Both the position numbers and the translations under genes were made by a program. 64,000 nucleotides of DNA from Aequorivita sp. (GTDB lineage Bacteria; Bacteroidota; Bacteroidia; Flavobacteriales; Flavobacteriaceae): assembly GCA_024637015.1 (NCBI GenBank), contig JAGXGE010000026.1:146077-210076 (forward strand). Reading direction: 5' to 3'. Positions within the stretch are counted from its first letter, which is position 1, and each line of letters starts with the position of its first letter. Of the stretch, positions 1 through 64,000 are shown piece by piece. The notes below the pieces were generated by a model. It saw only the letters and a list, made by a program, of their open reading frames with translations. It did not search any database and was not told where the DNA came from.

Positions 1-51
1 ATCCCAGAAAACATCAACGAGCAATTTATCGTCGAATTATATTCTAAATAA
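1..51 (+). CDS. rpsD: 30S ribosomal protein S4, C-terminal end (partial)
   Basis: The window opens inside a plus-strand reading frame of 16 codons ending in TAA at 49-51. The peptide reads ...ENINEQFIVELYSK, the typical C-terminus of bacterial S4. S4 is the primary 16S rRNA binding protein of the 30S subunit. It lies 21 bases before rpoA, matching the bacterial alpha-operon order rpsD-rpoA-rplQ. Only the tail is visible, so nothing can be said about its start or S4 RNA-binding domain. Confidence 0.9.
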   Translation: MPENINEQFIVELYSK

Positions 52-72
52 TAAAAACACAGAAAGTCAATT

Positions 73-1065
73 ATGGCAGTATTTAGTTTTCAGAAGCCTG
101 ATAAAGTTATAATGGTAAACTCTACCGATTTCGAAGGGAAATTTGAATTTCGTCCCTTGGAACCAGGTTACGGACTTACCGTTGGTAACGCATTAAGACG
201 TGTACTACTTTCCTCATTGGAAGGATTCGCCATTACTTCGGTTCGCATCGAAGGCGTGGATCACGAATTTTCAACCATTGCTGGAGTCGTGGAAGATGTT
301 ACCGAAATTATTTTGAACCTTAAGCAGGTTCGTTTCAAAAGACAGATTGACGAGATAGATAACGAGACCGTTACTATTTCAGTTTCTGGAAACGAGCAGT
401 TGAAGGCAGGTGATTTCCAAAAATTCATTTCAGGATTCCAAGTATTGAACCCAGAATTGGTTCTTTGCAATATGGACCCGAAAGTGAACCTTAATTTCGA
501 AATCACTATCGAAAAAGGTCGCGGTTATGTTCCTGCTGAAGAGAACAAAAAAGCGAACGCTCCTTTGGGAACCATCTTTACAGATTCTATCTACACTCCA
601 ATTAAAAACGTGAAGTACAGCATTGAAAACTTCCGTGTAGAACAAAAAACAGATTACGAAAAATTAGTTTTCGAAATCGTTACAGACGGATCTATTCACC
701 CAAAAGATGCTTTGACCGAAGCTGCAAAAACATTGATCCACCACTTTATGTTGTTCAGCGATGAGCGCATCACTTTGGAGGCTGATGAGATTGCACAAAC
801 TGAAACCTATGATGAAGAATCCCTTCACATGCGTCAGTTGCTTAAAACAAAATTGGTAGATATGGACCTTTCGGTTCGTGCGCTAAACTGTTTGAAAGCT
901 GCAGAAGTTGATACTTTGGGAGATCTTGTTTCTTTCAATAAAAATGACTTGATGAAGTTCCGCAACTTCGGTAAAAAATCTCTTACAGAGCTTGAAGAGC
1001 TTGTAAACGTGAAAGGCCTAAACTTCGGGATGGATCTTGCAAAATATAAATTAGATAAAGACTAG
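73..1065 (+). CDS. rpoA: DNA-directed RNA polymerase subunit alpha
   Basis: This 330-residue protein is the alpha subunit of RNA polymerase, which dimerises to nucleate assembly of beta and beta' and contacts promoter UP elements and activators. The N-terminal domain carries the conserved assembly segment around [14 protein letters not shown] (about residues 40-53), and the C-terminal domain (about 250-325) has the helix-hairpin-helix pattern with [15 protein letters not shown] and [13 protein letters not shown]. Length is normal for the family. The ATG at 73 is the first in-frame start, 21 bases after rpsD, so it is probably co-transcribed with rpsD. The following 141-base gap to rplQ holds a strong stem-loop. 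Confidence 0.98.
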
Positions 1066-1144
1066 TGATTAACGATTTCAGATTTATGATTTCAGATTGC
1101 TGAAGTTTTAAATTTGAAATCAACAATCGTAAATAAATTTAACC

Positions 1145-1192
1145 CATCATAATTTGCTCCCAGCCTAAGGCTGGTCCAGTAGCAAGATGATG
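1145..1192 (+). promoter_or_regulatory. Structured RNA element between rpoA and rplQ
   Basis: Nested complementary arms are visible: CATCAT (1145-1150) with ATGATG (1187-1192), TTGCT (1154-1158) with AGCAA (1181-1185), and an inner perfect hairpin CCAGCC-TAA-GGCTGG (1160-1174). There is no T-run after it, so it does not look like an intrinsic terminator. It ends 14 bases before the rplQ start. It could be an autoregulatory or mRNA-processing structure, or a degenerate dispersed repeat; the pairing is seen, the function is inferred. Confidence 0.4.
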
Positions 1193-1206
1193 AAAACAAA
1201 AATGTC

Positions 1207-1710
1207 ATGAGACACGGAAAAAAAATAAATCACTTAGGAAGAAAAACCGCCCACAGACATTCAATGTTGGCAAACATGGCTTGTTCACTTGTTGAACACA
1301 AACGTATCAACACTACAGTAGCGAAAGCGAAAGCGTTGAAAAAATTTGTTGAGCCATTGGTAACTAAGTCTAAGGAAGACACCACGCACAACCGTCGTTT
1401 GGTTTTTGCTAAAATGCGTCAAAAAGAAGCAGTTGCAGAACTTTTCAGGACTGTTGCTCCAAAAGTTGGTGATCGTCCGGGAGGTTACACCCGAATCATT
1501 AAGTTGGGTAACCGTCTAGGTGATAATGCTGATATGGCAATGATAGAGCTTGTTGATTTCAACGAAATTTATAACGCTGGTAAAGCTACCAAAAAGAAGA
1601 CTACACGTAGAAGTCGTCGTGGAAGCGGTACCGGAACTGAAGCTGCTGCACCAGCTGCAAAAGCCGCTCCAACAAAAGCTGAAAAGGAAACGAAGAAAGA
1701 AGAAGAATAA
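1207..1710 (+). CDS. rplQ: 50S ribosomal protein L17
   Basis: The 167-residue product begins [20 protein letters not shown], the hallmark L17 N-terminus, and continues with the conserved [19 protein letters not shown] core. L17 sits near the exit tunnel of the 50S subunit. Compared with the roughly 120-residue E. coli protein it carries a C-terminal extension (about residues 128-167) rich in Lys, Ala, Thr and Glu, a common low-complexity tail in Bacteroidota L17. It closes the rpsD-rpoA-rplQ operon and is followed by a good intrinsic terminator. The ATG at 1207 is the only sensible start; an overlapping ATG at 1202 is out of frame and stops at once. Confidence 0.98.
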
Positions 1711-1734
1711 ATGAATTTAAATTCATTAAATAAC

Positions 1735-1769
1735 AAAGGGATAAGCGTTTTCGTTTATCCCTTTTTTTT
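1735..1769 (+). terminator. Intrinsic terminator after rplQ
   Basis: A 12-base stem (AAGGGATAAGCG / CGTTTATCCCTT, one G-T wobble) with a TTTT loop is followed by a T-run. It separates the ribosomal operon from carA. Confidence 0.85.
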
Positions 1770-1773
1770 ATAC

Positions 1774-1781
1774 TATTTTTG
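1774..1781 (+). promoter_or_regulatory. Candidate promoter -7 element for carA
   Basis: TATTTTTG matches the Bacteroidota consensus TAnnTTTG and lies just after the rplQ terminator and 72 bases before carA. No clear TTTG -33 box is seen 19 bases upstream, so this rests on the -7 match and position. Confidence 0.4.
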
Positions 1782-1809
1782 CAAAGATTTTTGAGAAACC
1801 TAAAATTAT

Positions 1810-1830
1810 CACCCTGAGCTTGTCAAAGGG
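1810..1830 (+). repeat. Dispersed intergenic palindromic repeat (copy 1)
   Basis: CACCCTGAGCTTGTCAAAGGG is the reverse-oriented relative of the element at 37264-37287 (CCCTTCGACTGCGCTCAGGG). Both carry CCCTT...AGGG arms around a GA-C-GCTC core. It lies between the carA promoter and the carA start, so it is probably in the carA 5' leader. Confidence 0.6.
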
Positions 1831-1853
1831 TTGAAACTTTAAACCTTCAATAA

Positions 1854-2970
1854 ATGAAATACCAAACACGAAAAAAAGCACTTATTTTACTCGCAGACGG
1901 AACCATTTTCTACGGAAAAGCGGTTGGAAACAAAGAGGGTTCGGCCTTCGGTGAAGTTTGTTTCAACACTGGAATGACCGGTTACCAAGAAATTTTTACT
2001 GACCCATCATACTTCGGACAGATTATGGTTGCCACAAATGCCCACATTGGGAATTATGGAACTAACAAAGATGAAGTAGAATCAGAGGGAATCAAAATAG
2101 CAGGTTTGGTTGTGCGTAATTTCAGCTACCACTATTCCCGTCCTGCTGCAGATGATTCTTTGGAAGAATTCTTAAACAGAAACAACTTACTCGCCATCAG
2201 CGATGTTGATACACGAGCCTTGGTAAGCTACATTCGCGACAATGGCGCGATGAACGCAGTAATTTCTACTGAAGTTGATAATATTGAAGGATTGAAAAAA
2301 CAGTTGGCACTAGTGCCGGACATGGACGGTTTGGAACTTGCCTCAAAAGTTTCTACTACAGCCCCTTATTTCTTTGGAAACGAAAATGCCAAATATAAAA
2401 TTTCAGCATTGGATTTGGGAATAAAGAAAAACATCCTCCGAAATCTTGACAAAAGAGATTGCTACATAAAAGTGTTTCCATACAACGCCACTTTTTCAGA
2501 AATGCAAGAATTTAACCCAGATGGCTATTTTATTTCAAACGGTCCTGGCGACCCTGAACCACTTCATGATGCAATAGAAGTTGTAAAAACAATTTTGGAT
2601 AAAGAATTGCCAATGTTTGGCATTTGTTTAGGGCATCAAGTTTTGGCTTTAGCAAACGGTATTTCAACCTATAAAATGCACAACGGCCACCGAGGCATAA
2701 ACCATCCCGTTATGAATCTGTTAAGCGGTAAAGGTGAAATCACTTCACAAAACCACGGTTTCGCAATAAATAGGGAAGAAGCGGAAGCCAATCCCAATAT
2801 CGAGATAACCCACGAGCATCTTAACGATCATACTGCTGCTGGAATACGTCTGAAAAACAAACCTGCTTTTTCGGTTCAGTACCATCCCGAAGCAAGTCCA
2901 GGGCCGCACGATGCTTCGTATCTTTTTGATGAATTCATCGAGAGTATTGAAAAGCATAAATTACAAACAC

Positions 2971-2978
<8 letters not shown>
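1854..2978 (+). CDS. carA: Carbamoyl-phosphate synthase small subunit (glutaminase)
   Basis: CarA hydrolyses glutamine and channels ammonia to CarB for carbamoyl phosphate, the precursor of pyrimidines and arginine. The 374-residue protein has the N-terminal CPSase small-chain domain (ADGTIFYGKAVG, GEVCFNTGMTGYQEIFTDPSY) and a C-terminal class I glutamine amidotransferase domain with nucleophile Cys258 in FGICLGHQ and His344/Glu346 in YHPEA. Length is normal. carB is not in the window. Its last 8 bases overlap the start of the next gene, which is unusual for this locus because eno normally follows directly. The ATG at 1854 is chosen because it aligns with the usual short N-terminus. Confidence 0.97.
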
Positions 2979-6373
<3,395 letters not shown>

Positions 6374-6391
6374 TTTTAAGTCACTAATTTG

Positions 6392-6419
6392 AAAACCCTA
6401 CCGTAGGTAGGGTTTTTTT
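6392..6419 (+). terminator. Intrinsic terminator after eno
   Basis: AACCCTACC and GGTAGGGTT pair around a GTA loop and are followed by seven T residues. Confidence 0.85.
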
Positions 6420-6552
6420 ATTTTTGAAAAATCCGCTGTATAACCCATTATTTAAGGATTTTTTAACCTAAGTTAATGGAAGAATGTTAAAAAAATTGCC
6501 TTAGATTTTGTAATTTAGCATTACTGAATAAATTAAAAACACGCAATATTTT

Positions 6553-7839
6553 ATGGCAAAGATAGCAACCCTCGAGATAGATGGTAAAAAATACGAGTTT
6601 CCCATTGTGGAAGGAACTGAAAATGAATTAGGGATAGATATAAAGAGCCTTCGTGGTGACACCGGTGGTGTTGTTACACTGGATCCAGGGTATAAAAATA
6701 CGGGTGCTTGTGAAAGTGCAATTACTTTTTTGGATGGCGAAAAAGGAATTTTACGTTATCGTGGATACGCTATTGAAGAGCTTGCCGAAAAAGCACATTT
6801 CTTGGAGGTTTGCTATCTGCTTATTTTTGGGGAATTGCCCACTGAAATACAACTTAGTAAGTTTCATACGGATATAAAAGCACAATCGCATGTTGATGAA
6901 GATGTAAAGCGGATTTTGGACGGTTTTCCAAAAGCTGCACATCCAATGGGAGTTTTATCTTCTTTAACATCTGCATTAGTGGCATTTAACCCTTCTTCAG
7001 TGAACGTTGACAGTGAAGAAGATATGTACAAAGCCATTGTGAAAATTCTTGGAAAATTCCCAGTCTTGACTGCTTGGACATACAGAAAACGTATGGGTCT
7101 TCCGTTAGATTACGGCGGAGATTCCTTAGGTTATGTGGATAATTTCTTGAAAATGATGTTCAAAAAACCTAGCGGTGAATACTCAACCAATGAAACCGTA
7201 TTGGAAGCTTTGGATAAATTATTAATTCTTCATGCGGATCACGAACAGAACTGTTCTACTTCAACAGTGCGTATTGTAGGTTCATCTCATGCTGGTCTTT
7301 TTGTTTCTATTTCAGCAGGAATCGCAGCGCTTTGGGGGCCGCTTCACGGTGGAGCAAATCAGGCTGTTATTGAAATGCTTGAAGCAATTAAAGAAGATGG
7401 TGGTGACACTAAAAAATTTATGGCAAAGGCGAAGGACAAAGACGATCCGTTCCGTTTGATGGGTTTTGGACACAGAGTTTATAAAAACTTTGACCCACGT
7501 GCAAAAATCATTAAAAAAGCTGCGGATGATGTTTTAGAGAATTTGGGAATTGAAGATGAAATTTTAGACATTGCAAAGGCACTTGAAAAAGAAGCTTTGG
7601 AAGATCCATATTTTGTGGACAGAAAATTATATCCAAATGTAGATTTTTATTCAGGAATCATTTATCGGGCTTTAGGTATTCCGGTTGAAATGTTTACCCC
7701 AATGTTCGCACTAGGTCGTTTGCCGGGTTGGATTGCGCAGTGGAGAGAGATGCGCTTGAATAAAGAACCAATAGGGCGTCCCCGTCAAATCTATATTGGC
7801 GAAACCCACAGGGAATTTTTGCCAGTGGAAAAAAGATAA
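6553..7839 (+). CDS. gltA: Citrate synthase
   Basis: This 428-residue protein condenses acetyl-CoA and oxaloacetate to citrate, the entry step of the TCA cycle. Signatures include LDGEKGILRYRGYAIEELA in the N-terminal part, the HADHEQNCSTSTVR helix with a catalytic His, GPLHGGANQAVIEML, and MGFGHRVYKNFDPRA with the second catalytic His, plus the catalytic Asp in YPNVDFYSG. The N-terminal beta domain and length point to the hexameric, type II-like bacterial form. The 179-base upstream gap should hold its promoter, but I could not pick a convincing one; the gene has its own terminator. Confidence 0.98.
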   Translation: MAKIATLEIDGKKYEFPIVEGTENELGIDIKSLRGDTGGVVTLDPGYKNTGACESAITFLDGEKGILRYRGYAIEELAEKAHFLEVCYLLIFGELPTEIQLSKFHTDIKAQSHVDEDVKRILDGFPKAAHPMGVLSSLTSALVAFNPSSVNVDSEEDMYKAIVKILGKFPVLTAWTYRKRMGLPLDYGGDSLGYVDNFLKMMFKKPSGEYSTNETVLEALDKLLILHADHEQNCSTSTVRIVGSSHAGLFVSISAGIAALWGPLHGGANQAVIEMLEAIKEDGGDTKKFMAKAKDKDDPFRLMGFGHRVYKNFDPRAKIIKKAADDVLENLGIEDEILDIAKALEKEALEDPYFVDRKLYPNVDFYSGIIYRALGIPVEMFTPMFALGRLPGWIAQWREMRLNKEPIGRPRQIYIGETHREFLPVEKR

Positions 7840-7861
7840 AAACTAATTTTTAATATATTTG

Positions 7862-7891
7862 AAAGCACTTCTGTATCGAGGTGCTTTTTTT
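7862..7891 (+). terminator. Intrinsic terminator after gltA
   Basis: AAGCACTTC pairs with GAGGTGCTT (one wobble) around TGTATC, followed by a T-run that merges into the next promoter-like element. Confidence 0.85.
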
Positions 7892-7898
7892 ATATTTG
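7891..7898 (+). promoter_or_regulatory. TAnnTTTG element just before the DDAH-like gene
   Basis: TATATTTG is a perfect Bacteroidota -7 element but ends only 4 bases before the ATG at 7903. If used, the message would be leaderless or nearly so. It overlaps the end of the gltA terminator T-run. Confidence 0.35.
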
Positions 7899-7902
7899 CT
7901 AT

Positions 7903-8817
7903 ATGATCAATTTAAATATCAACGACGAGATTTCAAGATTGCGTGCCGTAGTGCTGGGGCGCGCAGATAGCAATGGCCCAATTCCAAAACTTGAAAATGC
8001 CTATGATCCAAAATCTGCCGAGCACATTAAGGCAGGCACTTACCCCAAAGATGAAGATATGGTATTGGAAATGGAAGCCGTAGCAGCTGTTTTCAAAAAA
8101 TATGATGTTAAGGTTTATAGACCCCATTCCATAAAGGATTATAACCAAATCTTTTCTCGGGATATCGCTTTTGTTATTGATGATAAATTTATAATTGCAA
8201 ATATTCTCGAAGACCGTTCTATGGAAATTGAGGCTATTGAACATGTTATCAATCAAATTGACCCTTCAAAGATTATAGAATTTCCTGAAAATGCACATAT
8301 TGAGGGTGGCGATGTTATGCCCTGGGGCGATTATATTTTTGTTGGGGCTTATTATGGTGACGATTATTCAAGTTTTATTACTGCACGAACAAACATGAAT
8401 GCTGTGAAGCATCTTCAGAAATTGTTTCCGCATAAAAAAGTGAAATCCTTCAATCTTAAAAAAAGCAATACTGTTGCCGATGAAAATGCCCTGCACTTAG
8501 ATTGCTGTTTTCAGCCTTTGGGTAAGGGAAAAGTAATAATCCACAAAGAAGGGTTTTTGATTGAGGAAGAGTATGAATGGCTCATTAATTTCTTCGGAAT
8601 AGAAAATTGTTTTCATATCACAAAGCAGGAAATGTATAATATGAACAGTAATATTTTCTCCATTTCGCCAGACGTTGTCATTTCAGAAAAAAACTTCACA
8701 AGATTGAATGCCTGGCTCCGTAAACAAGGTTTTACCGTAGAAGAAGTGCCTTATGCTGAAATTTCCAAACAGGAAGGGTTGCTTCGTTGTACTACGATGC
8801 CCTTAATTAGAGATTAA
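7903..8817 (+). CDS. Dimethylarginine dimethylaminohydrolase / arginine deiminase-like protein
   Basis: A 304-residue member of the amidinotransferase/arginine deiminase fold. Members cleave or transfer guanidino groups (DDAH makes citrulline and dimethylamine; others deiminate arginine). The catalytic set is visible: Glu134 and Asp137 in HIEGGDVM, His198 in LHLDCC, and nucleophile Cys296 in LLRCTTMP near the C-terminus. Substrate cannot be told from the sequence alone. It follows the gltA terminator and stands alone. Striking context: the last ~150 bases of this gene recur as decayed copies at 22268-22430 and 26797-26956, behind two large secreted-protein genes, so this gene's 3' end marks the left edge of an accessory island. 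Confidence 0.85.
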   Translation: MINLNINDEISRLRAVVLGRADSNGPIPKLENAYDPKSAEHIKAGTYPKDEDMVLEMEAVAAVFKKYDVKVYRPHSIKDYNQIFSRDIAFVIDDKFIIANILEDRSMEIEAIEHVINQIDPSKIIEFPENAHIEGGDVMPWGDYIFVGAYYGDDYSSFITARTNMNAVKHLQKLFPHKKVKSFNLKKSNTVADENALHLDCCFQPLGKGKVIIHKEGFLIEEEYEWLINFFGIENCFHITKQEMYNMNSNIFSISPDVVISEKNFTRLNAWLRKQGFTVEEVPYAEISKQEGLLRCTTMPLIRD

Positions 8818-8896
8818 AATATTTTTTTTATTTAAAATACTTTCTGCAGAAAACAAAAATTTAGTTGTGCTTCTATTATTTCTGAATATAATACAA

Positions 8897-9310
8897 TCAG
8901 AAAACTAGTATAAAATTACAGCTCATTATCAGATCTTTAAAAACCAACTCACTTTCTCCTGTTTTAGGGTTGTAAACTGTGAGTTTTGCTAGTGTAAATC
9001 CAAATAATAAGCGCCCATTTTTGAGTGTTATTATGGGGCTTTGTTCTGTAATATTAATTCGGTTTGCAAATTCAGGTAGTAATGTTGTATGTCCATCTCG
9101 CAGCCTTATTTTAACTAATGATTCGTTAACGGTGTATGCATATTCCTTATTTAAATCCATAGTAAAAAAACGGGCTCCATCTAAGGGTACCGTGGTTTCA
9201 CTATAATCACTCCATAATTCAAGTTCCCTTTCCGCAGAACTATTTTCTCAGAATTCACCGTTCGTATATAATCAATATTTCCCAAATAGACTAGGTAGCG
9301 GGCACACATG
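8897..9310 (-). pseudogene. Decayed minus-strand gene remnant, function unknown
   Basis: An open stretch of 87 codons (9160 down to 8897) reads like real protein (MDLNKEYAYTVNESLVKIRL, then NITEQSPIITLKNGRLLFGF). The same frame continues upstream with ELELWSDYSETTVPLDGARFF and then meets a stop near 9245, beyond which another frame gives ARYLVYLGNIDYIRTVNSEK. This pattern of coding-like sequence broken by a stop and frame change suggests the end of a dead gene, perhaps of a propeller-type secreted protein. I do not recognise the family. It lies in the ~1 kb of debris after the DDAH-like gene. Confidence 0.4.
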
Positions 9311-9531
9311 TTGTTATTTCAAAAAAAGCAATCCCGATGAGCAAAGCGATGCGCACGTAACTTCTTAAGCGATTGCAAATCATATAATTACCCTTCGATA
9401 AACAAATTTCTCTCTTCGGACACTAATTAAGTGCGTTCGTCCTAAAGCGTTTTCAATTTTCTTTGACTATCAGTTATTTAGATGCTCCCCCCAACTTTTA
9501 TTTCAAATAACCATTTAAATCATTCAAAATT

Positions 9532-9645
9532 TTGAAAAGTGTACTCTTTTTTGGATTTGCAATATTCCTTTCAATGTCCACTTGCCAAAAACAAGAAAAG
9601 TGGTATACCCAACAATCGCCAGAAATTGAAACTTATAACCAGTAA
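9532..9645 (+). pseudogene. Truncated lipoprotein remnant
   Basis: A frame from TTG 9532 gives 37 codons: (M)KSVLFFGFAIFLSMSTCQKQ..., a lipoprotein signal peptide with lipobox ending in Cys, then EKWYTQQSPEIETYNQ and a stop. The mature part resembles the start of small flavobacterial lipoproteins of the SnoaL/NTF2-like kind, but it is far too short to be functional. The stop and the coding-like debris downstream suggest a gene broken in the island. Confidence 0.35.
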
Positions 9646-9660
9646 ATAATCCCTACACAA

Positions 9661-9845
9661 TGAAGCAAAAAATTGTTACTGAACTTGGGCTTTTGGATAT
9701 AGAAAAAATCATCTCAGACTTGGAAGTATAGCAATTAAGAACAGAATGTACTTCAAAAAACATGGATAGTGATGTCCAATTTTGATAAAGAATTAGAAAA
9801 CCATACAAATTATATTCAAGCTGAATTAAAGAAAAAAATTAACTA
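9661..9845 (+). pseudogene. Frame-broken remnant after the lipoprotein stub
   Basis: ATG 9661 opens 23 codons (MKQKIVTELGLLDIEKIISD...) ending in TAG; the same frame resumes with QLRTECTSKNMDSDVQF to another stop, and a different frame finishes with DKELENHTNYIQAELKKKIN. The pieces look like one short helical protein broken by stops and a frameshift. Family not recognised. The rest of 9311-9531 shows nothing I can name. Confidence 0.3.
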
Positions 9846-9866
9846 ACCAGTTTAAATTTTGCAATT

Positions 9867-10352
9867 ATGAAATCGAAAATCACACCAATCGTTTCTTCCC
9901 TATCTATTTTAATCTTCTTTCTAGGTGCAGCCGTTCTGGCGCAATCTCCAATGCAGGTAGCTCCAAAAATGCAGCAAGTAAAAGCAATACCTGCCCAAGA
10001 GGAAATGGAAGTGCCAGCAACTGAAAATGTACCAAAAGCTAACGTTTCAAAAACAGTTGATAAAACTTCAGAAATGCAAGTTGCTCCTATGGCAGATCTT
10101 ACAGATCCAAAACAAGCCGCTATTGAAAAAAAGCGTTTACAAGCACAGCTTAAAAAATTGGAAGCTCAAGAAGCACAAAGTGCAGCAGCTAGAAAAGAGC
10201 GTGATAAGATAACTGTTCTGGTAAAGAAAAGATTAGAGCGCTCAAACAGTAAAAAGCAAATCCAATCTAATACAAAAGGAGCTTTGCAAAAAAGTAATGC
10301 AGCACAAGAAGCTTCAGGGAAAGCTGAATCCAAAGACAAGAATGGTCAATAG
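9867..10352 (+). CDS. Small secreted coiled-coil protein, unknown function
   Basis: A 161-residue protein I cannot assign. It has a signal peptide (about residues 1-26, ending VLAQ), a Pro/Val/Met-rich segment with MQVAP occurring twice (about residues 29 and 70), then a highly charged Ala/Glu/Lys/Gln helix from about residue 80 to 125 that should form a coiled coil, and a Lys/Ser/Asn-rich tail. There is no T9SS sorting domain, so it is probably periplasmic. It lies 55 bases upstream of the giant subtilase with no terminator between, so the two are likely co-transcribed; a chaperone, anchoring or inhibitor role toward that protein is possible but only inferred. Confidence 0.7.
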   Translation: MKSKITPIVSSLSILIFFLGAAVLAQSPMQVAPKMQQVKAIPAQEEMEVPATENVPKANVSKTVDKTSEMQVAPMADLTDPKQAAIEKKRLQAQLKKLEAQEAQSAAARKERDKITVLVKKRLERSNSKKQIQSNTKGALQKSNAAQEASGKAESKDKNGQ

Positions 10353-10407
10353 ATACTTGATCAGCTAAAAATACATATACACTTCACTAACTAATCAAAT
10401 TAACGTT

Positions 10408-13400
10408 ATGAAAAACCTCACCTTTTTATTTATATTCACCTTTTTCTGTAATGTAGTCTCGGCACAACAAAAACATTCGGTTGAATTTCAAGGAATAACA
10501 ATCGAAATGCCAGAAAATATAAAGGGCTTCCAATGGGCTAATCTTCCCAAATCTGCACAACTAGCGAATGGTTATGTAGGTTGGATTCAGTTTTATGAAA
10601 TTCCGCAACAAAACGTTCAAGATCGTTTCAAAAATCGAAATTTTGACCTTTTAGAGTATATAGGAAACAAAACCTATTTGTTTTATACCACAGGTTCAAA
10701 TGGCGTACAATTTCTGCGAAATAACGGGGTGCGTTCGATAATTCCAGTACAGGGAAACACGAAACTTTCAGAGAATTTACGCAACGGGAATATTGAGCCC
10801 TATGCCATACAAGGCGATAAGCTCTTGGTAACCTTAGAACACAATACCTTAGTAAGTACAAACTTTGTAATAAGTGATTTGGCTGAAAAGCAAATTTCTG
10901 TCGCTCAACAATACAAAGCCACTAATATTATAGATTTAATAATCCCTAACAACTGTTTGGATGCACTTGCAGAATTACCGTACGTGAAGTGGGTGGAACT
11001 TATTGTAGCCCCATCTGTACCAGACGATACAAGAGGTAGAAATCTTCACCGCGCTAGTGGTTTGGACACACAAACCTCTGCAGGTAGAAACTATACAGGC
11101 GATGGCATAGGAGTTATGGTTCGCGACGATGGTATTGTAGGCCCTCATATTGATTTTCAAGGTAGAATTGACAATAGTAACGCAACAGGTACCGGGCAAA
11201 CACACGGTGATGGTGTAGGAGGGATTATGGCAGGCGCTGGAAATTTAAACCCTTCTATTAGAGGTATGGCTGCAGGATCTGACGTTTTTGTGGTGAATTA
11301 TCAACCCAATTTCTTGGACACAGCAACCACCACTCTTATTAATGATGGGAGTGTTCAAATTACCAACTCTTCCTATAGTAACGGATGTAACGCCGGCTAT
11401 ACAACCATTACCCGAACGGTAGATACGCAAACACACGATATTACTTCCTTGCTACACGTCTTTTCTGCTGGTAACTCGAACAATAATGAATGTGGATACG
11501 GAGCCGGAAACCAATGGGGAAATATAACAGGCGGACATAAACAAGGAAAAAATGTCATTACAACGGCCAATGTGTTTTTTGATGGTACGCTTGTAAATTC
11601 AAGCAGTAGAGGGCCTGCGCACGACGGTAGAATAAAGCCAGATATTACTGCAAATGGACAAAACCAACTTTCAACAAGCGAAAACAATGGCTACCTTACT
11701 TTTGGAGGAACCTCGGGTGCTGCTCCAGGAATTGCAGGAGTTTCTGCTCAGTTATACGAAGTATATGGAGACGCCAACGGAGGTACTTTCCCGCCTTCTG
11801 GCCTTGTGAAAGCAACATTGCTAAATACTGCAAACGACTACGGAAATGTGGGCCCAGACTACAAGTTTGGTTGGGGTATTGTAAATGGTTTACGCGCTGC
11901 CAAACTTCTGGAAGACAACCGCTATTTAACAAGTTCTATCTCTCAAGGAACTACAAACACGCATAGTATTTCTGTGCCTTCTGGTACTACGCAAGTACGA
12001 TTTATGGTGTACTGGACAGATGAGCCTGCTACAAGTGGTGCCACTACAGCATTGGTAAACGATTTAGACCTTGTAGTCACAGCCCCTTCCTCTACACCGT
12101 ATGAGCCATGGATCTTGGATCCAACACCTAATCCTATAAACTTGGACGCACCAGCAACCAACGGTCCAGATCACCTTAATAATGTAGAACAAGTTCTAAT
12201 TAATAATCCTGCTGCTGGAACTTATAATCTAGATGTTTCTGGATTTAGTGTGCCCATGGGGCCACAAGAATATTTTGTAGTATACGAAATGATTGAAGAG
12301 GAGTTAACCCTTACATATCCAAATGGTGGCGAAAAATTTGTACCGGGTACTGTAGAAACTATTCATTGGGATGCCATAAATACTACAGATAGCTTTACAA
12401 TAGAATATTCTATAGATAATGGAGGTTCTTGGACTCCAACCACTACAGTTCCAAATACAACAACCAATATAGACTGGACAGTACCTTCACAAATTACAGG
12501 GGATGCATTAATTAGAATTACAAGTGGAAGTTTTCAGGATGTAAGTGATGTAAAATTTTCGATCGCTACTCAGCCAACCGGTTTACAATATACTATCGTA
12601 TGTCCGCAAAGTGCAAATTTTTCTTGGAATGCTGTTGCTAACGCAGAATTATATGACGTCTATTTATTAGGTGCTGAAACAATGGAAGTAGCAGGCACTA
12701 CTTCGAACACTTTTATAAGTGTGCCTATTGTAAATGGCGAAGAACCACTATGGGCTGCTATAGTTGCAAAAAACGCTACTCAAGGTTGGGAAAGCAGAAG
12801 GACAATAGCTATTAATAACACAGGATTTCTTAACTGTAGTCTTTCAGATGATATTGGGATTGAAATACTAAATACTCCATCGGATTTTGAATTGGAATGT
12901 TCTGGGGGGTCAGAGGTGACTATTTCGGTACGACTTCAAAGTTTTGGATCACAACCTCAAAGTAACTTTACCTATTCATATCAGTTAGATGATGGAGCTA
13001 TCATACAAGAAACATATACAGGAACGCTTGCAAGTGGTCAAAATGTTACGATTGATTTTGGGACTCCGCTAACATTTCTTGCAAATGGAAATTACACCCT
13101 AAATACCGCAGTAAATTTAGCTGGAGATGAAAACCCATTCAATGATACAGACACATTAGATTTCTTTATGACTTTAGAGCCTACGGCCTTAGATTTTGAA
13201 GAAACTTTTGAAACCAACGGTTTCCCTCCAAGTGGATGGACACTTAATAACCCAGATAATTCCACAACTTGGCAACAACGTGATAATGTAGTTGGAAGTG
13301 ATGGAACTACAACTACAACCGCCTTTATGGATGGTGCGAATTATTCTGCAAGTGGACAATTAGATACCTTCACATTAGAGTATATTGATTTACAAGGAGC

Positions 13401-16400
13401 GACAGGAACCTCACTAAGTTTTGATTTGGCGAAAGCACAATGGTCAACAGCTTACAATGATAGACTCGAAGTTGAAATTTCTATCGATTGTGGTGCAACC
13501 TTTACGAATATCTATAGTAAAGATGGTCTAACGCTAGCCACGGTACCCTACATTAACGCTGCTTGGACACCAAGTTCTTCTTCAGATTGGAGAACTGAGA
13601 ATTTGAGCCTAGCAGCATATGAAGGACAAATTGTCCAAATTCGGTTTATTAATGTGAATGACTATAGTAATAATACGTTTATAGATAATATAAAAGTAGA
13701 TGGCATTGTTATCAATCAAGAACCTACAAGAGTATCACTAGCTGGTGGGGAACTTTTAATTGAAGATATAGTAGATAAAGACGATACACTTACTATTACT
13801 TATGGAGGAGGCATATATACCATAACCGATACGAATGGAGGCTTTATAAATACTATGGTTCCAGGAAGTATGGGGGACGGCACAGCTACTGTGACAATAC
13901 CAGAAGCCGGTGTAACCAGTATTTTGGTAAACACCATAGGTGGTGATGACTTACTTACAGTAGATTATTCCGGTGGAAACTTTGCTGTTCCAATTGCCTA
14001 TAATGGCGGAACACATACAAACGTACCAGGGGATTTAATGATGCTATCTGGAGGACCTACATTCACTGGAGTGACTCATACTTTTGTGAATGCTAACGAC
14101 GGTAGTGTAGCTGTGGCTGGAAACGGCTTACTTACCTATACAGGTTTAGAGCCTATTGTAGATAACTTAAGTGCTACAGATAGAGTATTTAACTTTACAG
14201 GCGGCGCCGAGACCATTACATTAGATAATGGGGGTACCTTAGTCAATCAAATAGACTCAACGCTAGGGGAGAGTGTCGATTTTAACAACCCAAGTGGCTC
14301 TTTAACCATTAATACAGAAGTTGGGGTAGGTACAGGAGCAGATATTTTAAATATTGAAGGGCTGGATGCAAACTTTGATGCAGATTTAACAGTAAATAGC
14401 GGTAATGATGACAACGTAAATTTCCTATTGAATCCAACAGCTATAGCTTCAGGAGATATTGCTGTAACTACAGGAATTCTGAACATTAGCCAAGACATTG
14501 CCACCACAGGAAATATAAACCTAACTTCAGAAAGAAATACAACTATAAATAACAACGCAACACTATCTATTACAGATGGAGCTATTACTATGCTAGCTGG
14601 AACCACTCCAGTTGTTGGAGATGTTTATAAGGGAATTTTACTAGAAAACGGAAACCTTAGTGCTACCTCAGGAGCTATTACACTTACAGGTACAGGCAGT
14701 AATGATGGTGTAAGTAGCAGAACCCAAGGTGTTTTTGTTACAGGAGCTTCTTTACTAGAAACAACTACAGGAGAGATTACAATTACAGGAACAGGGGCAT
14801 CCTCTGGATTAGATAGAATGTCTGGTATTCGAATAAACGATAATGCAGCCAATGCAGCTATATTACGATCTGTAGATGGAACTATTACTTTAAATGGGAC
14901 AGGAGGAAATGGAACAAGTGACTTTAATGTAGGAGTAGTTATTGACGGTTTAAACCCTATACAATTAACAGGGAATGGATCTCTAGATGTTACTGGGCAA
15001 GGAGGTGCGGGAGCTCAAGCTAATTATGGTATTGGTATACAAACGGCAACTGTATCAGTGGCAGATGGTACCATTACCCTAAATGGAACTTCGGGTAACG
15101 GCAGCAGTAATTTTCAAGCAGGAGTATCCATTGGTTTTGATGCTTCTTTGCAAATTTCTGGACCTGGAGCAATGAACATTACTGGTTCAGGAGGAAATGG
15201 TGTAGATGCCGGTTATGGCGTCTATGTTTTTAACAATGCAAGTTTATCAGTTTCAAGTGGAGCTATCAATTTAATTGGAACTGCAGCCAATGGAACAGGT
15301 AATTTTAATTCAGGAGTAAACATAAGTACGGGAGCTACTATAGAGGCCACAGGAAATGGTGCTATTACTATAACAGGTACAGGAGCTGCTGGAGTACAAA
15401 ATAATCGAGGAGTTCTTTTAGGAGAAACATCCATTACAACTGCAGGAGGAGGCACTTCCATTACTGGACAAGGAGGAACGGGTGATTTAGGTGTCACTGG
15501 GATTATAATTTTTGATAGTACAACAATTGCAGATACAGCTGATGGTGCTATTGTGCTTAATGGCACTGCGGGCGTAGGTATTCAGCAAAATTCGGGGGTA
15601 TTATCTCTTGGAACCATACAGTCTTTTGATGGACCTATCTCCATTACAGGGGTTGGGAATGGAACCGCTAATAATAACCAAGGTGTTGCTTTAAGAGATA
15701 CAGCTTTAATTGAAAATTTAGGTGAAGGTTCAATTTTAATAGATGGCCAAGCTGGAAATGGAAATGACCTATTCAATATTGGTGTTTTAAGTTCAGGAAC
15801 TGTAAGATCTATAGATGGTGGTATAACAATTATAGGCCAAGGAAATGGAACCAATAATGAAAATCACGGTATTAACATTTTTGAAAATGGTCTAGTTGAA
15901 AGCACTGGGGATGGCGCTATATCTTTTACAGGTACAGGCGCAAATGGTTTTAGAGAGAATATTGGTATTCTACTTGATGGAGTAGCACCACGGGTTTTGT
16001 CATACAATGGTGCTGTTACATTTAATGGTGTTGGAGGTAATGCTACTGATAATTTTAATTCAGGGGTTGCCCTCGAAGAAGGAGCAACTATTGCTTCCTC
16101 AGGAACTGGAGCCATCACCTTAAATGGTACAGGTGTAAACGGCTTTAGTGGAAACAACGGTGTTGTCATAGAAGGAACAACTACTTCGGTTGCCTCAAAT
16201 GGTGGTGGTATTTCAATGACTGGTACTGGTGGTACTGGTGGTGGTAATCTTAATGTTGGGATACGAGTAGATGGAGCTACTATACTAGATCTAAGTAGTA
16301 CAGGCAGTATATCTATAGATGGAACAGGAGGTTCCAGTAGTGATGTATCAGTTGGAGTGTTCTTTAGAGCAGACGCTTCTATTATAACCAATGGTGGTGG

Positions 16401-19400
16401 AATAGCTATGATTGGGCAAGGAGGATCTGGCCCTGGTGATTTTAATGCTGGAATTATGACTCAAGAAACAGTAACAATTACTGATACTGCAATGGGTGAT
16501 ATTTCACTTAATGGAACAGGAGGCTCAGGAGTCAATACTGCTGGAGGTATATTTTTATATAACACCGCTGTAACCTCTGTAGATGGATCTCTTTCTGCAA
16601 TTGGTATGGGAGGAACGGGAACTGAAGATTATGCTAATGGAATCTATATGCAAGATTCAGCATTAGATACTGGTTCGGGTAACATAACGCTAGACGGTAC
16701 AGGTGGTGCTGGTGATGCTTTAAATTCAGGAATACTTTCATTTACGTCCTCTTTTAATACTACCGATGGTGCTATTCAAATGACTGGAGAAGCGACCGAC
16801 GTTACAGGTGATTTCAACCAAGGAATTGGACTTGTTGATAATTTAATTGAGGCTACAAACGGTGCTATTAGTTTAGTAGGTACTTCTGGTGACGCCGCCA
16901 ATCCTGGGATAGAAATTGCTTCTACAAATAGTCCAATTACTGCAGGCTCTACGATTACAGTAACTACCAATGTTGGTGTTTTAAATACACCAGAAGGAAT
17001 ACCAGCGACGGCAGTATTTGAAGCTGCCACTACTAGTATTAATGGAACAATTGCACCTGGGCCATCTGTGGCATATGCTGTAACAAATACTATTGGACAA
17101 ACGACTATAACTGGTGATTTTGACTTAACTGCGGGTTCTTTGGAAGTAGAAATAGAAAATCTTACAATTGCAGGAATAGATTTTGACCAAATAGTAGTTA
17201 ATGGTTTAGTAGATATTACGGGTGCTACTTTAACGCTGGTTGATAATTTTGCTGGCGTAGGAACTCCATCTGATGTTATAATCCTTATTGACAATGATGG
17301 AGTAGATGCGGTTACAGGAACCTTTACGGGGCTTCCAGAGGGTGCGTCAATTAATTTTAATGAAGAAACCTGGTTTATATACTATGCAGAAGGAGATGGA
17401 AACGATGTGGCACTTCGTTTTAGACCCATCAACATACTAGTAGATGCAGGTGGAAACCTCGTTTTTACAGATATAGTAGGAGAAGACGATGAACTAACCA
17501 TTATAAAAGAAGGAACTAATTATCGTATAAGCGACCCTAATAAACCAGTAATTGCTGGAGAAGGCGCTATACAAGATGGCGATGAAGTAGTAGTTCCTAT
17601 CGCTTCGGTTACTGGAGACATTAATATCAATACATTAAATGGAGATGATAGTTTAAACGTGGACCTTGATGGAGGAGATTTTGAAGATACAATCAACTAT
17701 AATGGTGGAAATCAAAACACCAGCCCAGGAGATAGTATGCTATTGTCGTCCGCTGGAATGTATACAAATGTTACGCACAATTTTATAAATGAAAGTGACG
17801 GATTCGTAGATGTAACAGGAAATAATACAATTAATTATACAGGGCTAGAACCTATACTTGATAACTTAAATGCAGCCGACAGGGTATTTAATTTTACCGG
17901 AGGTGCAGAAACCATCACAGTAAATGCTGGTGGGACACTGGATAACCAAATAGACTCCACCTTAGGGGAGAGTGTAGATTTTAACAATCCAACAACCTCC
18001 TTAACCATTAATACAGAAGTTGGTGGGGGTTCAGGAGCAGATACTGTAAATATGGAAGGCATTGCGCTAGGCTTTGATGCAGACTTAACAATTAATGGCG
18101 GTGCAGATGATGTGGTAAATTTCCAAACCAACCCAACGGCTATTGGTACAGGAAATTTAACTGCTACTGGATTAGGTATTTTTGTTTTCCAAAATATAAC
18201 CACAAGTGGTCTTGGAGCTATCGATTTTACAGCAAATAGAAATATATACGTACAGCCTTTAGCTACAGTTTCTTCACAAGATGGAGCTATCACATTTATA
18301 GCCAATAGCTCTGGTGCTTTGTCAGCAACACAGGATTTTGATGCTATCTTAATTAATGGTGAAGTGAATACCTCAGGAACCGGATCGATTGACTTTACAG
18401 GGAATGGAGGCAGTACAGGAGCAACAGAATTTAATATAGGAATTGCCGTGGAGGGCGCCAATGCTAAAGTTGAAACAACGGGAACAGGCGCCATTACGAT
18501 GACAGGAACGGGAGGTTCTGGTAGTAGCAACAATTCAGGTGTTATGGTAAGCTTTGGAGGTCTTATAGCAGCCAATGGTAGCGCAATTGATATTACCGGG
18601 AATGGTGGAAGTGATGGATTTGGCATACATAATATTGGTGTAAGATTGCGTGTTAATGGTACTATTTCAAATACTGGAGCTGGAACTATTTCATTAAATG
18701 GAACTGGTGCAGATAATGGAAACAGCAATTATGGAGTTCAGGCTTTGGGAGGATCTATTGTTTCTGCAGTAAACGGGGAAATTACGCTGAATGGAACTGG
18801 AGGAAATGGTGCACATGCCAATCAAGGATTACGCATTGAAGGTGCTGGGACGAAAATTACAACCATTGATGGCGGAATAACCCTAAACGGAACAGGAGGA
18901 AACGCTACAGGCAATAACAACGAAGGCGTAACCATTATATTAGATGCGCTAATTGAAGCCACAGGCTCGGGCGCAATAAACATAACAGGAAATGCAGTAA
19001 GTGGATTAAATTTAAACAAAGGTGTTGTCTTTTTTAATGCAGATATGAGTTCTGCAGGAGGAGGCATCACTATTAATGGAACCGGTGGAGGAACCAACAA
19101 TAATAATTTAGGTATTAGTATTGAAGGTGGATCTGTTATAGAAGATACTCTTGATGGAAACATATCATTAACAGGTTCGGGAGCAGCAGGTGTTGATTTT
19201 AATATTGGAGTTGATATCACTGGAGGAAGTTTTATTCGAATAAACGATGGAGATATAAGCATTATGGCTACTGGTGGTAATGGAACTGGAAATAACAACT
19301 TAGGTCTTAGAAATAGTGGTGGCTCAATTATCGAAGCTACAGGAATGGGCTCAATTAACCTTGTAGGTGAAGGAGGGAATGGTACAGACTATAATGATGG

Positions 19401-22158
19401 TGTTCGCATTGAAAATTCTTCATCAGTTACTGCAACGACAGGTGGTATAAACATTCAAGGAATTGGTGCTACTGGAAGTGTTGGCGAAGCAAACATGGGA
19501 GTCAATATAGCATCTAATAGTAGCATTATTGCGAGTTCCACAAATAATATTAGTATAGAAGGTACAGGTGGTTCGGGTACGCAATTTAACCGCGGAATTG
19601 TATTTTCTTTCAATTCAATTACGTCAAGTGGTGGTAATATTGATATCATAGCAACAGGTGGAACAGGAACAGGAAATTTTCAAGTAGGACTAACTGCTTT
19701 TCCAGGAACCTCCATTAATACCAATGGTGCTGGTACAATCGGTATTTTAGGAACTGGAGGAGTAGGCCCAACGACCTTGGATACTGGGATAGAATTAATT
19801 GGAACGACGCAGATAACTTCAGAAAACGGTGCTATTACAATCGATGGTGTCGCAGTAGATGGCTCAATAGGAAATAGAATTGAAGCGACTATTACAGCAA
19901 CAGGTACGGGAAATGTTTTCTTAAACGGAACAACTACAAGTGCCACTCAGGCTGCAATCAATATTTTAAATGATAACACAACAATTACTGCCGGAGGAAA
20001 CATAACCGCAACAGCCAATATAGGGAAACTAAATACCCCAGCCGAAATACCTGGGCATGCAATATTTGAAGCTACAAATACTATAATTAATGGCATTCTT
20101 GCACCCGGGCAATCTCCAGGTCAATTAACGGTAAATGGAAACTTTACAATGAGTTCCGGAGATACCGCGGAAATTGAAATAAACGCGATCACAACTCCAG
20201 GAACAGATTACGACCAAATTAAAGTTACCGGAACCGTAGATATTAGTGGTGCAACGTTATCATTAATAGATAATATTCCTGGCGTACTTGTCGAAGGAGC
20301 CGAAATCATTATCATTGCCAATGATGGTGTCGATGCGGTGGTAGGAACCTTCGACGGATTAACAACGACCACACCAATACCTTTTAACGAGCAGTTTGTA
20401 TTCGTACACTATGATGGCGGCGATGGAAATGATGTGTCACTCGTGGTAGATTCTATGCCAACAGCTATTTGCCAGGATTATACAGTTCAGGTAGATGCTT
20501 CAGGAAATGTAACTATTTTGCCGTCTGATATAGACAATGGCTCTTTTGACCCGGATGGACCTGTTACCCTATCGGTAAGTCCAGACACCTTTGATTGTAG
20601 CGCAGCGGGCATTCCGCAAATTGTTACCTTAACCGTGACAGATAACACCGGAAATACAGATACCTGTGAAGCTACGGTAACCATAGAAAAGCGTCCTACA
20701 ACGCTAACATATAGCGGAGATCTTGTAGAACAGTATTCCGATCAAGTAGACCTATCGGCCACCTTGGTGGATGTAGATGGAATCTCTTTAGAAGGCAAAA
20801 CGGTATCCTTTACTATTGGAACGCAATCCATAACTGCACTCACCGATATAAATGGTCTCGCCGAAGCCACCTTGATCTTAACACAAGACCCTAACATAAC
20901 TTATACGGTAGCAACTGAATTTATAGAAGATGATTGTTACTTAGGTAGTACAGTTTCAGTTGATTTCGACATAACCCAGGAAGATGCGATTGTAGCATAT
21001 ACAGGACAAACATTACAAGCAACCCCTAGTGAAAACGAATCTGAAGCGCTTGTCGTTCTAAGTGCCAACATACAGGACATCACGGTAACCGATTTTGCAA
21101 ACGATCCTTTTGAAGGGGATATTCGCAAGGCAATGGTGATGTTTGTGAAAAGACTAGACAATGGTGGTATCGAGGATATTTCAGGTTGGCTCCCTGTTGA
21201 AAACCTTATCGATCCAAACGATCCTACAACGGGAACCGTTAGTTATGATTGGATGGTTGACCTACAAAACCAAGATTCCGAAAGCTTTACCGTAGGAATA
21301 CTCGTGGGGTCTTTGGACGACAATGGGTATTATCTCAGGGATGATTCCGATGATTATACGGTAGTTACGGTATACAAGCCAGTGGGTGACTTTATCACGG
21401 GCGGTGGAAATATTATTCCAGATAATTCAGCTGGACAATATGCTTCTACAGATGGATTGAAAACCAATTTCGGGTTCAACGTTAAATTCAATGCTGGTGG
21501 TCGTAGACTAAAAGGACATATGAACGTGATTTTTAGAATACTTGAAGTAGACGGGGTTCATACCTATCAAATAAAAGGAAACGCCATACAATCCTTAGGG
21601 GTGGATGTAGGAGATCCTGCTAATAAAATAGCAGAGTTTATTACCAAGGCGAACCTTAAGGACATCACCGACCCTAATAACCCTATAAGTTTAGGGGGTA
21701 ACCTATTGCTCAAGGCAGACATGACAGATAAAGGTGAACCTGGGGATGCTGACTCCATCGGTCTTACCCTTACAACATCCAATGGAGAATTACTATACTC
21801 TAGTGATTGGACTGGAATTGAAACCCAGGAGATGGTTCTTGCTGCTGGAAATATAGTTGTACATAGTGGCTTTAGCTCTAAAGGGTTATTATACACCGAT
21901 GATATGGCGCTAACCTTAGCTGGAATTAGTTTGTATCCAAACCCTGCCAAAGAGCAGGTAACAATTGGTAATTCAAATAATCTGGAGCTTGATGAAGCCG
22001 CCATTTACGATCAAAATGGTAGATTAATATACCGCATAGATCTACGAGGAATGGGCGTAACCAAGACAGTGAGCTTACAAGAAATGGCTGCCGCTACTTA
22101 CGTGGTGATCATTAAAGGTAAAGATGGAGAGATTACCAAACGATTATTGAAAGAATAG
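10408..22158 (+). CDS. Giant T9SS-exported subtilase with beta-helix repeat body
   Basis: A 3916-residue secreted protein. After a signal peptide (1-20) comes an S8 subtilisin-like protease domain with Asp240 (RDDG), His266 (THGDG) and Ser436 (GGTSGAAPG), and its beta-sandwich cap (about 510-630). Next are a Kre9/Ser-Thr-rich-type module with PNGGEKF (about 635-718) and a MAM-like segment (about 928-1098). The body is two related halves (about 1110-2345 and 2346-3348), each with a shared leader followed by Gly/Thr/Asn-rich ~32-residue repeats of the form GVxI...GxIxLxGTGGxG, probably a long right-handed beta-helix. Then follow a HYR-like module (3352-3428), an Ig-like module (3430-3528), a VGDFITGGG module (from about 3660) and a type A T9SS sorting domain (from about 3836, ISLYPNPAKEQ). 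Probably a surface protease-adhesin. The last third is shared with the M36 protein downstream. Confidence 0.88.
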   Translation: MKNLTFLFIFTFFCNVVSAQQKHSVEFQGITIEMPENIKGFQWANLPKSAQLANGYVGWIQFYEIPQQNVQDRFKNRNFDLLEYIGNKTYLFYTTGSNGVQFLRNNGVRSIIPVQGNTKLSENLRNGNIEPYAIQGDKLLVTLEHNTLVSTNFVISDLAEKQISVAQQYKATNIIDLIIPNNCLDALAELPYVKWVELIVAPSVPDDTRGRNLHRASGLDTQTSAGRNYTGDGIGVMVRDDGIVGPHIDFQGRIDNSNATGTGQTHGDGVGGIMAGAGNLNPSIRGMAAGSDVFVVNYQPNFLDTATTTLINDGSVQITNSSYSNGCNAGYTTITRTVDTQTHDITSLLHVFSAGNSNNNECGYGAGNQWGNITGGHKQGKNVITTANVFFDGTLVNSSSRGPAHDGRIKPDITANGQNQLSTSENNGYLTFGGTSGAAPGIAGVSAQLYEVYGDANGGTFPPSGLVKATLLNTANDYGNVGPDYKFGWGIVNGLRAAKLLEDNRYLTSSISQGTTNTHSISVPSGTTQVRFMVYWTDEPATSGATTALVNDLDLVVTAPSSTPYEPWILDPTPNPINLDAPATNGPDHLNNVEQVLINNPAAGTYNLDVSGFSVPMGPQEYFVVYEMIEEELTLTYPNGGEKFVPGTVETIHWDAINTTDSFTIEYSIDNGGSWTPTTTVPNTTTNIDWTVPSQITGDALIRITSGSFQDVSDVKFSIATQPTGLQYTIVCPQSANFSWNAVANAELYDVYLLGAETMEVAGTTSNTFISVPIVNGEEPLWAAIVAKNATQGWESRRTIAINNTGFLNCSLSDDIGIEILNTPSDFELECSGGSEVTISVRLQSFGSQPQSNFTYSYQLDDGAIIQETYTGTLASGQNVTIDFGTPLTFLANGNYTLNTAVNLAGDENPFNDTDTLDFFMTLEPTALDFEETFETNGFPPSGWTLNNPDNSTTWQQRDNVVGSDGTTTTTAFMDGANYSASGQLDTFTLEYIDLQGATGTSLSFDLAKAQWSTAYNDRLEVEISIDCGATFTNIYSKDGLTLATVPYINAAWTPSSSSDWRTENLSLAAYEGQIVQIRFINVNDYSNNTFIDNIKVDGIVINQEPTRVSLAGGELLIEDIVDKDDTLTITYGGGIYTITDTNGGFINTMVPGSMGDGTATVTIPEAGVTSILVNTIGGDDLLTVDYSGGNFAVPIAYNGGTHTNVPGDLMMLSGGPTFTGVTHTFVNANDGSVAVAGNGLLTYTGLEPIVDNLSATDRVFNFTGGAETITLDNGGTLVNQIDSTLGESVDFNNPSGSLTINTEVGVGTGADILNIEGLDANFDADLTVNSGNDDNVNFLLNPTAIASGDIAVTTGILNISQDIATTGNINLTSERNTTINNNATLSITDGAITMLAGTTPVVGDVYKGILLENGNLSATSGAITLTGTGSNDGVSSRTQGVFVTGASLLETTTGEITITGTGASSGLDRMSGIRINDNAANAAILRSVDGTITLNGTGGNGTSDFNVGVVIDGLNPIQLTGNGSLDVTGQGGAGAQANYGIGIQTATVSVADGTITLNGTSGNGSSNFQAGVSIGFDASLQISGPGAMNITGSGGNGVDAGYGVYVFNNASLSVSSGAINLIGTAANGTGNFNSGVNISTGATIEATGNGAITITGTGAAGVQNNRGVLLGETSITTAGGGTSITGQGGTGDLGVTGIIIFDSTTIADTADGAIVLNGTAGVGIQQNSGVLSLGTIQSFDGPISITGVGNGTANNNQGVALRDTALIENLGEGSILIDGQAGNGNDLFNIGVLSSGTVRSIDGGITIIGQGNGTNNENHGINIFENGLVESTGDGAISFTGTGANGFRENIGILLDGVAPRVLSYNGAVTFNGVGGNATDNFNSGVALEEGATIASSGTGAITLNGTGVNGFSGNNGVVIEGTTTSVASNGGGISMTGTGGTGGGNLNVGIRVDGATILDLSSTGSISIDGTGGSSSDVSVGVFFRADASIITNGGGIAMIGQGGSGPGDFNAGIMTQETVTITDTAMGDISLNGTGGSGVNTAGGIFLYNTAVTSVDGSLSAIGMGGTGTEDYANGIYMQDSALDTGSGNITLDGTGGAGDALNSGILSFTSSFNTTDGAIQMTGEATDVTGDFNQGIGLVDNLIEATNGAISLVGTSGDAANPGIEIASTNSPITAGSTITVTTNVGVLNTPEGIPATAVFEAATTSINGTIAPGPSVAYAVTNTIGQTTITGDFDLTAGSLEVEIENLTIAGIDFDQIVVNGLVDITGATLTLVDNFAGVGTPSDVIILIDNDGVDAVTGTFTGLPEGASINFNEETWFIYYAEGDGNDVALRFRPINILVDAGGNLVFTDIVGEDDELTIIKEGTNYRISDPNKPVIAGEGAIQDGDEVVVPIASVTGDININTLNGDDSLNVDLDGGDFEDTINYNGGNQNTSPGDSMLLSSAGMYTNVTHNFINESDGFVDVTGNNTINYTGLEPILDNLNAADRVFNFTGGAETITVNAGGTLDNQIDSTLGESVDFNNPTTSLTINTEVGGGSGADTVNMEGIALGFDADLTINGGADDVVNFQTNPTAIGTGNLTATGLGIFVFQNITTSGLGAIDFTANRNIYVQPLATVSSQDGAITFIANSSGALSATQDFDAILINGEVNTSGTGSIDFTGNGGSTGATEFNIGIAVEGANAKVETTGTGAITMTGTGGSGSSNNSGVMVSFGGLIAANGSAIDITGNGGSDGFGIHNIGVRLRVNGTISNTGAGTISLNGTGADNGNSNYGVQALGGSIVSAVNGEITLNGTGGNGAHANQGLRIEGAGTKITTIDGGITLNGTGGNATGNNNEGVTIILDALIEATGSGAINITGNAVSGLNLNKGVVFFNADMSSAGGGITINGTGGGTNNNNLGISIEGGSVIEDTLDGNISLTGSGAAGVDFNIGVDITGGSFIRINDGDISIMATGGNGTGNNNLGLRNSGGSIIEATGMGSINLVGEGGNGTDYNDGVRIENSSSVTATTGGINIQGIGATGSVGEANMGVNIASNSSIIASSTNNISIEGTGGSGTQFNRGIVFSFNSITSSGGNIDIIATGGTGTGNFQVGLTAFPGTSINTNGAGTIGILGTGGVGPTTLDTGIELIGTTQITSENGAITIDGVAVDGSIGNRIEATITATGTGNVFLNGTTTSATQAAINILNDNTTITAGGNITATANIGKLNTPAEIPGHAIFEATNTIINGILAPGQSPGQLTVNGNFTMSSGDTAEIEINAITTPGTDYDQIKVTGTVDISGATLSLIDNIPGVLVEGAEIIIIANDGVDAVVGTFDGLTTTTPIPFNEQFVFVHYDGGDGNDVSLVVDSMPTAICQDYTVQVDASGNVTILPSDIDNGSFDPDGPVTLSVSPDTFDCSAAGIPQIVTLTVTDNTGNTDTCEATVTIEKRPTTLTYSGDLVEQYSDQVDLSATLVDVDGISLEGKTVSFTIGTQSITALTDINGLAEATLILTQDPNITYTVATEFIEDDCYLGSTVSVDFDITQEDAIVAYTGQTLQATPSENESEALVVLSANIQDITVTDFANDPFEGDIRKAMVMFVKRLDNGGIEDISGWLPVENLIDPNDPTTGTVSYDWMVDLQNQDSESFTVGILVGSLDDNGYYLRDDSDDYTVVTVYKPVGDFITGGGNIIPDNSAGQYASTDGLKTNFGFNVKFNAGGRRLKGHMNVIFRILEVDGVHTYQIKGNAIQSLGVDVGDPANKIAEFITKANLKDITDPNNPISLGGNLLLKADMTDKGEPGDADSIGLTLTTSNGELLYSSDWTGIETQEMVLAAGNIVVHSGFSSKGLLYTDDMALTLAGISLYPNPAKEQVTIGNSNNLELDEAAIYDQNGRLIYRIDLRGMGVTKTVSLQEMAAATYVVIIKGKDGEITKRLLKE
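14632..16915 (+). repeat. First array of ~32-residue coding repeats
   Basis: About 25 tandem imperfect units with a period near 95-96 bases encode the pattern x-G-[VI]-x-[VIL] then G-x-[IL]-x-[LIM]-x-G-T-G-G-x-G. They form the beta-helix-like body of the giant subtilase, first half. The count comes from the recurring GV/GI-x-[IVL] step and is approximate. Confidence 0.75.
18345..19795 (+). repeat. Second array of ~32-residue coding repeats
   Basis: About 16 units of the same ~96-base period in the second half of the giant subtilase. The non-repeat leader upstream (about 17856-18060) is a clear duplicate of 14160-14370, e.g. both encode FNFTGGAETIT and QIDSTLGESVDFNNP, so the halves arose by internal duplication. 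Confidence 0.75.
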
Positions 22159-22190
22159 ATTTAAATAATTATTAATTATTAGAAATAGAT

Positions 22191-22220
22191 AGCCCGAGGA
22201 ACTTCCTCGGGCTATTTTTT
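22191..22220 (+). terminator. Intrinsic terminator after the giant subtilase gene
   Basis: AGCCCGAGGAA pairs perfectly with TTCCTCGGGCT around a single C, followed by a T-rich tract. The same hairpin recurs after the M36 gene at 26715. Confidence 0.9.
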
Positions 22221-22267
22221 ATTTGATTTTCAGATTATTTCTTGAACCAAACCTCTAGACTTTGAAT

Positions 22268-22430
22268 ATCGCCTTTCAATATCTTTTCAGGAATAAACTT
22301 CAAATGATTAATTACTTGGTTACCCGAACAAGGTTTTACGGTAGAAGAAGTGCCTTATGCTGAAATTTCCAAACAGGAAGGATTATTGCGTTGTACTACC
22401 ATGCCTTTGGTTCGTGACCCAATGAGCTAA
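22268..22430 (+). pseudogene. Decayed 3' fragment of the DDAH-like gene (copy 2)
   Basis: From about 22268 to the TAA at 22428-22430 the sequence aligns with the last ~150 bases of the gene at 7903-8817. The best-kept part (22329 on) encodes QGFTVEEVPYAEISKQEG then LLRCTTMPLVRD plus PMS before the stop; the catalytic Cys codon is kept. Upstream of 22330 the match decays. It has no start and no catalytic core, so it cannot be functional. It sits 55 bases beyond the terminator of the giant subtilase gene. Confidence 0.85.
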
Positions 22431-22612
22431 GTTTTTCTTACCATCTATTAAAATAATCTCATTTTATAATAATTTGTCTAGGATTGACTACTTAAAACTG
22501 TGGCTTTTGGGAAAAACTTTTTTAGAGCTAAAAAAATTATTAAATAGTGTGACTAGTTTCTATCACATTCTTGCTTAAAAACAGATAACGCAACCAATAG
22601 CTTCTAAGTGTA

Positions 22613-22680
22613 ATGGGCGTGATCAAAACTGTGAGTATACAAGAACTGCCAGTTACTAATTTTTTAATAAAAATTCCTTT
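22613..22680 (+). pseudogene. Relic of a T9SS C-terminal sorting domain
   Basis: One frame reads MGVIKTVSIQELPVTNFLIK, matching the tail shared by the subtilase and M36 proteins (MGVTKTVSLQEMAAATYVVI). No open frame leads into it. It is most simply the remains of a third gene of the same type, lying between DDAH fragment copy 2 and the M36 gene. Confidence 0.55.
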
Positions 22681-22895
22681 CAGTAGAAATTTAGGAAGGG
22701 TTTTATCTTTTTCTAAATATTTATAAATTCTTGAATTTTTGTACGAATAAAATACATTTTTTTTTAAATTACGTATACTACGTTTGTTTATTTTGAAATA
22801 AAGTATTATCTTTCAGCTAGTTAAATATTAAAAAGCAATGATAGGGTTGCTTGTTTAAGTATTTTGTTTCCATCAGGAAAATAACAGGATTATCC

Positions 22896-23045
22896 CTAGT
22901 TTTTTATATTTAACAGCCTTTTAAGATTAAAGAAACCTGTCAGAAAATTATATTTTTTATTCTCCTCTTCTAGTGATTCAATATAATTTTGGGTTTTAAT
23001 TTTTAGACTATTTATCTCCTCAGCTTTTAAAGCAAATTGTGCAAT
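22896..23045 (-). pseudogene. Coding-like minus-strand fragment, unknown
   Basis: Reading the minus strand from 23045 to the TAG ending at 22896 gives about 49 codons with no start: AQFALKAEEINSLKIKTQNY then IESLEEENKKYNFLTGFF. It is charged and helical, with coding-like codon use, and is preceded by an in-frame TGA. It may be the end of a lost gene or a chance frame. The remaining sequence of 22681-22895 and 23046-23129 is AT-rich with nothing I recognise. Confidence 0.25.
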
Positions 23046-23129
23046 TCAGCACTGATTAAATAATTATAAAACACACATTATATAAAACTGCCCCCATAAC
23101 GTTTATTGTCTAACCAAAATTTTTAAATT

Positions 23130-26100
23130 ATGAAACAGTTTACAATTCTCTTGATGTTGTTTTGTATGCCAGTTATTCAGCTTTCTGCACAGAACAAAAA
23201 CCCAGAAAAAGAAAATCAACAGAAAACGGAAGAGCAGTCTTCTATTTCTCTTGAAAATCTTATTATGCAAAAAAGTAATACTTATGTGATTACTAAAGAA
23301 CATGTTAGCAGCATTAGTGGCATTCGTCATGTTTATTTGAGACAAGCCATTGATGGATTGGAAGTTTGTGGAACCGAATCCAGTGTGCATTTTGACAAAA
23401 CCGGAAAAGTGTTAACCGAACACAATAAGTTTTTGGCAGATATACAGGCCACTCTTAAAAATAGTTCACAGAGTTTAAGTGCTCGTGCCGCTATTATTTC
23501 GGTAGCAAACCAAATGGGATACAAAATTTCTAATCTTCAGGAAATAAAAAGTATCGGAGGTATAAACAAAGCTGCAGTTTTCAATAAAGCAGATATATCT
23601 TTGGAAAATATACCCGCCAAATTGATGTATTATTATAAAGAAGGCATTGGCACCCAATTGGTGTGGGAGCTTTCCATAGCTGAGAAAAATTCTTCGGATT
23701 GGTGGAATTTTCGAGTAGATGCATCCACTGGCCAAATTATTGACAAAGATAATTGGACAAGTGAGTGTGTAATTGAACACAATCATGATAATGAAGTAAT
23801 AGGTTTGAATTACAATTCAAATCTTTTTGATATTCCTAATTATAATAAACCTGCTACAAATTCTGTAATTCTTAATGAAGTAGATGGTATTGGAACCTAT
23901 AATGTGTACCCCATGCCAATTGAATCTCCATATTTTGGATCCAGATCATTAGTTGTAGGCCCAGAGAATGCCATTGCCTCTCCTTTTGGGTGGCATGATA
24001 CAGATGGTGTGATAGGTGCAGAGTTCACAAACACTAGAGGTAATAATGTTAGCGCTTGGGACGATGAAGATGCAAATGATTTACCTGATGGTGCATATAC
24101 TGTTAGTCCAGGAGGAGATTTAGTTTTTGATTTCCCATTAAATACTACTTATTCCGCTGGCGATCAATCTACGGATGCCGCAACTACTAATTTGTTTTAT
24201 TGGAACAACATTATTCATGATGTTATGTATCAATACGGTTTCGATGAGGCAGCGGGTAATTTTCAAGAAAATAACTATGGTAATGGAGGCTTAGGTGGAG
24301 ATTCTGTAAATGCATTAGCGCAAAGTGGATTGGGTACTTGTAATGCTAATTTTGGAACACCAGCAGATGGGAGTAATCCTAGAATGCGAATGTACGTATG
24401 TAATACAGAGGATGGTGATTTAGATAATTGGGTCATAATCCATGAATATGGGCACGGAATTCATAGTAGATTAGCTACTACAAGTGGAGCAGAGCGAATG
24501 AATGAAGGTTGGGGAGACTATTATGGTTTAATGCTCACTATGCAATCCTCAGATGTTGGTACAACGGGTAGAGGATTTGGAAGTTTTGCTTTTCAATTTG
24601 TTTTTCCTGGTACAGGTGGCGCTAGAACACAGCCCTACAGTACGGATTTTTCAATTAACAATTATACTTATGATAGTATAAAATCCGAAGTTGCTCCCCA
24701 TGGAGTTGGGTCGGTTTGGGCCATGATGCTTTGGGAAATGACATGGGAGCTTATTGAAATTCATGGTTTTGACACCGATTTTTATAATGGTACAGGAGGT
24801 AATAATATCTCACTAGCTTTAGTTACAGAAGGCCTAAAATTACAAGTTCCCGACGCAGGGTTTGTGGATGGTCGAGACGCAATTTTGTTAGCAGACCAAG
24901 TTATGTATGGTGGAGCCAATCAATGTGCAATTTGGGCAGCATTTGCAAGAAGAGGTTTAGGGGTAAGCGCAGATCAAGGCTCCTCAGCAAGCAAAACTGA
25001 CGGCACCGAAGCTTTTGATGTTCCAAATCCACCCGTGGCTGTTTGTGTAGCTCCTTTTGCAATTATGGTCGATTCCAACGGAGATGCAGTTATTACTGGT
25101 GCCGATATTGATGGAGGAAGTATTGCTCCTTGTGGAATTGATACCATTATAGCGAGCCCAAATTCATTTACCTGTGCAGATGTGGGTGATCATGTAGTAA
25201 CTTTGACCGTTACCGATATATTTGGATTTGAGAGTACCTGTACCACGGCTGTTACCGTTGAAAAGCGGTCAACAACCGTTACTTATACAGGCGATATAGA
25301 GGGGCAATGTACTGACCCAATAGATCTCTCTGCGACCTTGGTTGATGTAGATAATATTCCATTATCTGGTAGAACTATCACTTTTACTCTTGGAACCCAA
25401 TCTACAACAGCAAACACAGACGGAAGTGGCGTAGCTTCAACAACAATGATATTAGATCAAGAACTAGGAAATTATACGGTAAAAGCTGAATTTATGGAAG
25501 AAGCCTGTTACCTGGGAAGTTTTGATGAACCTGCTTTTGAAATCCTAGGTGAAGATGCTATTGTTGAATATACCGGACATACAGTACAAGCAACACCCGA
25601 TGAGAATACTTCTGAAACTACTGTAGTCCTAACTGCAAATATTCAAGAAGTGTTCGATGACTATCCTGGAGATATTAAGGATGCGCTGGTTAAATTTGTG
25701 AATAGAGATGATGGCACGGACATATCCGGATGGATTCCTGTGACCGATCTTTTAGATCCAAGTGATCCAACACTAGGAACGGTTAGCTATGATTGGTTGG
25801 TTGATATTGGAAATTCGTCATCAGACTCCTTCACAGTAGGGATAATTGTTGGAGGATGTTACACCCGTAATAGTTCCGAAGACGATACTATAGTAACTGT
25901 ATATATTCCAGTAGGCGACTTTATAACCGGAGGTGGTTTTATAAACCCAGATAACTCTGCGGGAACTTATGCTTCTACCCCTGGTTTGAAAACCAATTTT
26001 GGATTTAATGTAAAATTCAATAATAGTGGCCGTAAACTGAAAGGTCATATGAATATCATCTTCCGAATTCAACAAGTAGACGGTGTTCATACCTATCAAA

Positions 26101-26687
26101 TAAAAGGGAATGCAATTCAATCTCTTGGCGTGGATATTGAAGACCCAAACAATATGTTGGCAGAATTTGCAACTAAAGCTAATTTAACGGATATCACTGA
26201 TCCATTAAATCCAATAGGCCTTGGTGGGAATCTTAGATTAACGGTTGATATGACAGATAGAGGTGAGCCAGGAATAGACGATTCCATTGGTATAAATCTA
26301 ACTACTGCCAACGGTATATTATTATATTCAAGTAATTGGTCTGGGATTGCTACTGAAGAAATGGTTCTTTCTGGAGGAAATCTTGTTGTACATAGTGGTT
26401 TTAGCTCTAAAGGGTTATTATACACCGATGATATGGAGCTAAATTTAGCTGGAATTAGTTTGTATCCAAACCCTGCCAAAGAACAGGTGACCATCGAAAA
26501 TTCACAGAACTTAGAGCTTGAAGAAGCCGCCATTTACGATTTAACGGGTAGATTATTACACTGTATAGATCTGCGAGGAATGGGCGTAACCAAGACAGTG
26601 AACTTACAGGAACTGGCTGCCGCTACTTACGTGGTGATCATTAAAGGTAAAGATGGACAGATAATCAAGCAACTGTTGAAGGAATAG
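23130..26687 (+). CDS. Secreted M36 (fungalysin-type) metalloprotease with T9SS sorting domain
   Basis: A 1185-residue zinc endopeptidase. The signal peptide (1-20) is followed by an FTP/PepSY-type propeptide (about 40-210), then the M36 catalytic domain with zinc ligands His438 and His442 and catalytic Glu439 in HEYGH, and probable third ligand Glu459 in NEGWGDYY. From about residue 645 come a HYR-like module, an Ig-like module (KRSTTVTYTG), the VGDFITGGG module and a type A T9SS sorting domain (ISLYPNPAKEQ). This C-terminal ~540 residues is homologous to that of the giant subtilase, and the last ~300 bases plus the terminator are especially similar. It should degrade protein outside the cell and feed the peptide-uptake genes just downstream. 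Confidence 0.93.
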   Translation: MKQFTILLMLFCMPVIQLSAQNKNPEKENQQKTEEQSSISLENLIMQKSNTYVITKEHVSSISGIRHVYLRQAIDGLEVCGTESSVHFDKTGKVLTEHNKFLADIQATLKNSSQSLSARAAIISVANQMGYKISNLQEIKSIGGINKAAVFNKADISLENIPAKLMYYYKEGIGTQLVWELSIAEKNSSDWWNFRVDASTGQIIDKDNWTSECVIEHNHDNEVIGLNYNSNLFDIPNYNKPATNSVILNEVDGIGTYNVYPMPIESPYFGSRSLVVGPENAIASPFGWHDTDGVIGAEFTNTRGNNVSAWDDEDANDLPDGAYTVSPGGDLVFDFPLNTTYSAGDQSTDAATTNLFYWNNIIHDVMYQYGFDEAAGNFQENNYGNGGLGGDSVNALAQSGLGTCNANFGTPADGSNPRMRMYVCNTEDGDLDNWVIIHEYGHGIHSRLATTSGAERMNEGWGDYYGLMLTMQSSDVGTTGRGFGSFAFQFVFPGTGGARTQPYSTDFSINNYTYDSIKSEVAPHGVGSVWAMMLWEMTWELIEIHGFDTDFYNGTGGNNISLALVTEGLKLQVPDAGFVDGRDAILLADQVMYGGANQCAIWAAFARRGLGVSADQGSSASKTDGTEAFDVPNPPVAVCVAPFAIMVDSNGDAVITGADIDGGSIAPCGIDTIIASPNSFTCADVGDHVVTLTVTDIFGFESTCTTAVTVEKRSTTVTYTGDIEGQCTDPIDLSATLVDVDNIPLSGRTITFTLGTQSTTANTDGSGVASTTMILDQELGNYTVKAEFMEEACYLGSFDEPAFEILGEDAIVEYTGHTVQATPDENTSETTVVLTANIQEVFDDYPGDIKDALVKFVNRDDGTDISGWIPVTDLLDPSDPTLGTVSYDWLVDIGNSSSDSFTVGIIVGGCYTRNSSEDDTIVTVYIPVGDFITGGGFINPDNSAGTYASTPGLKTNFGFNVKFNNSGRKLKGHMNIIFRIQQVDGVHTYQIKGNAIQSLGVDIEDPNNMLAEFATKANLTDITDPLNPIGLGGNLRLTVDMTDRGEPGIDDSIGINLTTANGILLYSSNWSGIATEEMVLSGGNLVVHSGFSSKGLLYTDDMELNLAGISLYPNPAKEQVTIENSQNLELEEAAIYDLTGRLLHCIDLRGMGVTKTVNLQELAAATYVVIIKGKDGQIIKQLLKE

Positions 26688-26714
26688 TTCTTCATAATTA
26701 TTGATTGTTAAAAA

Positions 26715-26744
26715 AAAGCCCGAGGAATTTCCTCGGGCTTTTTT
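26715..26744 (+). terminator. Intrinsic terminator after the M36 gene
   Basis: AAAGCCCGAGGAA pairs perfectly with TTCCTCGGGCTTT around one T, followed by a T-run; nearly the same hairpin as at 22191. Confidence 0.9.
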
Positions 26745-26796
26745 ATGTGCTTTTCAAACTATTTATTGAAACAAACCTTTAAACTTCGGTTATTGG

Positions 26797-26956
26797 TTTT
26801 ATTTCTCCTTTCATTGTCATTTCAGAAAAAAACTTTATAAGATTGAATACTTGGCTTCGCGAACAGGATTTTACGGTAGAAGAGGTGCAATACGCCGAAA
26901 TTTCCAAACAGGAAGGCTTGCTTCGTAGTACTACCATGCCTTTGGTTAGGGATTAG
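26797..26956 (+). pseudogene. Decayed 3' fragment of the DDAH-like gene (copy 3)
   Basis: From about 26797 to TAG 26954-26956 this aligns with the 3' end of the gene at 7903-8817. It encodes a TWLREQDFTVEEVQYAEISK stretch, then QEGLLRSTTMPLVRD and the stop. The codon for the nucleophile Cys is now Ser (AGT). There is no start. It lies about 53 bases after the M36 terminator and ends 177 bases before the DPP IV start, so it forms the right edge of the island. Confidence 0.87.
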
Positions 26957-27133
26957 TATAAAATTTTTAGTTTAAACAACCAGCTTTTCGAATTATTGGG
27001 AGTGTGCAATCTGTAAGGAATTGTAACTAATTGTTATTCCTATTAAATAAAGGTTCAATGGGTTATTTAACAAAAAAATCGTCTCTACTTTCACAAAAAA
27101 TTAGTAAACTTGGCGTATCAAAATTTTAACACT

Positions 27134-29323
27134 TTGAAAAAAATAATCTCCTTATCTTTTTTATTGCTGTTCCTCACAGCTTTTTCACCCTTTACTGCAC
27201 AACAAAAGAACATTACCGTAGAAGATATTTGGAAACCTGGATCCAGTGTTTTTAGAACTGAAAGACTTGAAGTGCTTCGTTCTCTAAATAACGGAAAAGA
27301 ATATTCAGTTTTAAACTATGATAGACAGAATAAGGCATCTACGATAGATGTTTACGATTATAAAAGTGGCGAAAAAGCAAGAACACTTTTAAATAGTAAT
27401 GATTTAAAGGGAATTGATTTCATTATTTCATATGAATTCAACAAAGTTGAATCCAAAATCCTTTTTTCAACCGAACTGCAACAAATATACCGCCGTTCCT
27501 CACTGGGAACTTATTACGTTTACGATATAAAAACGAAGGATTTCAGCCTCGTTTCAACCAATAAAATACAAGAGCCAACTTTCAGCAATGACGGTAGCAA
27601 GATTGCCTATGGTTTTGAAAATAACCTTTACATTAAAGATTTAAATTCAGGAGAAACTAAGCAAATAACCACTGATGGGAAAAAGAATAGTATCATTAAC
27701 GGTATCACAGATTGGGTTTATGAAGAGGAATTCGCTTTTGTCCGTGCTTTTGAATGGAGCGTAAATGGAGATAAACTTGCTTATATAAAATTTGACGAAA
27801 CAGAAGTTTCTGAATTCACTATGGACATTTATGGCAATAATTTGTACCCATATGCAGATACTTTTAAATATCCTAAAGCAGGTGAGGCCAACTCAAAAGT
27901 TTCGTTGCAGTTTTATGACCTTGACAGCGGAAAAACTTCTTCTGTAGACCTTTCAAAATACAATAGCTATTACATTCCTAGATTGCTTTGGACCGAAGAC
28001 AATAATTTGTTGAGCGTGCAGCTTGCCAATCGCCACCAAAACGTCATTGACTTGGTTTTTGTGGATGCTTCAAAAAATTCTTCAAAATTAATTTTACAGG
28101 AAAAAGACGATGCATACGTAGATGTAACCGACAATCTAACTTTTTTAAATAACAACAGTTTTTTCTGGACCAGTGAAAAGGATGGCTGGAACCATATTTA
28201 TCAATATGATAAAGATGGGAAGCTGATGAGCCAAGTAACGAAAGGTCCTTGGGAAGTAACTGCTTATTACGGTTTTGATCAAAGCACAGGGCGCGTCTAC
28301 TACCAAAGTGCAGAAAACGGAAGCATAAACCGCGATGTATATTCCATTCTTCCTTCTGGAAAAAATAAAGTACGATTGACCCAAGAAACAGGAACCAACG
28401 ATGCTGATTTCAGTGCTGATTACACCTATTTCATCAACACTTTTTCTGATACAAGCACACCTTATGTTTTCACTCTTCGGGAAGCAAAAACAGGAAAATT
28501 GCTTCGCGAAATAAAAAACAACAACGATTTAAAGAACCGCTTAGCTTCGTATAAAATTTCACCCAAAGTGTTTTCTACCATTAATATTAATGGCGAAGAT
28601 TTAAATATGTATATGATAAAGCCTTTGGATTTTGATGAAACAAAGCAGTATCCATTGTTTCTATATCAATATTCGGGTCCGGGTTCACAGAATGTTTCTA
28701 ACAGTTGGATGGGGACCAATGACTATTGGCACGAAATGCTAGTTAACGGACAGGACATTATCATAGTTTGTGTGGATGGTCGTGGAACAGGTTTTAAGGG
28801 GAGAGATTTCAAAAAAATGACCCAGAAAGAGCTGGGTAAATATGAAGTTCAGGATCAGATAGCCGTTGCAAAAAAACTAAGTGAGTTGCCATATATAGAC
28901 GCTTCCCGTACTGGAATTTGGGGATGGAGCTATGGTGGGTTTATGTCTTCAAACTGTCTTTTCCAGGCTCCCGATACATTTGAAATGGCTATTTCCGTTG
29001 CGCCAGTTACTAGCTGGAGGTTTTATGACAGCATTTATACCGAACGCTATATGGAGATACCACAGGAAAATCCTTCGGGTTATGATAATAATTCGCCACT
29101 TTCTCACGTGGATAAGCTTAAAGGAAAGTTCTTATTGGTTCACGGAAGCGCTGATGATAACGTTCATGTACAAAACAGTATGCGTTTAATTGAAGCTTTG
29201 GTTCAAGCCAACAAACAATTTGACTGGCGTATTTATCCGGACAAAAACCATGGTATTTACGGCGGCAATACACGCTTACATCTTTACACTTTAATGACCG
29301 ATTTCATCAAAAATAATTTATAA
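27134..29323 (+). CDS. Dipeptidyl peptidase IV family (S9B) serine protease
   Basis: DPP IV cuts X-Pro/X-Ala dipeptides from peptide N-termini in the periplasm. The protein (729 residues) has a signal peptide (MKKIISLSFLLLFLTAFSPF), an eight-bladed propeller domain with the N-terminus-binding double Glu in VYEEEFAF, and a C-terminal alpha/beta hydrolase domain with Ser599 (GWSYGGF), Asp674 (GSADDNV) and His706 (KNHGIYGG). I choose the TTG at 27134, which begins directly with the signal peptide; a TTG 24 bases upstream is also in frame. It is followed after 29 bases by two POT peptide transporters, forming a dipeptide release-and-uptake operon. Confidence 0.93.
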   Translation: MKKIISLSFLLLFLTAFSPFTAQQKNITVEDIWKPGSSVFRTERLEVLRSLNNGKEYSVLNYDRQNKASTIDVYDYKSGEKARTLLNSNDLKGIDFIISYEFNKVESKILFSTELQQIYRRSSLGTYYVYDIKTKDFSLVSTNKIQEPTFSNDGSKIAYGFENNLYIKDLNSGETKQITTDGKKNSIINGITDWVYEEEFAFVRAFEWSVNGDKLAYIKFDETEVSEFTMDIYGNNLYPYADTFKYPKAGEANSKVSLQFYDLDSGKTSSVDLSKYNSYYIPRLLWTEDNNLLSVQLANRHQNVIDLVFVDASKNSSKLILQEKDDAYVDVTDNLTFLNNNSFFWTSEKDGWNHIYQYDKDGKLMSQVTKGPWEVTAYYGFDQSTGRVYYQSAENGSINRDVYSILPSGKNKVRLTQETGTNDADFSADYTYFINTFSDTSTPYVFTLREAKTGKLLREIKNNNDLKNRLASYKISPKVFSTININGEDLNMYMIKPLDFDETKQYPLFLYQYSGPGSQNVSNSWMGTNDYWHEMLVNGQDIIIVCVDGRGTGFKGRDFKKMTQKELGKYEVQDQIAVAKKLSELPYIDASRTGIWGWSYGGFMSSNCLFQAPDTFEMAISVAPVTSWRFYDSIYTERYMEIPQENPSGYDNNSPLSHVDKLKGKFLLVHGSADDNVHVQNSMRLIEALVQANKQFDWRIYPDKNHGIYGGNTRLHLYTLMTDFIKNNL

Positions 29324-29352
29324 AAATCAACACTAACTAATAATCATATTTT

Positions 29353-30921
29353 ATGTCAACAGCAATTAAACAAGCCTATCAAAAGGAACTATTTGGTCAA
29401 CCAGTAGGTCTCTATATTTTATTTTTAACTGAAATGTGGGAGCGTTTTTCCTATTACGGGATGAGGGCATTACTCGTATTGTATATGACAGCTTCAGTAC
29501 TTGGAGAAGATGATAGAGGTATTGGTCTTGGTTGGACAGATAAAGAAGCATTGGCGCTTTATGGATGGTACACAATGTTGGTATATGTTATGTCAATACC
29601 TGGTGGAATGATTGCGGATAAACTACTTGGACAGAAAAAAGCTGTATTAATTGGCGCTATAATTCTATGTATAGGTCATGGAGTGTTAGTTCTCACAGAT
29701 ACTTGGGCATTTTATACGGGACTTGGATTAGTTATTATGGGTGTTGGTTTATTGAAACCAAATATATCTACTATGGTTGGAGGACTATATAAAGAGGGAG
29801 ATATAAGAAGGGATAAGGGTTTTAGTATTTTTTATATTGGTATTAATACAGGAGCAATGTTGGCAACACTTATAATTGGAGGGGTTGTAGCTAAATGGGG
29901 TTGGCATGCAGGATTTGGACTAGCAGGAGTTGTAATGTTATTGGGGTTGATTAATTATATCTATGGTCAAAAATATCTCACACAAGTGGGTAACTATATT
30001 TCAACCAAAGGCGATGTAAATGAAATATCATATAGCCAATTATATTCAAAGCTGTTTATTTCTTCAAAGCAATTAATTATTGCTGTACTGTTAATATTGA
30101 TTTCAATATATGGATGGTATGAATTGGGATGGGCATATGGATTATTATTTATTTTTTTATCGGCTATAACTGCCTTGTTAATGATGATTTATAAAGAATT
30201 GGATTCTCAAATTTTCAAAGACAGATTTTTGGTGCTATTGTTGTCATTTATAATGGTAATTGTATTCTGGGGTGCGTTTGAGCAAGCTGGCGGGCTAATG
30301 AATTTATATACCGATACTAAGACCAATAGAGTTTTATTAGGCTGGGAAATACCTACAGTTATGTTTCAAAGTTTAAATGCAGGTTTTATAATATTATTTG
30401 CTACTGTTGTTGCATCTTTTTGGGCAAAAAGAAAACTAAAAAGTAAAGAAGCATCTTCTCTTTTCAAAATGGCAATTGGTATTATAATTATGGGATTTGG
30501 TTTTTTGTTCATGGTATTTGCTGCTATGGAATATGAAAACTCAGGTACTTCCAGCATGATATGGTTAGTTTTGGCATATTTTTTCCATACTATTGGGGAG
30601 CTTTGTCTTTCGCCAGTTGCTCTATCTTTTATTACCAAATTATCACCAATAAAATATGCTTCCTTAATGATGGGTGTATATTTTGCCGCAACTGGCCTTG
30701 GTAGCAAAGTGGCTGGTATTGTTGGTGAATCAGCATCAGATTTTGGTGAGTACGCTGTATTTTTGGGAATATTTATTTTTACATTAATAATTGGGGCGTT
30801 ATTTATCTTGATATTAAAACCATTAAAAAGACTCACTCACGGCGCCGAAGACAACGAACGCGAAATGATGGAGCAAGAACCCTACGAACTTGCTGATCCA
30901 GATATCAACAAACCTCATTAA
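29353..30921 (+). CDS. POT/PTR family proton-dependent di-/tripeptide transporter (first)
   Basis: A 522-residue MFS transporter of the inner membrane that imports di- and tripeptides with protons. It shows the POT signature near the N-terminus (TEMWERFSYYGMRALLVLYM, with the E-x-x-E-R-F type motif) and the PTR2 motif region around GINTGAMLATLIIG, and about 12-14 hydrophobic segments. A charged cytoplasmic tail ends the protein. The bulk of the gene (about 29700-30830) is visibly more AT-rich than its last ~90 bases and than the paralogue next door, hinting at recombination. It lies 34 bases before the second POT gene. Confidence 0.93.
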   Translation: MSTAIKQAYQKELFGQPVGLYILFLTEMWERFSYYGMRALLVLYMTASVLGEDDRGIGLGWTDKEALALYGWYTMLVYVMSIPGGMIADKLLGQKKAVLIGAIILCIGHGVLVLTDTWAFYTGLGLVIMGVGLLKPNISTMVGGLYKEGDIRRDKGFSIFYIGINTGAMLATLIIGGVVAKWGWHAGFGLAGVVMLLGLINYIYGQKYLTQVGNYISTKGDVNEISYSQLYSKLFISSKQLIIAVLLILISIYGWYELGWAYGLLFIFLSAITALLMMIYKELDSQIFKDRFLVLLLSFIMVIVFWGAFEQAGGLMNLYTDTKTNRVLLGWEIPTVMFQSLNAGFIILFATVVASFWAKRKLKSKEASSLFKMAIGIIIMGFGFLFMVFAAMEYENSGTSSMIWLVLAYFFHTIGELCLSPVALSFITKLSPIKYASLMMGVYFAATGLGSKVAGIVGESASDFGEYAVFLGIFIFTLIIGALFILILKPLKRLTHGAEDNEREMMEQEPYELADPDINKPH

Positions 30922-30955
30922 TCATTCAGAAACAATCTAACCAAAATACAGACTG

Positions 30956-32746
30956 ATGAATACCGATATAGAAAATCTATTTAAGGACAAAGTTTTAGGT
31001 CATCCCGCAGGACTTTTTATACTTTTCTTTACCGAAATGTGGGAGCGTTTTTCCTTCTACGGAATGAGAATACTTTTAGTGCTGTTTTTAACTGCACCAC
31101 TACTCAGTGATAATCCCGGATGGGCCTGGCCACGGGAACACGCATTGGCACTTATTGGTACTTATGCTTCGCTACTGTATTTAACCCCAATCATTGGTGG
31201 TTGGATAGCTGATAAAATAACAGGATATAGAATGGCAGTAGTCATCGGTTGTGTCATAATGACTTTAGGGCATGCTTCTATGGCTATGGAAACGACAGCT
31301 TCATTTTATTTGGGGCTTGCTCTTTTGGTTATAGGTACAGGTTTCTTTAAACCGAATATTACTTCCATCATCTCTGAAATGTACAAAGGCAAAGAGTCCA
31401 AAAAAGACGGCGCTTACACCATTTTCTATATGGGTGTAAATGCAGGGGCATTCTTCGGAATGATGCTTTGTGGTTATTTGGCCGAAAATTATGGTTGGGC
31501 TTGGGGCTTTGGTCTTGCTGGTATTTTTATGTTTTTGGGAATGCTTCAATTTTTATTGGCAAATAAAATTTTCGGTAGCATTGGGGCCAGACCTTCCAAA
31601 GTATACCAAGTAGAAATACCCCAAAATATAAATGAGGAAAGACCTGAATTGCGAAGTGATGAAATAGATGAAGCGCCTATCAAGTTGAACCCCTTTACGA
31701 TGTTTGATTATATTTTAATTGTATTATCATCTGTGGGAGGCTTGTTATACCTATTTAACGATCCCTTAGAAAAAATTTACGAAATATCCTTAGTGCCTTT
31801 TGAAATTGGGGGAATGAGCGGAACAAATATCGTAGTTCTTGCAGCCTTGGCCATGTTCCTAATTTTGCTGGTTACCCGTATAGCACGTTATTTACCGATT
31901 GTACGGGATAGACTTATTGCAGTTTCCATATTTGGTCTTTTTACGGTTTTCTTTTTTGCATTTTTTGAGCAATCATTGGGCTCTATGACTCTTTTTGCTC
32001 AGGATTATACCAATAGAAATCTAACCGGCGATTCGGCAGTTATTTTTAAGATAGTGGATGCACTTTTAACCACAGTTCCTTTAATTATTATTTCTTGGGT
32101 AATTTATTTGTTGGTTAAGAAAACACATCATAGAATAGCTTTATCTAACGTAGCACTTGTGATTGCTTTTGTGGGTATCTGGGGATTGGTGATTTTTCGT
32201 TTGATAGATAAATTCACACAAACAGAATTGGAAGTGGATGCCACTTGGTTTGGAATCCTGAATTCATTTTTTATAATTACACTGGCACCATTTTTTTCAA
32301 AATGGTGGGAGAGCAAATACAACCCCAGTGCGGCTGTAAAATATGGGCTTGGGCTAATTCTATTAGGATTGGGGTTTGCCATTCTTTCTTATGGCGCTTC
32401 AGACATTCCTTCTGGGGCAATGACCGCTTCCGTAAGCATGGTCTTTTTGATTTTGGCATATTTACTCCACACTATGGGCGAATTGTGCCTTTCACCTTTG
32501 GGACTTTCCTATTTGAGCAAATTGGTGCCAGCGCGTATGATTGGGTTTATGTTTGGGGTTTGGTATCTTGCCATAGCTGTTGGTCAAAAAGCAGCAAACA
32601 CAATGGGTGGTATGATTGATAAAATTTCAGCAGAATATTCACTCGGAACATTCTTTTTGATTTTTACTTTAATACCCATTGGTGTTGGTATCATCTCGAT
32701 GATACTTAACCCAGTCTTAAAAAAATTAATGCACGGCATCCGTTAA
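30956..32746 (+). CDS. POT/PTR family proton-dependent di-/tripeptide transporter (second)
   Basis: A 596-residue paralogue of the preceding transporter, sharing the N-terminal TEMWERFSFYGMRILLVLFL motif and the FYMGVNAGAFFGMMLCG motif. It is longer because of a hydrophilic loop (about residues 215-245) and two extra membrane segments between the N- and C-terminal six-helix bundles. Two different POT proteins behind one DPP suggests complementary peptide ranges, which is inference. An intrinsic terminator ends the operon. Confidence 0.93.
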   Translation: MNTDIENLFKDKVLGHPAGLFILFFTEMWERFSFYGMRILLVLFLTAPLLSDNPGWAWPREHALALIGTYASLLYLTPIIGGWIADKITGYRMAVVIGCVIMTLGHASMAMETTASFYLGLALLVIGTGFFKPNITSIISEMYKGKESKKDGAYTIFYMGVNAGAFFGMMLCGYLAENYGWAWGFGLAGIFMFLGMLQFLLANKIFGSIGARPSKVYQVEIPQNINEERPELRSDEIDEAPIKLNPFTMFDYILIVLSSVGGLLYLFNDPLEKIYEISLVPFEIGGMSGTNIVVLAALAMFLILLVTRIARYLPIVRDRLIAVSIFGLFTVFFFAFFEQSLGSMTLFAQDYTNRNLTGDSAVIFKIVDALLTTVPLIIISWVIYLLVKKTHHRIALSNVALVIAFVGIWGLVIFRLIDKFTQTELEVDATWFGILNSFFIITLAPFFSKWWESKYNPSAAVKYGLGLILLGLGFAILSYGASDIPSGAMTASVSMVFLILAYLLHTMGELCLSPLGLSYLSKLVPARMIGFMFGVWYLAIAVGQKAANTMGGMIDKISAEYSLGTFFLIFTLIPIGVGIISMILNPVLKKLMHGIR

Positions 32747-32765
32747 TACACAATACTTTATATAA

Positions 32766-32796
32766 AAAAAGCGTTCCCTTTTGTGGAACGCTTTTT
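32766..32796 (+). terminator. Intrinsic terminator after the POT transporter pair
   Basis: AAAAGCGTTCC pairs with GGAACGCTTTT around CTTTTGT and is followed by T residues. Confidence 0.88.
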
Positions 32797-32829
32797 GTTT
32801 CAAATTTTGGACTTTTAAAAACCATTTCG

Positions 32830-33363
32830 ATGAAAAATATTTTACTGCTTGTTTTACTCTTAACTATTGGTACCGTTAATTCCCAAGAAATTAATTGGAT
32901 GACTATGAATGAAGCCATAGCTGCGCAAAAGAAAAATCCCAAAAAGATTTTTATGGATGTTTACACCACTTGGTGTGGCCCTTGCAAGATGCTCGATAAA
33001 AACACGTTTAGCGACAAAGAAGTGATTGAATATGTAAACAAAAATTACTATGCAGTTAAGTTTAATGCTGAAGGGACAGAAGAGGTAAATTATCAAGATT
33101 TTGTTTATACCAATCCCAATTATGATCCAGCTAGAAAAGGAAGAAATTCACAACATTTGTTTGCACATGCATTAAAAGTGAACGCCTATCCAAGTGTTGT
33201 TTTCTTTAAAGAAAACGGAGATCTTATTCAAGCCGTTCCTGGATACAGAACTCCACCACAGCTTGAAATTTTCCTAAAAATGATACATACAGATGATTAT
33301 TTGGAAATAACCACAGCCGAAGCTTGGGAAGAGTATCAGAAAAATTTTAAACCTACATTTTAG
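32830..33363 (+). CDS. Periplasmic thioredoxin-like protein
   Basis: The 177-residue protein has a signal peptide (about 1-18, ending VNSQ) and a thioredoxin fold with the redox motif C49-G-P-C52 preceded by Trp48 (TTWCGPCKML) and a conserved Pro in NAYPSVVFF, the cis-Pro loop. It belongs to the thioredoxin_7/DUF255-like group of single-domain exported oxidoreductases. It probably reduces or isomerises disulphides in exported proteins; partners are unknown. It lies beyond a terminator and converges on comEC, so it has its own promoter. Confidence 0.88.
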   Translation: MKNILLLVLLLTIGTVNSQEINWMTMNEAIAAQKKNPKKIFMDVYTTWCGPCKMLDKNTFSDKEVIEYVNKNYYAVKFNAEGTEEVNYQDFVYTNPNYDPARKGRNSQHLFAHALKVNAYPSVVFFKENGDLIQAVPGYRTPPQLEIFLKMIHTDDYLEITTAEAWEEYQKNFKPTF

Positions 33364-33390
33364 GATAGTATTTTCGGTTTCATATTCGAG

Positions 33391-35415
33391 CTATTCTATT
33401 GAGAAAGCTCCTTGTTTTGCAGTATGGCAGAACGGGAGCTTTTTTAATTTGCAGGTTTTCTCCCATCGTTTTATATATGTAAAGTAGTTGCTTCCATCGG
33501 CAACAATCTGTTCCGGTTTTAAGCTGTCAATTATTCGGTTGAGGTTCACTTTTGGGCTATTGGTGAGTAAAAGGGTGTGAATATTTTTTTGTTTTGGAAA
33601 AGTGCCCAAGCTATCCAAAATCAAAATGTTTCTATTTTTATATTGAAATATTGATGGAAGTTTTTCTTGTGAATAGTTAGTAATATTAATGGCTGCCCTG
33701 AAAGATTTTATAGGATACTCCTCAGAAATGTATTTAGTTGAATCATTGTTATAAACAATAAAATCTTTCCCGTTTTTATAACCTAGCAGCGTCTGTTTAC
33801 TTTTTTGAAAAACTACCAATTGGTTCTCTGATGTCTTGAATTCGTCATAAATATAAATGGCTATTAATACGGAAATGGATAAAAGGGAAACAACTAAGCC
33901 GCGATAATTTATTTTCTTAAGAAAAAGCGCCAAAGAAATTATTAAAAGATAGGCTCCCATTACTTTTAAAGCTGAAAAGTGAATGTTTTTGAATAGAAAT
34001 TCATCTTGCACCGCGACCCAATGAATGAATCCGTTAAGCCCTTCAATCAAGAAATTATAACTTTCGGCTAGCCAATCTGGCAAACTATCTAAACTTGCTA
34101 AAAGAACGATTAATAGTCCACCACACATCAAAACAGTTAAAAAAGGGAGCACCACGATATTGGTTAACAAAAACATTCCCGGAAATTGATGAAAATAATA
34201 CAGGCTTAAAGGCAAAACGCCAATTTGCGCACAAATGGTTACTGATACCATAGCCCAAATTTTGCGTACAATTCGATATTTTGAATAGCCTGCTTTATAG
34301 AAAAGTGGTTGTAGCCAAACAATAAAAAACACTGCCAAATAGCTCAACTGAAAACCAACCTGAAATAGCCAAAGCGGATTGATAATTAGAAGCGCCAAAA
34401 ACGACAGAAACAAAGTATTTATGGAGTTGGTATCTCGATTGAAAATTTTTGCTAGTGCAAAAAAACTAAACATAGTTACTGCCCGCGTAACCGAAGGCGA
34501 CAAACCTGAGAGAATCGCAAAACCCCAAAGCAAAAGCACAATTATAAGGGCGTGAAAATATATTCCAAGTTTCCAACGAGTTAATGGTTTCAAAAGAAGC
34601 GCTATTATAATGTACAAAATACCGACGTGAAGTCCCGAAACTGCCAAAATATGAACGGCGCCCGCAGCGGCATATTCCCTGTACAGATTTTTGTCAATGT
34701 CTTTCTTTTCACCCAAAACGAGGGCTTGTATAATGGCGCGTTCGTCAGTTTTCAGTTTTGTGTTTTGAAGTTTTTCTAAAATTCCCGTGCGGAAGTTTTG
34801 GGCAATTCCCAAAATGGTTTTTGAGCCTTTGGCAGTTTTTAAAATCTTCTTTTCTGAAATTCGCAACTGGCCATAAACTCCAAGTGATTTCATATATGCT
34901 GAATAATCAAATTGGTGGTGGTTCAGCGGTTTTGGAATTTTGGAAATAAGCGCGTGAACCAACAATATTTCATCGGGATAAAACGATTCCTTTAAGGAAT
35001 CCTTGGAAACATTCAATAATATTTTTCCCTTTGTAGCTATGCCATTTATGGCGTTCAAGTTGGCAAAATATTTATAATTGTATTTATCGGGTTTAAGTGT
35101 TTGGGTTATTTTAATTTGAAGAATTTCGGCAGTCCCATTTGAGAGTACATGTGAATAATGATTGGGCTGAAACTGTGGTAGCCGTATTTGATAACTGAAA
35201 TATCCAATGGCGAAAAAGCAGAGGAGAGTGGCTATTCCGAAGTAAACAGTTTGGATGATTTGTTTTCTTGCCCAAATCCATAAAATTGCAACGCTGAGAA
35301 AAAGCGCTAAAACATACTTTAAGAAAAAAGTGGAGATAGGGAAGAAGTGCGCAGCGAGAATTCCCAATACAACGAATATCGAAAACTTTACAACGGCGAA
35401 GTTTATGAATTTCAT
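33391..35415 (-). CDS. ComEC/Rec2 family competence protein (DNA uptake channel)
   Basis: A 674-residue polytopic inner-membrane protein. The N-terminus holds two to three hydrophobic segments and a DUF4131-type OB-like domain (about 60-190); the ComEC competence core follows, with AVSGLHVGILYIIIALLL (about 255-272), GLSPSVTRAVTMFSFF, and many membrane spans to about residue 500. The C-terminal domain (about 510-674) is the beta-lactamase-like part but shows no HxHxDH metal motif, as in many Bacteroidota ComEC proteins. It would carry single-stranded DNA into the cytoplasm in natural transformation. It stands alone between converging and codirectional genes. Confidence 0.88.
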   Translation of the reverse strand: MKFINFAVVKFSIFVVLGILAAHFFPISTFFLKYVLALFLSVAILWIWARKQIIQTVYFGIATLLCFFAIGYFSYQIRLPQFQPNHYSHVLSNGTAEILQIKITQTLKPDKYNYKYFANLNAINGIATKGKILLNVSKDSLKESFYPDEILLVHALISKIPKPLNHHQFDYSAYMKSLGVYGQLRISEKKILKTAKGSKTILGIAQNFRTGILEKLQNTKLKTDERAIIQALVLGEKKDIDKNLYREYAAAGAVHILAVSGLHVGILYIIIALLLKPLTRWKLGIYFHALIIVLLLWGFAILSGLSPSVTRAVTMFSFFALAKIFNRDTNSINTLFLSFLALLIINPLWLFQVGFQLSYLAVFFIVWLQPLFYKAGYSKYRIVRKIWAMVSVTICAQIGVLPLSLYYFHQFPGMFLLTNIVVLPFLTVLMCGGLLIVLLASLDSLPDWLAESYNFLIEGLNGFIHWVAVQDEFLFKNIHFSALKVMGAYLLIISLALFLKKINYRGLVVSLLSISVLIAIYIYDEFKTSENQLVVFQKSKQTLLGYKNGKDFIVYNNDSTKYISEEYPIKSFRAAINITNYSQEKLPSIFQYKNRNILILDSLGTFPKQKNIHTLLLTNSPKVNLNRIIDSLKPEQIVADGSNYFTYIKRWEKTCKLKKLPFCHTAKQGAFSIE

Positions 35416-35494
35416 ACCCCAAGATTTTAAGTTTAGACTTAAAACTTTCTGGGGAGAATAACCTAAAAATAGTAAATGTTACTTAAATCTGCAA

Positions 35495-36082
35495 CTAAAT
35501 AACCCTTCGAACTTCAACAAAGGCGTTCTTCCAGTATTCTTCATCAAGCGATGAAATAATAACGCCAGCGTGCGTGGTAGAGTGTATAAACTTTACTTCG
35601 CCGCGTTTTGCTTCCACTACCAAACCCACGTGGGTTATAGTATTTTTGCGACTCGTTTTGAAAAAGACCAAATCGCCCTCCTCAATATCTTTAAAGGAAA
35701 TAAGAATTCCTTTGGTGGCCATGTCCCTTGATATACGGGGCAATGTAATGTTTTCTTTCTGAAAAGCTGTGTAAACTAATCCTGAGCAATCCATTCCGGC
35801 GTCTGTAGTACCGCCAAATTTATAACGCGTTCCCTGAAAGGTTTTAGCGTAATCAATTATTTCTTTCTTAATCGCTTTCGGGCTTTCCTCTTTGTGTGTG
35901 CCTTCAGATTCTTCTTCATTTTCCCGATCGGTAATCTTGTTATTTTTATGTGGATTCACCTTCCGTACCGTTTTCGTTTCATTTTTACCAATAATGGCTT
36001 CCGGAACTCTGCCCGTATTCTTCGTGCTTCCACAGGAAATAAAAAATAATGCAAAAAAAGAAAGAAGTATTAGTTTTCTCAT
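35495..36082 (-). CDS. NlpC/P60 family (C40) cell-wall peptidase lipoprotein
   Basis: A 195-residue lipoprotein: the signal peptide ends in a lipobox with Cys17 (FFISC). A charged linker (about 20-70) leads to an NlpC/P60 domain with catalytic Cys99 (DAGMDCSGL), His151 (THVGLV) and polar His167 (FIHSTTH). Such enzymes cleave D-Glu-diaminopimelate bonds in peptidoglycan stem peptides. The ATG at 36082 begins the signal peptide; a TTG one codon upstream is unnecessary. It lies 44 bases after lpxB on the same strand and may be transcribed with it. Confidence 0.9.
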   Translation of the reverse strand: MRKLILLSFFALFFISCGSTKNTGRVPEAIIGKNETKTVRKVNPHKNNKITDRENEEESEGTHKEESPKAIKKEIIDYAKTFQGTRYKFGGTTDAGMDCSGLVYTAFQKENITLPRISRDMATKGILISFKDIEEGDLVFFKTSRKNTITHVGLVVEAKRGEVKFIHSTTHAGVIISSLDEEYWKNAFVEVRRVI

Positions 36083-36126
36083 CAATAAGGAATAGCAGAT
36101 TAATGCTTAAATGTATAAAATATTAT

Positions 36127-37245
36127 TTACTTCACCTTTATCGCGGAATATATTAGTTTGGCGGTGTTTTCACTTGCTCCACGACCTCCTAAGTCTTTTT
36201 CCAAATCGTAATAATCCAAAAACATGGTGGCTCTTTTGTAGGGGTCCAATATTTTAGTAAGTTCTTCCTTTAAACGTTTTGTGTTGAAATCTGTTTGTAT
36301 AAGCTCAGTAACTACATCTTTATTAAGAATTAGATTCACTAAAGAAATATAATCCAGTTTAATAACGCGCTTTGCAATTTCATAACTAATCCGACTACCC
36401 TTGTAACAGACTACTTGTGGAACCTTAAATAGCGCAGTTTCCAAAGTGGCGGTACCCGAAGTAACCAATGCAGCTTCCGAAATACTTAAAAGATCGTAAG
36501 TTTTGTTAGTCACAAAATGCACATTTTTTGTACTGAGAAAGGATTCATAAAATGATTTTTCCTGGCTTGGTGCGCCAGCAATTACAAATTGGTATTCCTT
36601 AAAATCCTTTGCTACTGAAATCATTATCTCCAACATTTTTTTGATTTCCTGCTTTCGACTTCCTGGAAGCAGTGCTACAATTGGGCGTTCATCCAATCCG
36701 TTTTCTTTTTTGAACGTTTCAGGGTGAACTTGTGTTCTGTTGTATATAGCGTCAATCAGGGGATGGCCTACAAAGTGAACAGGGAAGTTGTGTTTTTCTT
36801 CGTAAAATTCCTTTTCAAATGGGAGGATAACATACATCTCGTCCACATCTCGCTTAATATCTTTAATACGACCTTCCTTCCATGCCCAAATTTGCGGTGA
36901 AATGTAATAATGTGTTTTATAGCCTTTCTTCCGTGCCCATTTCATAATTTGAAAATTGAAGCCTGGATAGTCTATAAAAATGATAACATCGGGATTGAAA
37001 ACTTCGATATCCTTTTTGCAGTGTTTTATGTTTTTGAGAATGGTGCCAAGATTCATAATCACTTCGGCGAAACCCATAAACGCCAATTCGCGATAGTGCT
37101 TTACCTCAGTCCCGCCAACGGCTTTCATCAAATCGCCGCCCCAAAAACGGAAGTCTGCTTTGGGATCTTCCTTTTTTATAGCTTTCATTAGATTGGCTCC
37201 GTGCAAATCTCCGGAGGCTTCGCCTGCTATGAGGTAGTATTTCAT
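36127..37245 (-). CDS. lpxB: Lipid-A-disaccharide synthase
   Basis: LpxB joins UDP-diacylglucosamine and lipid X to make the lipid A disaccharide, at the inner membrane. The 372-residue protein has the GT19 family start (YLIAGEASGDLHGANLMKAI), the conserved YYISPQIWAWKEGRI motif, ALLPGSRKQEIKKML and the TSGTATLETALFKVPQVVCY segment that binds the nucleotide sugar. Length is standard. It lies in a minus-strand group with ddl upstream and the NlpC lipoprotein downstream, an envelope-biogenesis theme; a dispersed palindromic repeat separates it from ddl. Confidence 0.97.
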   Translation of the reverse strand: MKYYLIAGEASGDLHGANLMKAIKKEDPKADFRFWGGDLMKAVGGTEVKHYRELAFMGFAEVIMNLGTILKNIKHCKKDIEVFNPDVIIFIDYPGFNFQIMKWARKKGYKTHYYISPQIWAWKEGRIKDIKRDVDEMYVILPFEKEFYEEKHNFPVHFVGHPLIDAIYNRTQVHPETFKKENGLDERPIVALLPGSRKQEIKKMLEIMISVAKDFKEYQFVIAGAPSQEKSFYESFLSTKNVHFVTNKTYDLLSISEAALVTSGTATLETALFKVPQVVCYKGSRISYEIAKRVIKLDYISLVNLILNKDVVTELIQTDFNTKRLKEELTKILDPYKRATMFLDYYDLEKDLGGRGASENTAKLIYSAIKVK

Positions 37246-37263
37246 TAATTGGATTTAATTAAA

Positions 37264-37287
37264 CCCTTCGACTGCGCTCAGGGTGAC
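37264..37287 (+). repeat. Dispersed intergenic palindromic repeat (copy 2)
   Basis: CCCTTCGACTGCGCTCAGGG followed by TGAC. The GACTGCGCTC core recurs at 47144-47168 and 48894-48918, and a relative lies at 1810-1830. It is in the 77-base gap between lpxB and ddl. Confidence 0.65.
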
Positions 37288-37322
37288 ATTCTAACTTGTC
37301 TTTTCTCTTTGTTCTTTTTTCT

Positions 37323-38306
37323 TTATTCTGTTTTTAAAACATTCTGAATCAATATATCAAAAAATTCCGTCAGTGTTATTCCTGTTTCCCTTACTTGTTT
37401 TGGAATAATACTTTCTGATGAAAGACCCGGATTGGTGTTTATTTCCAGGAAATAGGGTTTTCCGTTTTCAATTATAAATTCACTGCGGGTGATGCCTTTC
37501 ATATCTAGCAATTTGTAGATACGGACGGCTTCTTTTTTCACCATTTCCGTTTCTTCCCCGGAAATTCTTGCAGGGGTTATTTCCTGTGATTTTCCAAGAT
37601 ACTTTGCTTCGTAATCGAAGAATTCATTCTCTGAAACAATTTCAGTCACCGGGAGCGCTATAATTTCTTCACCTTTATTATAAACTCCCACTGAAACTTC
37701 AATGCCAACCAAAGCGGTTTCGATAATTATTTCGGAATCTTCGGTAAATGCTTTTTCAATGGCCGGCATAATTTCCGCCATTTCATTCACTTTACTAATT
37801 CCAAAACTGGAGCCAGAGCGATTGGGTTTTACAAAACAGGGCAGGCCGGTTTTCTTTATAATTTCTTCCAGATTAATCTCGATGCCTTTGTTCACATAAT
37901 ACGAATTTGCAGCGCGAACGCCAAAGTTTTTCAAAACTGAAAGACAATCGCGCTTATTAAAGCTTAATGCTGCTTGATAATAATCTGTGCTAGTGTGTGG
38001 AATGCCTAACAGTTTCCAATAAGCCTGTAGGTAGCCGTCTTCTCCAGGAGTTCCGTGAATGGTATTGAAAATAGCATCGGGATGAATGATTTCAGTGCCG
38101 TTATTAAAGCTGAAATCAGCTTTATTTATCGGATGTTTTGTGCCATTTTCGGCTACAAAATGCCAGCCTTCTTCCAGAATATGGACTGGATACACTTCAT
38201 ATTTGTTTTTGTCGAGTGCTTTACAAACCACATCGCCGCTTTTAAGCGAAATTACAAATTCGTTGGAATAGCCGCCCATAGCAACGGCAATACGTTTTTT
38301 ACCCAT
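37323..38306 (-). CDS. ddl: D-alanine--D-alanine ligase
   Basis: Ddl makes the D-Ala-D-Ala dipeptide of peptidoglycan precursors using ATP. The 327-residue ATP-grasp protein begins with KRIAVAMGGYSNEFVISLKSG (the Gly-rich N-terminal motif), carries HGTPGEDGYLQAYWKLLGIP, the ATP-binding FVKPNRSGSSFGISKV and metal ligands in YFLEINTNPGLSSESIIPKQ. Length is normal (about 300-360). It is divergent from the PASTA gene across a 110-base shared promoter region. Confidence 0.96.
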   Translation of the reverse strand: MGKKRIAVAMGGYSNEFVISLKSGDVVCKALDKNKYEVYPVHILEEGWHFVAENGTKHPINKADFSFNNGTEIIHPDAIFNTIHGTPGEDGYLQAYWKLLGIPHTSTDYYQAALSFNKRDCLSVLKNFGVRAANSYYVNKGIEINLEEIIKKTGLPCFVKPNRSGSSFGISKVNEMAEIMPAIEKAFTEDSEIIIETALVGIEVSVGVYNKGEEIIALPVTEIVSENEFFDYEAKYLGKSQEITPARISGEETEMVKKEAVRIYKLLDMKGITRSEFIIENGKPYFLEINTNPGLSSESIIPKQVRETGITLTEFFDILIQNVLKTE

Positions 38307-38344
38307 AACAAATGATTAAAACCTGCGTTAAATATCTGGTGAAA

Positions 38345-38352
38345 CAAAAATA
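38345..38352 (-). promoter_or_regulatory. Candidate -7 element for ddl
   Basis: On the minus strand this reads TATTTTTG, matching TAnnTTTG, and lies 39 bases upstream of the ddl ATG. No clear -33 box is seen. Confidence 0.35.
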
Positions 38353-38374
38353 TCACTTATCCATAGAAAGATAC

Positions 38375-38397
38375 TAACTTTGGGTTTTATATTTTTG
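38375..38397 (+). promoter_or_regulatory. Candidate -7 elements for the PASTA/RluA-type operon
   Basis: Two TAnnTTTG matches, TAACTTTG (38375-38382) and TATTTTTG (38390-38397), lie 34 and 19 bases before the PASTA gene start. Which one is used cannot be told from sequence. Confidence 0.4.
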
Positions 38398-38416
38398 TGC
38401 ATTAACAAAGAAACCT

Positions 38417-39049
38417 ATGACTTTTTTCCAGTTCGTGTTTTCAAAGGCATTTTTAAAGCAATTGCTCTTGGCAATTGTTGCATTGATAGTTTTGGCATTT
38501 TTGATTTTATGGTGGCTACGCATCAGTACCAATCATAATGAAAGGATAGAAGTGCCTAACCTCGCCAAAATGTCTTTGGACAAAGTAGAGGAGAAGTTGG
38601 ATGAAATGGATCTTCGCTATGAAATCTTGGATTCTGCCAATTATAATCCGGACTTCCCAAAATATTCTGTAATAGAACAGATCCCGAAGCCAGGAAAATT
38701 CGTAAAGGAAGATCGAAAACTTTATTTAACGCTGAATCCTTCGGGCTTTCGGAAAATTGAAGTACCCGATGTTTTGGGCCGCACACGCCGCCAAGCTGAA
38801 CCCACGCTTTTGGCTATGGGTTTTAAAATTGGAAAAATAAGCTACCGGCCACATATTAGCGATAACGTTTTGGAACTTCGCTACAAAGGCGAAAACCTAG
38901 ATCCCGGCACACCGCTGCAGATAACTTCGGTGATAGATTTGATAGTAGGAGATGAGTCCTTGAATAGAATTCAATCTGAAGAAAATCCATCCGAAGAAAA
39001 CGCAGATGCGCCAATTAATAATGAAGAAAAGAACGATGGCGAATTTTAA
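38417..39049 (+). CDS. PASTA domain-containing membrane protein
   Basis: A 210-residue protein with one N-terminal membrane helix (about residues 12-33) and two to three extracytoplasmic PASTA modules: VPNLAKMSLDKVEEKLDEM, then the IEQIPKPGKFV and LYLTLNP pattern, then VPDVLGRTRRQAEPTLLAMG. PASTA domains bind peptidoglycan or lipid II-like muropeptides in kinases and PBPs; here no catalytic domain is attached. The acidic tail (SEENPSEENADAPIN) overlaps the next gene by 14 bases, so translation is probably coupled. Being divergent from ddl supports a cell-wall connection. Confidence 0.88.
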   Translation: MTFFQFVFSKAFLKQLLLAIVALIVLAFLILWWLRISTNHNERIEVPNLAKMSLDKVEEKLDEMDLRYEILDSANYNPDFPKYSVIEQIPKPGKFVKEDRKLYLTLNPSGFRKIEVPDVLGRTRRQAEPTLLAMGFKIGKISYRPHISDNVLELRYKGENLDPGTPLQITSVIDLIVGDESLNRIQSEENPSEENADAPINNEEKNDGEF

Positions 39050-40082
39050 CGAAGAAGAAATTGACGATACAGACGGTAGTGATGATCTTTATGAACATTA
39101 CCGTTTTAAGGCAGACAAAGGTCAGGGCGCACTCAGAGTAGATAAGTACCTGATGAACCTGATTGAAAAAGCCACGCGAAACAAAATACAAAAAGCTGCA
39201 GTAGCTGGAAATATTCACGTAAACGGCGTTCCCGTAAAATCAAACTACAAAGTAAAGGGCAATGATGTGGTGACGGTACTTTTTGAGCATCCGCCCTATG
39301 AGTTTTTGTTGGTACCCGAAAATATTCCAATTGATATTGTTTATGAAGACGATGCCGTACTTATAGTGAACAAACAACCAGGGATGGTTGTGCATCCTGG
39401 GCATGGCAATTACAGCGGAACTCTTATAAACGCGTTAACTTATCACTTTGATAACCTTCCAAACAATAGTAGTAATCGCCCGGGACTCGTCCATAGAATA
39501 GACAAAGACACCAGCGGACTTTTGGTGGTTGCAAAAACGGAAGAAGCGATGACGCATCTGGCCAAACAGTTTTTTGATAAAAGTACCGAGCGCGAATATG
39601 TAGCACTGGTTTGGGGAAATGTGGAAGAAGAGGAAGGAACCGTTGAAGGTAACATAGGACGTCATCCCAAAAACCGTTTGCAGAACACAGTTTACGAAAA
39701 CGACGAGGAAGAAAAAGGGAAGCCTGCAGTTACACATTATAAAGTTTTGGAAAGGCTGGGATATGTTACTTTGGTTTCCTGCAGGTTGGAAACAGGCCGT
39801 ACCCACCAAATTCGGGTACATATGAAATATATAGGCCACACACTTTTCAACGACGAGCGTTACGGTGGCGAAAAAATACTGAAGGGAACAACCTTCACCA
39901 AATATAAGCAGTTTGTGGAAAACTGCTTTAAAGTGCTACCAAGGCAAGCTTTACACGCCCGTACTTTAGGTTTTGTGCATCCGGTTACAAATGAATTTAT
40001 GCGTTTTGAATGTCCCATTCCCGAGGATATGGAGGCTTGTTTGGAGAAGTGGCGGAATTATTCACAACATGTGATTGAATAG
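39036..40082 (+). CDS. RluA/RluD family 23S rRNA pseudouridine synthase
   Basis: A 348-residue enzyme that isomerises specific uridines to pseudouridine, probably in 23S rRNA as RluD does. It has an acidic N-terminal stretch, an S4 RNA-binding domain (about 28-90, LRVDKYLMNLIEKATRNKIQ), and the catalytic domain with HRIDKDTSGL (catalytic Asp156), GRTHQIRVHMKYIGH and a C-terminal HARTLGFVHP. The ATG at 39036 was chosen because it gives the usual start before the acidic run; in-frame starts at 39021 and further upstream would deepen the overlap with the PASTA gene. Confidence 0.93.
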   Translation: MANFNEEEIDDTDGSDDLYEHYRFKADKGQGALRVDKYLMNLIEKATRNKIQKAAVAGNIHVNGVPVKSNYKVKGNDVVTVLFEHPPYEFLLVPENIPIDIVYEDDAVLIVNKQPGMVVHPGHGNYSGTLINALTYHFDNLPNNSSNRPGLVHRIDKDTSGLLVVAKTEEAMTHLAKQFFDKSTEREYVALVWGNVEEEEGTVEGNIGRHPKNRLQNTVYENDEEEKGKPAVTHYKVLERLGYVTLVSCRLETGRTHQIRVHMKYIGHTLFNDERYGGEKILKGTTFTKYKQFVENCFKVLPRQALHARTLGFVHPVTNEFMRFECPIPEDMEACLEKWRNYSQHVIE

Positions 40083-40083
40083 A

Positions 40084-40131
40084 TGGTTGCCTGGCCTAAG
40101 GGAGGCAGGCCCGCGCTTGACCAGACAACCA
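40084..40131 (+). repeat. GC-rich palindromic intergenic element
   Basis: TGGTTGCCTGG (40084-40094) pairs with CCAGACAACCA (40121-40131) with one mismatch, and an inner GCCT-AAGGG-AGGC hairpin lies inside. Its right half (GCGCTTGACCAGACAA) resembles GCGCTCGAACAGACAA of the dispersed repeats at 47144 and 48894. It lies between the convergent RluA-type and FG-GAP genes and may end transcription from both sides, although no T-run follows. Confidence 0.5.
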
Positions 40132-40143
40132 AAACTATTTATT

Positions 40144-41901
40144 TTAATTCTTCATCCACTTAGCAGTGAAGGTTTTATTTCCGTCAGAAATGTTTACGAA
40201 ATACAGACCGCTGTTTAAATGTTTTAGATTGTAGCTGTTTGTAGCTTCCAGATTTGCTTCCTCAGAAAAAACAATTTTACCGTCAATACTAAAGATTTTC
40301 ACTTTTGCATTTTGCATAGCTTCCGGGATTTTAAATGACAATATTCCTTCCGAAGGATTTGGGAATATGCTTAATACAGAACTAGTGTTAAAGTCTGTAA
40401 CTCCTATAATCTCTTCTATTTCAACAAAACCATCACGCGTATTGTCGCCTTTGTAGCCGTTTCGTTTAATTCGCTCTGGGTTGTAAGGTACATTCAAATT
40501 ATAAACATTCACAAATGTGGAATCAACTCCGCCGCCAAAAGTTAGGGTATAGCTATTGGCGGTTAAGTCTAGAAGTCCATCGTTGTCCACATCACCCAAA
40601 ACGGCTCCATTTAAAAAGGTGAAGCCACGTGGTCGTAATGGAAAACCTGCTATTTCGCCACTTCCGTCAAGATTATATGCGTGTATAAAGCCATCTCCTG
40701 CGGCATCGGTCATTACACTTGGAAAAATTATATCTAAAATTTCATCGTTATTAACATCTGCAATGGAGATAACGCCTTCAGTGCCGCCGTATTTTTCTAT
40801 GGGGAAGTTGGGGAGGTTGTTTCCGGCTTCATCGAGGCCATAAACAACTGGAAGTTCAACTCCGGGCGTTCCGCTGGTATTTCGGTCTGACATAAAGATT
40901 TCGAAAGTGCCGTCATTATCCACATCCCAAACCGTGGAGGGTGAATAGGTCCATTCACTGGTTGCAATGGGCCATCCCGGTCTGTAGTTGCCATCGTGCT
41001 CCATAACGTAAAAACCAGGGTTATTGCCGTGGTTGCTTCCTATAATTTCTAAATCGCTATCGTTATCAAGATCTGCGAGCATCGGGGATTGGTAGGAGTA
41101 ACTTACGTTAGGATCAAAAACCGGAAAACCTGGAAATACTTGCCCTTGGTTGTCAAAAATATACATCCCTGCTGAAGAGGCTGCTATAACCACATCTAGG
41201 CTGCCGTCATTGTCCATATCTGCAATTGAGGGTGTAAAAGCTGGGGTAGCTGCTACTTCCACAGGCCAGTTGGCGTTGATGGGGGTACCGTCCATTTTAA
41301 CGGCGTGAACAAAGCCTTGTGCGCTTCCAACCCGTTCACCTGTTATAATATCTAAAGTGCCATCGCCGTCTAGGTCTGCTACTGCGGGGGCATTAATCAT
41401 CCAGTGATTATCAAAATTTAATGGCCAGCCTGCAAAATCGTTACCAAGATTATCCATTAAGTATACGCGGCCAGCGTTGGGCACACCTCCTGTATTTAGG
41501 ACTATTTCGAGCGTGCCATCTCCATCTAGATCTACAACCGTTGGCGGCAGTAATATTGTGCCGCTTACGGGTTTCTCCCAAAGAACCGAACCATCACCTT
41601 TAAGGGCGTAGAGGGTGTTCCAAATTCCGTAGAGTATTTCATCCACTCCGTCATTATCTATATCAGCTAAGGTTGTGCCTCGGCTGTTTTTGAAGTTGGG
41701 ATGTGCAGGTTCGCCGTAACGCCATAGCATATCGAAGACTTGCGTTTGTTTTTGGGTGTAATAATTTTCTGGAAGAATGCTGTTTTCTACTGAAATTGTT
41801 CCGTCTTCGTTAAGACTTGCTTTTTTGCCTTGTTCTTGGGCGGTAGCAATTGAAACTACTCCAAGGAGTATGGCAGATAGGAGGGTAATTGTTTTTTTCA
41901 T
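40144..41901 (-). CDS. Secreted FG-GAP/VCBS repeat protein with T9SS sorting domain
   Basis: A 585-residue exported protein: signal peptide (1-21, ending ATAQ), then six to seven FG-GAP/VCBS blades with calcium-binding-type D-x-D-x-D-G loops (e.g. ADIDNDGVDEILYG, DLDGDGTLDIITG, DMDNDGSLDVVIA), expected to fold as an integrin-like beta propeller. The last ~75 residues form a type A T9SS sorting domain (LSIFPNPSEGILSF, GLYFVNI, KWMKN). Ligand and function are unknown; such proteins often serve in surface attachment or polymer binding. It is monocistronic. Confidence 0.9.
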   Translation of the reverse strand: MKKTITLLSAILLGVVSIATAQEQGKKASLNEDGTISVENSILPENYYTQKQTQVFDMLWRYGEPAHPNFKNSRGTTLADIDNDGVDEILYGIWNTLYALKGDGSVLWEKPVSGTILLPPTVVDLDGDGTLEIVLNTGGVPNAGRVYLMDNLGNDFAGWPLNFDNHWMINAPAVADLDGDGTLDIITGERVGSAQGFVHAVKMDGTPINANWPVEVAATPAFTPSIADMDNDGSLDVVIAASSAGMYIFDNQGQVFPGFPVFDPNVSYSYQSPMLADLDNDSDLEIIGSNHGNNPGFYVMEHDGNYRPGWPIATSEWTYSPSTVWDVDNDGTFEIFMSDRNTSGTPGVELPVVYGLDEAGNNLPNFPIEKYGGTEGVISIADVNNDEILDIIFPSVMTDAAGDGFIHAYNLDGSGEIAGFPLRPRGFTFLNGAVLGDVDNDGLLDLTANSYTLTFGGGVDSTFVNVYNLNVPYNPERIKRNGYKGDNTRDGFVEIEEIIGVTDFNTSSVLSIFPNPSEGILSFKIPEAMQNAKVKIFSIDGKIVFSEEANLEATNSYNLKHLNSGLYFVNISDGNKTFTAKWMKN

Positions 41902-42156
41902 AGGTATGTTTTTATTGAAAGTTTTTTATAAAGCTATTGATAAATGTTGGGTTATCAAAAAAAAATAAAAGTATGGGCGTTGAGGACGTTTCCCCTTGCT
42001 GTCTTAACGAAAAGTTAAAGTTGCTTCGCTATTGTGCTTTTTGAAAGTTCTCCTATAGGAAAAATGGGGAATCCGTTTATATTTACAGACCGATAAATTT
42101 CAGTGCTTTTTGGTGGTTATTTATCGTATTTGTTAATATAAAAATCCCTCTTACTA

Positions 42157-44298
42157 ATGAAAAAGTTAATTATTTCCTTTCTCCTCGCTGCTTTCGTACT
42201 GCCTGTGCAGGCCAACGAAGGCATGTGGTTTTTAATGCACATTGAACGGTTGAACTACCGGGATATGCAAAAAATGGGGCTACAGCTTACTCCCGAAGAA
42301 ATTTACAGTGTAAACCATTCCAGCCTTAAAGATGCCATCGTGCAGTTTAACCGTGGGTGTACTGCAGAAATTATATCTGAAAGTGGTTTGGTGCTTACAA
42401 ACCATCACTGTGGTTACAGCGCCATTGCCGAACTTTCAACTGCTGAAAATGACTACTTGACCAATGGGTATTGGGCAGGGAACAATGGCGAGGAATTGAA
42501 ACCGAAAAGTTTATCGGTACGGTTTTTTGTGAGAATGGATGATGTGTCGAAACGAATCCTAACTTTATTGAACGGCAATATGACCGAAGCTGAGCGCGAA
42601 GCTACTATTAACCGTGAAATTGCGAAGATTGAGCAAGAAAATAATGAAGGTGGAAAATACACCGTTTCAGTTAAGTCCTTTTATCAAGGGAATGAGTTTT
42701 ACTATTTCGTATATCAAGATTATAACGATGTGCGTTTGGTAGGTGCTCCACCTGCAAGTGTTGGAAAATTTGGGGGTGATACAGATAACTGGGAATGGCC
42801 ACGCCACACTGGTGATTTTTCACTTTTTAGAGTGTATGCCGATAAGGATGGAAATCCTGCTGAGTATTCTCCAAGTAACGTGCCGCTAAAACCGAAATAC
42901 CACTTGACAACTAGCCTTAAAGGTTTTGAGGAGAATGATTTCGCAATGATTATGGGCTATCCAGGTAGGACCAACCGCTGGATGCCAGCTGGAGGTATTG
43001 AGCAAAACGTGGAATACGCATATCCTGCTTGGGTAGAGGCTTCAAAAACGTCTATGGATGTTATGAAGAAGTATATGGACAAAGATCAGCAGGTAAAACT
43101 TGACTATGCTTCAAGTTATGCCTCGACTGCTAACTACTGGAAAAACAGACAAGGAATGATAGATGCGCTGAAGCAACATAAAACTGCGGAAAGCAAACGC
43201 AATGATGAAAAAACTTTTCAGAAATGGGCTTCTAAAAAAGGCAATGAAAAGTATGCAGATGTGATTCCAGTGATTAACAACTATTATAAAAAGACGAACG
43301 AAATAAGTAGCCATGACAATTATCTAAGGTTATTGTTGCGGACGCAAATGGCAGTAATTCCATACCGACTGGGTAATGATATTGCTTATTATTTGGAACA
43401 GAATGAAGCAAAGCAGGCAGAATTGAAGCCGAAACTGGATGCTGAAATAAATGATTATTATGAAGGGCTCTATCTTCCTTTGGAAAAAGATGTATTGGCG
43501 ACACAGCTTAAACTTTATTCCACAAAAGCGAAAGATATTGCTCCGATGGTTGCGGAAGTTGCTGCGGATAACAAAAAGACTGAGACAGGTTGGAAGAACT
43601 ATGTGGACACTGCTTTTAACAATAGCATTTTTGAAACCAAGGAAAAGATACAAGCTTTTTTGGCAAACCCTAATGCTGAGGTATTAAAGAGCGATCCACT
43701 GTTTCAACTTTCCACAGATTTGTTGACTCGCTACCGTTACAAATCGGAGGGGGAAAAACAATTGGACAATGATTTTGAACGCGCTTACAGATTGATGGTG
43801 CATGGAATGCGACTTCAAAACCCTGATGAAAAATATTACCCTGATGCCAATAGTACTTTGCGATTGACCTATGGGAAAGTGATTGCCTTGCCTGCAGATA
43901 AGCGCAATGATGCTAAGAAGAACTATTATACCACTTTAAAAGGAACGGTTGCAAAATACCAACCAGGCGATGACGAATTTGACATGCCAAAAAAACTGAT
44001 AGATCTTTATGAGAAAAAAGATTTTGGACAGTATGCTGACAAAGACGGCTATTTACCTGTAAACTTTTTGACCGATAACGACATTACAGGTGGGAACTCA
44101 GGTTCTCCGGTATTGAACGGGAAAGGGGAGTTGATTGGTTTGGCTTTTGACGGCAACATTGAAGCAATGGCGGGAGACGTTATTTTTGATGATCAATTGC
44201 AACGCACCATTAACGTGGATATCCGCTATGTTCTATTTTTGATAGACAAATATGCTGGAGCGAGTCATATTATTGATGAACTGACTTTGGCTAAGTAA
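42157..44298 (+). CDS. S46 family dipeptidyl peptidase (DPP7-like)
   Basis: A 713-residue periplasmic serine exopeptidase releasing dipeptides from oligopeptides. The signal peptide (1-19) is followed by a chymotrypsin-like fold split by a helical domain: His84 (TNHHCGY), Asp220 (HTGDFSLFR) and Ser648 (GGNSGSPV). Eighteen residues after the Ser, at the position that is Arg in DPP11 and Gly in DPP7, the residue is Gly666 (GLAFDGNIEA), pointing to DPP7-type preference for hydrophobic P1 rather than Asp/Glu. The family length is about 700-720. It complements DPP IV at 27 kb in feeding peptide importers. A strong terminator follows. Confidence 0.94.
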   Translation: MKKLIISFLLAAFVLPVQANEGMWFLMHIERLNYRDMQKMGLQLTPEEIYSVNHSSLKDAIVQFNRGCTAEIISESGLVLTNHHCGYSAIAELSTAENDYLTNGYWAGNNGEELKPKSLSVRFFVRMDDVSKRILTLLNGNMTEAEREATINREIAKIEQENNEGGKYTVSVKSFYQGNEFYYFVYQDYNDVRLVGAPPASVGKFGGDTDNWEWPRHTGDFSLFRVYADKDGNPAEYSPSNVPLKPKYHLTTSLKGFEENDFAMIMGYPGRTNRWMPAGGIEQNVEYAYPAWVEASKTSMDVMKKYMDKDQQVKLDYASSYASTANYWKNRQGMIDALKQHKTAESKRNDEKTFQKWASKKGNEKYADVIPVINNYYKKTNEISSHDNYLRLLLRTQMAVIPYRLGNDIAYYLEQNEAKQAELKPKLDAEINDYYEGLYLPLEKDVLATQLKLYSTKAKDIAPMVAEVAADNKKTETGWKNYVDTAFNNSIFETKEKIQAFLANPNAEVLKSDPLFQLSTDLLTRYRYKSEGEKQLDNDFERAYRLMVHGMRLQNPDEKYYPDANSTLRLTYGKVIALPADKRNDAKKNYYTTLKGTVAKYQPGDDEFDMPKKLIDLYEKKDFGQYADKDGYLPVNFLTDNDITGGNSGSPVLNGKGELIGLAFDGNIEAMAGDVIFDDQLQRTINVDIRYVLFLIDKYAGASHIIDELTLAK

Positions 44299-44328
44299 AT
44301 TTTATAGTAGCGTAAAAGCTATAGTTTT

Positions 44329-44370
44329 AAAAAACCACGAATCCTAAATTATTAGATTCGTGGTTTTTTT
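44329..44370 (+). terminator. Intrinsic terminator after the S46 peptidase gene
   Basis: AAAACCACGAATC pairs with GATTCGTGGTTTT around CTAAATTATTA, followed by T residues; its symmetric A/T flanks could let it work in both directions. Confidence 0.88.
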
Positions 44371-44394
44371 GTGGGTTTTTATGAATATAAAAGG

Positions 44395-44444
44395 ACCCAC
44401 CCCGCCCGCTAAAGCGGGCACCCCTCCCTTGAAAGGGCGAGGAG
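44395..44444 (+). repeat. GC-rich direct repeat, left of the DUF559 gene
   Basis: A 50-base element beginning ACCCACCCCGCCCGC with hairpin GCCCGC-TAAA-GCGGGC and a second arm pair around CTCCCTTGAAAGGG. Its near-copy in the same orientation is at 44903-44954. Its GC content is far above the surroundings. Confidence 0.85.
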
Positions 44445-44527
44445 CACTTCCTCACTCATTTCCTTACACATACACATTTTAATTATTTGATGTTATTTTA
44501 TTATTTTTAGTATATAAATATTATGTC

Positions 44528-44902
44528 ATGAGAAAAAAGAAAATTCATGATAAACCTGAGTTGCGGACATATAGGCGGGAGTTGCGAAATAATGCTACAC
44601 CTGCTGAGGCTTTTTTGTGGAAGCATTTACAACGTAGTCAATTGGAGGGCAGGAAGTTTAGGAGACAACACAGCATCCATAATTATATTGTTGATTTTTA
44701 TTGTGCATCGGAAGGGTTGATTGTGGAGTTGGATGGACAGGTGCATATAAACCCATTAGCTGAGGAATATGATAAAAAAAAGGCGACCTTTTTAGAGAGG
44801 ATGGGATTTCTTATTTTGCGATTTGAGAACAGAATGGTTTTTGATTTTTTACCTTCAGTTTTGAAGGATATTCGTGATCATTTTAAGGAGAACAGGAAGT
44901 AA
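44528..44902 (+). CDS. DUF559 (Vsr-like) endonuclease domain protein
   Basis: A 124-residue single-domain protein of the DUF559 family, in the PD-(D/E)XK/very-short-patch-repair-like endonuclease superfamily. Visible features: the N-terminal LRNNATPAEAFLWKHL helix, FRRQHSIHNYIVDFYC with the catalytic Asp, then the E-x-D-G motif in LIVELDGQVH, and a C-terminal RFENRMVF segment. It is not beside a methylase, so it is unlikely to be a classic Vsr. The gene is alone between two direct GC-rich repeats; the right one begins directly after its stop codon. This framing suggests a small mobile or domesticated unit. The cellular target is unknown. Confidence 0.9.
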   Translation: MRKKKIHDKPELRTYRRELRNNATPAEAFLWKHLQRSQLEGRKFRRQHSIHNYIVDFYCASEGLIVELDGQVHINPLAEEYDKKKATFLERMGFLILRFENRMVFDFLPSVLKDIRDHFKENRK

Positions 44903-44954
44903 ACCCACCCCGCCCGCCTGAGGCGGGCACCCCTCCCTTGAAAAGGGCGGGGAG
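44903..44954 (+). repeat. GC-rich direct repeat, right of the DUF559 gene
   Basis: A 52-base near-copy of 44395-44444, with hairpin GCCCGCC-TGA-GGCGGGC and arms CTCCCTTGAAAAGGG, starting at the base after the DUF559 stop codon. The changed arm bases (C added in one arm, G in the other) keep pairing, which suggests selection on structure. Confidence 0.85.
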
Positions 44955-45012
44955 TGTTTTCCGCTATTCTTTTTTTGGGACTGTCTTGACTGGTTTGGGG
45001 GTTTATTAAGTT

Positions 45013-45906
45013 TTAGTATAGCGAAAGTCCAACACCAAAAGTAGTTTGGTTGTGGTTATAGTCTATTAAACTTTCGCCATACCCTGAAAAAACCTGTGCG
45101 TGGATTTTTAGGTTATTGATAACTCGATACGAATAATCCAATCGGGCGCTTCCTTGATTATTGTCGCCACCTCTTAGAGAGTGACGGGTTGCCAGTTCAA
45201 AATCGTGTTTTCCGATAACGTAGTTGAAGCTCAGCTCAGCTCGGCCCATATATTCGTCAACATCAGGGTTGTCGTCGTTTTCTTCATCTTCCGGTAGTCG
45301 AACCCATGGTTTTAAGATAATTTGCAGTTTATCAATCTCCCAACCCATTTGAAAAATAATCCTGTTCCAGCTTCGGCTAAAAGGATTGGAGCGACCGTTG
45401 CTTTGGTGGTTTAGTCCCATACCAAGAAAAACCCCCTTAATGCTGCCAATGTGATAGGGTGTGCCAAATAATATAAATACCTCTGGCTGATAGTTGGTTT
45501 CACGGAAAGGTCTTGAGAGTTCGTTGTTGTACAATTGCCATCGTGAACTTTGGGTATATGCACCCCATATATCGCCACCTATTTCGTCACCAAACACATT
45601 TTGTAGCATTTTGGTTTTAAAACTAATCTGAAAAACTAGCTCGATTGGTTTATACGCAATGGGTTCGGAAACTACATTGTTAGGATTACCACTGACGGGC
45701 TCCTTGTTAACATTGGTACTATAGTTTGCAAACAATATATAAAGCGGTTTGTAAGGCAGTAGTTTAAGGTCTACTTTTTTGGAGCGAGAAATTGAATCAA
45801 GCTGCCAAGTTTCTGCCAATGACTGATACTTGTTTATGTCTTGTGCAATAGTATGGGAGCAGAGCATTATAAAGAATGCAAAGAATAGAAAAATGGGATT
45901 TTTCAT
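45013..45906 (-). CDS. Outer-membrane phospholipase A (PldA family)
   Basis: A 297-residue outer-membrane beta-barrel enzyme hydrolysing phospholipid acyl chains. The signal peptide (1-22, ending TIAQ) precedes a 12-strand-type barrel. The catalytic set lies as in E. coli OMPLA: His167 and Ser169 in LNHQSNGRSNPF, and Asn181 fourteen residues after the His (SWNR). An acidic loop (EDEENDDNPDVDE, about 205-217) may bind calcium. The C-terminus ends in an aromatic residue (SLY), typical for outer-membrane proteins. It is divergent from the hydrolase gene at 46085. OMPLA enzymes clear phospholipids from the outer leaflet under envelope stress. Confidence 0.88.
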   Translation of the reverse strand: MKNPIFLFFAFFIMLCSHTIAQDINKYQSLAETWQLDSISRSKKVDLKLLPYKPLYILFANYSTNVNKEPVSGNPNNVVSEPIAYKPIELVFQISFKTKMLQNVFGDEIGGDIWGAYTQSSRWQLYNNELSRPFRETNYQPEVFILFGTPYHIGSIKGVFLGMGLNHQSNGRSNPFSRSWNRIIFQMGWEIDKLQIILKPWVRLPEDEENDDNPDVDEYMGRAELSFNYVIGKHDFELATRHSLRGGDNNQGSARLDYSYRVINNLKIHAQVFSGYGESLIDYNHNQTTFGVGLSLY

Positions 45907-46059
45907 TAATATTATTTAGGATGTAAAGATATTGGGAATTTCGATTTTTATTTTTTATTTCAAAGTTTGGCAAAAAGATACTGTTTTTTTGAGAAAACAA
46001 ATTGAATTACCTACTAACTCGAATAGTATAATAATGGCCTGTAATGAATAATAATGATG

Positions 46060-46067
46060 TAAATTTG
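46060..46067 (+). promoter_or_regulatory. Candidate -7 element for the hydrolase lipoprotein
   Basis: TAAATTTG matches TAnnTTTG and ends 17 bases before the GTG start at 46085. No -33 TTTG was found at the usual distance. Confidence 0.35.
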
Positions 46068-46084
46068 GCCTATAAATTTTATAA

Positions 46085-47062
46085 GTGAAGTATTCTAAAA
46101 CATTACCATTTCTGCTCCTTTTTATCCTTTTTGCTGGATGCAAGAAAGAAAAGGACGATTATAATGAGTTTAAGAAAGAGCCAGAGTATATTGTTCATCC
46201 AGATAGTAAACATAAACCCTATTTTGAAGCTTATAATAAAACACTTCAACGATGGGGAGTAGATTATGAAGAGCTCTATATAACCACTTCAAAGGGAATT
46301 GCCCATGTGCTAATGAGCGGCCCAAAAGATGGCATGCCCGTGGTTTTACTTCACGGAATGAGTGCAAGTTCTACGATGTGGTACCCCAATGCCAAAGCGT
46401 TGGCCCAGCAATACCGTATTTTTGCAGTCGATTTAATTATTGAGCCCGGAAAGTCATATAAAACAGCTGACTTTGAGAATCTTGATGAAGTCACTGCCTG
46501 GTACGAAGAGATATTCTGGGCATTGAAATTAAAATCATTTCATTTGATCGGAACTTCTCGTGGCGGCTGGTTAGCCATGGATATAGCGCTTCATAGTAAG
46601 AGGGATATAAAAAGCTTAATACTGTTGAGTCCAGTCCAGACTTTTATATGGATTCCACCCAGTTCGGGCTTGTTGAAAAATGTACTCAATATATTCTATT
46701 CCAAGGAAGAAGGAGTGAATCGCACCATGGAAACCTTGTCAAAAGATCCAAGCAAAATTGATAAAAATTATATAGCGCAGTATCGCATTGCCACACAAAA
46801 TGATTCTTTGAACAAATTCGTAATGGAGATGAAGCCTTTCTCCAATATCGATTTGCAATCCTTGAAAATGCCCGTCCTTGTTTTGATTGGAGACGAAGAT
46901 ATTTTCAATACCAAACAAACCATTCGTTTAACGGAAAGATATATTCCAAAGGGTCAGGGTGAGATTATTTCGAATTCGGGTCATTTCCTGTCGGTAGATC
47001 AGGCCAAAATAGTAAACAAGAAAATAATAGATTTTTTAAATAGCACGGAAACGGGTGATTGA
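46085..47062 (+). CDS. Alpha/beta hydrolase lipoprotein
   Basis: A 325-residue lipoprotein (lipobox Cys19 in LFAGC) with a complete alpha/beta hydrolase fold: oxyanion HGMSASSTMW (about 90-99), nucleophile elbow GTSRGG with Ser158, acid Asp270 in LIGDEDIF, and His300 in SNSGHF. The substrate is unknown; esterase or peptidase-type activity is possible. The GTG at 46085 starts exactly at the signal peptide (KYSKTLPFLLLFILFAGC); no better ATG exists. It is divergent from pldA, and both act in the envelope on ester substrates, a possible functional link that is only inferred. Confidence 0.88.
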   Translation: MKYSKTLPFLLLFILFAGCKKEKDDYNEFKKEPEYIVHPDSKHKPYFEAYNKTLQRWGVDYEELYITTSKGIAHVLMSGPKDGMPVVLLHGMSASSTMWYPNAKALAQQYRIFAVDLIIEPGKSYKTADFENLDEVTAWYEEIFWALKLKSFHLIGTSRGGWLAMDIALHSKRDIKSLILLSPVQTFIWIPPSSGLLKNVLNIFYSKEEGVNRTMETLSKDPSKIDKNYIAQYRIATQNDSLNKFVMEMKPFSNIDLQSLKMPVLVLIGDEDIFNTKQTIRLTERYIPKGQGEIISNSGHFLSVDQAKIVNKKIIDFLNSTETGD

Positions 47063-47143
47063 TGAACTATAAGATGGCTTTCATACAAAACCGTTTTTGT
47101 GTAAATGGTACCCAAGAACTATATTAGACATTTTTAGTGTGTA

Positions 47144-47168
47144 GTTCTCGACTGCGCTCGAACAGACA
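47144..47168 (+). repeat. Dispersed palindromic repeat (copy 3)
   Basis: Contains CTCGACTGCGCTCGAACAG; nearly identical to 48894-48918, including the preceding AGTGTG context. It lies in the gap between the hydrolase and DUF808 genes. Confidence 0.7.
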
Positions 47169-47208
47169 AAAAGGTTATTTACTAAAATTTTAAAATAGAA
47201 TAAAATAT

Positions 47209-48090
47209 ATGGCTTCAGGATTTTTCGCGATATTGGATGATATAGCGGCATTATTGGATGATGTTGCAATGATGAGCAAGGTGGCGGCAAAAAAAACTGC
47301 TGGGATTTTGGGGGACGATTTGGCGGTGAATGCCGAAAAAGCCTCTGGGTTTGCTTCTTCGCGGGAAATTCCGGTGTTGTGGGCCATCACCAAAGGCTCG
47401 TTTCTAAACAAGTTGATTATCCTTCCAATCGCTTTTTTGCTGAGTGCTTTTTTGCCTTGGGCTGTGACCGTTATTTTGATTCTTGGAGGCTTGTATTTGG
47501 CATATGAAGGTGCTGAAAAAATATATGAGTTCTTTTTTCCACATCCCCATTTAGATGAATCATTTGTGGAGAAGGGATTGAGTGAAAGTGAGATACTCGC
47601 CATTGAAAAAGAACGTGTAAAGGCTGCCATAGTAACTGATTTCATTCTTTCGCTCGAAATTGTAATTATAGCATTGGGAACGGTTGTGGGAGAGCCCATC
47701 GGTACACAGGTTGCTGTGGTGAGTATTATTGCCCTTTTGGCTACAGTGGGCGTTTACGGAATCGTTATGCTTATTGTTAGAATGGATGAAGCTGGGTATA
47801 AATTGATAAAAAGAAGCAAGAAAGAAAAAAGTTTTTTAAAAACATTAGGCACCATTTTGGTCCAGGCATTGCCAATAGTTATAAAGTCTTTAAGCGTGAT
47901 TGGTACGATAGCCTTACTTTTAGTTGCTGGCGGAATTTTTGTCCACAATATTGATTTTCTTCATCATTTTATGCCAAAATTGCCTTCATTTATTCTTGAA
48001 TTTGTTGTAGGGTTGTTAGTTGGGTTTGTTTGTTTGTTGGTTGTAATGGGTCTTAAGAAGATAAGGGGTAAAATAATTAAAAAGCACTGA
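47209..48090 (+). CDS. DUF808 family inner-membrane protein (YedI-like)
   Basis: A 293-residue polytopic membrane protein of the DUF808 family: the conserved N-terminus MASGFFAILDDIAALLDDVA and KKTAGILGDDLAVNAEKASG identify it, followed by about six hydrophobic spans (about 65-100, 140-160, 170-190, 225-250, 265-285). The family is widespread but has no established function. It stands alone, between two copies of the dispersed palindrome on either side of it and its neighbour. Confidence 0.9.
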   Translation: MASGFFAILDDIAALLDDVAMMSKVAAKKTAGILGDDLAVNAEKASGFASSREIPVLWAITKGSFLNKLIILPIAFLLSAFLPWAVTVILILGGLYLAYEGAEKIYEFFFPHPHLDESFVEKGLSESEILAIEKERVKAAIVTDFILSLEIVIIALGTVVGEPIGTQVAVVSIIALLATVGVYGIVMLIVRMDEAGYKLIKRSKKEKSFLKTLGTILVQALPIVIKSLSVIGTIALLLVAGGIFVHNIDFLHHFMPKLPSFILEFVVGLLVGFVCLLVVMGLKKIRGKIIKKH

Positions 48091-48189
48091 GTATTTTTTT
48101 AATTAGGAATGATCTAACTCAAAAACAAACCTCAATGTCACAATAATAAATTCAATTTTACGACATTTGGGCCACAATTTACTTCTAAG

Positions 48190-48729
48190 TTGAAACAAAG
48201 GTTAATTGCCATATCGCTACTGTTTATATTGTTTGCACCCGCAGCAGGCATATACATATTTCTGCAATTTGAAAAATCTGCAATCCGCCGCGAAATAAAA
48301 TGGAAGATGATTGCTGGAATGGATCAGGAGGAATTGGTTCTTTTGAAATTTTCAAAAGAAGAAAGTGAAACAAAACTGCGTTGGGAACATGCTGAAGAGT
48401 TTGAATACAATGGGCAGATGTATGACATTGTTTCCCACGAAATAAAGGGCGATAGCATTTTTTATCGCTGCTGGTGGGATTACGATGAGACTGATCTGAA
48501 CAAAAAACTAAAAAAAATGGTGGCAATCGCCTTTGACCAAGACGAGGACAACCGAGAAATACAAGAAAATTTTTATACCTATCTATGGTCCTTTTTCTTT
48601 ACAGATCCTTTAGCTTGGCAAGCCACTCCTTTGCAAAATATAGGCCTTGTTTTTCAGGATAGTATGCATCCAAATGCTTTCAATTCCATCCGTTTAACGC
48701 CACCTACGCCTCCTCCCAAGGTAAGTTAA
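48190..48729 (+). CDS. Hypothetical single-span membrane or exported protein
   Basis: A 179-residue protein I cannot assign to a family. It has an N-terminal hydrophobic segment (about 4-26, IAISLLFILFAPAAGIYIFL) that could be an uncleaved anchor or signal. The rest is hydrophilic and charged, with aromatic-rich FYRCWWDYDETDL and a Pro-rich end (TPPTPPPKVS). Translation must begin at TTG 48190, since no ATG precedes the hydrophobic segment. It is 235 bases upstream of a TonB-dependent receptor on the same strand but separated by a terminator-like hairpin, so the two may be functionally paired though not strictly co-transcribed. Confidence 0.65.
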   Translation: MKQRLIAISLLFILFAPAAGIYIFLQFEKSAIRREIKWKMIAGMDQEELVLLKFSKEESETKLRWEHAEEFEYNGQMYDIVSHEIKGDSIFYRCWWDYDETDLNKKLKKMVAIAFDQDEDNREIQENFYTYLWSFFFTDPLAWQATPLQNIGLVFQDSMHPNAFNSIRLTPPTPPPKVS

Positions 48730-48759
48730 TATTCTAATTAGATCAAAATTTATTTTGTT

Positions 48760-48788
48760 GCTACTTCGGTTCGGAAGTAGCGATTTTT
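48760..48788 (+). terminator. Intrinsic terminator upstream of the TonB receptor
   Basis: GCTACTTC pairs with GAAGTAGC around GGTTCG, then GA and six T residues. Confidence 0.8.
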
Positions 48789-48893
48789 TAGAATTTTTAA
48801 ACAATAGCTAATTGAAAAATTGTCTGATCGCATTCTTCTAATTTACTTATTATAAAAGAGAATCGCGATCTAATTGATCACCTACAAAGTGTG

Positions 48894-48918
48894 GTTCTCC
48901 ACTGCGCTCGAACAGACA
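48894..48918 (+). repeat. Dispersed palindromic repeat (copy 4)
   Basis: GTTCTCCACTGCGCTCGAAC then AGACA; differs from 47144-47168 at one base across the core. It lies 46 bases before the TonB receptor start, probably in its leader. Confidence 0.7.
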
Positions 48919-48964
48919 CTTAAAGCTATTTTTTAAATTTTTAGTTAACTTGAAAAATCATTAA

Positions 48965-51370
48965 ATGAAAAAAATATTCATACTGTGGTTATTATTGGGT
49001 TTTGTGGGCGGTGCCTATAGTCAAACAATAACTATTACAGAGCAACAAACTAGCCAACCTATCGAGTTGGTTACTCTTACTAGTTCAAATTCAAAACTCT
49101 ACGCTACAACCAACTCCAAAGGCCAAGCAGATATTTCGGCATTTAAAGGGATGCAAAAGATTGAAATACGAAGTCTTGGCTATAAAACAGTAGTAAAAAG
49201 TTATACAGAATTGGAATCGGAGGGGTTTACAATTTCGCTTGAAACGTCCAACTTCAGTTTAGATGAAGTAGTGATTTCAGGCTCACGGTGGAGGCAGAGC
49301 AGTGACGATGTACCTTCAAAAATCATTTCCATTTCCGCAAGAGAAGTGGCATTACAAAACCCACAGAGCGCCGCAGACCTTTTGGGTATTTCCGGAAAGG
49401 TATTTGTCCAGAAAAGTCAGCAGGGTGGTGGAAGCCCGATGATTCGCGGTTTCGCGACCAGCCGTTTATTATATTCCGTGGACGGGGTGCGAATGAATAC
49501 GGCTATTTTCCGTTCTGGAAATCTTCAGAATGTGATCAGTTTGGATCCCTTCGCGATAGAAAATACCGAGGTGCTTTTTGGCCCTGGTTCCGTAATCTAC
49601 GGAAGTGACGCTATTGGAGGTGTAATGAGTTTCCAAACCTTGACGCCACAACTGTCGCTAACAGATGAACCTTTAATTACCGGAAAAGCCAATGCACGCT
49701 ATTCTTCGGCTAACAATGAAAAAACCGGGCACTTTGATGTGAACCTAGGTTTTAAAAAGTGGGCATTTGTCACGAGTGTCACTTCTTGGGATTATGACAA
49801 CCTTCGCCAAGGCAGTCATGGTCCAGAAGATTATATAAAAGATTATTATGTGCAGCGCCAAGATAGTACAGATGTTGTGATTACTCAAGATGATAAATTG
49901 TTACAGATTCCATCAGCGTACTCGCAGATTAATATGATGCAGAAAATTCGATTTCAGCCTAATGAAAATTGGGATTTTCAATACGGATTTCATTTTTCAG
50001 AAACTTCGCCCTATGGAAGATATGACAGGCACAATCGCGTTCGCAATGGAACCGTCCGGTATGCCGAATGGGACTATGGCCCACAGATTTGGATGATGAA
50101 CAATCTGAACATCAACTATACTGCAAATAATCCTGTTTTTGATCAAATGAGTCTGCGCTTGGCACACCAATGGTTTGAGGAGAGCAGAATAGACCGAGCT
50201 TTCAACAAAACAGAACGTAATACCCAAAGCGAAGAAGTAAGTGCCTATTCCGTAAACCTTGATTTTATAAAGGCTACAGGTGAAAAGAATATTTTTTTCT
50301 ACGGTGTTGAATATGTTTTGAACGATGTAAATTCCGAAGGGGAGTTGACAGATATTTCTACAAATATTTCTGAAGTAGGACCAGCCCGTTATCCACAATC
50401 CAAGTGGCAATCTATGGCTGTTTATGTTACGGATGAATTTAAGGTGGCCGATAATTTTACCTTAAGCGCTGGGGCACGTTACAATCAGGTTTTGCTTGAT
50501 GTAGAATTTGACACTACTTTTTATCCGTTTCCGTTTACTGAAACTAGTTTAAGCAATGGCGCACTTACAGGTAGTTTGGGTGGTGTTTACCGTCCAGAAG
50601 ATTCTTGGGTCATCAGCGCCAATTTAGGCACGGCGTTTCGTTCGCCAAATGTGGACGATCTAGGAAAAGTATTTGATTCTGAACCTGGAAGTGTTGTGGT
50701 TCCCAATCCAGATTTAAAACCGGAATACGCCTATAATGCCGATTTGGGTATCGCCAAAGTTTTTGGGGATGTCGTAAAGCTTGATATTACTGGATATTAC
50801 ACACATTTGAAAGATGCGCTTGTTCGCCGTGATTTTAAATTGAACGGTTTAGACAGTATAATGTATCAAGGCGAATTGAGTCAAGTACAGGCCATTCAAA
50901 ACGCAGCTGTTGCCAACGTTTATGGGGTGCAAGTTGGCCTTGAGGTGAAGCTGCCAAAAGGATTTGGATTTTCTACGGATGTGAACTTCCAAAGGGGCGA
51001 AGAGGAACTGGATAATGGTGAAACCAGCCCATCCCGACATTCCTCTCCATTTTTTGGTGTTTCGCGCTTAAACTACAAGGCGAATAAATTGAGTATGGAA
51101 CTAAATGTGAACTACCAAGCAAAACGCGATTTTGACGATCTTCCCGAAGAAGAAAAAGATAAAACAGAAATTTATGCGCTGGACGAAAACGGAAATCCCT
51201 ATGCTCCGTCTTGGTACACACTAAACTATAAAGCGCTTTACAAAATGACCGACACTTTTGACATTAGCGGAGGAATAGAGAATCTTACAGATCAGCGATA
51301 CCGTCCTTACAGTTCTGGTATTTCGGGTGCTGGAAGGAATTTTATTCTTGCGCTGACGGCTCATTTTTAA
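48965..51370 (+). CDS. TonB-dependent outer-membrane receptor (haem/haemoglobin-type)
   Basis: An 801-residue receptor importing a bound ligand with energy from TonB. After the signal peptide (1-19, ending AYSQ) there is a carboxypeptidase-regulatory-like (DUF4480-type) domain (about 21-95), then the plug (about 105-230) with GSRWRQSSDDVPSKI and the GGGSPMIRGFATSRLLYSVD, GVRMNTAIFRSGNL stretch typical of haemoglobin/transferrin-type receptors, then a 22-strand barrel ending in LALTAHF with the C-terminal Phe. Ligand is inferred from the plug only; other metal complexes are possible. No metal-responsive operator was recognised. Confidence 0.9.
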   Translation: MKKIFILWLLLGFVGGAYSQTITITEQQTSQPIELVTLTSSNSKLYATTNSKGQADISAFKGMQKIEIRSLGYKTVVKSYTELESEGFTISLETSNFSLDEVVISGSRWRQSSDDVPSKIISISAREVALQNPQSAADLLGISGKVFVQKSQQGGGSPMIRGFATSRLLYSVDGVRMNTAIFRSGNLQNVISLDPFAIENTEVLFGPGSVIYGSDAIGGVMSFQTLTPQLSLTDEPLITGKANARYSSANNEKTGHFDVNLGFKKWAFVTSVTSWDYDNLRQGSHGPEDYIKDYYVQRQDSTDVVITQDDKLLQIPSAYSQINMMQKIRFQPNENWDFQYGFHFSETSPYGRYDRHNRVRNGTVRYAEWDYGPQIWMMNNLNINYTANNPVFDQMSLRLAHQWFEESRIDRAFNKTERNTQSEEVSAYSVNLDFIKATGEKNIFFYGVEYVLNDVNSEGELTDISTNISEVGPARYPQSKWQSMAVYVTDEFKVADNFTLSAGARYNQVLLDVEFDTTFYPFPFTETSLSNGALTGSLGGVYRPEDSWVISANLGTAFRSPNVDDLGKVFDSEPGSVVVPNPDLKPEYAYNADLGIAKVFGDVVKLDITGYYTHLKDALVRRDFKLNGLDSIMYQGELSQVQAIQNAAVANVYGVQVGLEVKLPKGFGFSTDVNFQRGEEELDNGETSPSRHSSPFFGVSRLNYKANKLSMELNVNYQAKRDFDDLPEEEKDKTEIYALDENGNPYAPSWYTLNYKALYKMTDTFDISGGIENLTDQRYRPYSSGISGAGRNFILALTAHF

Positions 51371-51407
51371 TGAAGAAAATTTATGTGGCTAAACTTTTGA
51401 GGAAGAG

Positions 51408-51438
51408 TTTATTAATATTCGTTTTTTTAGTATATTTG
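51408..51438 (+). promoter_or_regulatory. Promoter for a candidate small RNA
   Basis: TTTA (51408-51411), 19 bases, then TATATTTG (51431-51438): the spacing and -7 element fit the Bacteroidota consensus TTTG-N19-TAnnTTTG with one -33 mismatch. No gene follows on the plus strand, only a short structured stretch and a terminator. Confidence 0.6.
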
Positions 51439-51440
51439 AG

Positions 51441-51506
51441 GTAAGCCACGGGCTTATTTCTCCCCAATTAATATGATAAAACCCGCACTTTATTGGTGCG
51501 GGTTTT
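51441..51506 (+). ncRNA. Candidate ~66-nt small RNA
   Basis: Directly after the promoter-like element the sequence forms a perfect hairpin TAAGCC-ACG-GGCTTA (51442-51456), an unpaired C/T-rich stretch TTTCTCCCCAATTAATATG (51457-51475), and a strong terminator hairpin. There is no room for a protein. This promoter-hairpin-linker-terminator layout is typical of small regulatory RNAs. It might belong to a conserved flavobacterial RNA family such as Flavo-1, but I cannot confirm that here. The start site is estimated from the -7 element. Confidence 0.5.
51477..51506 (+). terminator. Terminator of the candidate small RNA, probably bidirectional
   Basis: AAAACCCGCAC pairs with GTGCGGGTTTT around TTTATTG, with T residues after it and, on the opposite strand, TTTTAT. 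It can also end the minus-strand STAS transcript. Confidence 0.88.
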
Positions 51507-51547
51507 TGAATTAAAGGATTGAAGTTAATTCATTTTTATCGAAAATA

Positions 51548-51868
51548 TTAATAAACAGATTTATTATTGTTTCTGGGGATTTTATTATAAAAAGGAATGC
51601 CAACAAAGGAGAAGATTAGTTTCACCATTTCATTTTCCTTACAGAATAATATAATTTCCTTGTTGTTTTCCTTTGCTTTTTCCGAAGCTATATAAAGCAT
51701 ATATGCTCCCGCAGCATCAAACTTTTCCAATGGATCCAAATCTACTATCAAAGATTGGGTTCTGTCCAGAGCAGATTCAATGCGGTATTGAACTTCAGAT
51801 AAATTACCGCTGTATAATTTACCTTCTAAACTTAAAAACTGATTGGTTAAAAAACTGTGTAATGGCAT
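51548..51868 (-). CDS. STAS domain protein (anti-sigma antagonist-like)
   Basis: A 106-residue protein with the STAS fold: SLEGKLYSGNLSEVQYRIES, then LIVDLDPLEKFDAAGAYMLY and KENNKEIILFCKENEMVKLI. STAS proteins bind anti-sigma factors or act in transporters such as MlaB. The usual phospho-acceptor motif D-S-S-G reads D-A-A-G here, so it cannot be switched off by the classic serine phosphorylation; a structural or MlaB-like role is as likely as sigma control. No Mla, anti-sigma or kinase gene is adjacent. It is monocistronic and divergent from the ABC-F gene. Confidence 0.78.
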   Translation of the reverse strand: MPLHSFLTNQFLSLEGKLYSGNLSEVQYRIESALDRTQSLIVDLDPLEKFDAAGAYMLYIASEKAKENNKEIILFCKENEMVKLIFSFVGIPFYNKIPRNNNKSVY

Positions 51869-52090
51869 GCCAAGTGATTAAAAGTTAAAGATCACATAGG
51901 TTTTGCGTAGGAATTTAAGGGCAAATTTTATTGGGAGCTTAATAAGTTGTGAATTTACAAAATATAAACAAAAAAATTGCTGCTTCCACTGTGCGAAGAT
52001 GGCTACCTAATAAAGAAAAGTTGAAGTTTTATTCCTTCAAAACTTTAAGCAAGTTCTGTTCAAATTGATTCACAATCCACTTCTTTTTAA

Positions 52091-52098
52091 TAGTTTTG
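52091..52098 (+). promoter_or_regulatory. Candidate -7 element for the ABC-F gene
   Basis: TAGTTTTG matches TAnnTTTG, 18 bases before the ATG at 52117; a TTG lies at 52065-52067, slightly farther upstream than the usual 19 bases. Confidence 0.42.
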
Positions 52099-52116
52099 CA
52101 GCCTTAAAAATTTGAT

Positions 52117-53754
52117 ATGATTTCAATAGACGGTTTAGCGGTTGAGTTTAGTGGCGATACGCTTTTTAGCGATGTTACCTTTGTGGTAAACGAGAATGAC
52201 AAAATTGCCCTGATGGGAAAAAACGGCGCGGGAAAAAGCACGATGATGAAGATAATCGCCGGCGTGCAAAAACCTACACGAGGAAACGTTCGTGCGCCAA
52301 AAGATGCCGTTATTGCTTATTTGCCGCAGCATTTGCTTACCAATGATAATTGCACCGTTTTTGAGGAGGCTTCCAAAGCCTTTAAGCAGATTTTTGAGAT
52401 GCGGGACGAAATGGATCATTTAAACAAAGAACTTGAAACCCGTACCGATTATGAAAGTGATGATTATATGAACATCATCACCAAAGTAGCGGAGTTAGGT
52501 GAAAAGTATTATGCGCTTGAAGAAATAAACTATGAAGCCGAAGTGGAAAAAGCCCTTCGTGGCCTCGGTTTCAAAAGAAGTGATCTGCACCGTCAAACTT
52601 CAGAATTCAGTGGTGGCTGGCGTATGCGGATTGAATTGGCGAAACTGTTGCTTCAAAAACCGGATTTGATTCTTCTGGATGAGCCCACAAACCATGTAGA
52701 TATTGAATCAGTTATTTGGTTGGAAGATTTTTTGCTGAACAAAGCAAAAGCCGTAATCGTTATTTCGCATGACAGAAAATTTATAGATAATATCACTAAC
52801 CGAACCATTGAGGTTACGATGGGGCGGATTTACGATTATAAAGCTAACTACAGCCATTACTTGCAATTGCGTGCCGATAGAAGGGCACATCAAATAAAAG
52901 CTTACGAAGAGCAACAAAAATTCATTGCAGAAACCCAACAATTTATTGATCGTTTTAAAGGCACATACTCCAAAACCAATCAAGTAAATTCTCGAGAAAA
53001 GATGCTTGAAAAATTGCAGGTAATTGAAATTGATGAGATTGATACTTCAGCTTTGGCGCTTCGGTTTCCGCCTGCACAACGCAGTGGCGATTATCCAGTT
53101 GTTGCGGAAGGTCTTACAAAAAAATACGGTGACCTCGTGGTTTTTAAAGATGCCAATATGAGCATTTCCCGTGGTCAAAAAGTGAGTTTTGTTGGAAGAA
53201 ATGGCGAAGGAAAATCCACAATGATAAAAGCCATTATGGGGGAAATTGATTTTGAGGGAAACTGCGCTTTGGGCCACAATGCTAAAGTTGGTTATTTTGC
53301 CCAAAACCAAGCTGCCCTTCTAGATAAGGATCTTACCGTTTTCCAAACCGTGGATGAGGTTGCCAAAGGCGAAATCCGAAACCAGATAAAAAATATTCTC
53401 GGTCGTTTTATGTTCAGTGGCGATGATATCGACAAAAAAGTGGGATTGCTTTCCGGAGGTGAAAAAACGCGTTTGGCAATGGTGAAATTATTGTTGGAAC
53501 CCGTAAATGTTTTGATTCTCGATGAGCCTACAAACCACTTAGATTTGAAGTCGAAAGATGTGCTTAAAGAAGCGTTGCTCCAGTTTGATGGAACGTTGAT
53601 TTTGGTTTCCCACGATCGCGATTTCCTGCAGGGACTTTCCGAAAAAGTCTTTGAATTTAAAGACAAACGTGTGATTGAACATTTTGAAAGCATAGACGAT
53701 TTCCTTCAGCGCAATAGAATTGAGAATTTGAAGGAGATTGATTTGAAGGTTTAA
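52117..53754 (+). CDS. ABC-F family ribosome-associated ATPase (YbiT/YkpA-type)
   Basis: A 545-residue cytoplasmic protein with two fused nucleotide-binding domains and no membrane segments. Domain 1 has Walker A GKNGAGKST, signature FSGGWRMRIELA and Walker B LILLDEPTNHVD; domain 2 has GRNGEGKST, LSGGEKTRLAM and LILDEPTNHLD. The charged linker (about 240-310) with QFIDRFKGTYSKTNQVNSREK is the P-site tRNA interaction motif region. ABC-F proteins act in the ribosomal E site to control elongation or relieve stalling. Length and the absence of a long C-terminal tail fit the YbiT-like branch rather than Uup or EttA. Confidence 0.94.
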   Translation: MISIDGLAVEFSGDTLFSDVTFVVNENDKIALMGKNGAGKSTMMKIIAGVQKPTRGNVRAPKDAVIAYLPQHLLTNDNCTVFEEASKAFKQIFEMRDEMDHLNKELETRTDYESDDYMNIITKVAELGEKYYALEEINYEAEVEKALRGLGFKRSDLHRQTSEFSGGWRMRIELAKLLLQKPDLILLDEPTNHVDIESVIWLEDFLLNKAKAVIVISHDRKFIDNITNRTIEVTMGRIYDYKANYSHYLQLRADRRAHQIKAYEEQQKFIAETQQFIDRFKGTYSKTNQVNSREKMLEKLQVIEIDEIDTSALALRFPPAQRSGDYPVVAEGLTKKYGDLVVFKDANMSISRGQKVSFVGRNGEGKSTMIKAIMGEIDFEGNCALGHNAKVGYFAQNQAALLDKDLTVFQTVDEVAKGEIRNQIKNILGRFMFSGDDIDKKVGLLSGGEKTRLAMVKLLLEPVNVLILDEPTNHLDLKSKDVLKEALLQFDGTLILVSHDRDFLQGLSEKVFEFKDKRVIEHFESIDDFLQRNRIENLKEIDLKV

Positions 53755-53864
53755 TTGTTTGAGAAGTATTGGATGCTTTTATACTTTGGCGAAAGTAGAA
53801 CTATAAATTTTCGGTATAAATCTTGCAACGTTTATTTGATATTTGATTCTAAACAGGAATGATT

Positions 53865-54368
53865 ATGAAAGTCAATAACATTTTATTTATAGCACTAGTT
53901 TGTTTTATACTCGGAAATGCTTCAGCCCAAGAAAAAAATATAAAAACAAATACGGAACAAGAAACTGTTGATACCAGCAGCATTGGAAACTTATTGAATT
54001 CCAAAACTTTTGAATTCATAGCCAACACTGTATTTCCAATCACCGGAAGTCCAAAAAATTTGGTGGGTAGCGGTTATTCCGTCACCTTTTCTCCAGAAAT
54101 GATTATCAGCAACATGCCTTTTTACGGAAGGGCCTATAGCGGCATGGCTTTGGGTCGCGACAAAGGAATGCGATTTCAGGGAAAACCAGAAAATTTTATT
54201 GTTGAAAAGAACAATGAATATCAAGTAAAGGCATCTGTGAATGGAGAAAGTGACACCTATTCCATCTCAATTTCCGTTAGCAGTTCCGGCTTTGCTACTC
54301 TTGCTATTAGCAGTAATGACCGAGGTGTTATATCTTATCAAGGTGAAATTGTAAAAGTTCAAAAATAA
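53865..54368 (+). CDS. DUF4251 family exported protein
   Basis: A 167-residue protein with a signal peptide (about 1-21, ending ASAQ) and a DUF4251 domain: LLNSKTFEFIANTVFPITGS, then GSGYSVTFSPEMIISNMPFY and GRAYSGMALGRDKGMRF. This family is common in Bacteroidota as small periplasmic proteins of unknown function, all-beta by appearance. The ATG at 53865 starts the signal peptide; another ATG six bases upstream is in frame. It lies 110 bases after the ABC-F gene and 52 before the PH-domain gene. Confidence 0.85.
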   Translation: MKVNNILFIALVCFILGNASAQEKNIKTNTEQETVDTSSIGNLLNSKTFEFIANTVFPITGSPKNLVGSGYSVTFSPEMIISNMPFYGRAYSGMALGRDKGMRFQGKPENFIVEKNNEYQVKASVNGESDTYSISISVSSSGFATLAISSNDRGVISYQGEIVKVQK

Positions 54369-54420
54369 CTTTACAAAAATCTAACAATTCAAAAAATCAA
54401 ATAATCCAACATTCTAAACA

Positions 54421-54798
54421 ATGAGTTTATTCAGCAAAATATTGGGAAACTCCAGTGAGGTTTCCGCAGAAAATCTGAACAAAAAATACGGGCGTCTTTT
54501 AATTGAGGGCGAAGTGGTTGAACTGGGTTTTTCCCTTTTCCGGGATGTGTTTATGTTTACAAACAAACGCTTGATTTTAATTGATGTACAAGGCTTGACG
54601 GGCAGTAAGGCCGAATATAAATGCCTTCCTTATAAACATATTTCAAGGTTTTCGTTGGAAACCGCAGGAACTTTTGATCTAGATGCTGAACTTAAAATCT
54701 GGATTTCCAGTGAAGATTTGCCCACGGTGAGCAAAAAATTCAATAAAAGCATTGATATTTACGAAGTACAGAAATATTTAGCAGCGAAGGTTTTATAA
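54421..54798 (+). CDS. Bacterial PH domain protein
   Basis: A 125-residue cytoplasmic protein matching the bacterial pleckstrin-homology (bPH_1, YvbH-like) family: GEVVELGFSLFRDVFMFTNK, RLILIDVQGLTGSKAEYKCL, then PYKHISRFSLETAGTFDLDA and a final helix DIYEVQKYLA. It has no signal peptide or membrane span. Role unknown; the family forms oligomeric rings in some bacteria. Its last 6 bases overlap the convergent DUF3037 gene. Confidence 0.85.
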   Translation: MSLFSKILGNSSEVSAENLNKKYGRLLIEGEVVELGFSLFRDVFMFTNKRLILIDVQGLTGSKAEYKCLPYKHISRFSLETAGTFDLDAELKIWISSEDLPTVSKKFNKSIDIYEVQKYLAAKVL

Positions 54799-55176
54799 AA
54801 CCAATTCCCCAAAAAGACGTTGCAAAGTAGCATCCAAATCATTGCTAAATCCATTATGAGGGCGCGAAGTTTGTAATGAAGAACTGCGCTGCGCCGTAAG
54901 CCATCGGAATCTATCCGGTTTTTCCCATGCTGCCACGGGGCCACCATCTTTGGAGCCGGAACAAATTTTTTCGAAGGCTTTCAAATTATTTTCAATCTCT
55001 TCCACTTCCAGTTCGCAGGAAAAGAGTTTTAGTTTTTCGGTATCAATTTGGTGTTTGCAATTCAAGTATTTAGCCCCTTTGCTGAAAAGAATTATTCCAA
55101 CATTTAGGAATTCCTCACGTTCCACGCGGGGTACCAAACGTATTACCGCATATTCATACAAGTCTTTCCCGGGCAT
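54793..55176 (-). CDS. DUF3037 family protein
   Basis: A 127-residue protein of the DUF3037 family: YEYAVIRLVPRVEREEFLNV, GIILFSKGAKYLNCK, then WLTAQRSSSLQTSRPHNGF near the C-terminus. Its function is unknown. Its start overlaps the end of the upstream HipA-like kinase gene by 23 bases, so the pair is translationally coupled and should work together. Pairing of DUF3037 with a HipA-like kinase recurs in bacteria as far as I recall, which supports a two-component module such as a toxin-antitoxin or a substrate-modifying unit. Confidence 0.85.
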   Translation of the reverse strand: MPGKDLYEYAVIRLVPRVEREEFLNVGIILFSKGAKYLNCKHQIDTEKLKLFSCELEVEEIENNLKAFEKICSGSKDGGPVAAWEKPDRFRWLTAQRSSSLQTSRPHNGFSNDLDATLQRLFGELVL

Positions 55177-55951
55177 CCTGAATCTGTTTTACAAAGTTAT
55201 TTGAATGGTTTCTTCGCTGTACTAAAAATTGAAAATAAACGTCCCTTATTGCTTCAGCTTCCATTTCCGAACCTTCCCAATCTAGCCAATCCGATGGGAT
55301 GAGGTTTGTTATTTCCCTGAGTTTTTCATCGGGAAGAAGTATTGACATTTCATCATTGACTTTTTCAACTAATGTTGCTTGGGGCAACAAAACATGGTCT
55401 TTTATATATGGAAAAGGACTTAGGGCCGCATTTTCCCAATTGTCCCACGAATGCTGAAAATAGAAAGTAGCACCGTGATCTATTAGCCACAGTTCTTTAT
55501 GCCAAATGAGCATATTGGTATTTTTTACGGTGCGGTCTATATTGGTTGTGAATGCATCCAGCCAAACAATTTTCGAAGCTAGATGTTCATCCACTTGAGT
55601 TACAACGGGGTCAAATGTAAGGGCACCCGAAAGAAAATGGAACGCCAAATTTAGTCCGCGGCTTCCCTTTAAAAGATCCTGAATTTCCTCATCGCCTTCA
55701 CTGCGGCCGAAAGCTTCGTCGAGATTGGCGAAAACCAATTCAGGCACCTTTAGTCCCAATGTTCTTGCAATTTCACCACCCAATAACTCCGCAATCAAAG
55801 CTTTTACACCGTGTCCAGCACCTCGAAACTTTAAAACGTATTTAAAATCATCATCCGCTTCGGCCAAAGCTGGCAACGAGCCACCTTCGCGCAAAGGCGT
55901 AATATAGCGTGTAACGTTTACAGTGCGAAGTTCTATTTTAGTGTTTTTCAT
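55154..55951 (-). CDS. HipA-like kinase domain protein
   Basis: A 265-residue protein with a HipA-like/PI3-4-kinase-type fold: VLKFRGAGHGVKALIAELLG (Lys of the N-lobe and Gly-rich part), WLDAFTTNIDRTVKNTNML (catalytic-loop D and N) and LWLIDHGATFYFQ (metal-binding Asp of the DFG-equivalent). It is much shorter than HipA (about 440) and lacks the N-subdomain 1. Start: ATG 55951 in place of the GTG one codon upstream. It overlaps DUF3037 downstream and lies 18 bases after the sulfotransferase gene on the same strand, so three genes may form one operon. The substrate is unknown. Confidence 0.83.
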   Translation of the reverse strand: MKNTKIELRTVNVTRYITPLREGGSLPALAEADDDFKYVLKFRGAGHGVKALIAELLGGEIARTLGLKVPELVFANLDEAFGRSEGDEEIQDLLKGSRGLNLAFHFLSGALTFDPVVTQVDEHLASKIVWLDAFTTNIDRTVKNTNMLIWHKELWLIDHGATFYFQHSWDNWENAALSPFPYIKDHVLLPQATLVEKVNDEMSILLPDEKLREITNLIPSDWLDWEGSEMEAEAIRDVYFQFLVQRRNHSNNFVKQIQDARERLV

Positions 55952-55969
55952 CACTTTGCAAAAATAGGT

Positions 55970-56821
55970 TTATTCTGAAAAGGGGAAAGCTATTTTCTGA
56001 AAACTCTTTGCGTCATATTTGACCATCTCATCTGCAGCTTCTAGTTCCTCTTTGGAATAATCCAATTCGAAATGTGGAAGTATCTTACTTTCAAACTCCG
56101 AAATAAAAGAAGGATATTCTATAAATTTATTTTTTCCGAAGTGAGCTTTTGCAGCGCAACTTTTATGTGCCTCAACCATTGCTGAAAGATACTTTTCAAA
56201 TGATTCAATCTCTTTTTTATTACCCAAAAAATGATCCTGAAGTACAGTTGTGGGATGATAAAACCATTCCACAAAACCACGGCCCGATTTGTAAAGACTT
56301 TGAACGACATCTTCTGTTTTTCTGTGAATAAAAATCCAAGGTACTTCTGGATATGCTTTTTGAAAAAGTTCGATAAAGAAAATATTCCAAGAGGTAAGTT
56401 TAAAGATAACTTGTTCTGCTTCCCCCAACGGTTTTAAATAGTCCGAAATTATAGTTTTTAGGTTTTTCAAAAGTGTTGTTTCCTCCAACTTATAAAACAC
56501 AGCAGAAAGCAACAACCCATTTATTGCTTCCGTTTCAGAGACAATGCGAGTCTTTTTTGAGGCTCCGATCATATTGGACAGCAGGGTTGAACCGCAATGT
56601 GAAGTGTGAAAAATAAAACCTTTCAGATTTAGGGATTCGGGGTTTATAGAAGTGGTTTTATCTACAAGTTCAAGAGTTTTGCGCTCCGAATTCATTGGTC
56701 GAACCAAAGAAATAGCATCATTAAAAAAAGGATAATCAAAAACTTCCGCTGGTAATTTTTCGCAGATAGTAATGGGTTTTTGATTTACTTGCGTATAAAC
56801 AGGAAAATAAAGTTTTTTCAA
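55970..56821 (-). CDS. Sulfotransferase family protein
   Basis: A 283-residue P-loop protein resembling sulfotransferases: the 5'-PSB-type loop FIFHTSHCGSTLLSNMIG (about 70-87, H-x-S-x-C-G-S-T) binds the PAPS phosphosulfate, and IFIHRKTEDVVQSLYKSGRG (about 165-184) carries the 3'-phosphate-binding Arg and Ser. It would transfer sulfate to an unknown acceptor. Translation starts at TTG 56819-56821, since no upstream ATG is in frame. It is divergent from the DUF3124 gene and lies first in a possible operon with the HipA-like and DUF3037 genes. Confidence 0.75.
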   Translation of the reverse strand: MKKLYFPVYTQVNQKPITICEKLPAEVFDYPFFNDAISLVRPMNSERKTLELVDKTTSINPESLNLKGFIFHTSHCGSTLLSNMIGASKKTRIVSETEAINGLLLSAVFYKLEETTLLKNLKTIISDYLKPLGEAEQVIFKLTSWNIFFIELFQKAYPEVPWIFIHRKTEDVVQSLYKSGRGFVEWFYHPTTVLQDHFLGNKKEIESFEKYLSAMVEAHKSCAAKAHFGKNKFIEYPSFISEFESKILPHFELDYSKEELEAADEMVKYDAKSFQKIAFPFSE

Positions 56822-56920
56822 ATTTGATTACTTCAATTAATTCAGGGGAAACTACAAAATGTGATTCAAAAGCTAACAAAAATTAAAAGGAGAATTACTA
56901 TTTTTCATTTAACTTTGAAA

Positions 56921-57463
56921 ATGGTGAAAAAATTCTTTAAAATATCACAGATTACAAGTCTATTATTTCTTTTCGGAATCTTTACTGCCTGTATTGAGTC
57001 AAAGGAAATAAGCTCTTACCATGACAATCATTGGGAAGATCATTATGTTAAATCCGAAACCTCTGGGCCACAGAAAGATTCCTTGCAAAACGGGAAAACC
57101 TATTTGAGCATCTATTCGCACATCTACAGTTTTTCGCTGGAAAAATCACAGAATCTAACTGCAATGGTCAGTTTGCGGAATGTGAGCGATGCCGATACAA
57201 TCTACATTTCAAAAGCAGATTATTATAACACCAACGGTCAATTGATTCGCCATTACTTCAAAAAACCTATTTATCTAAAACCATTGGAAACCGTTGAAAT
57301 CGTTATAGATGAAGCCGATGAGAAGGGCGGTAGCGGTGCCAATTTCATTTTTGAATGGTCTTCAAAACCTGAAACCCCCGAACCACTTTTTGAAGCAATA
57401 ATGACTTCGCTTAGAGGATCGCAGGGATTGAGTTTTACTACTCAAGGAAGAAGAATTGATTGA
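56921..57463 (+). CDS. DUF3124 family lipoprotein
   Basis: A 180-residue lipoprotein with signal peptide MVKKFFKISQITSLLFLFGI ending in TAC (lipidated Cys about residue 24). The mature part is a DUF3124 domain: YLSIYSHIYSF, LTAMVSLRNVSDADTIYISK, ADYYNTNGQLIRHYFKKPIY and GGSGANFIFEW, then the QGLSF end. Function unknown. The ATG at 56921 is chosen over a GTG 60 bases upstream because it starts the signal peptide. TAACTTTG lies at 56911-56918, too close to this start to be a normal promoter unless the transcript is nearly leaderless. Confidence 0.83.
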   Translation: MVKKFFKISQITSLLFLFGIFTACIESKEISSYHDNHWEDHYVKSETSGPQKDSLQNGKTYLSIYSHIYSFSLEKSQNLTAMVSLRNVSDADTIYISKADYYNTNGQLIRHYFKKPIYLKPLETVEIVIDEADEKGGSGANFIFEWSSKPETPEPLFEAIMTSLRGSQGLSFTTQGRRID

Positions 57464-57616
57464 AAGTTTGAAATACGAAATTAAAAGCACGAGCGACAAG
57501 CGAAGAGCGAAGAGGAAAAAGCGAAGAGGGGGCTTTATTTTGAAATCGAGAACAACTCCCAAATCCTAAATTAAGTAATCCCGAATTATCGAATTACAAA
57601 TCCCAATAGTTTTTGT

Positions 57617-57624
57617 TATTTTTG
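57617..57624 (+). promoter_or_regulatory. Candidate -7 element for yaaA
   Basis: TATTTTTG matches TAnnTTTG and ends 15 bases before the yaaA ATG; no clear -33 box. Confidence 0.42.
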
Positions 57625-57639
57625 AAGAAAAAGAATTGA

Positions 57640-58401
57640 ATGAAAATAGTAGTTTCCCCCGCCAAGACGCTGGATTTTGAATCCAAACTTCCTACCACCC
57701 GTGCTACTCAGCCCAAATTTTTGGAAGAAGCAGAAATGATAAACAATAAACTGGAGCGAAAAAGCAAAAAGGCTATCGGCAAGTTGATGGACATCAGCGA
57801 TAAATTGTCGGAGCTCAATTACCAACGCTATAAAGAGTTCAACACACCTTTTACAAAACAGAATGCCCGTCCCGCTGTTTATGCCTTTGCTGGGGACGTT
57901 TACACAGGTTTGGATGCTTACACAATTCCTTCTGAGAAAATTGATCTTTTGCAGAATTCGCTTCGTATTCTCTCGGGAATGTACGGTCTATTGCGTCCAT
58001 TGGATTTAATTCAGCCCTATCGTTTGGAGATGGGTACAAAACTTCCTGTAAATCGTAAAAAAGATTTGCATTCTTTTTGGAAAAAAATTCTCACTGAGGC
58101 CTTGAACGAAGAGCTGGAAGACGATGAGCTTTTCTTAAATCTGGCAAGTGTGGAATATTTTAACGCCATTGACGAAAAGAAACTGAAAGTGCCTGTAATT
58201 TCTCCAGTTTTCAAAGATTTTAAAAACGGTGAATTGAAAATAATCTCTTTCTTCGCCAAAAAAGCCCGTGGCAGTATGACCCGTTTTGCCATCGATAAGA
58301 ATGTAAAAACCTTAGATGAATTAAAGGCGTTTGATTATGATGGATATGGGTATAGTGAAGAATATACAGAGAAGGGGAATGAGCCGGTTTTTATTCGATG
58401 A
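57640..58401 (+). CDS. yaaA: Peroxide stress protein YaaA
   Basis: A 253-residue member of the UPF0246/DUF328 family. The start [20 protein letters not shown] is diagnostic, followed by [54 protein letters not shown] and the C-terminal [13 protein letters not shown]. In E. coli YaaA limits iron-driven damage during hydrogen peroxide stress and binds DNA; the same role is assumed here. Full length. It has its own promoter-like element and is followed by a 14-base tandem repeat. Confidence 0.94.
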
Positions 58402-58434
58402 GTTATGAGTTCAGAGTTATGAGTTCAGAGTTCA
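58400..58434 (+). repeat. 14-base tandem repeat
   Basis: GAGTTATGAGTTCA occurs twice in tandem, then a half copy GAGTTCA. It starts within the yaaA stop codon and fills the gap to the next gene. Confidence 0.8.
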
Positions 58435-58464
58435 AAAATTGTTAATCTTCAGGCGTAAATCCCG

Positions 58465-59124
58465 TTGTTTCACCACATCCATCCATACCCGCCTTTTATT
58501 CCCGAAAACGCAACCAAACTAATTGTCGGCACTTTGCCGCCGCCAAGATTTACAACCGGTGAATTAAAAGAGGGGGATGTAGATTTTTGCTATGGCAGCC
58601 GTGACGGACAATTGTGGATAATTTTGGACAGGATTTTCGGTTTAAATTTAAAGTTTGAAACCACCGCCGAAGCCATAAAACAACGCGAACATTTTCTTAT
58701 AAAACGAGGCATTGGTATTTGCGATATAGTTGCTTCCGCCAGACGGGAAAAAGTGGATGCTTCTGATATTGGCATGTTGGAAGTGGAATTACGTGATTTG
58801 GTTGCCGTACTTCAGCAAAATGAAAAGATTGACACCTTACTTTTCACGGGGGGCAATAGCAAAAACGGCCCAGAATATTTCTTCCGAAGAAAACTGAAAG
58901 AATATACTATTCCCCTAAAACTGGTCTCTAACAAAGTGCCGCGAATTCATTCATTTCAAATGCCAGATAACGGCAGAACTGTAAAAACCGTTTCTTTGAT
59001 TGCACCTTCTGGAGCAGCAAATAGAGCTGTGGGCAGCCTTTTGGATTACAAAAAAATGAAAGACGAATTTCCCGAAAAAACCACTATCGATTTTCGGGTA
59101 GAGCAGTACCGTCCATTTTTTTGA
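58465..59124 (+). CDS. Uracil-DNA glycosylase family protein
   Basis: A 219-residue protein resembling UDG-superfamily members of Bacteroidota: KLIVGTLPPPRF (about 18-29) at the position of the GEAPG-type motif, FCYGSRDGQLWIILDRIFGL, and an IVASARREK segment after GIGICD. The catalytic residue typical of UDG cannot be fixed by eye, and activity on uracil is not certain; mismatch or other base excision is possible. Translation starts at TTG 58465 (MFHHIHPYPPFIPENATKL). It converges on the next gene, with only 2 bases between stop codons. Confidence 0.75.
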   Translation: MFHHIHPYPPFIPENATKLIVGTLPPPRFTTGELKEGDVDFCYGSRDGQLWIILDRIFGLNLKFETTAEAIKQREHFLIKRGIGICDIVASARREKVDASDIGMLEVELRDLVAVLQQNEKIDTLLFTGGNSKNGPEYFFRRKLKEYTIPLKLVSNKVPRIHSFQMPDNGRTVKTVSLIAPSGAANRAVGSLLDYKKMKDEFPEKTTIDFRVEQYRPFF

Positions 59125-59126
59125 AA

Positions 59127-62100
59127 TTATGATTTAAAATTAAAAATCTGCAAAGGTGCGTTATTGCTAACAACCATAAACATTTCATTGCCATTGATTT
59201 TAATGGCCTTCATGTTTTTTGTGTCACTATCTATAAACGGTAGATATTCTTTGGAATATTTGAAATTGCCTTTTCCATCACCCAAAAGAACATAACCGTA
59301 ATTGCTGTCATAACGAATGGTTTCCACTTCTGCATCATAAATGGCGCCAACACCCATAATGTCCATATTTCCATCGCTGTTGAAATCGCGGGAAATAAAG
59401 GAAAGGGTAGGGCCCAACTGTGCTTCGTTTGGTAATCTTTGCACTTTAAACTTTCCGCCACCCAAGTTTTCTGCATACATACTTTCAAAATCATGACAGG
59501 TTAGTTTAAAAGCTTCTTTAAGTTCTTCTTCACCATAAATCCCGTTCATATCAAGTTTGGAAAACTCCTTGTAACTTTTTATTTTATCGAGGAGGAATGG
59601 ATTCTGCTGACTGCTGCATTCTTTTCCGCGAACGGGAACAAGTCTTCCGCCGTTTATTTTGCTCATTGCAACATCAAAACTACCATTGTTGTCAAAATCC
59701 TTGGCATAAATGAACAATGGTTTTTCTGCGGAAGGATGAAATTTATTGTTGCCGCCAATGTTTCCAAAAACATAATCTTCATCACCGTCGCCGTCAAAAT
59801 CTGCAGCACTGGCGGTGAACCACCAACCTTCAGTGTTTTCAAGCCCTGTTATATTTTCGTTTTTGGTGAAACTTCCTTTATTGTTGGTGAAAATGGTTGG
59901 AGCCATCCACTCTCCAGTTACCAAAAGGTCAAGGTCCTTATCGTTGTCATAATCTGTAAAGATAGCTTCGGAAACCACTCCTATTTCTTTAAGTGAAGGA
60001 TTTTCTTCGGTTACGTCCTTAAAGGTTCCGTTTTCGTTTTTAAGAAGGTATGAACGTGGTGCAAGTGGATATTTTTTAGGAACAACATTACCCCCGACAA
60101 ACAAATCCATGTCGCCATCGCCATCGTAATCTGAAGCTATCACACTTTTTCCAGAAACTAACATAGTTGGCAAAGCTTCTTTTTTATAAGTGTAATTTCC
60201 TTTGCCATCATTTACAAAAAACCTATCCTGCAATAATGGGCTTTTTTCATCCAGCTCATAACCTGCGCTCACCACATATAGGTCTTGGTCGCCATCACCG
60301 TCAGCATCAAAAAAGAGGGCATTGGAATCTTCATATTTTGCGTTGTTTTTCCAAAGCGCTTCGTTGGTTTTTGTAAAAGTGCCGTCTGCTTTTTGAGTGT
60401 ACATAGCGGCTTCTGCTCCAGCGGCATTCCCTACGAAAAAGTCGTCCAATCCATCGCCGTTAACGTCTGCAACCGCAAGGCCACTGCCTTTGGTGGATTG
60501 TTTTTGGGGAATAAGCAGTTGTAGTACAAAATCATCAAAATCGTTCTCTTTCTGCACATAATCAATACCAATGCTTGCAGGATCTATACTTGATTTTTTG
60601 GAAATGGGATTTTGATAAGTAACTGCTCCCACAACTGCGGTGTTATAATCCACATTATACATTTTGTTGCTTTCAGGGTTGTTCAGTTTTGAAATTTTTC
60701 CATCGGGCCATTGCACGACTACTTCGTCCACGTTATCATTTTTGCCAAGCCCGAAATGAAGTACGTTGGTTACAGATGATTCAAAGCCACGGGCTAAATA
60801 CAATTGCTGAAACTGAATTGTATCTGCTTTTTTTACATATACTTTAGCGCCAATTCCCAGTGAATTATTGTTTGGACCTTTCAGTTTTACTTGCAAGTAA
60901 TTGTTGTTGGCATTATTTCTATAAAGTCCCACTTGATCATCTATGTTGTTTATTACTAGATCCAAATCGCCATCGTTGTCAAGATCGGCATATGCGGCTC
61001 CATTTGAAAATGTAGGGTCTTCCATGCCCCATTCCTTCATCTTTTTGGAAAACGTGAGGTCCCCATTGTTTTTATAGATATAATTGTTCAGTTTCTGAGA
61101 GGGCAGCATAGCTTGAACAGCCTCCAGCGTCATCTCTTCATTATTGGCAATTTTTTTCTTCATCTCCGTTCTGAAATCTTGGTTGGTGTAATCTTTTATA
61201 ACACCATTTGTAATAAAGATATCTTTCAGGCCATCATTGTCAAAATCAGCGATGAGTGGTGCCCAGCTCCAGTCGCTTTTGGCCACTCCGCTGAGGAGTG
61301 CGGTTTCATTAAATTTTCCGTTGCCTTTGTTATAATGTAGCATGTTGGCCATATAGGGATGGTTGTAGCCTATGGCAACCATTTTATTGAAATTTTCGCT
61401 ATTCATAGAAGCCATATTCTGCTTGCTGCGCTGATAATTCTCGGCAGTCATATCTACAGTTATAAGGTCTGGCAAAAGATCGTTGTTGAGGTCTGCGTAA
61501 TCAGAGCCCATGCTATAGAAAGAAATATGGTCTATGCGTTTGTTAATTTCGTTTTTGAAGGTACCGTCTTTTTGGTTGATGTACAATTGGTCTGGCTCTA
61601 GAAAATCGTTGGAAACATAAATATCGTCCCAACCATCATTGTTGAAATCGCCCACCGCTCCTGCAAGTCCCCAAGCTTTATTGTAAAGTCTTGCTTCGCC
61701 AGTTACTTTTGTGAAAGTAGTACCGTCATTTCGGTACAATTGGTCGCTGGTAATTTCTTCAATTTGGCTTTGTATCTCACTACTTATGGTATTGTTGTTT
61801 TTAAAGTCGTAACGATAATTTACCACATAAAGATCTAAGTCGCCATCTTTGTCGTAATCCAATTGATAGGCTTGGGTGGAATAGCCAGGGTCGTCTAAGC
61901 CCCATTTTCTGGCTTCTTCTTTAAAAGTGCCATCTTTTTGATTAATGAACAGTAGGTTTCTTCTCCCGTTATCATCCTTAACCGAGCCTGCTTTGCAAAC
62001 ATAAATATCTAGCCAACCATCGTTATTGATGTCTAGCATACTTGCGCCAGTTGAAAAACCTTTATAATCTTCCGCTTTTGAAGTGGTTGTAATATCCTCA

Positions 62101-62417
62101 AATGAAAGATTCCCTTTGTTTTTGTATAATTTATTGGGTCCCATACTGGAAACAAAATAAAGATCCTCTAAACCATCATTGTCAATGTCGCCCACTGCCA
62201 CACCTCCTCCAACATAGATATAGGTGTAATTTAAAAAGTTAAAATCTACATCCTCTTTAATCACATTCTTAAAGTTTAGTTGTGAATTTTCTGAATTGAT
62301 TTTAGTGTACAAAGCAGTCGCGTTGTCAGTGAATTCTGCATCAGTTTTCTTTTTTGAAGGTTGTGAACAAGAAAATAAAAGCAATGAAAAAATAAAGGTT
62401 GCAAAAAGCGTTTTCAT
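59127..62417 (-). CDS. FG-GAP/VCBS repeat lipoprotein with ASPIC/UnbV domain (CRTAC1-like)
   Basis: A 1096-residue lipoprotein (signal MKTLFATFIFSLLLFSC). It has two propeller blocks of FG-GAP/VCBS blades with D-x-D-x-D-G loops (e.g. GDIDNDGLEDLYFV, DINNDGWLDIYVC, DYDKDGDLDLYVV; later ADVNGDGLDDFFVG, DADGDGDQDLYVV), separated by an ASPIC/UnbV domain (about 500-580, LGIGAKVYVKKAD, VVVQWPDGKISKL). Such proteins in Bacteroidota are often encoded with SusC/SusD-type uptake systems, but none is adjacent. The ATG at 62417 begins the lipoprotein signal; an in-frame start 30 bases upstream adds no sensible sequence. Probably surface-exposed; ligand unknown. Confidence 0.9.
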   Translation of the reverse strand: MKTLFATFIFSLLLFSCSQPSKKKTDAEFTDNATALYTKINSENSQLNFKNVIKEDVDFNFLNYTYIYVGGGVAVGDIDNDGLEDLYFVSSMGPNKLYKNKGNLSFEDITTTSKAEDYKGFSTGASMLDINNDGWLDIYVCKAGSVKDDNGRRNLLFINQKDGTFKEEARKWGLDDPGYSTQAYQLDYDKDGDLDLYVVNYRYDFKNNNTISSEIQSQIEEITSDQLYRNDGTTFTKVTGEARLYNKAWGLAGAVGDFNNDGWDDIYVSNDFLEPDQLYINQKDGTFKNEINKRIDHISFYSMGSDYADLNNDLLPDLITVDMTAENYQRSKQNMASMNSENFNKMVAIGYNHPYMANMLHYNKGNGKFNETALLSGVAKSDWSWAPLIADFDNDGLKDIFITNGVIKDYTNQDFRTEMKKKIANNEEMTLEAVQAMLPSQKLNNYIYKNNGDLTFSKKMKEWGMEDPTFSNGAAYADLDNDGDLDLVINNIDDQVGLYRNNANNNYLQVKLKGPNNNSLGIGAKVYVKKADTIQFQQLYLARGFESSVTNVLHFGLGKNDNVDEVVVQWPDGKISKLNNPESNKMYNVDYNTAVVGAVTYQNPISKKSSIDPASIGIDYVQKENDFDDFVLQLLIPQKQSTKGSGLAVADVNGDGLDDFFVGNAAGAEAAMYTQKADGTFTKTNEALWKNNAKYEDSNALFFDADGDGDQDLYVVSAGYELDEKSPLLQDRFFVNDGKGNYTYKKEALPTMLVSGKSVIASDYDGDGDMDLFVGGNVVPKKYPLAPRSYLLKNENGTFKDVTEENPSLKEIGVVSEAIFTDYDNDKDLDLLVTGEWMAPTIFTNNKGSFTKNENITGLENTEGWWFTASAADFDGDGDEDYVFGNIGGNNKFHPSAEKPLFIYAKDFDNNGSFDVAMSKINGGRLVPVRGKECSSQQNPFLLDKIKSYKEFSKLDMNGIYGEEELKEAFKLTCHDFESMYAENLGGGKFKVQRLPNEAQLGPTLSFISRDFNSDGNMDIMGVGAIYDAEVETIRYDSNYGYVLLGDGKGNFKYSKEYLPFIDSDTKNMKAIKINGNEMFMVVSNNAPLQIFNFKS

Positions 62418-62599
62418 AATAAAATTGATTAACGGGTTGATATACAATCGTTTAAAAAACTACAGGAAAAAAGGTTTTTTGTATAGTTGAAATTATTTCT
62501 AAATATATAAAATTTTAGTTATGGGGATTATTTGTCTTTTAGGATAAAATAAAGTAATTTTAAGGACATTTTAACTATTAATTTTAAAATATCAATTTT

Positions 62600-64000
62600 A
62601 TGAAAAAAATTACCTTTTTAATTTTAACGTTTTTCATTTGTGCAGTTGGGCTCGCCCAGCCTGCCAATGATTTATGCGCTAACGCAATAGCCATAACCGG
62701 CGACGGTGCTATCGCGGGTACCACAGTTGGTGCTACCGCAGACACCACACCATTTTGTGGTACTGGTTCAGGAGCACCTGGTGTTTGGTACACAATAACT
62801 GATGCGTCAGGCGTCGGTTCTTCAGTTACCCTAAGCCTTTGTGGATCTGGCTATGACACTAAAATACAGGTCTTTACCGGAGCTTGCGGTGCTTTTACCT
62901 GTGTTACGGGCAACGACGACTTTTGTGGCCTTCAAAGCCAGGTAACGTTTGCTAGTGATGGATCTTCAACTTATCGTATTCTTGTATATGGTTGGAGCTC
63001 TAGTACAGGTGCATTTACACTTACTACTACCGGGTTCCCAGTGGCTCCAATGCCTAGTGACATCAACCAATGTGCTACAGGCCTTCCTTTAGGCTTAGAC
63101 CCACCGACTGTTCAAAATTCAACTATCAACGTTACTGAGACAGGCGTTATTGGTGCCGGTAATGGTGACTACCAGTTTGACGATGTAATAATGAATTTCG
63201 CAAGTGGCTGGGCAAATGATATAACAATTACCCTGATATCACCATCCAATACTTCTTTGACGTTAAGTAACAGAAATGGTCCAAGTAATATGTCGGCTAC
63301 AACACTAACCTTTACTGACGTTTCATCTAATGATGTTACTACATGGGGAGGAGGAGCTCCGGCACCTGACTATGCTCCAGAAGGTGGTTTATTTAATACC
63401 GTTTTTGCTGGTGAACCAGTAAATGGTACTTGGACGTTAAGACTAAGTGATGCCTTTCCTTTTGGTGATGGCGGATCTTTAAACTCTTTTTGTTTAGATA
63501 TGTCTTTGATAACAGTAGTTGGCAATCCACCAACTATTGCTTGTCCAGCTGACATTGTTGCGAATAACGCTCCAGGCACCTGTGGTGCAGTAGCAAACTT
63601 TGCTGGTGTTGCCTTCGATGTTGAAGATGGTAACATCTCTGGAGATATTATTGCCACCCCTGCAAGCGGAAGTGTTTTCCCTGTGGGTGACACTACCGTT
63701 GAACTTTCTGTAACCGACAGTGATGGAAACACATCAACCTGTTCCTTTACAGTTACCATAATTGACAACGAAGCTCCTGTGGCAGTATGCCAGGACCTTA
63801 CATTGGATCTTGACCCTGTAACCGGAACTGTAAGCATTACAGCCGCTGATGTGGACAATGGTTCTACAGACAACTGTGGTATCGCATCTATGACCTTAGA
63901 TGTTTCATCTTTCGATTGCTCCAATACTGGTGCAAACACAGTAACAATGACCGTTACCGATAACTCTGGTAACTCAACTACCTGTACTTCTACAGTTACA
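62600..64000 (+). CDS. Large secreted protein with P-domain and HYR repeats (partial, runs off window)
   Basis: The frame opens at ATG 62600 and stays open for 467 codons to the end. Signal peptide MKKITFLILTFFICAVGLAQ, then PANDLCANAIAITGDG and a beta-sandwich with paired Cys residues (about 21-150), a proprotein-convertase P-like domain (about 165-295, DVIMNFASGWANDITITLIS, GTWTLRLSDAF), a HYR module (about 305-390, PPTIACPADIVANN, VPV-type ending) and the start of another module (PVAVCQDLTLDLD). The last module resembles the HYR-like units of the subtilase and M36 proteins. A C-terminal T9SS sorting domain is expected beyond the window. The sequence is more GC-rich than its surroundings. 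Probably an adhesin; enzyme activity cannot be excluded. Confidence 0.88.
   Translation, partial: MKKITFLILTFFICAVGLAQPANDLCANAIAITGDGAIAGTTVGATADTTPFCGTGSGAPGVWYTITDASGVGSSVTLSLCGSGYDTKIQVFTGACGAFTCVTGNDDFCGLQSQVTFASDGSSTYRILVYGWSSSTGAFTLTTTGFPVAPMPSDINQCATGLPLGLDPPTVQNSTINVTETGVIGAGNGDYQFDDVIMNFASGWANDITITLISPSNTSLTLSNRNGPSNMSATTLTFTDVSSNDVTTWGGGAPAPDYAPEGGLFNTVFAGEPVNGTWTLRLSDAFPFGDGGSLNSFCLDMSLITVVGNPPTIACPADIVANNAPGTCGAVANFAGVAFDVEDGNISGDIIATPASGSVFPVGDTTVELSVTDSDGNTSTCSFTVTIIDNEAPVAVCQDLTLDLDPVTGTVSITAADVDNGSTDNCGIASMTLDVSSFDCSNTGANTVTMTVTDNSGNSTTCTSTVT

Follow-up and report, generated by a model that had tools for sequence, protein, structure and literature searches.

The source genome belongs to the genus Aequorivita (Aequorivita sp., assembly GCA_024637015.1, contig JAGXGE010000026.1), and coordinates below are those of the 64,000-nucleotide window that we analysed (146,077-210,076 of the forward strand), with features on the plus strand unless stated otherwise. 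Two secreted-protease genes lie here between two core genes, an intact DDAH-like gene of 304 codons on the left (7903..8817; Pfam ADI) and DPP IV on the right (27110..29323; Pfam DPPIV_N and Peptidase_S9); two POT-type transporters are encoded near the proteases and DPP IV. Much of the DNA behind the DDAH-like gene (8818-9871) is a patchwork of pieces from two other chromosomal loci. An internal piece of a histidine-kinase gene lies reversed (8900..9247, minus strand; 68% at the amino acid level over 76 residues against a kinase on contig C28), and beside it are the final 158 bp of a gene for a LytTR regulator, together with the leader downstream of it as far as a start codon (9230..9871; 89.6% against positions 1524-2173 of contig C2, where the source gene is of the LytTR family). 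A 161-residue ORF (9867..10352), which in a search of 59 genomes occurred in this one alone and which has no match in Pfam or PHROGs, precedes the cargo of unit 1, a subtilase S8 gene with a T9SS sorting domain (10408..22158; 3916 residues; Pfam Peptidase_S8 and Por_Secre_tail). After a 46-bp remnant of the end of another sorting-domain gene (22603..22648; 78% against 22041-22086, with an alignment score above those of 100 shuffles) comes the cargo of unit 2, an M36 fungalysin gene also ending in a T9SS sorting domain (23130..26687; 1185 residues; Pfam Peptidase_M36, FTP and Por_Secre_tail).

The last 150-155 bp or so of the DDAH-like gene (tail 1, 8662..8817, its functional 3' end) recur at 22266..22430 (tail 2) and 26797..26956 (tail 3). 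A repeat search placed all three in one 176-nt family, D3, with tail 1 as the reference copy at 8662 and further copies at 22266 (73%) and 26801 (81%). BLAST of the tail against the whole genome returned exactly these three places, with E values of 2e-90, 1e-32 (tail 2) and 2e-40 (tail 3), and no others, which rejects chance similarity. Each displaced tail comes after a gene with a Por_Secre_tail domain and a GC hairpin followed by a T run (22191..22221 in unit 1 and 26709..26739 in unit 2; repeat D17, inverted repeat I1), and tails 2 and 3 have one common junction. The DDAH 5' part is absent from both. Tail 2 retains the Cys codon (LLRCTTM) and has an in-frame stop and small indels, while tail 3 has Ser at the catalytic Cys position (LLRSTTM). 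The recurrence, the placement behind T9SS genes and terminators, the codon difference and the missing 5' parts had all been read from the letters in an earlier note, and each stands. Tails 1 and 3 contain an identical 22-bp stretch near the border that is degraded in tail 2, a candidate at most for a short fixed crossover core. No additional tail remnant in the debris scored above shuffles.

The earlier note had proposed aligning the tails for their substitution pattern; that comparison showed them to be homologous yet separate. Of 138 bases compared, tail 1 has no private bases, tail 2 has seven and tail 3 has four, and functional DDAH genes have 0-5 each. In simulations, decay of tail 3 from tail 1 gave 14.7 private bases, and decay of tail 2 from tail 3 gave 20.9. 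Because the observed counts fall far below these expectations, simple copying plus decay is ruled out as the origin of the tails. Differences between tails 1 and 3 are concentrated at third codon positions (15 of 22, P 0.0006), and those of tail 2 give weak support in the same sense (13 of 27, P about 0.05-0.06). Between tails 2 and 3 there are 27 differences in the 138 bases, few of them private, and the tail tree does not separate the two. Judged by the private bases, each of the three tails is a distinct allele of functional type, and decay of a single sequence does not account for them. All seven private bases of tail 2 fall within gene positions 777-817, its first third, an arrangement with a chance probability of about 2e-4 in a test chosen after the clustering had been seen. 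Tail 2 itself looks like a mosaic whose 5' part is old and decayed and whose 3' part was functional until recently. The idea that tail 2 stems from a DDAH whose C-terminus extends further was rejected: among the 120 homologues listed, of 8000 scored, no such ending occurs.

The affinities of the DDAH-like gene change along its length. Its first 759 bp are nearest to relative G020 (87%), as is tail 3 (88%), whereas tail 1 is nearest to relative G001 (91% over 123 bp), and four-taxon sites favour the pairing of tail 1 with G001 and tail 3 with G020 by 7 against 1 and 0 for the alternatives. On this evidence the last 150 bp or so of the gene look like a replacement end. When other relatives were taken in pairs, joining tail 1 with tail 3 was the best or an equally good grouping in 252 of 351 quartets, which counts against the reading preferred below. 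Relatives that lack tail repeats have mosaic DDAH ends too, and a control gave stronger signals for a break at position 759 in four other genomes; the break involving G001 is weakly placed (LLR 3.6), and most strong breaks lie elsewhere, near position 360. Since mosaic ends are common, the exchange of tail 1 may date from another time, and the mosaic gene serves as support for, not proof of, its arrival with an insert. Homologous recombination ending within the DDAH end was seen between G026 and G002, which also differ in cargo, and between G007/G015 and G014.

The interval between DDAH and DPP IV was compared in 27 relatives of the genus, a check for empty sites or other cargo that the earlier note had called for, and 397 genomes of the family were screened for extra tails. 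In 15 of the 27, the two genes are 88-216 bp apart, a near-empty site; in the remaining 12 the spacer is longer or is occupied by other genes (a 451-bp spacer in one, a 266-residue gene in five, an MgtE-like gene in five and 10.3 kb in one). Aligned near-empty sites keep the last bases of the 266-residue gene, making it doubtful that they represent the ancestral state. A second DDAH tail occurs in none of the 27, and in the family set clear extra tails are confined to this genome, the one other second match lying at a contig edge where it cannot be judged. The suggestion that the DDAH tail acts as a general island boundary is not borne out, as the relatives' cargo carries no tails. Homology to the relatives is continuous from within tail 3 through the native spacer (26957..27109, which in alignment with relatives includes the last ~20 bp of the lost 266-residue gene) into DPP IV; tail 3 is therefore the old resident gene end, displaced. 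Different accessory genes between conserved neighbours across the 27 relatives make the locus an accessory hotspot, here with an unusual fossil record; a new mobile element is not demonstrated by it.

Both protease genes appear to have come from outside the genus, and both diverge from the genus copies, the S8 protein being 70% identical to its counterpart over residues 1-700 and the M36 protein 64-72% identical to those of nine Aequorivita loci. A mere move of the genus M36 gene to this site is not favoured; its home locus keeps remnants of its own, and the M36 gene here is divergent.

A genome-wide search with the tyrosine-integrase profile Phage_integrase (PF00589), a family that does not take in serine recombinases or transposases, gave nine matches, none on the locus contig (C39), and Pfam and PHROGs revealed no recombinase among the interval proteins and the debris pieces examined. 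Among plasmid records there were only six matches, below 60% identity and from Streptomyces and Bacillus; phage records yielded none. Riemerella anatipestifer is a related member of the phylum of Aequorivita. Its 10K island, which relies on an integrase and on a 53-bp att site within the gene for an Arg-tRNA (PMC6764341), is likewise a chromosomal island at a fixed site, and SGI1-type islands likewise insert at a gene 3' end, that of trmE, carrying int, xis and a mobilisation module (PMC8409611); unlike both systems as described there, the present contig has no tyrosine-integrase match. A closer likeness is to the gene-turnover hotspots without mobile elements described by Oliveira et al. (2017, PMC5635113), in whose account many accessory hotspots lack integrases and recombination occurs at flanking core genes. 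Our locus agrees in its variable genes between conserved neighbours, the absence of a recognised mobility gene and recombination ending in the flanking core gene, and differs from those hotspots, as described, in that displaced ends of the flanking gene remain behind each inserted gene. Homology-facilitated illegitimate recombination is documented in conjugation of E. coli and in three competent species, and circularised DNA is reported to integrate by recA-dependent single crossover (PMC3240628); a homologous end plus an illegitimate end of this kind could make the founding arrangement in Aequorivita.

Taken together, these results give about an even chance to the reading that homologous recombination at the DDAH end brought in the proteases in succession, each with a replacement end and without an integrase. 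A founding illegitimate join would have produced the first arrangement of DDAH tail, T9SS gene and DDAH tail. The second unit would then have been stacked by crossing over of the RecA type between tails, either inside one strain or from strain to strain; each incoming piece probably brought a replacement DDAH end, and the old end would have been pushed aside. Decay has gone further in tail 2 than in tail 3, which speaks against a strictly serial order unless tail 2 is a hybrid, and its hybrid look would follow from tail-by-tail crossover. No one-unit genome is known, which counts against this reading, as do the private bases of functional DDAH genes and the lack of resolution between tails 2 and 3 in the tail tree. 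A bolder version, which we regard as rather unlikely, is an integrase-free socket from which units of gene end, secreted protease and terminator leave as circles and enter other strains, the ~150-bp ends serving for crossing over by RecA.

Tandem duplication, the alternative in the earlier note, is favoured by what the two units have in common: a protein part of 557 residues at 67%, some 1.7 kb of coding sequence upstream of the repeats, and also terminator, spacer and tail junction. Plain duplication is disfavoured because homology is confined to the 3' parts, the left parts being unrelated and the catalytic families different; whole-length homology of the units and descent of the tails from one sequence were not found. 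Duplication of a unit of T9SS gene, terminator and DDAH tail, with the front of one protease replaced afterwards and with gene conversion, is possible though not likely: conversion is suggested by the rise in identity to 80-92% over the sorting domain and terminator, but a later replacement of 2-10 kb is required and tails 2 and 3 differ as separate alleles do. The earlier note's own preference, repeated insertion with displacement of the old end, is upheld by the near-empty sites, the run of tail 3 into the native spacer and the separate alleles; its extension to an element using the gene end as attachment site found the gene end restored and the old end displaced, but no tyrosine-integrase match on contig C39 and no other elements at the site in the 27 relatives, nor clear ones in the 397 family genomes. 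Also speaking against attachment sites alone are the mosaic DDAH ends of relatives that lack tail repeats, the junction common to tails 2 and 3, and the mosaic look of tail 2. Two related site-specific elements that integrated successively at the 3' end of DDAH, each carrying a copy of that end to restore the gene in the manner of SGI1-type islands at trmE, and their integrase being lost or acting in trans, would account for conservative, frame-restoring insertion twice at one gene position, for the displaced old ends and empty sites, and for the 22-bp identity near the border; the cargo is nevertheless chromosomal and the debris made of chromosomal pieces, and we consider this improbable. An assembly artefact or chance similarity would be very surprising: the genome is a draft of 39 contigs, but the copies differ by about 19-27%, sit within a 210-kb contig and match at E values down to 1e-32 or better, and tail 3 joins its native neighbour.

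The entry of genes into integrase-less hotspots is usually invisible, and here old gene ends persist as markers. The differences among the tails suffice to separate alleles from copies, so that insertion order and route become testable with more strains. The cargo, two secreted proteases beside DPP IV and the two transporters, suggests selection for peptide scavenging. If the socket reading were true, surface proteases would stack like cassettes at the end of a core gene, and the displaced ends would record each arrival.

The DDAH-like gene (7903-8817) stands first in the gene order of the locus and is followed by a 161-aa ORF (9867-10352), two proteases that each carry a T9SS sorting domain, namely a 3916-aa subtilase (10408-22158) and an M36 fungalysin (23130-26687), then DPP IV (27110-29323) and, 3' of the latter, two POT-family transporters. 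The genome is assigned to Aequorivita from its homologues and named genome loci. A repeat search recovered the final ~155 bp of DDAH (tail 1, 8662-8817) again 3' of each protease gene (tail 2, 22266-22430; tail 3, 26797-26956), as the earlier note had described, and its reading of a catalytic Cys codon in tail 2 and Ser in tail 3 was right; a whole-genome search gave no further copies elsewhere in the 3.2-Mb genome. The 161-aa ORF, directly 5' of the giant subtilase gene, has a signal-like N-terminus and was not found in any other of the 59 genomes searched.

In each of 27 other genus genomes a single DDAH match was found, with its 915-bp gene open, and in none a second tail. The spacer between DDAH and DPP IV is 88-216 bp in 15 of these relatives, 451 bp in one, 970-975 bp in five that have a 266-aa gene there, 1.7-1.9 kb in five that have an MgtE-like gene on the minus strand (the ORF of G024 appears shortened) and 10.3 kb in one. 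Near-empty sites and sites with other cargo are both present, close to the two arrangements that the earlier note had proposed to look for, but the cargo of the relatives carries no DDAH tails. The 10.3-kb insert, in G004 (locus L055), holds an MgtE-like gene, an efflux-type operon and a two-component pair, all named by eye. Pfam, applied to one protein of each kind, gave MgtE and CBS domains for the MgtE-like protein and Phenol_MetA_deg, an outer-membrane-type family, for the 266-aa protein. Because the near-empty spacers aligned (4 of 15) and the spacer behind tail 3 still contain ~20 bp from the 266-aa gene's end, the "empty" site may be a deletion state that predates the insertions. Across the family, a 55-aa tail query matched 334 of 397 genomes, with more than one match in four, the present genome included; in the other three the extra match is a contig-edge stretch of 34 residues that does not allow a judgement, a 31% hit inside a different ORF, and a second gene of full length.

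Aligned to relatives, the sequence from within tail 3 onwards is continuous across the 153-bp spacer and into DPP IV, which marks tail 3 as the resident DDAH end. Its nearest relative is G020 (88% over 123 bp), also the closest genome for the first 759 bp of DDAH (87%), and that of tail 1 is G001 (91%). A 138-bp tree groups tail 1 with G001 (86/91) and places tails 2 and 3 without resolution; in a tree of the 756-bp 5' part, G001 groups with G019 (93/92). When G001 and G020 are used, seven four-taxon sites join tail 1 to G001 and tail 3 to G020, against one and zero for the alternatives; over all 351 pairs of relatives, grouping tails 1 and 3 is best or tied in 252, so their separation rests on the nearest relatives.

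Private bases, those absent from all 27 relatives, number 0, 7 and 4 in tails 1, 2 and 3 over the 138 positions scored; none of those in tails 2 and 3 falls at a third codon position, and functional DDAH genes of the relatives have 0-5 each. Simulated random decay (5000 runs per case, with transitions making up half of the changes and every change placed on a single copy) predicts 14.7 private bases for tail 3 as a decayed tail 1, versus 4 observed, and 20.9 for tail 2 as a decayed tail 3, versus 7 observed. An origin of the tails by simple copying and decay fits poorly with private bases so far below expectation. Third positions hold 15 of the 22 differences between tails 1 and 3 (P 0.0006) and 13 of the 27 between tails 2 and 3 (P 0.058). 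With few private bases and these third-position differences, the tails resemble three alleles of functional type, of which the displaced ones would subsequently have been freed from selection. All seven private changes of tail 2 fall at gene positions 777-817 and none at 818-911 (chance ~2e-4, in a test chosen post hoc), which suggests that tail 2 combines an older, displaced end with a more recent one.

The two proteases have 557 C-terminal residues in common (67% identity), and terminator, spacer and tail junction are common to both units, each being a protease gene with its terminator and tail; the left parts of the units are unrelated. Identity between units peaks at 80-92% across sorting domain and terminator, against 47-75% upstream and 74-76% downstream, as expected from gene conversion. 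Sorting-domain ends and terminators at 21844-22243 and near 26370-26770 (the M36 end) appear homogenised; they form a possible gene-conversion module, common in the genus (matched in 21 of its 28 genomes examined). The spacer between terminator and tail occurs, in these 28 genomes, only behind these two protease genes. Since tails 2 and 3 share their junction, the right border of the units was probably made once. Tail 1 is followed by two fragments: an internal stretch of a histidine-kinase gene in reverse orientation, and the 3'-terminal 158 bp of a LytTR regulator gene together with the leader downstream of it (89.6% to the genome's own contig C2). Tail 2 is followed by a 46-bp vestige of a different sorting-domain gene. 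This debris looks like chromosome pieces joined end to end. The 158-bp LytTR end alone is closer to G001 (88.0%) than to C2 (86.7%), and so likewise looks like an allele of another strain. Between the LytTR regulator and a SnoaL-like lipoprotein gene, G007 (L147:6740-8651) has a 536-aa gene in place of the short leader of other genomes, and this interval looks like another variable site; a decayed copy of the 5' part of the lipoprotein gene (L141:1681-2173) precedes the intact gene in the present genome and in G020.

Both proteases, divergent from the genus copies, look acquired from outside the genus. The M36 catalytic part, compared with 14 chosen from 25 listed loci (three skipped for early stops), is 71-72% identical to seven of the nine Aequorivita loci compared and 64% to the other two, while the seven are 87-96% identical among themselves; the nearest among the loci compared is from 'Flavobacteriales bacterium 34_180_T64' (75%). 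The genus M36 home locus (L151:12233-12495, L152:10430-11452) retains only end remnants in the present genome and broken pieces in G020. Residues 1-700 of the S8 subtilase reach at most 70% identity to the copies of the genus, one of them within the present genome itself, and the best other match to residues 1-900 is 45% among proteins 0.55-1.75 times its length, shorter relatives falling outside that search.

DDAH genes with mosaic ends occur commonly across the genus. As a control, all triplets were tested for a break at DDAH position 759, and four other genomes (G026, G015, G022 and G007, with G007 and G015 near-identical) gave stronger signals than the present one, whose tail-minus-rest excess with G001 ranks 9th of 378 pairs and whose break with G001 at 771 has an LLR of only 3.6. 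An LLR >7 was found for 18 pairs, most breaking elsewhere in DDAH. G026 and G002 are 97-100% identical over ~1.8 kb reaching the final 100 bp of DDAH, 82% in that last 100 bp and mostly 73-93% beyond (fitted break at 827, LLR 25.6), and the 266-aa gene is present in G026 and absent from G002; G007 and G015 have the DDAH end in common with G014 from ~810 (LLR 9.4-9.5). Judged by these breakpoints, homologous recombination ends in the DDAH gene end regardless, with and without a change of cargo, which supports a recombination route. Mosaic ends being common in other genomes also weakens the mosaic of tail 1 as a sign of arrival with the insert, and the replacement of tail 1 may be separate in time from insertion.

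Repeated insertion at the DDAH 3' end, as the earlier note had proposed, draws support from the near-empty sites, the displaced resident tail 3 and the distinct alleles, but no tyrosine-integrase match was found on the contig. A genome-wide search limited to Phage_integrase gave nine matches, none on the 210-kb contig; the interval proteins and submitted debris pieces had no recombinase match in Pfam or PHROGs; phage records gave no DDAH match and plasmid records distant DDAH genes only. Given these negatives we prefer, with middling confidence, a recombination reading in which one illegitimate join would have founded the locus, and insertion and stacking would then have proceeded stepwise through homologous recombination at the DDAH end, with crossovers between tails. 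No genome with an intermediate arrangement is known. Tandem duplication with replacement would account for the protease C-terminal part, terminator, spacer and tail junction common to the units, but their unrelated left parts speak against it and we consider it doubtful; elements that have lost their integrase seem quite improbable on a contig free of Phage_integrase.

Integrase-bearing islands do occupy gene 3' ends, SGI1 at trmE being one example (PMC8409611); Phage_integrase has no match on the present contig. Hotspots without mobile elements, with turnover by recombination at flanking core genes, have also been described (PMC5635113); within a limited literature comparison, this locus is unusual in its retained set of displaced gene ends. 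DPP IV and the two POT-family transporters (27110-32746) come after the secreted proteases, and together these proteins could constitute a peptide-scavenging module.
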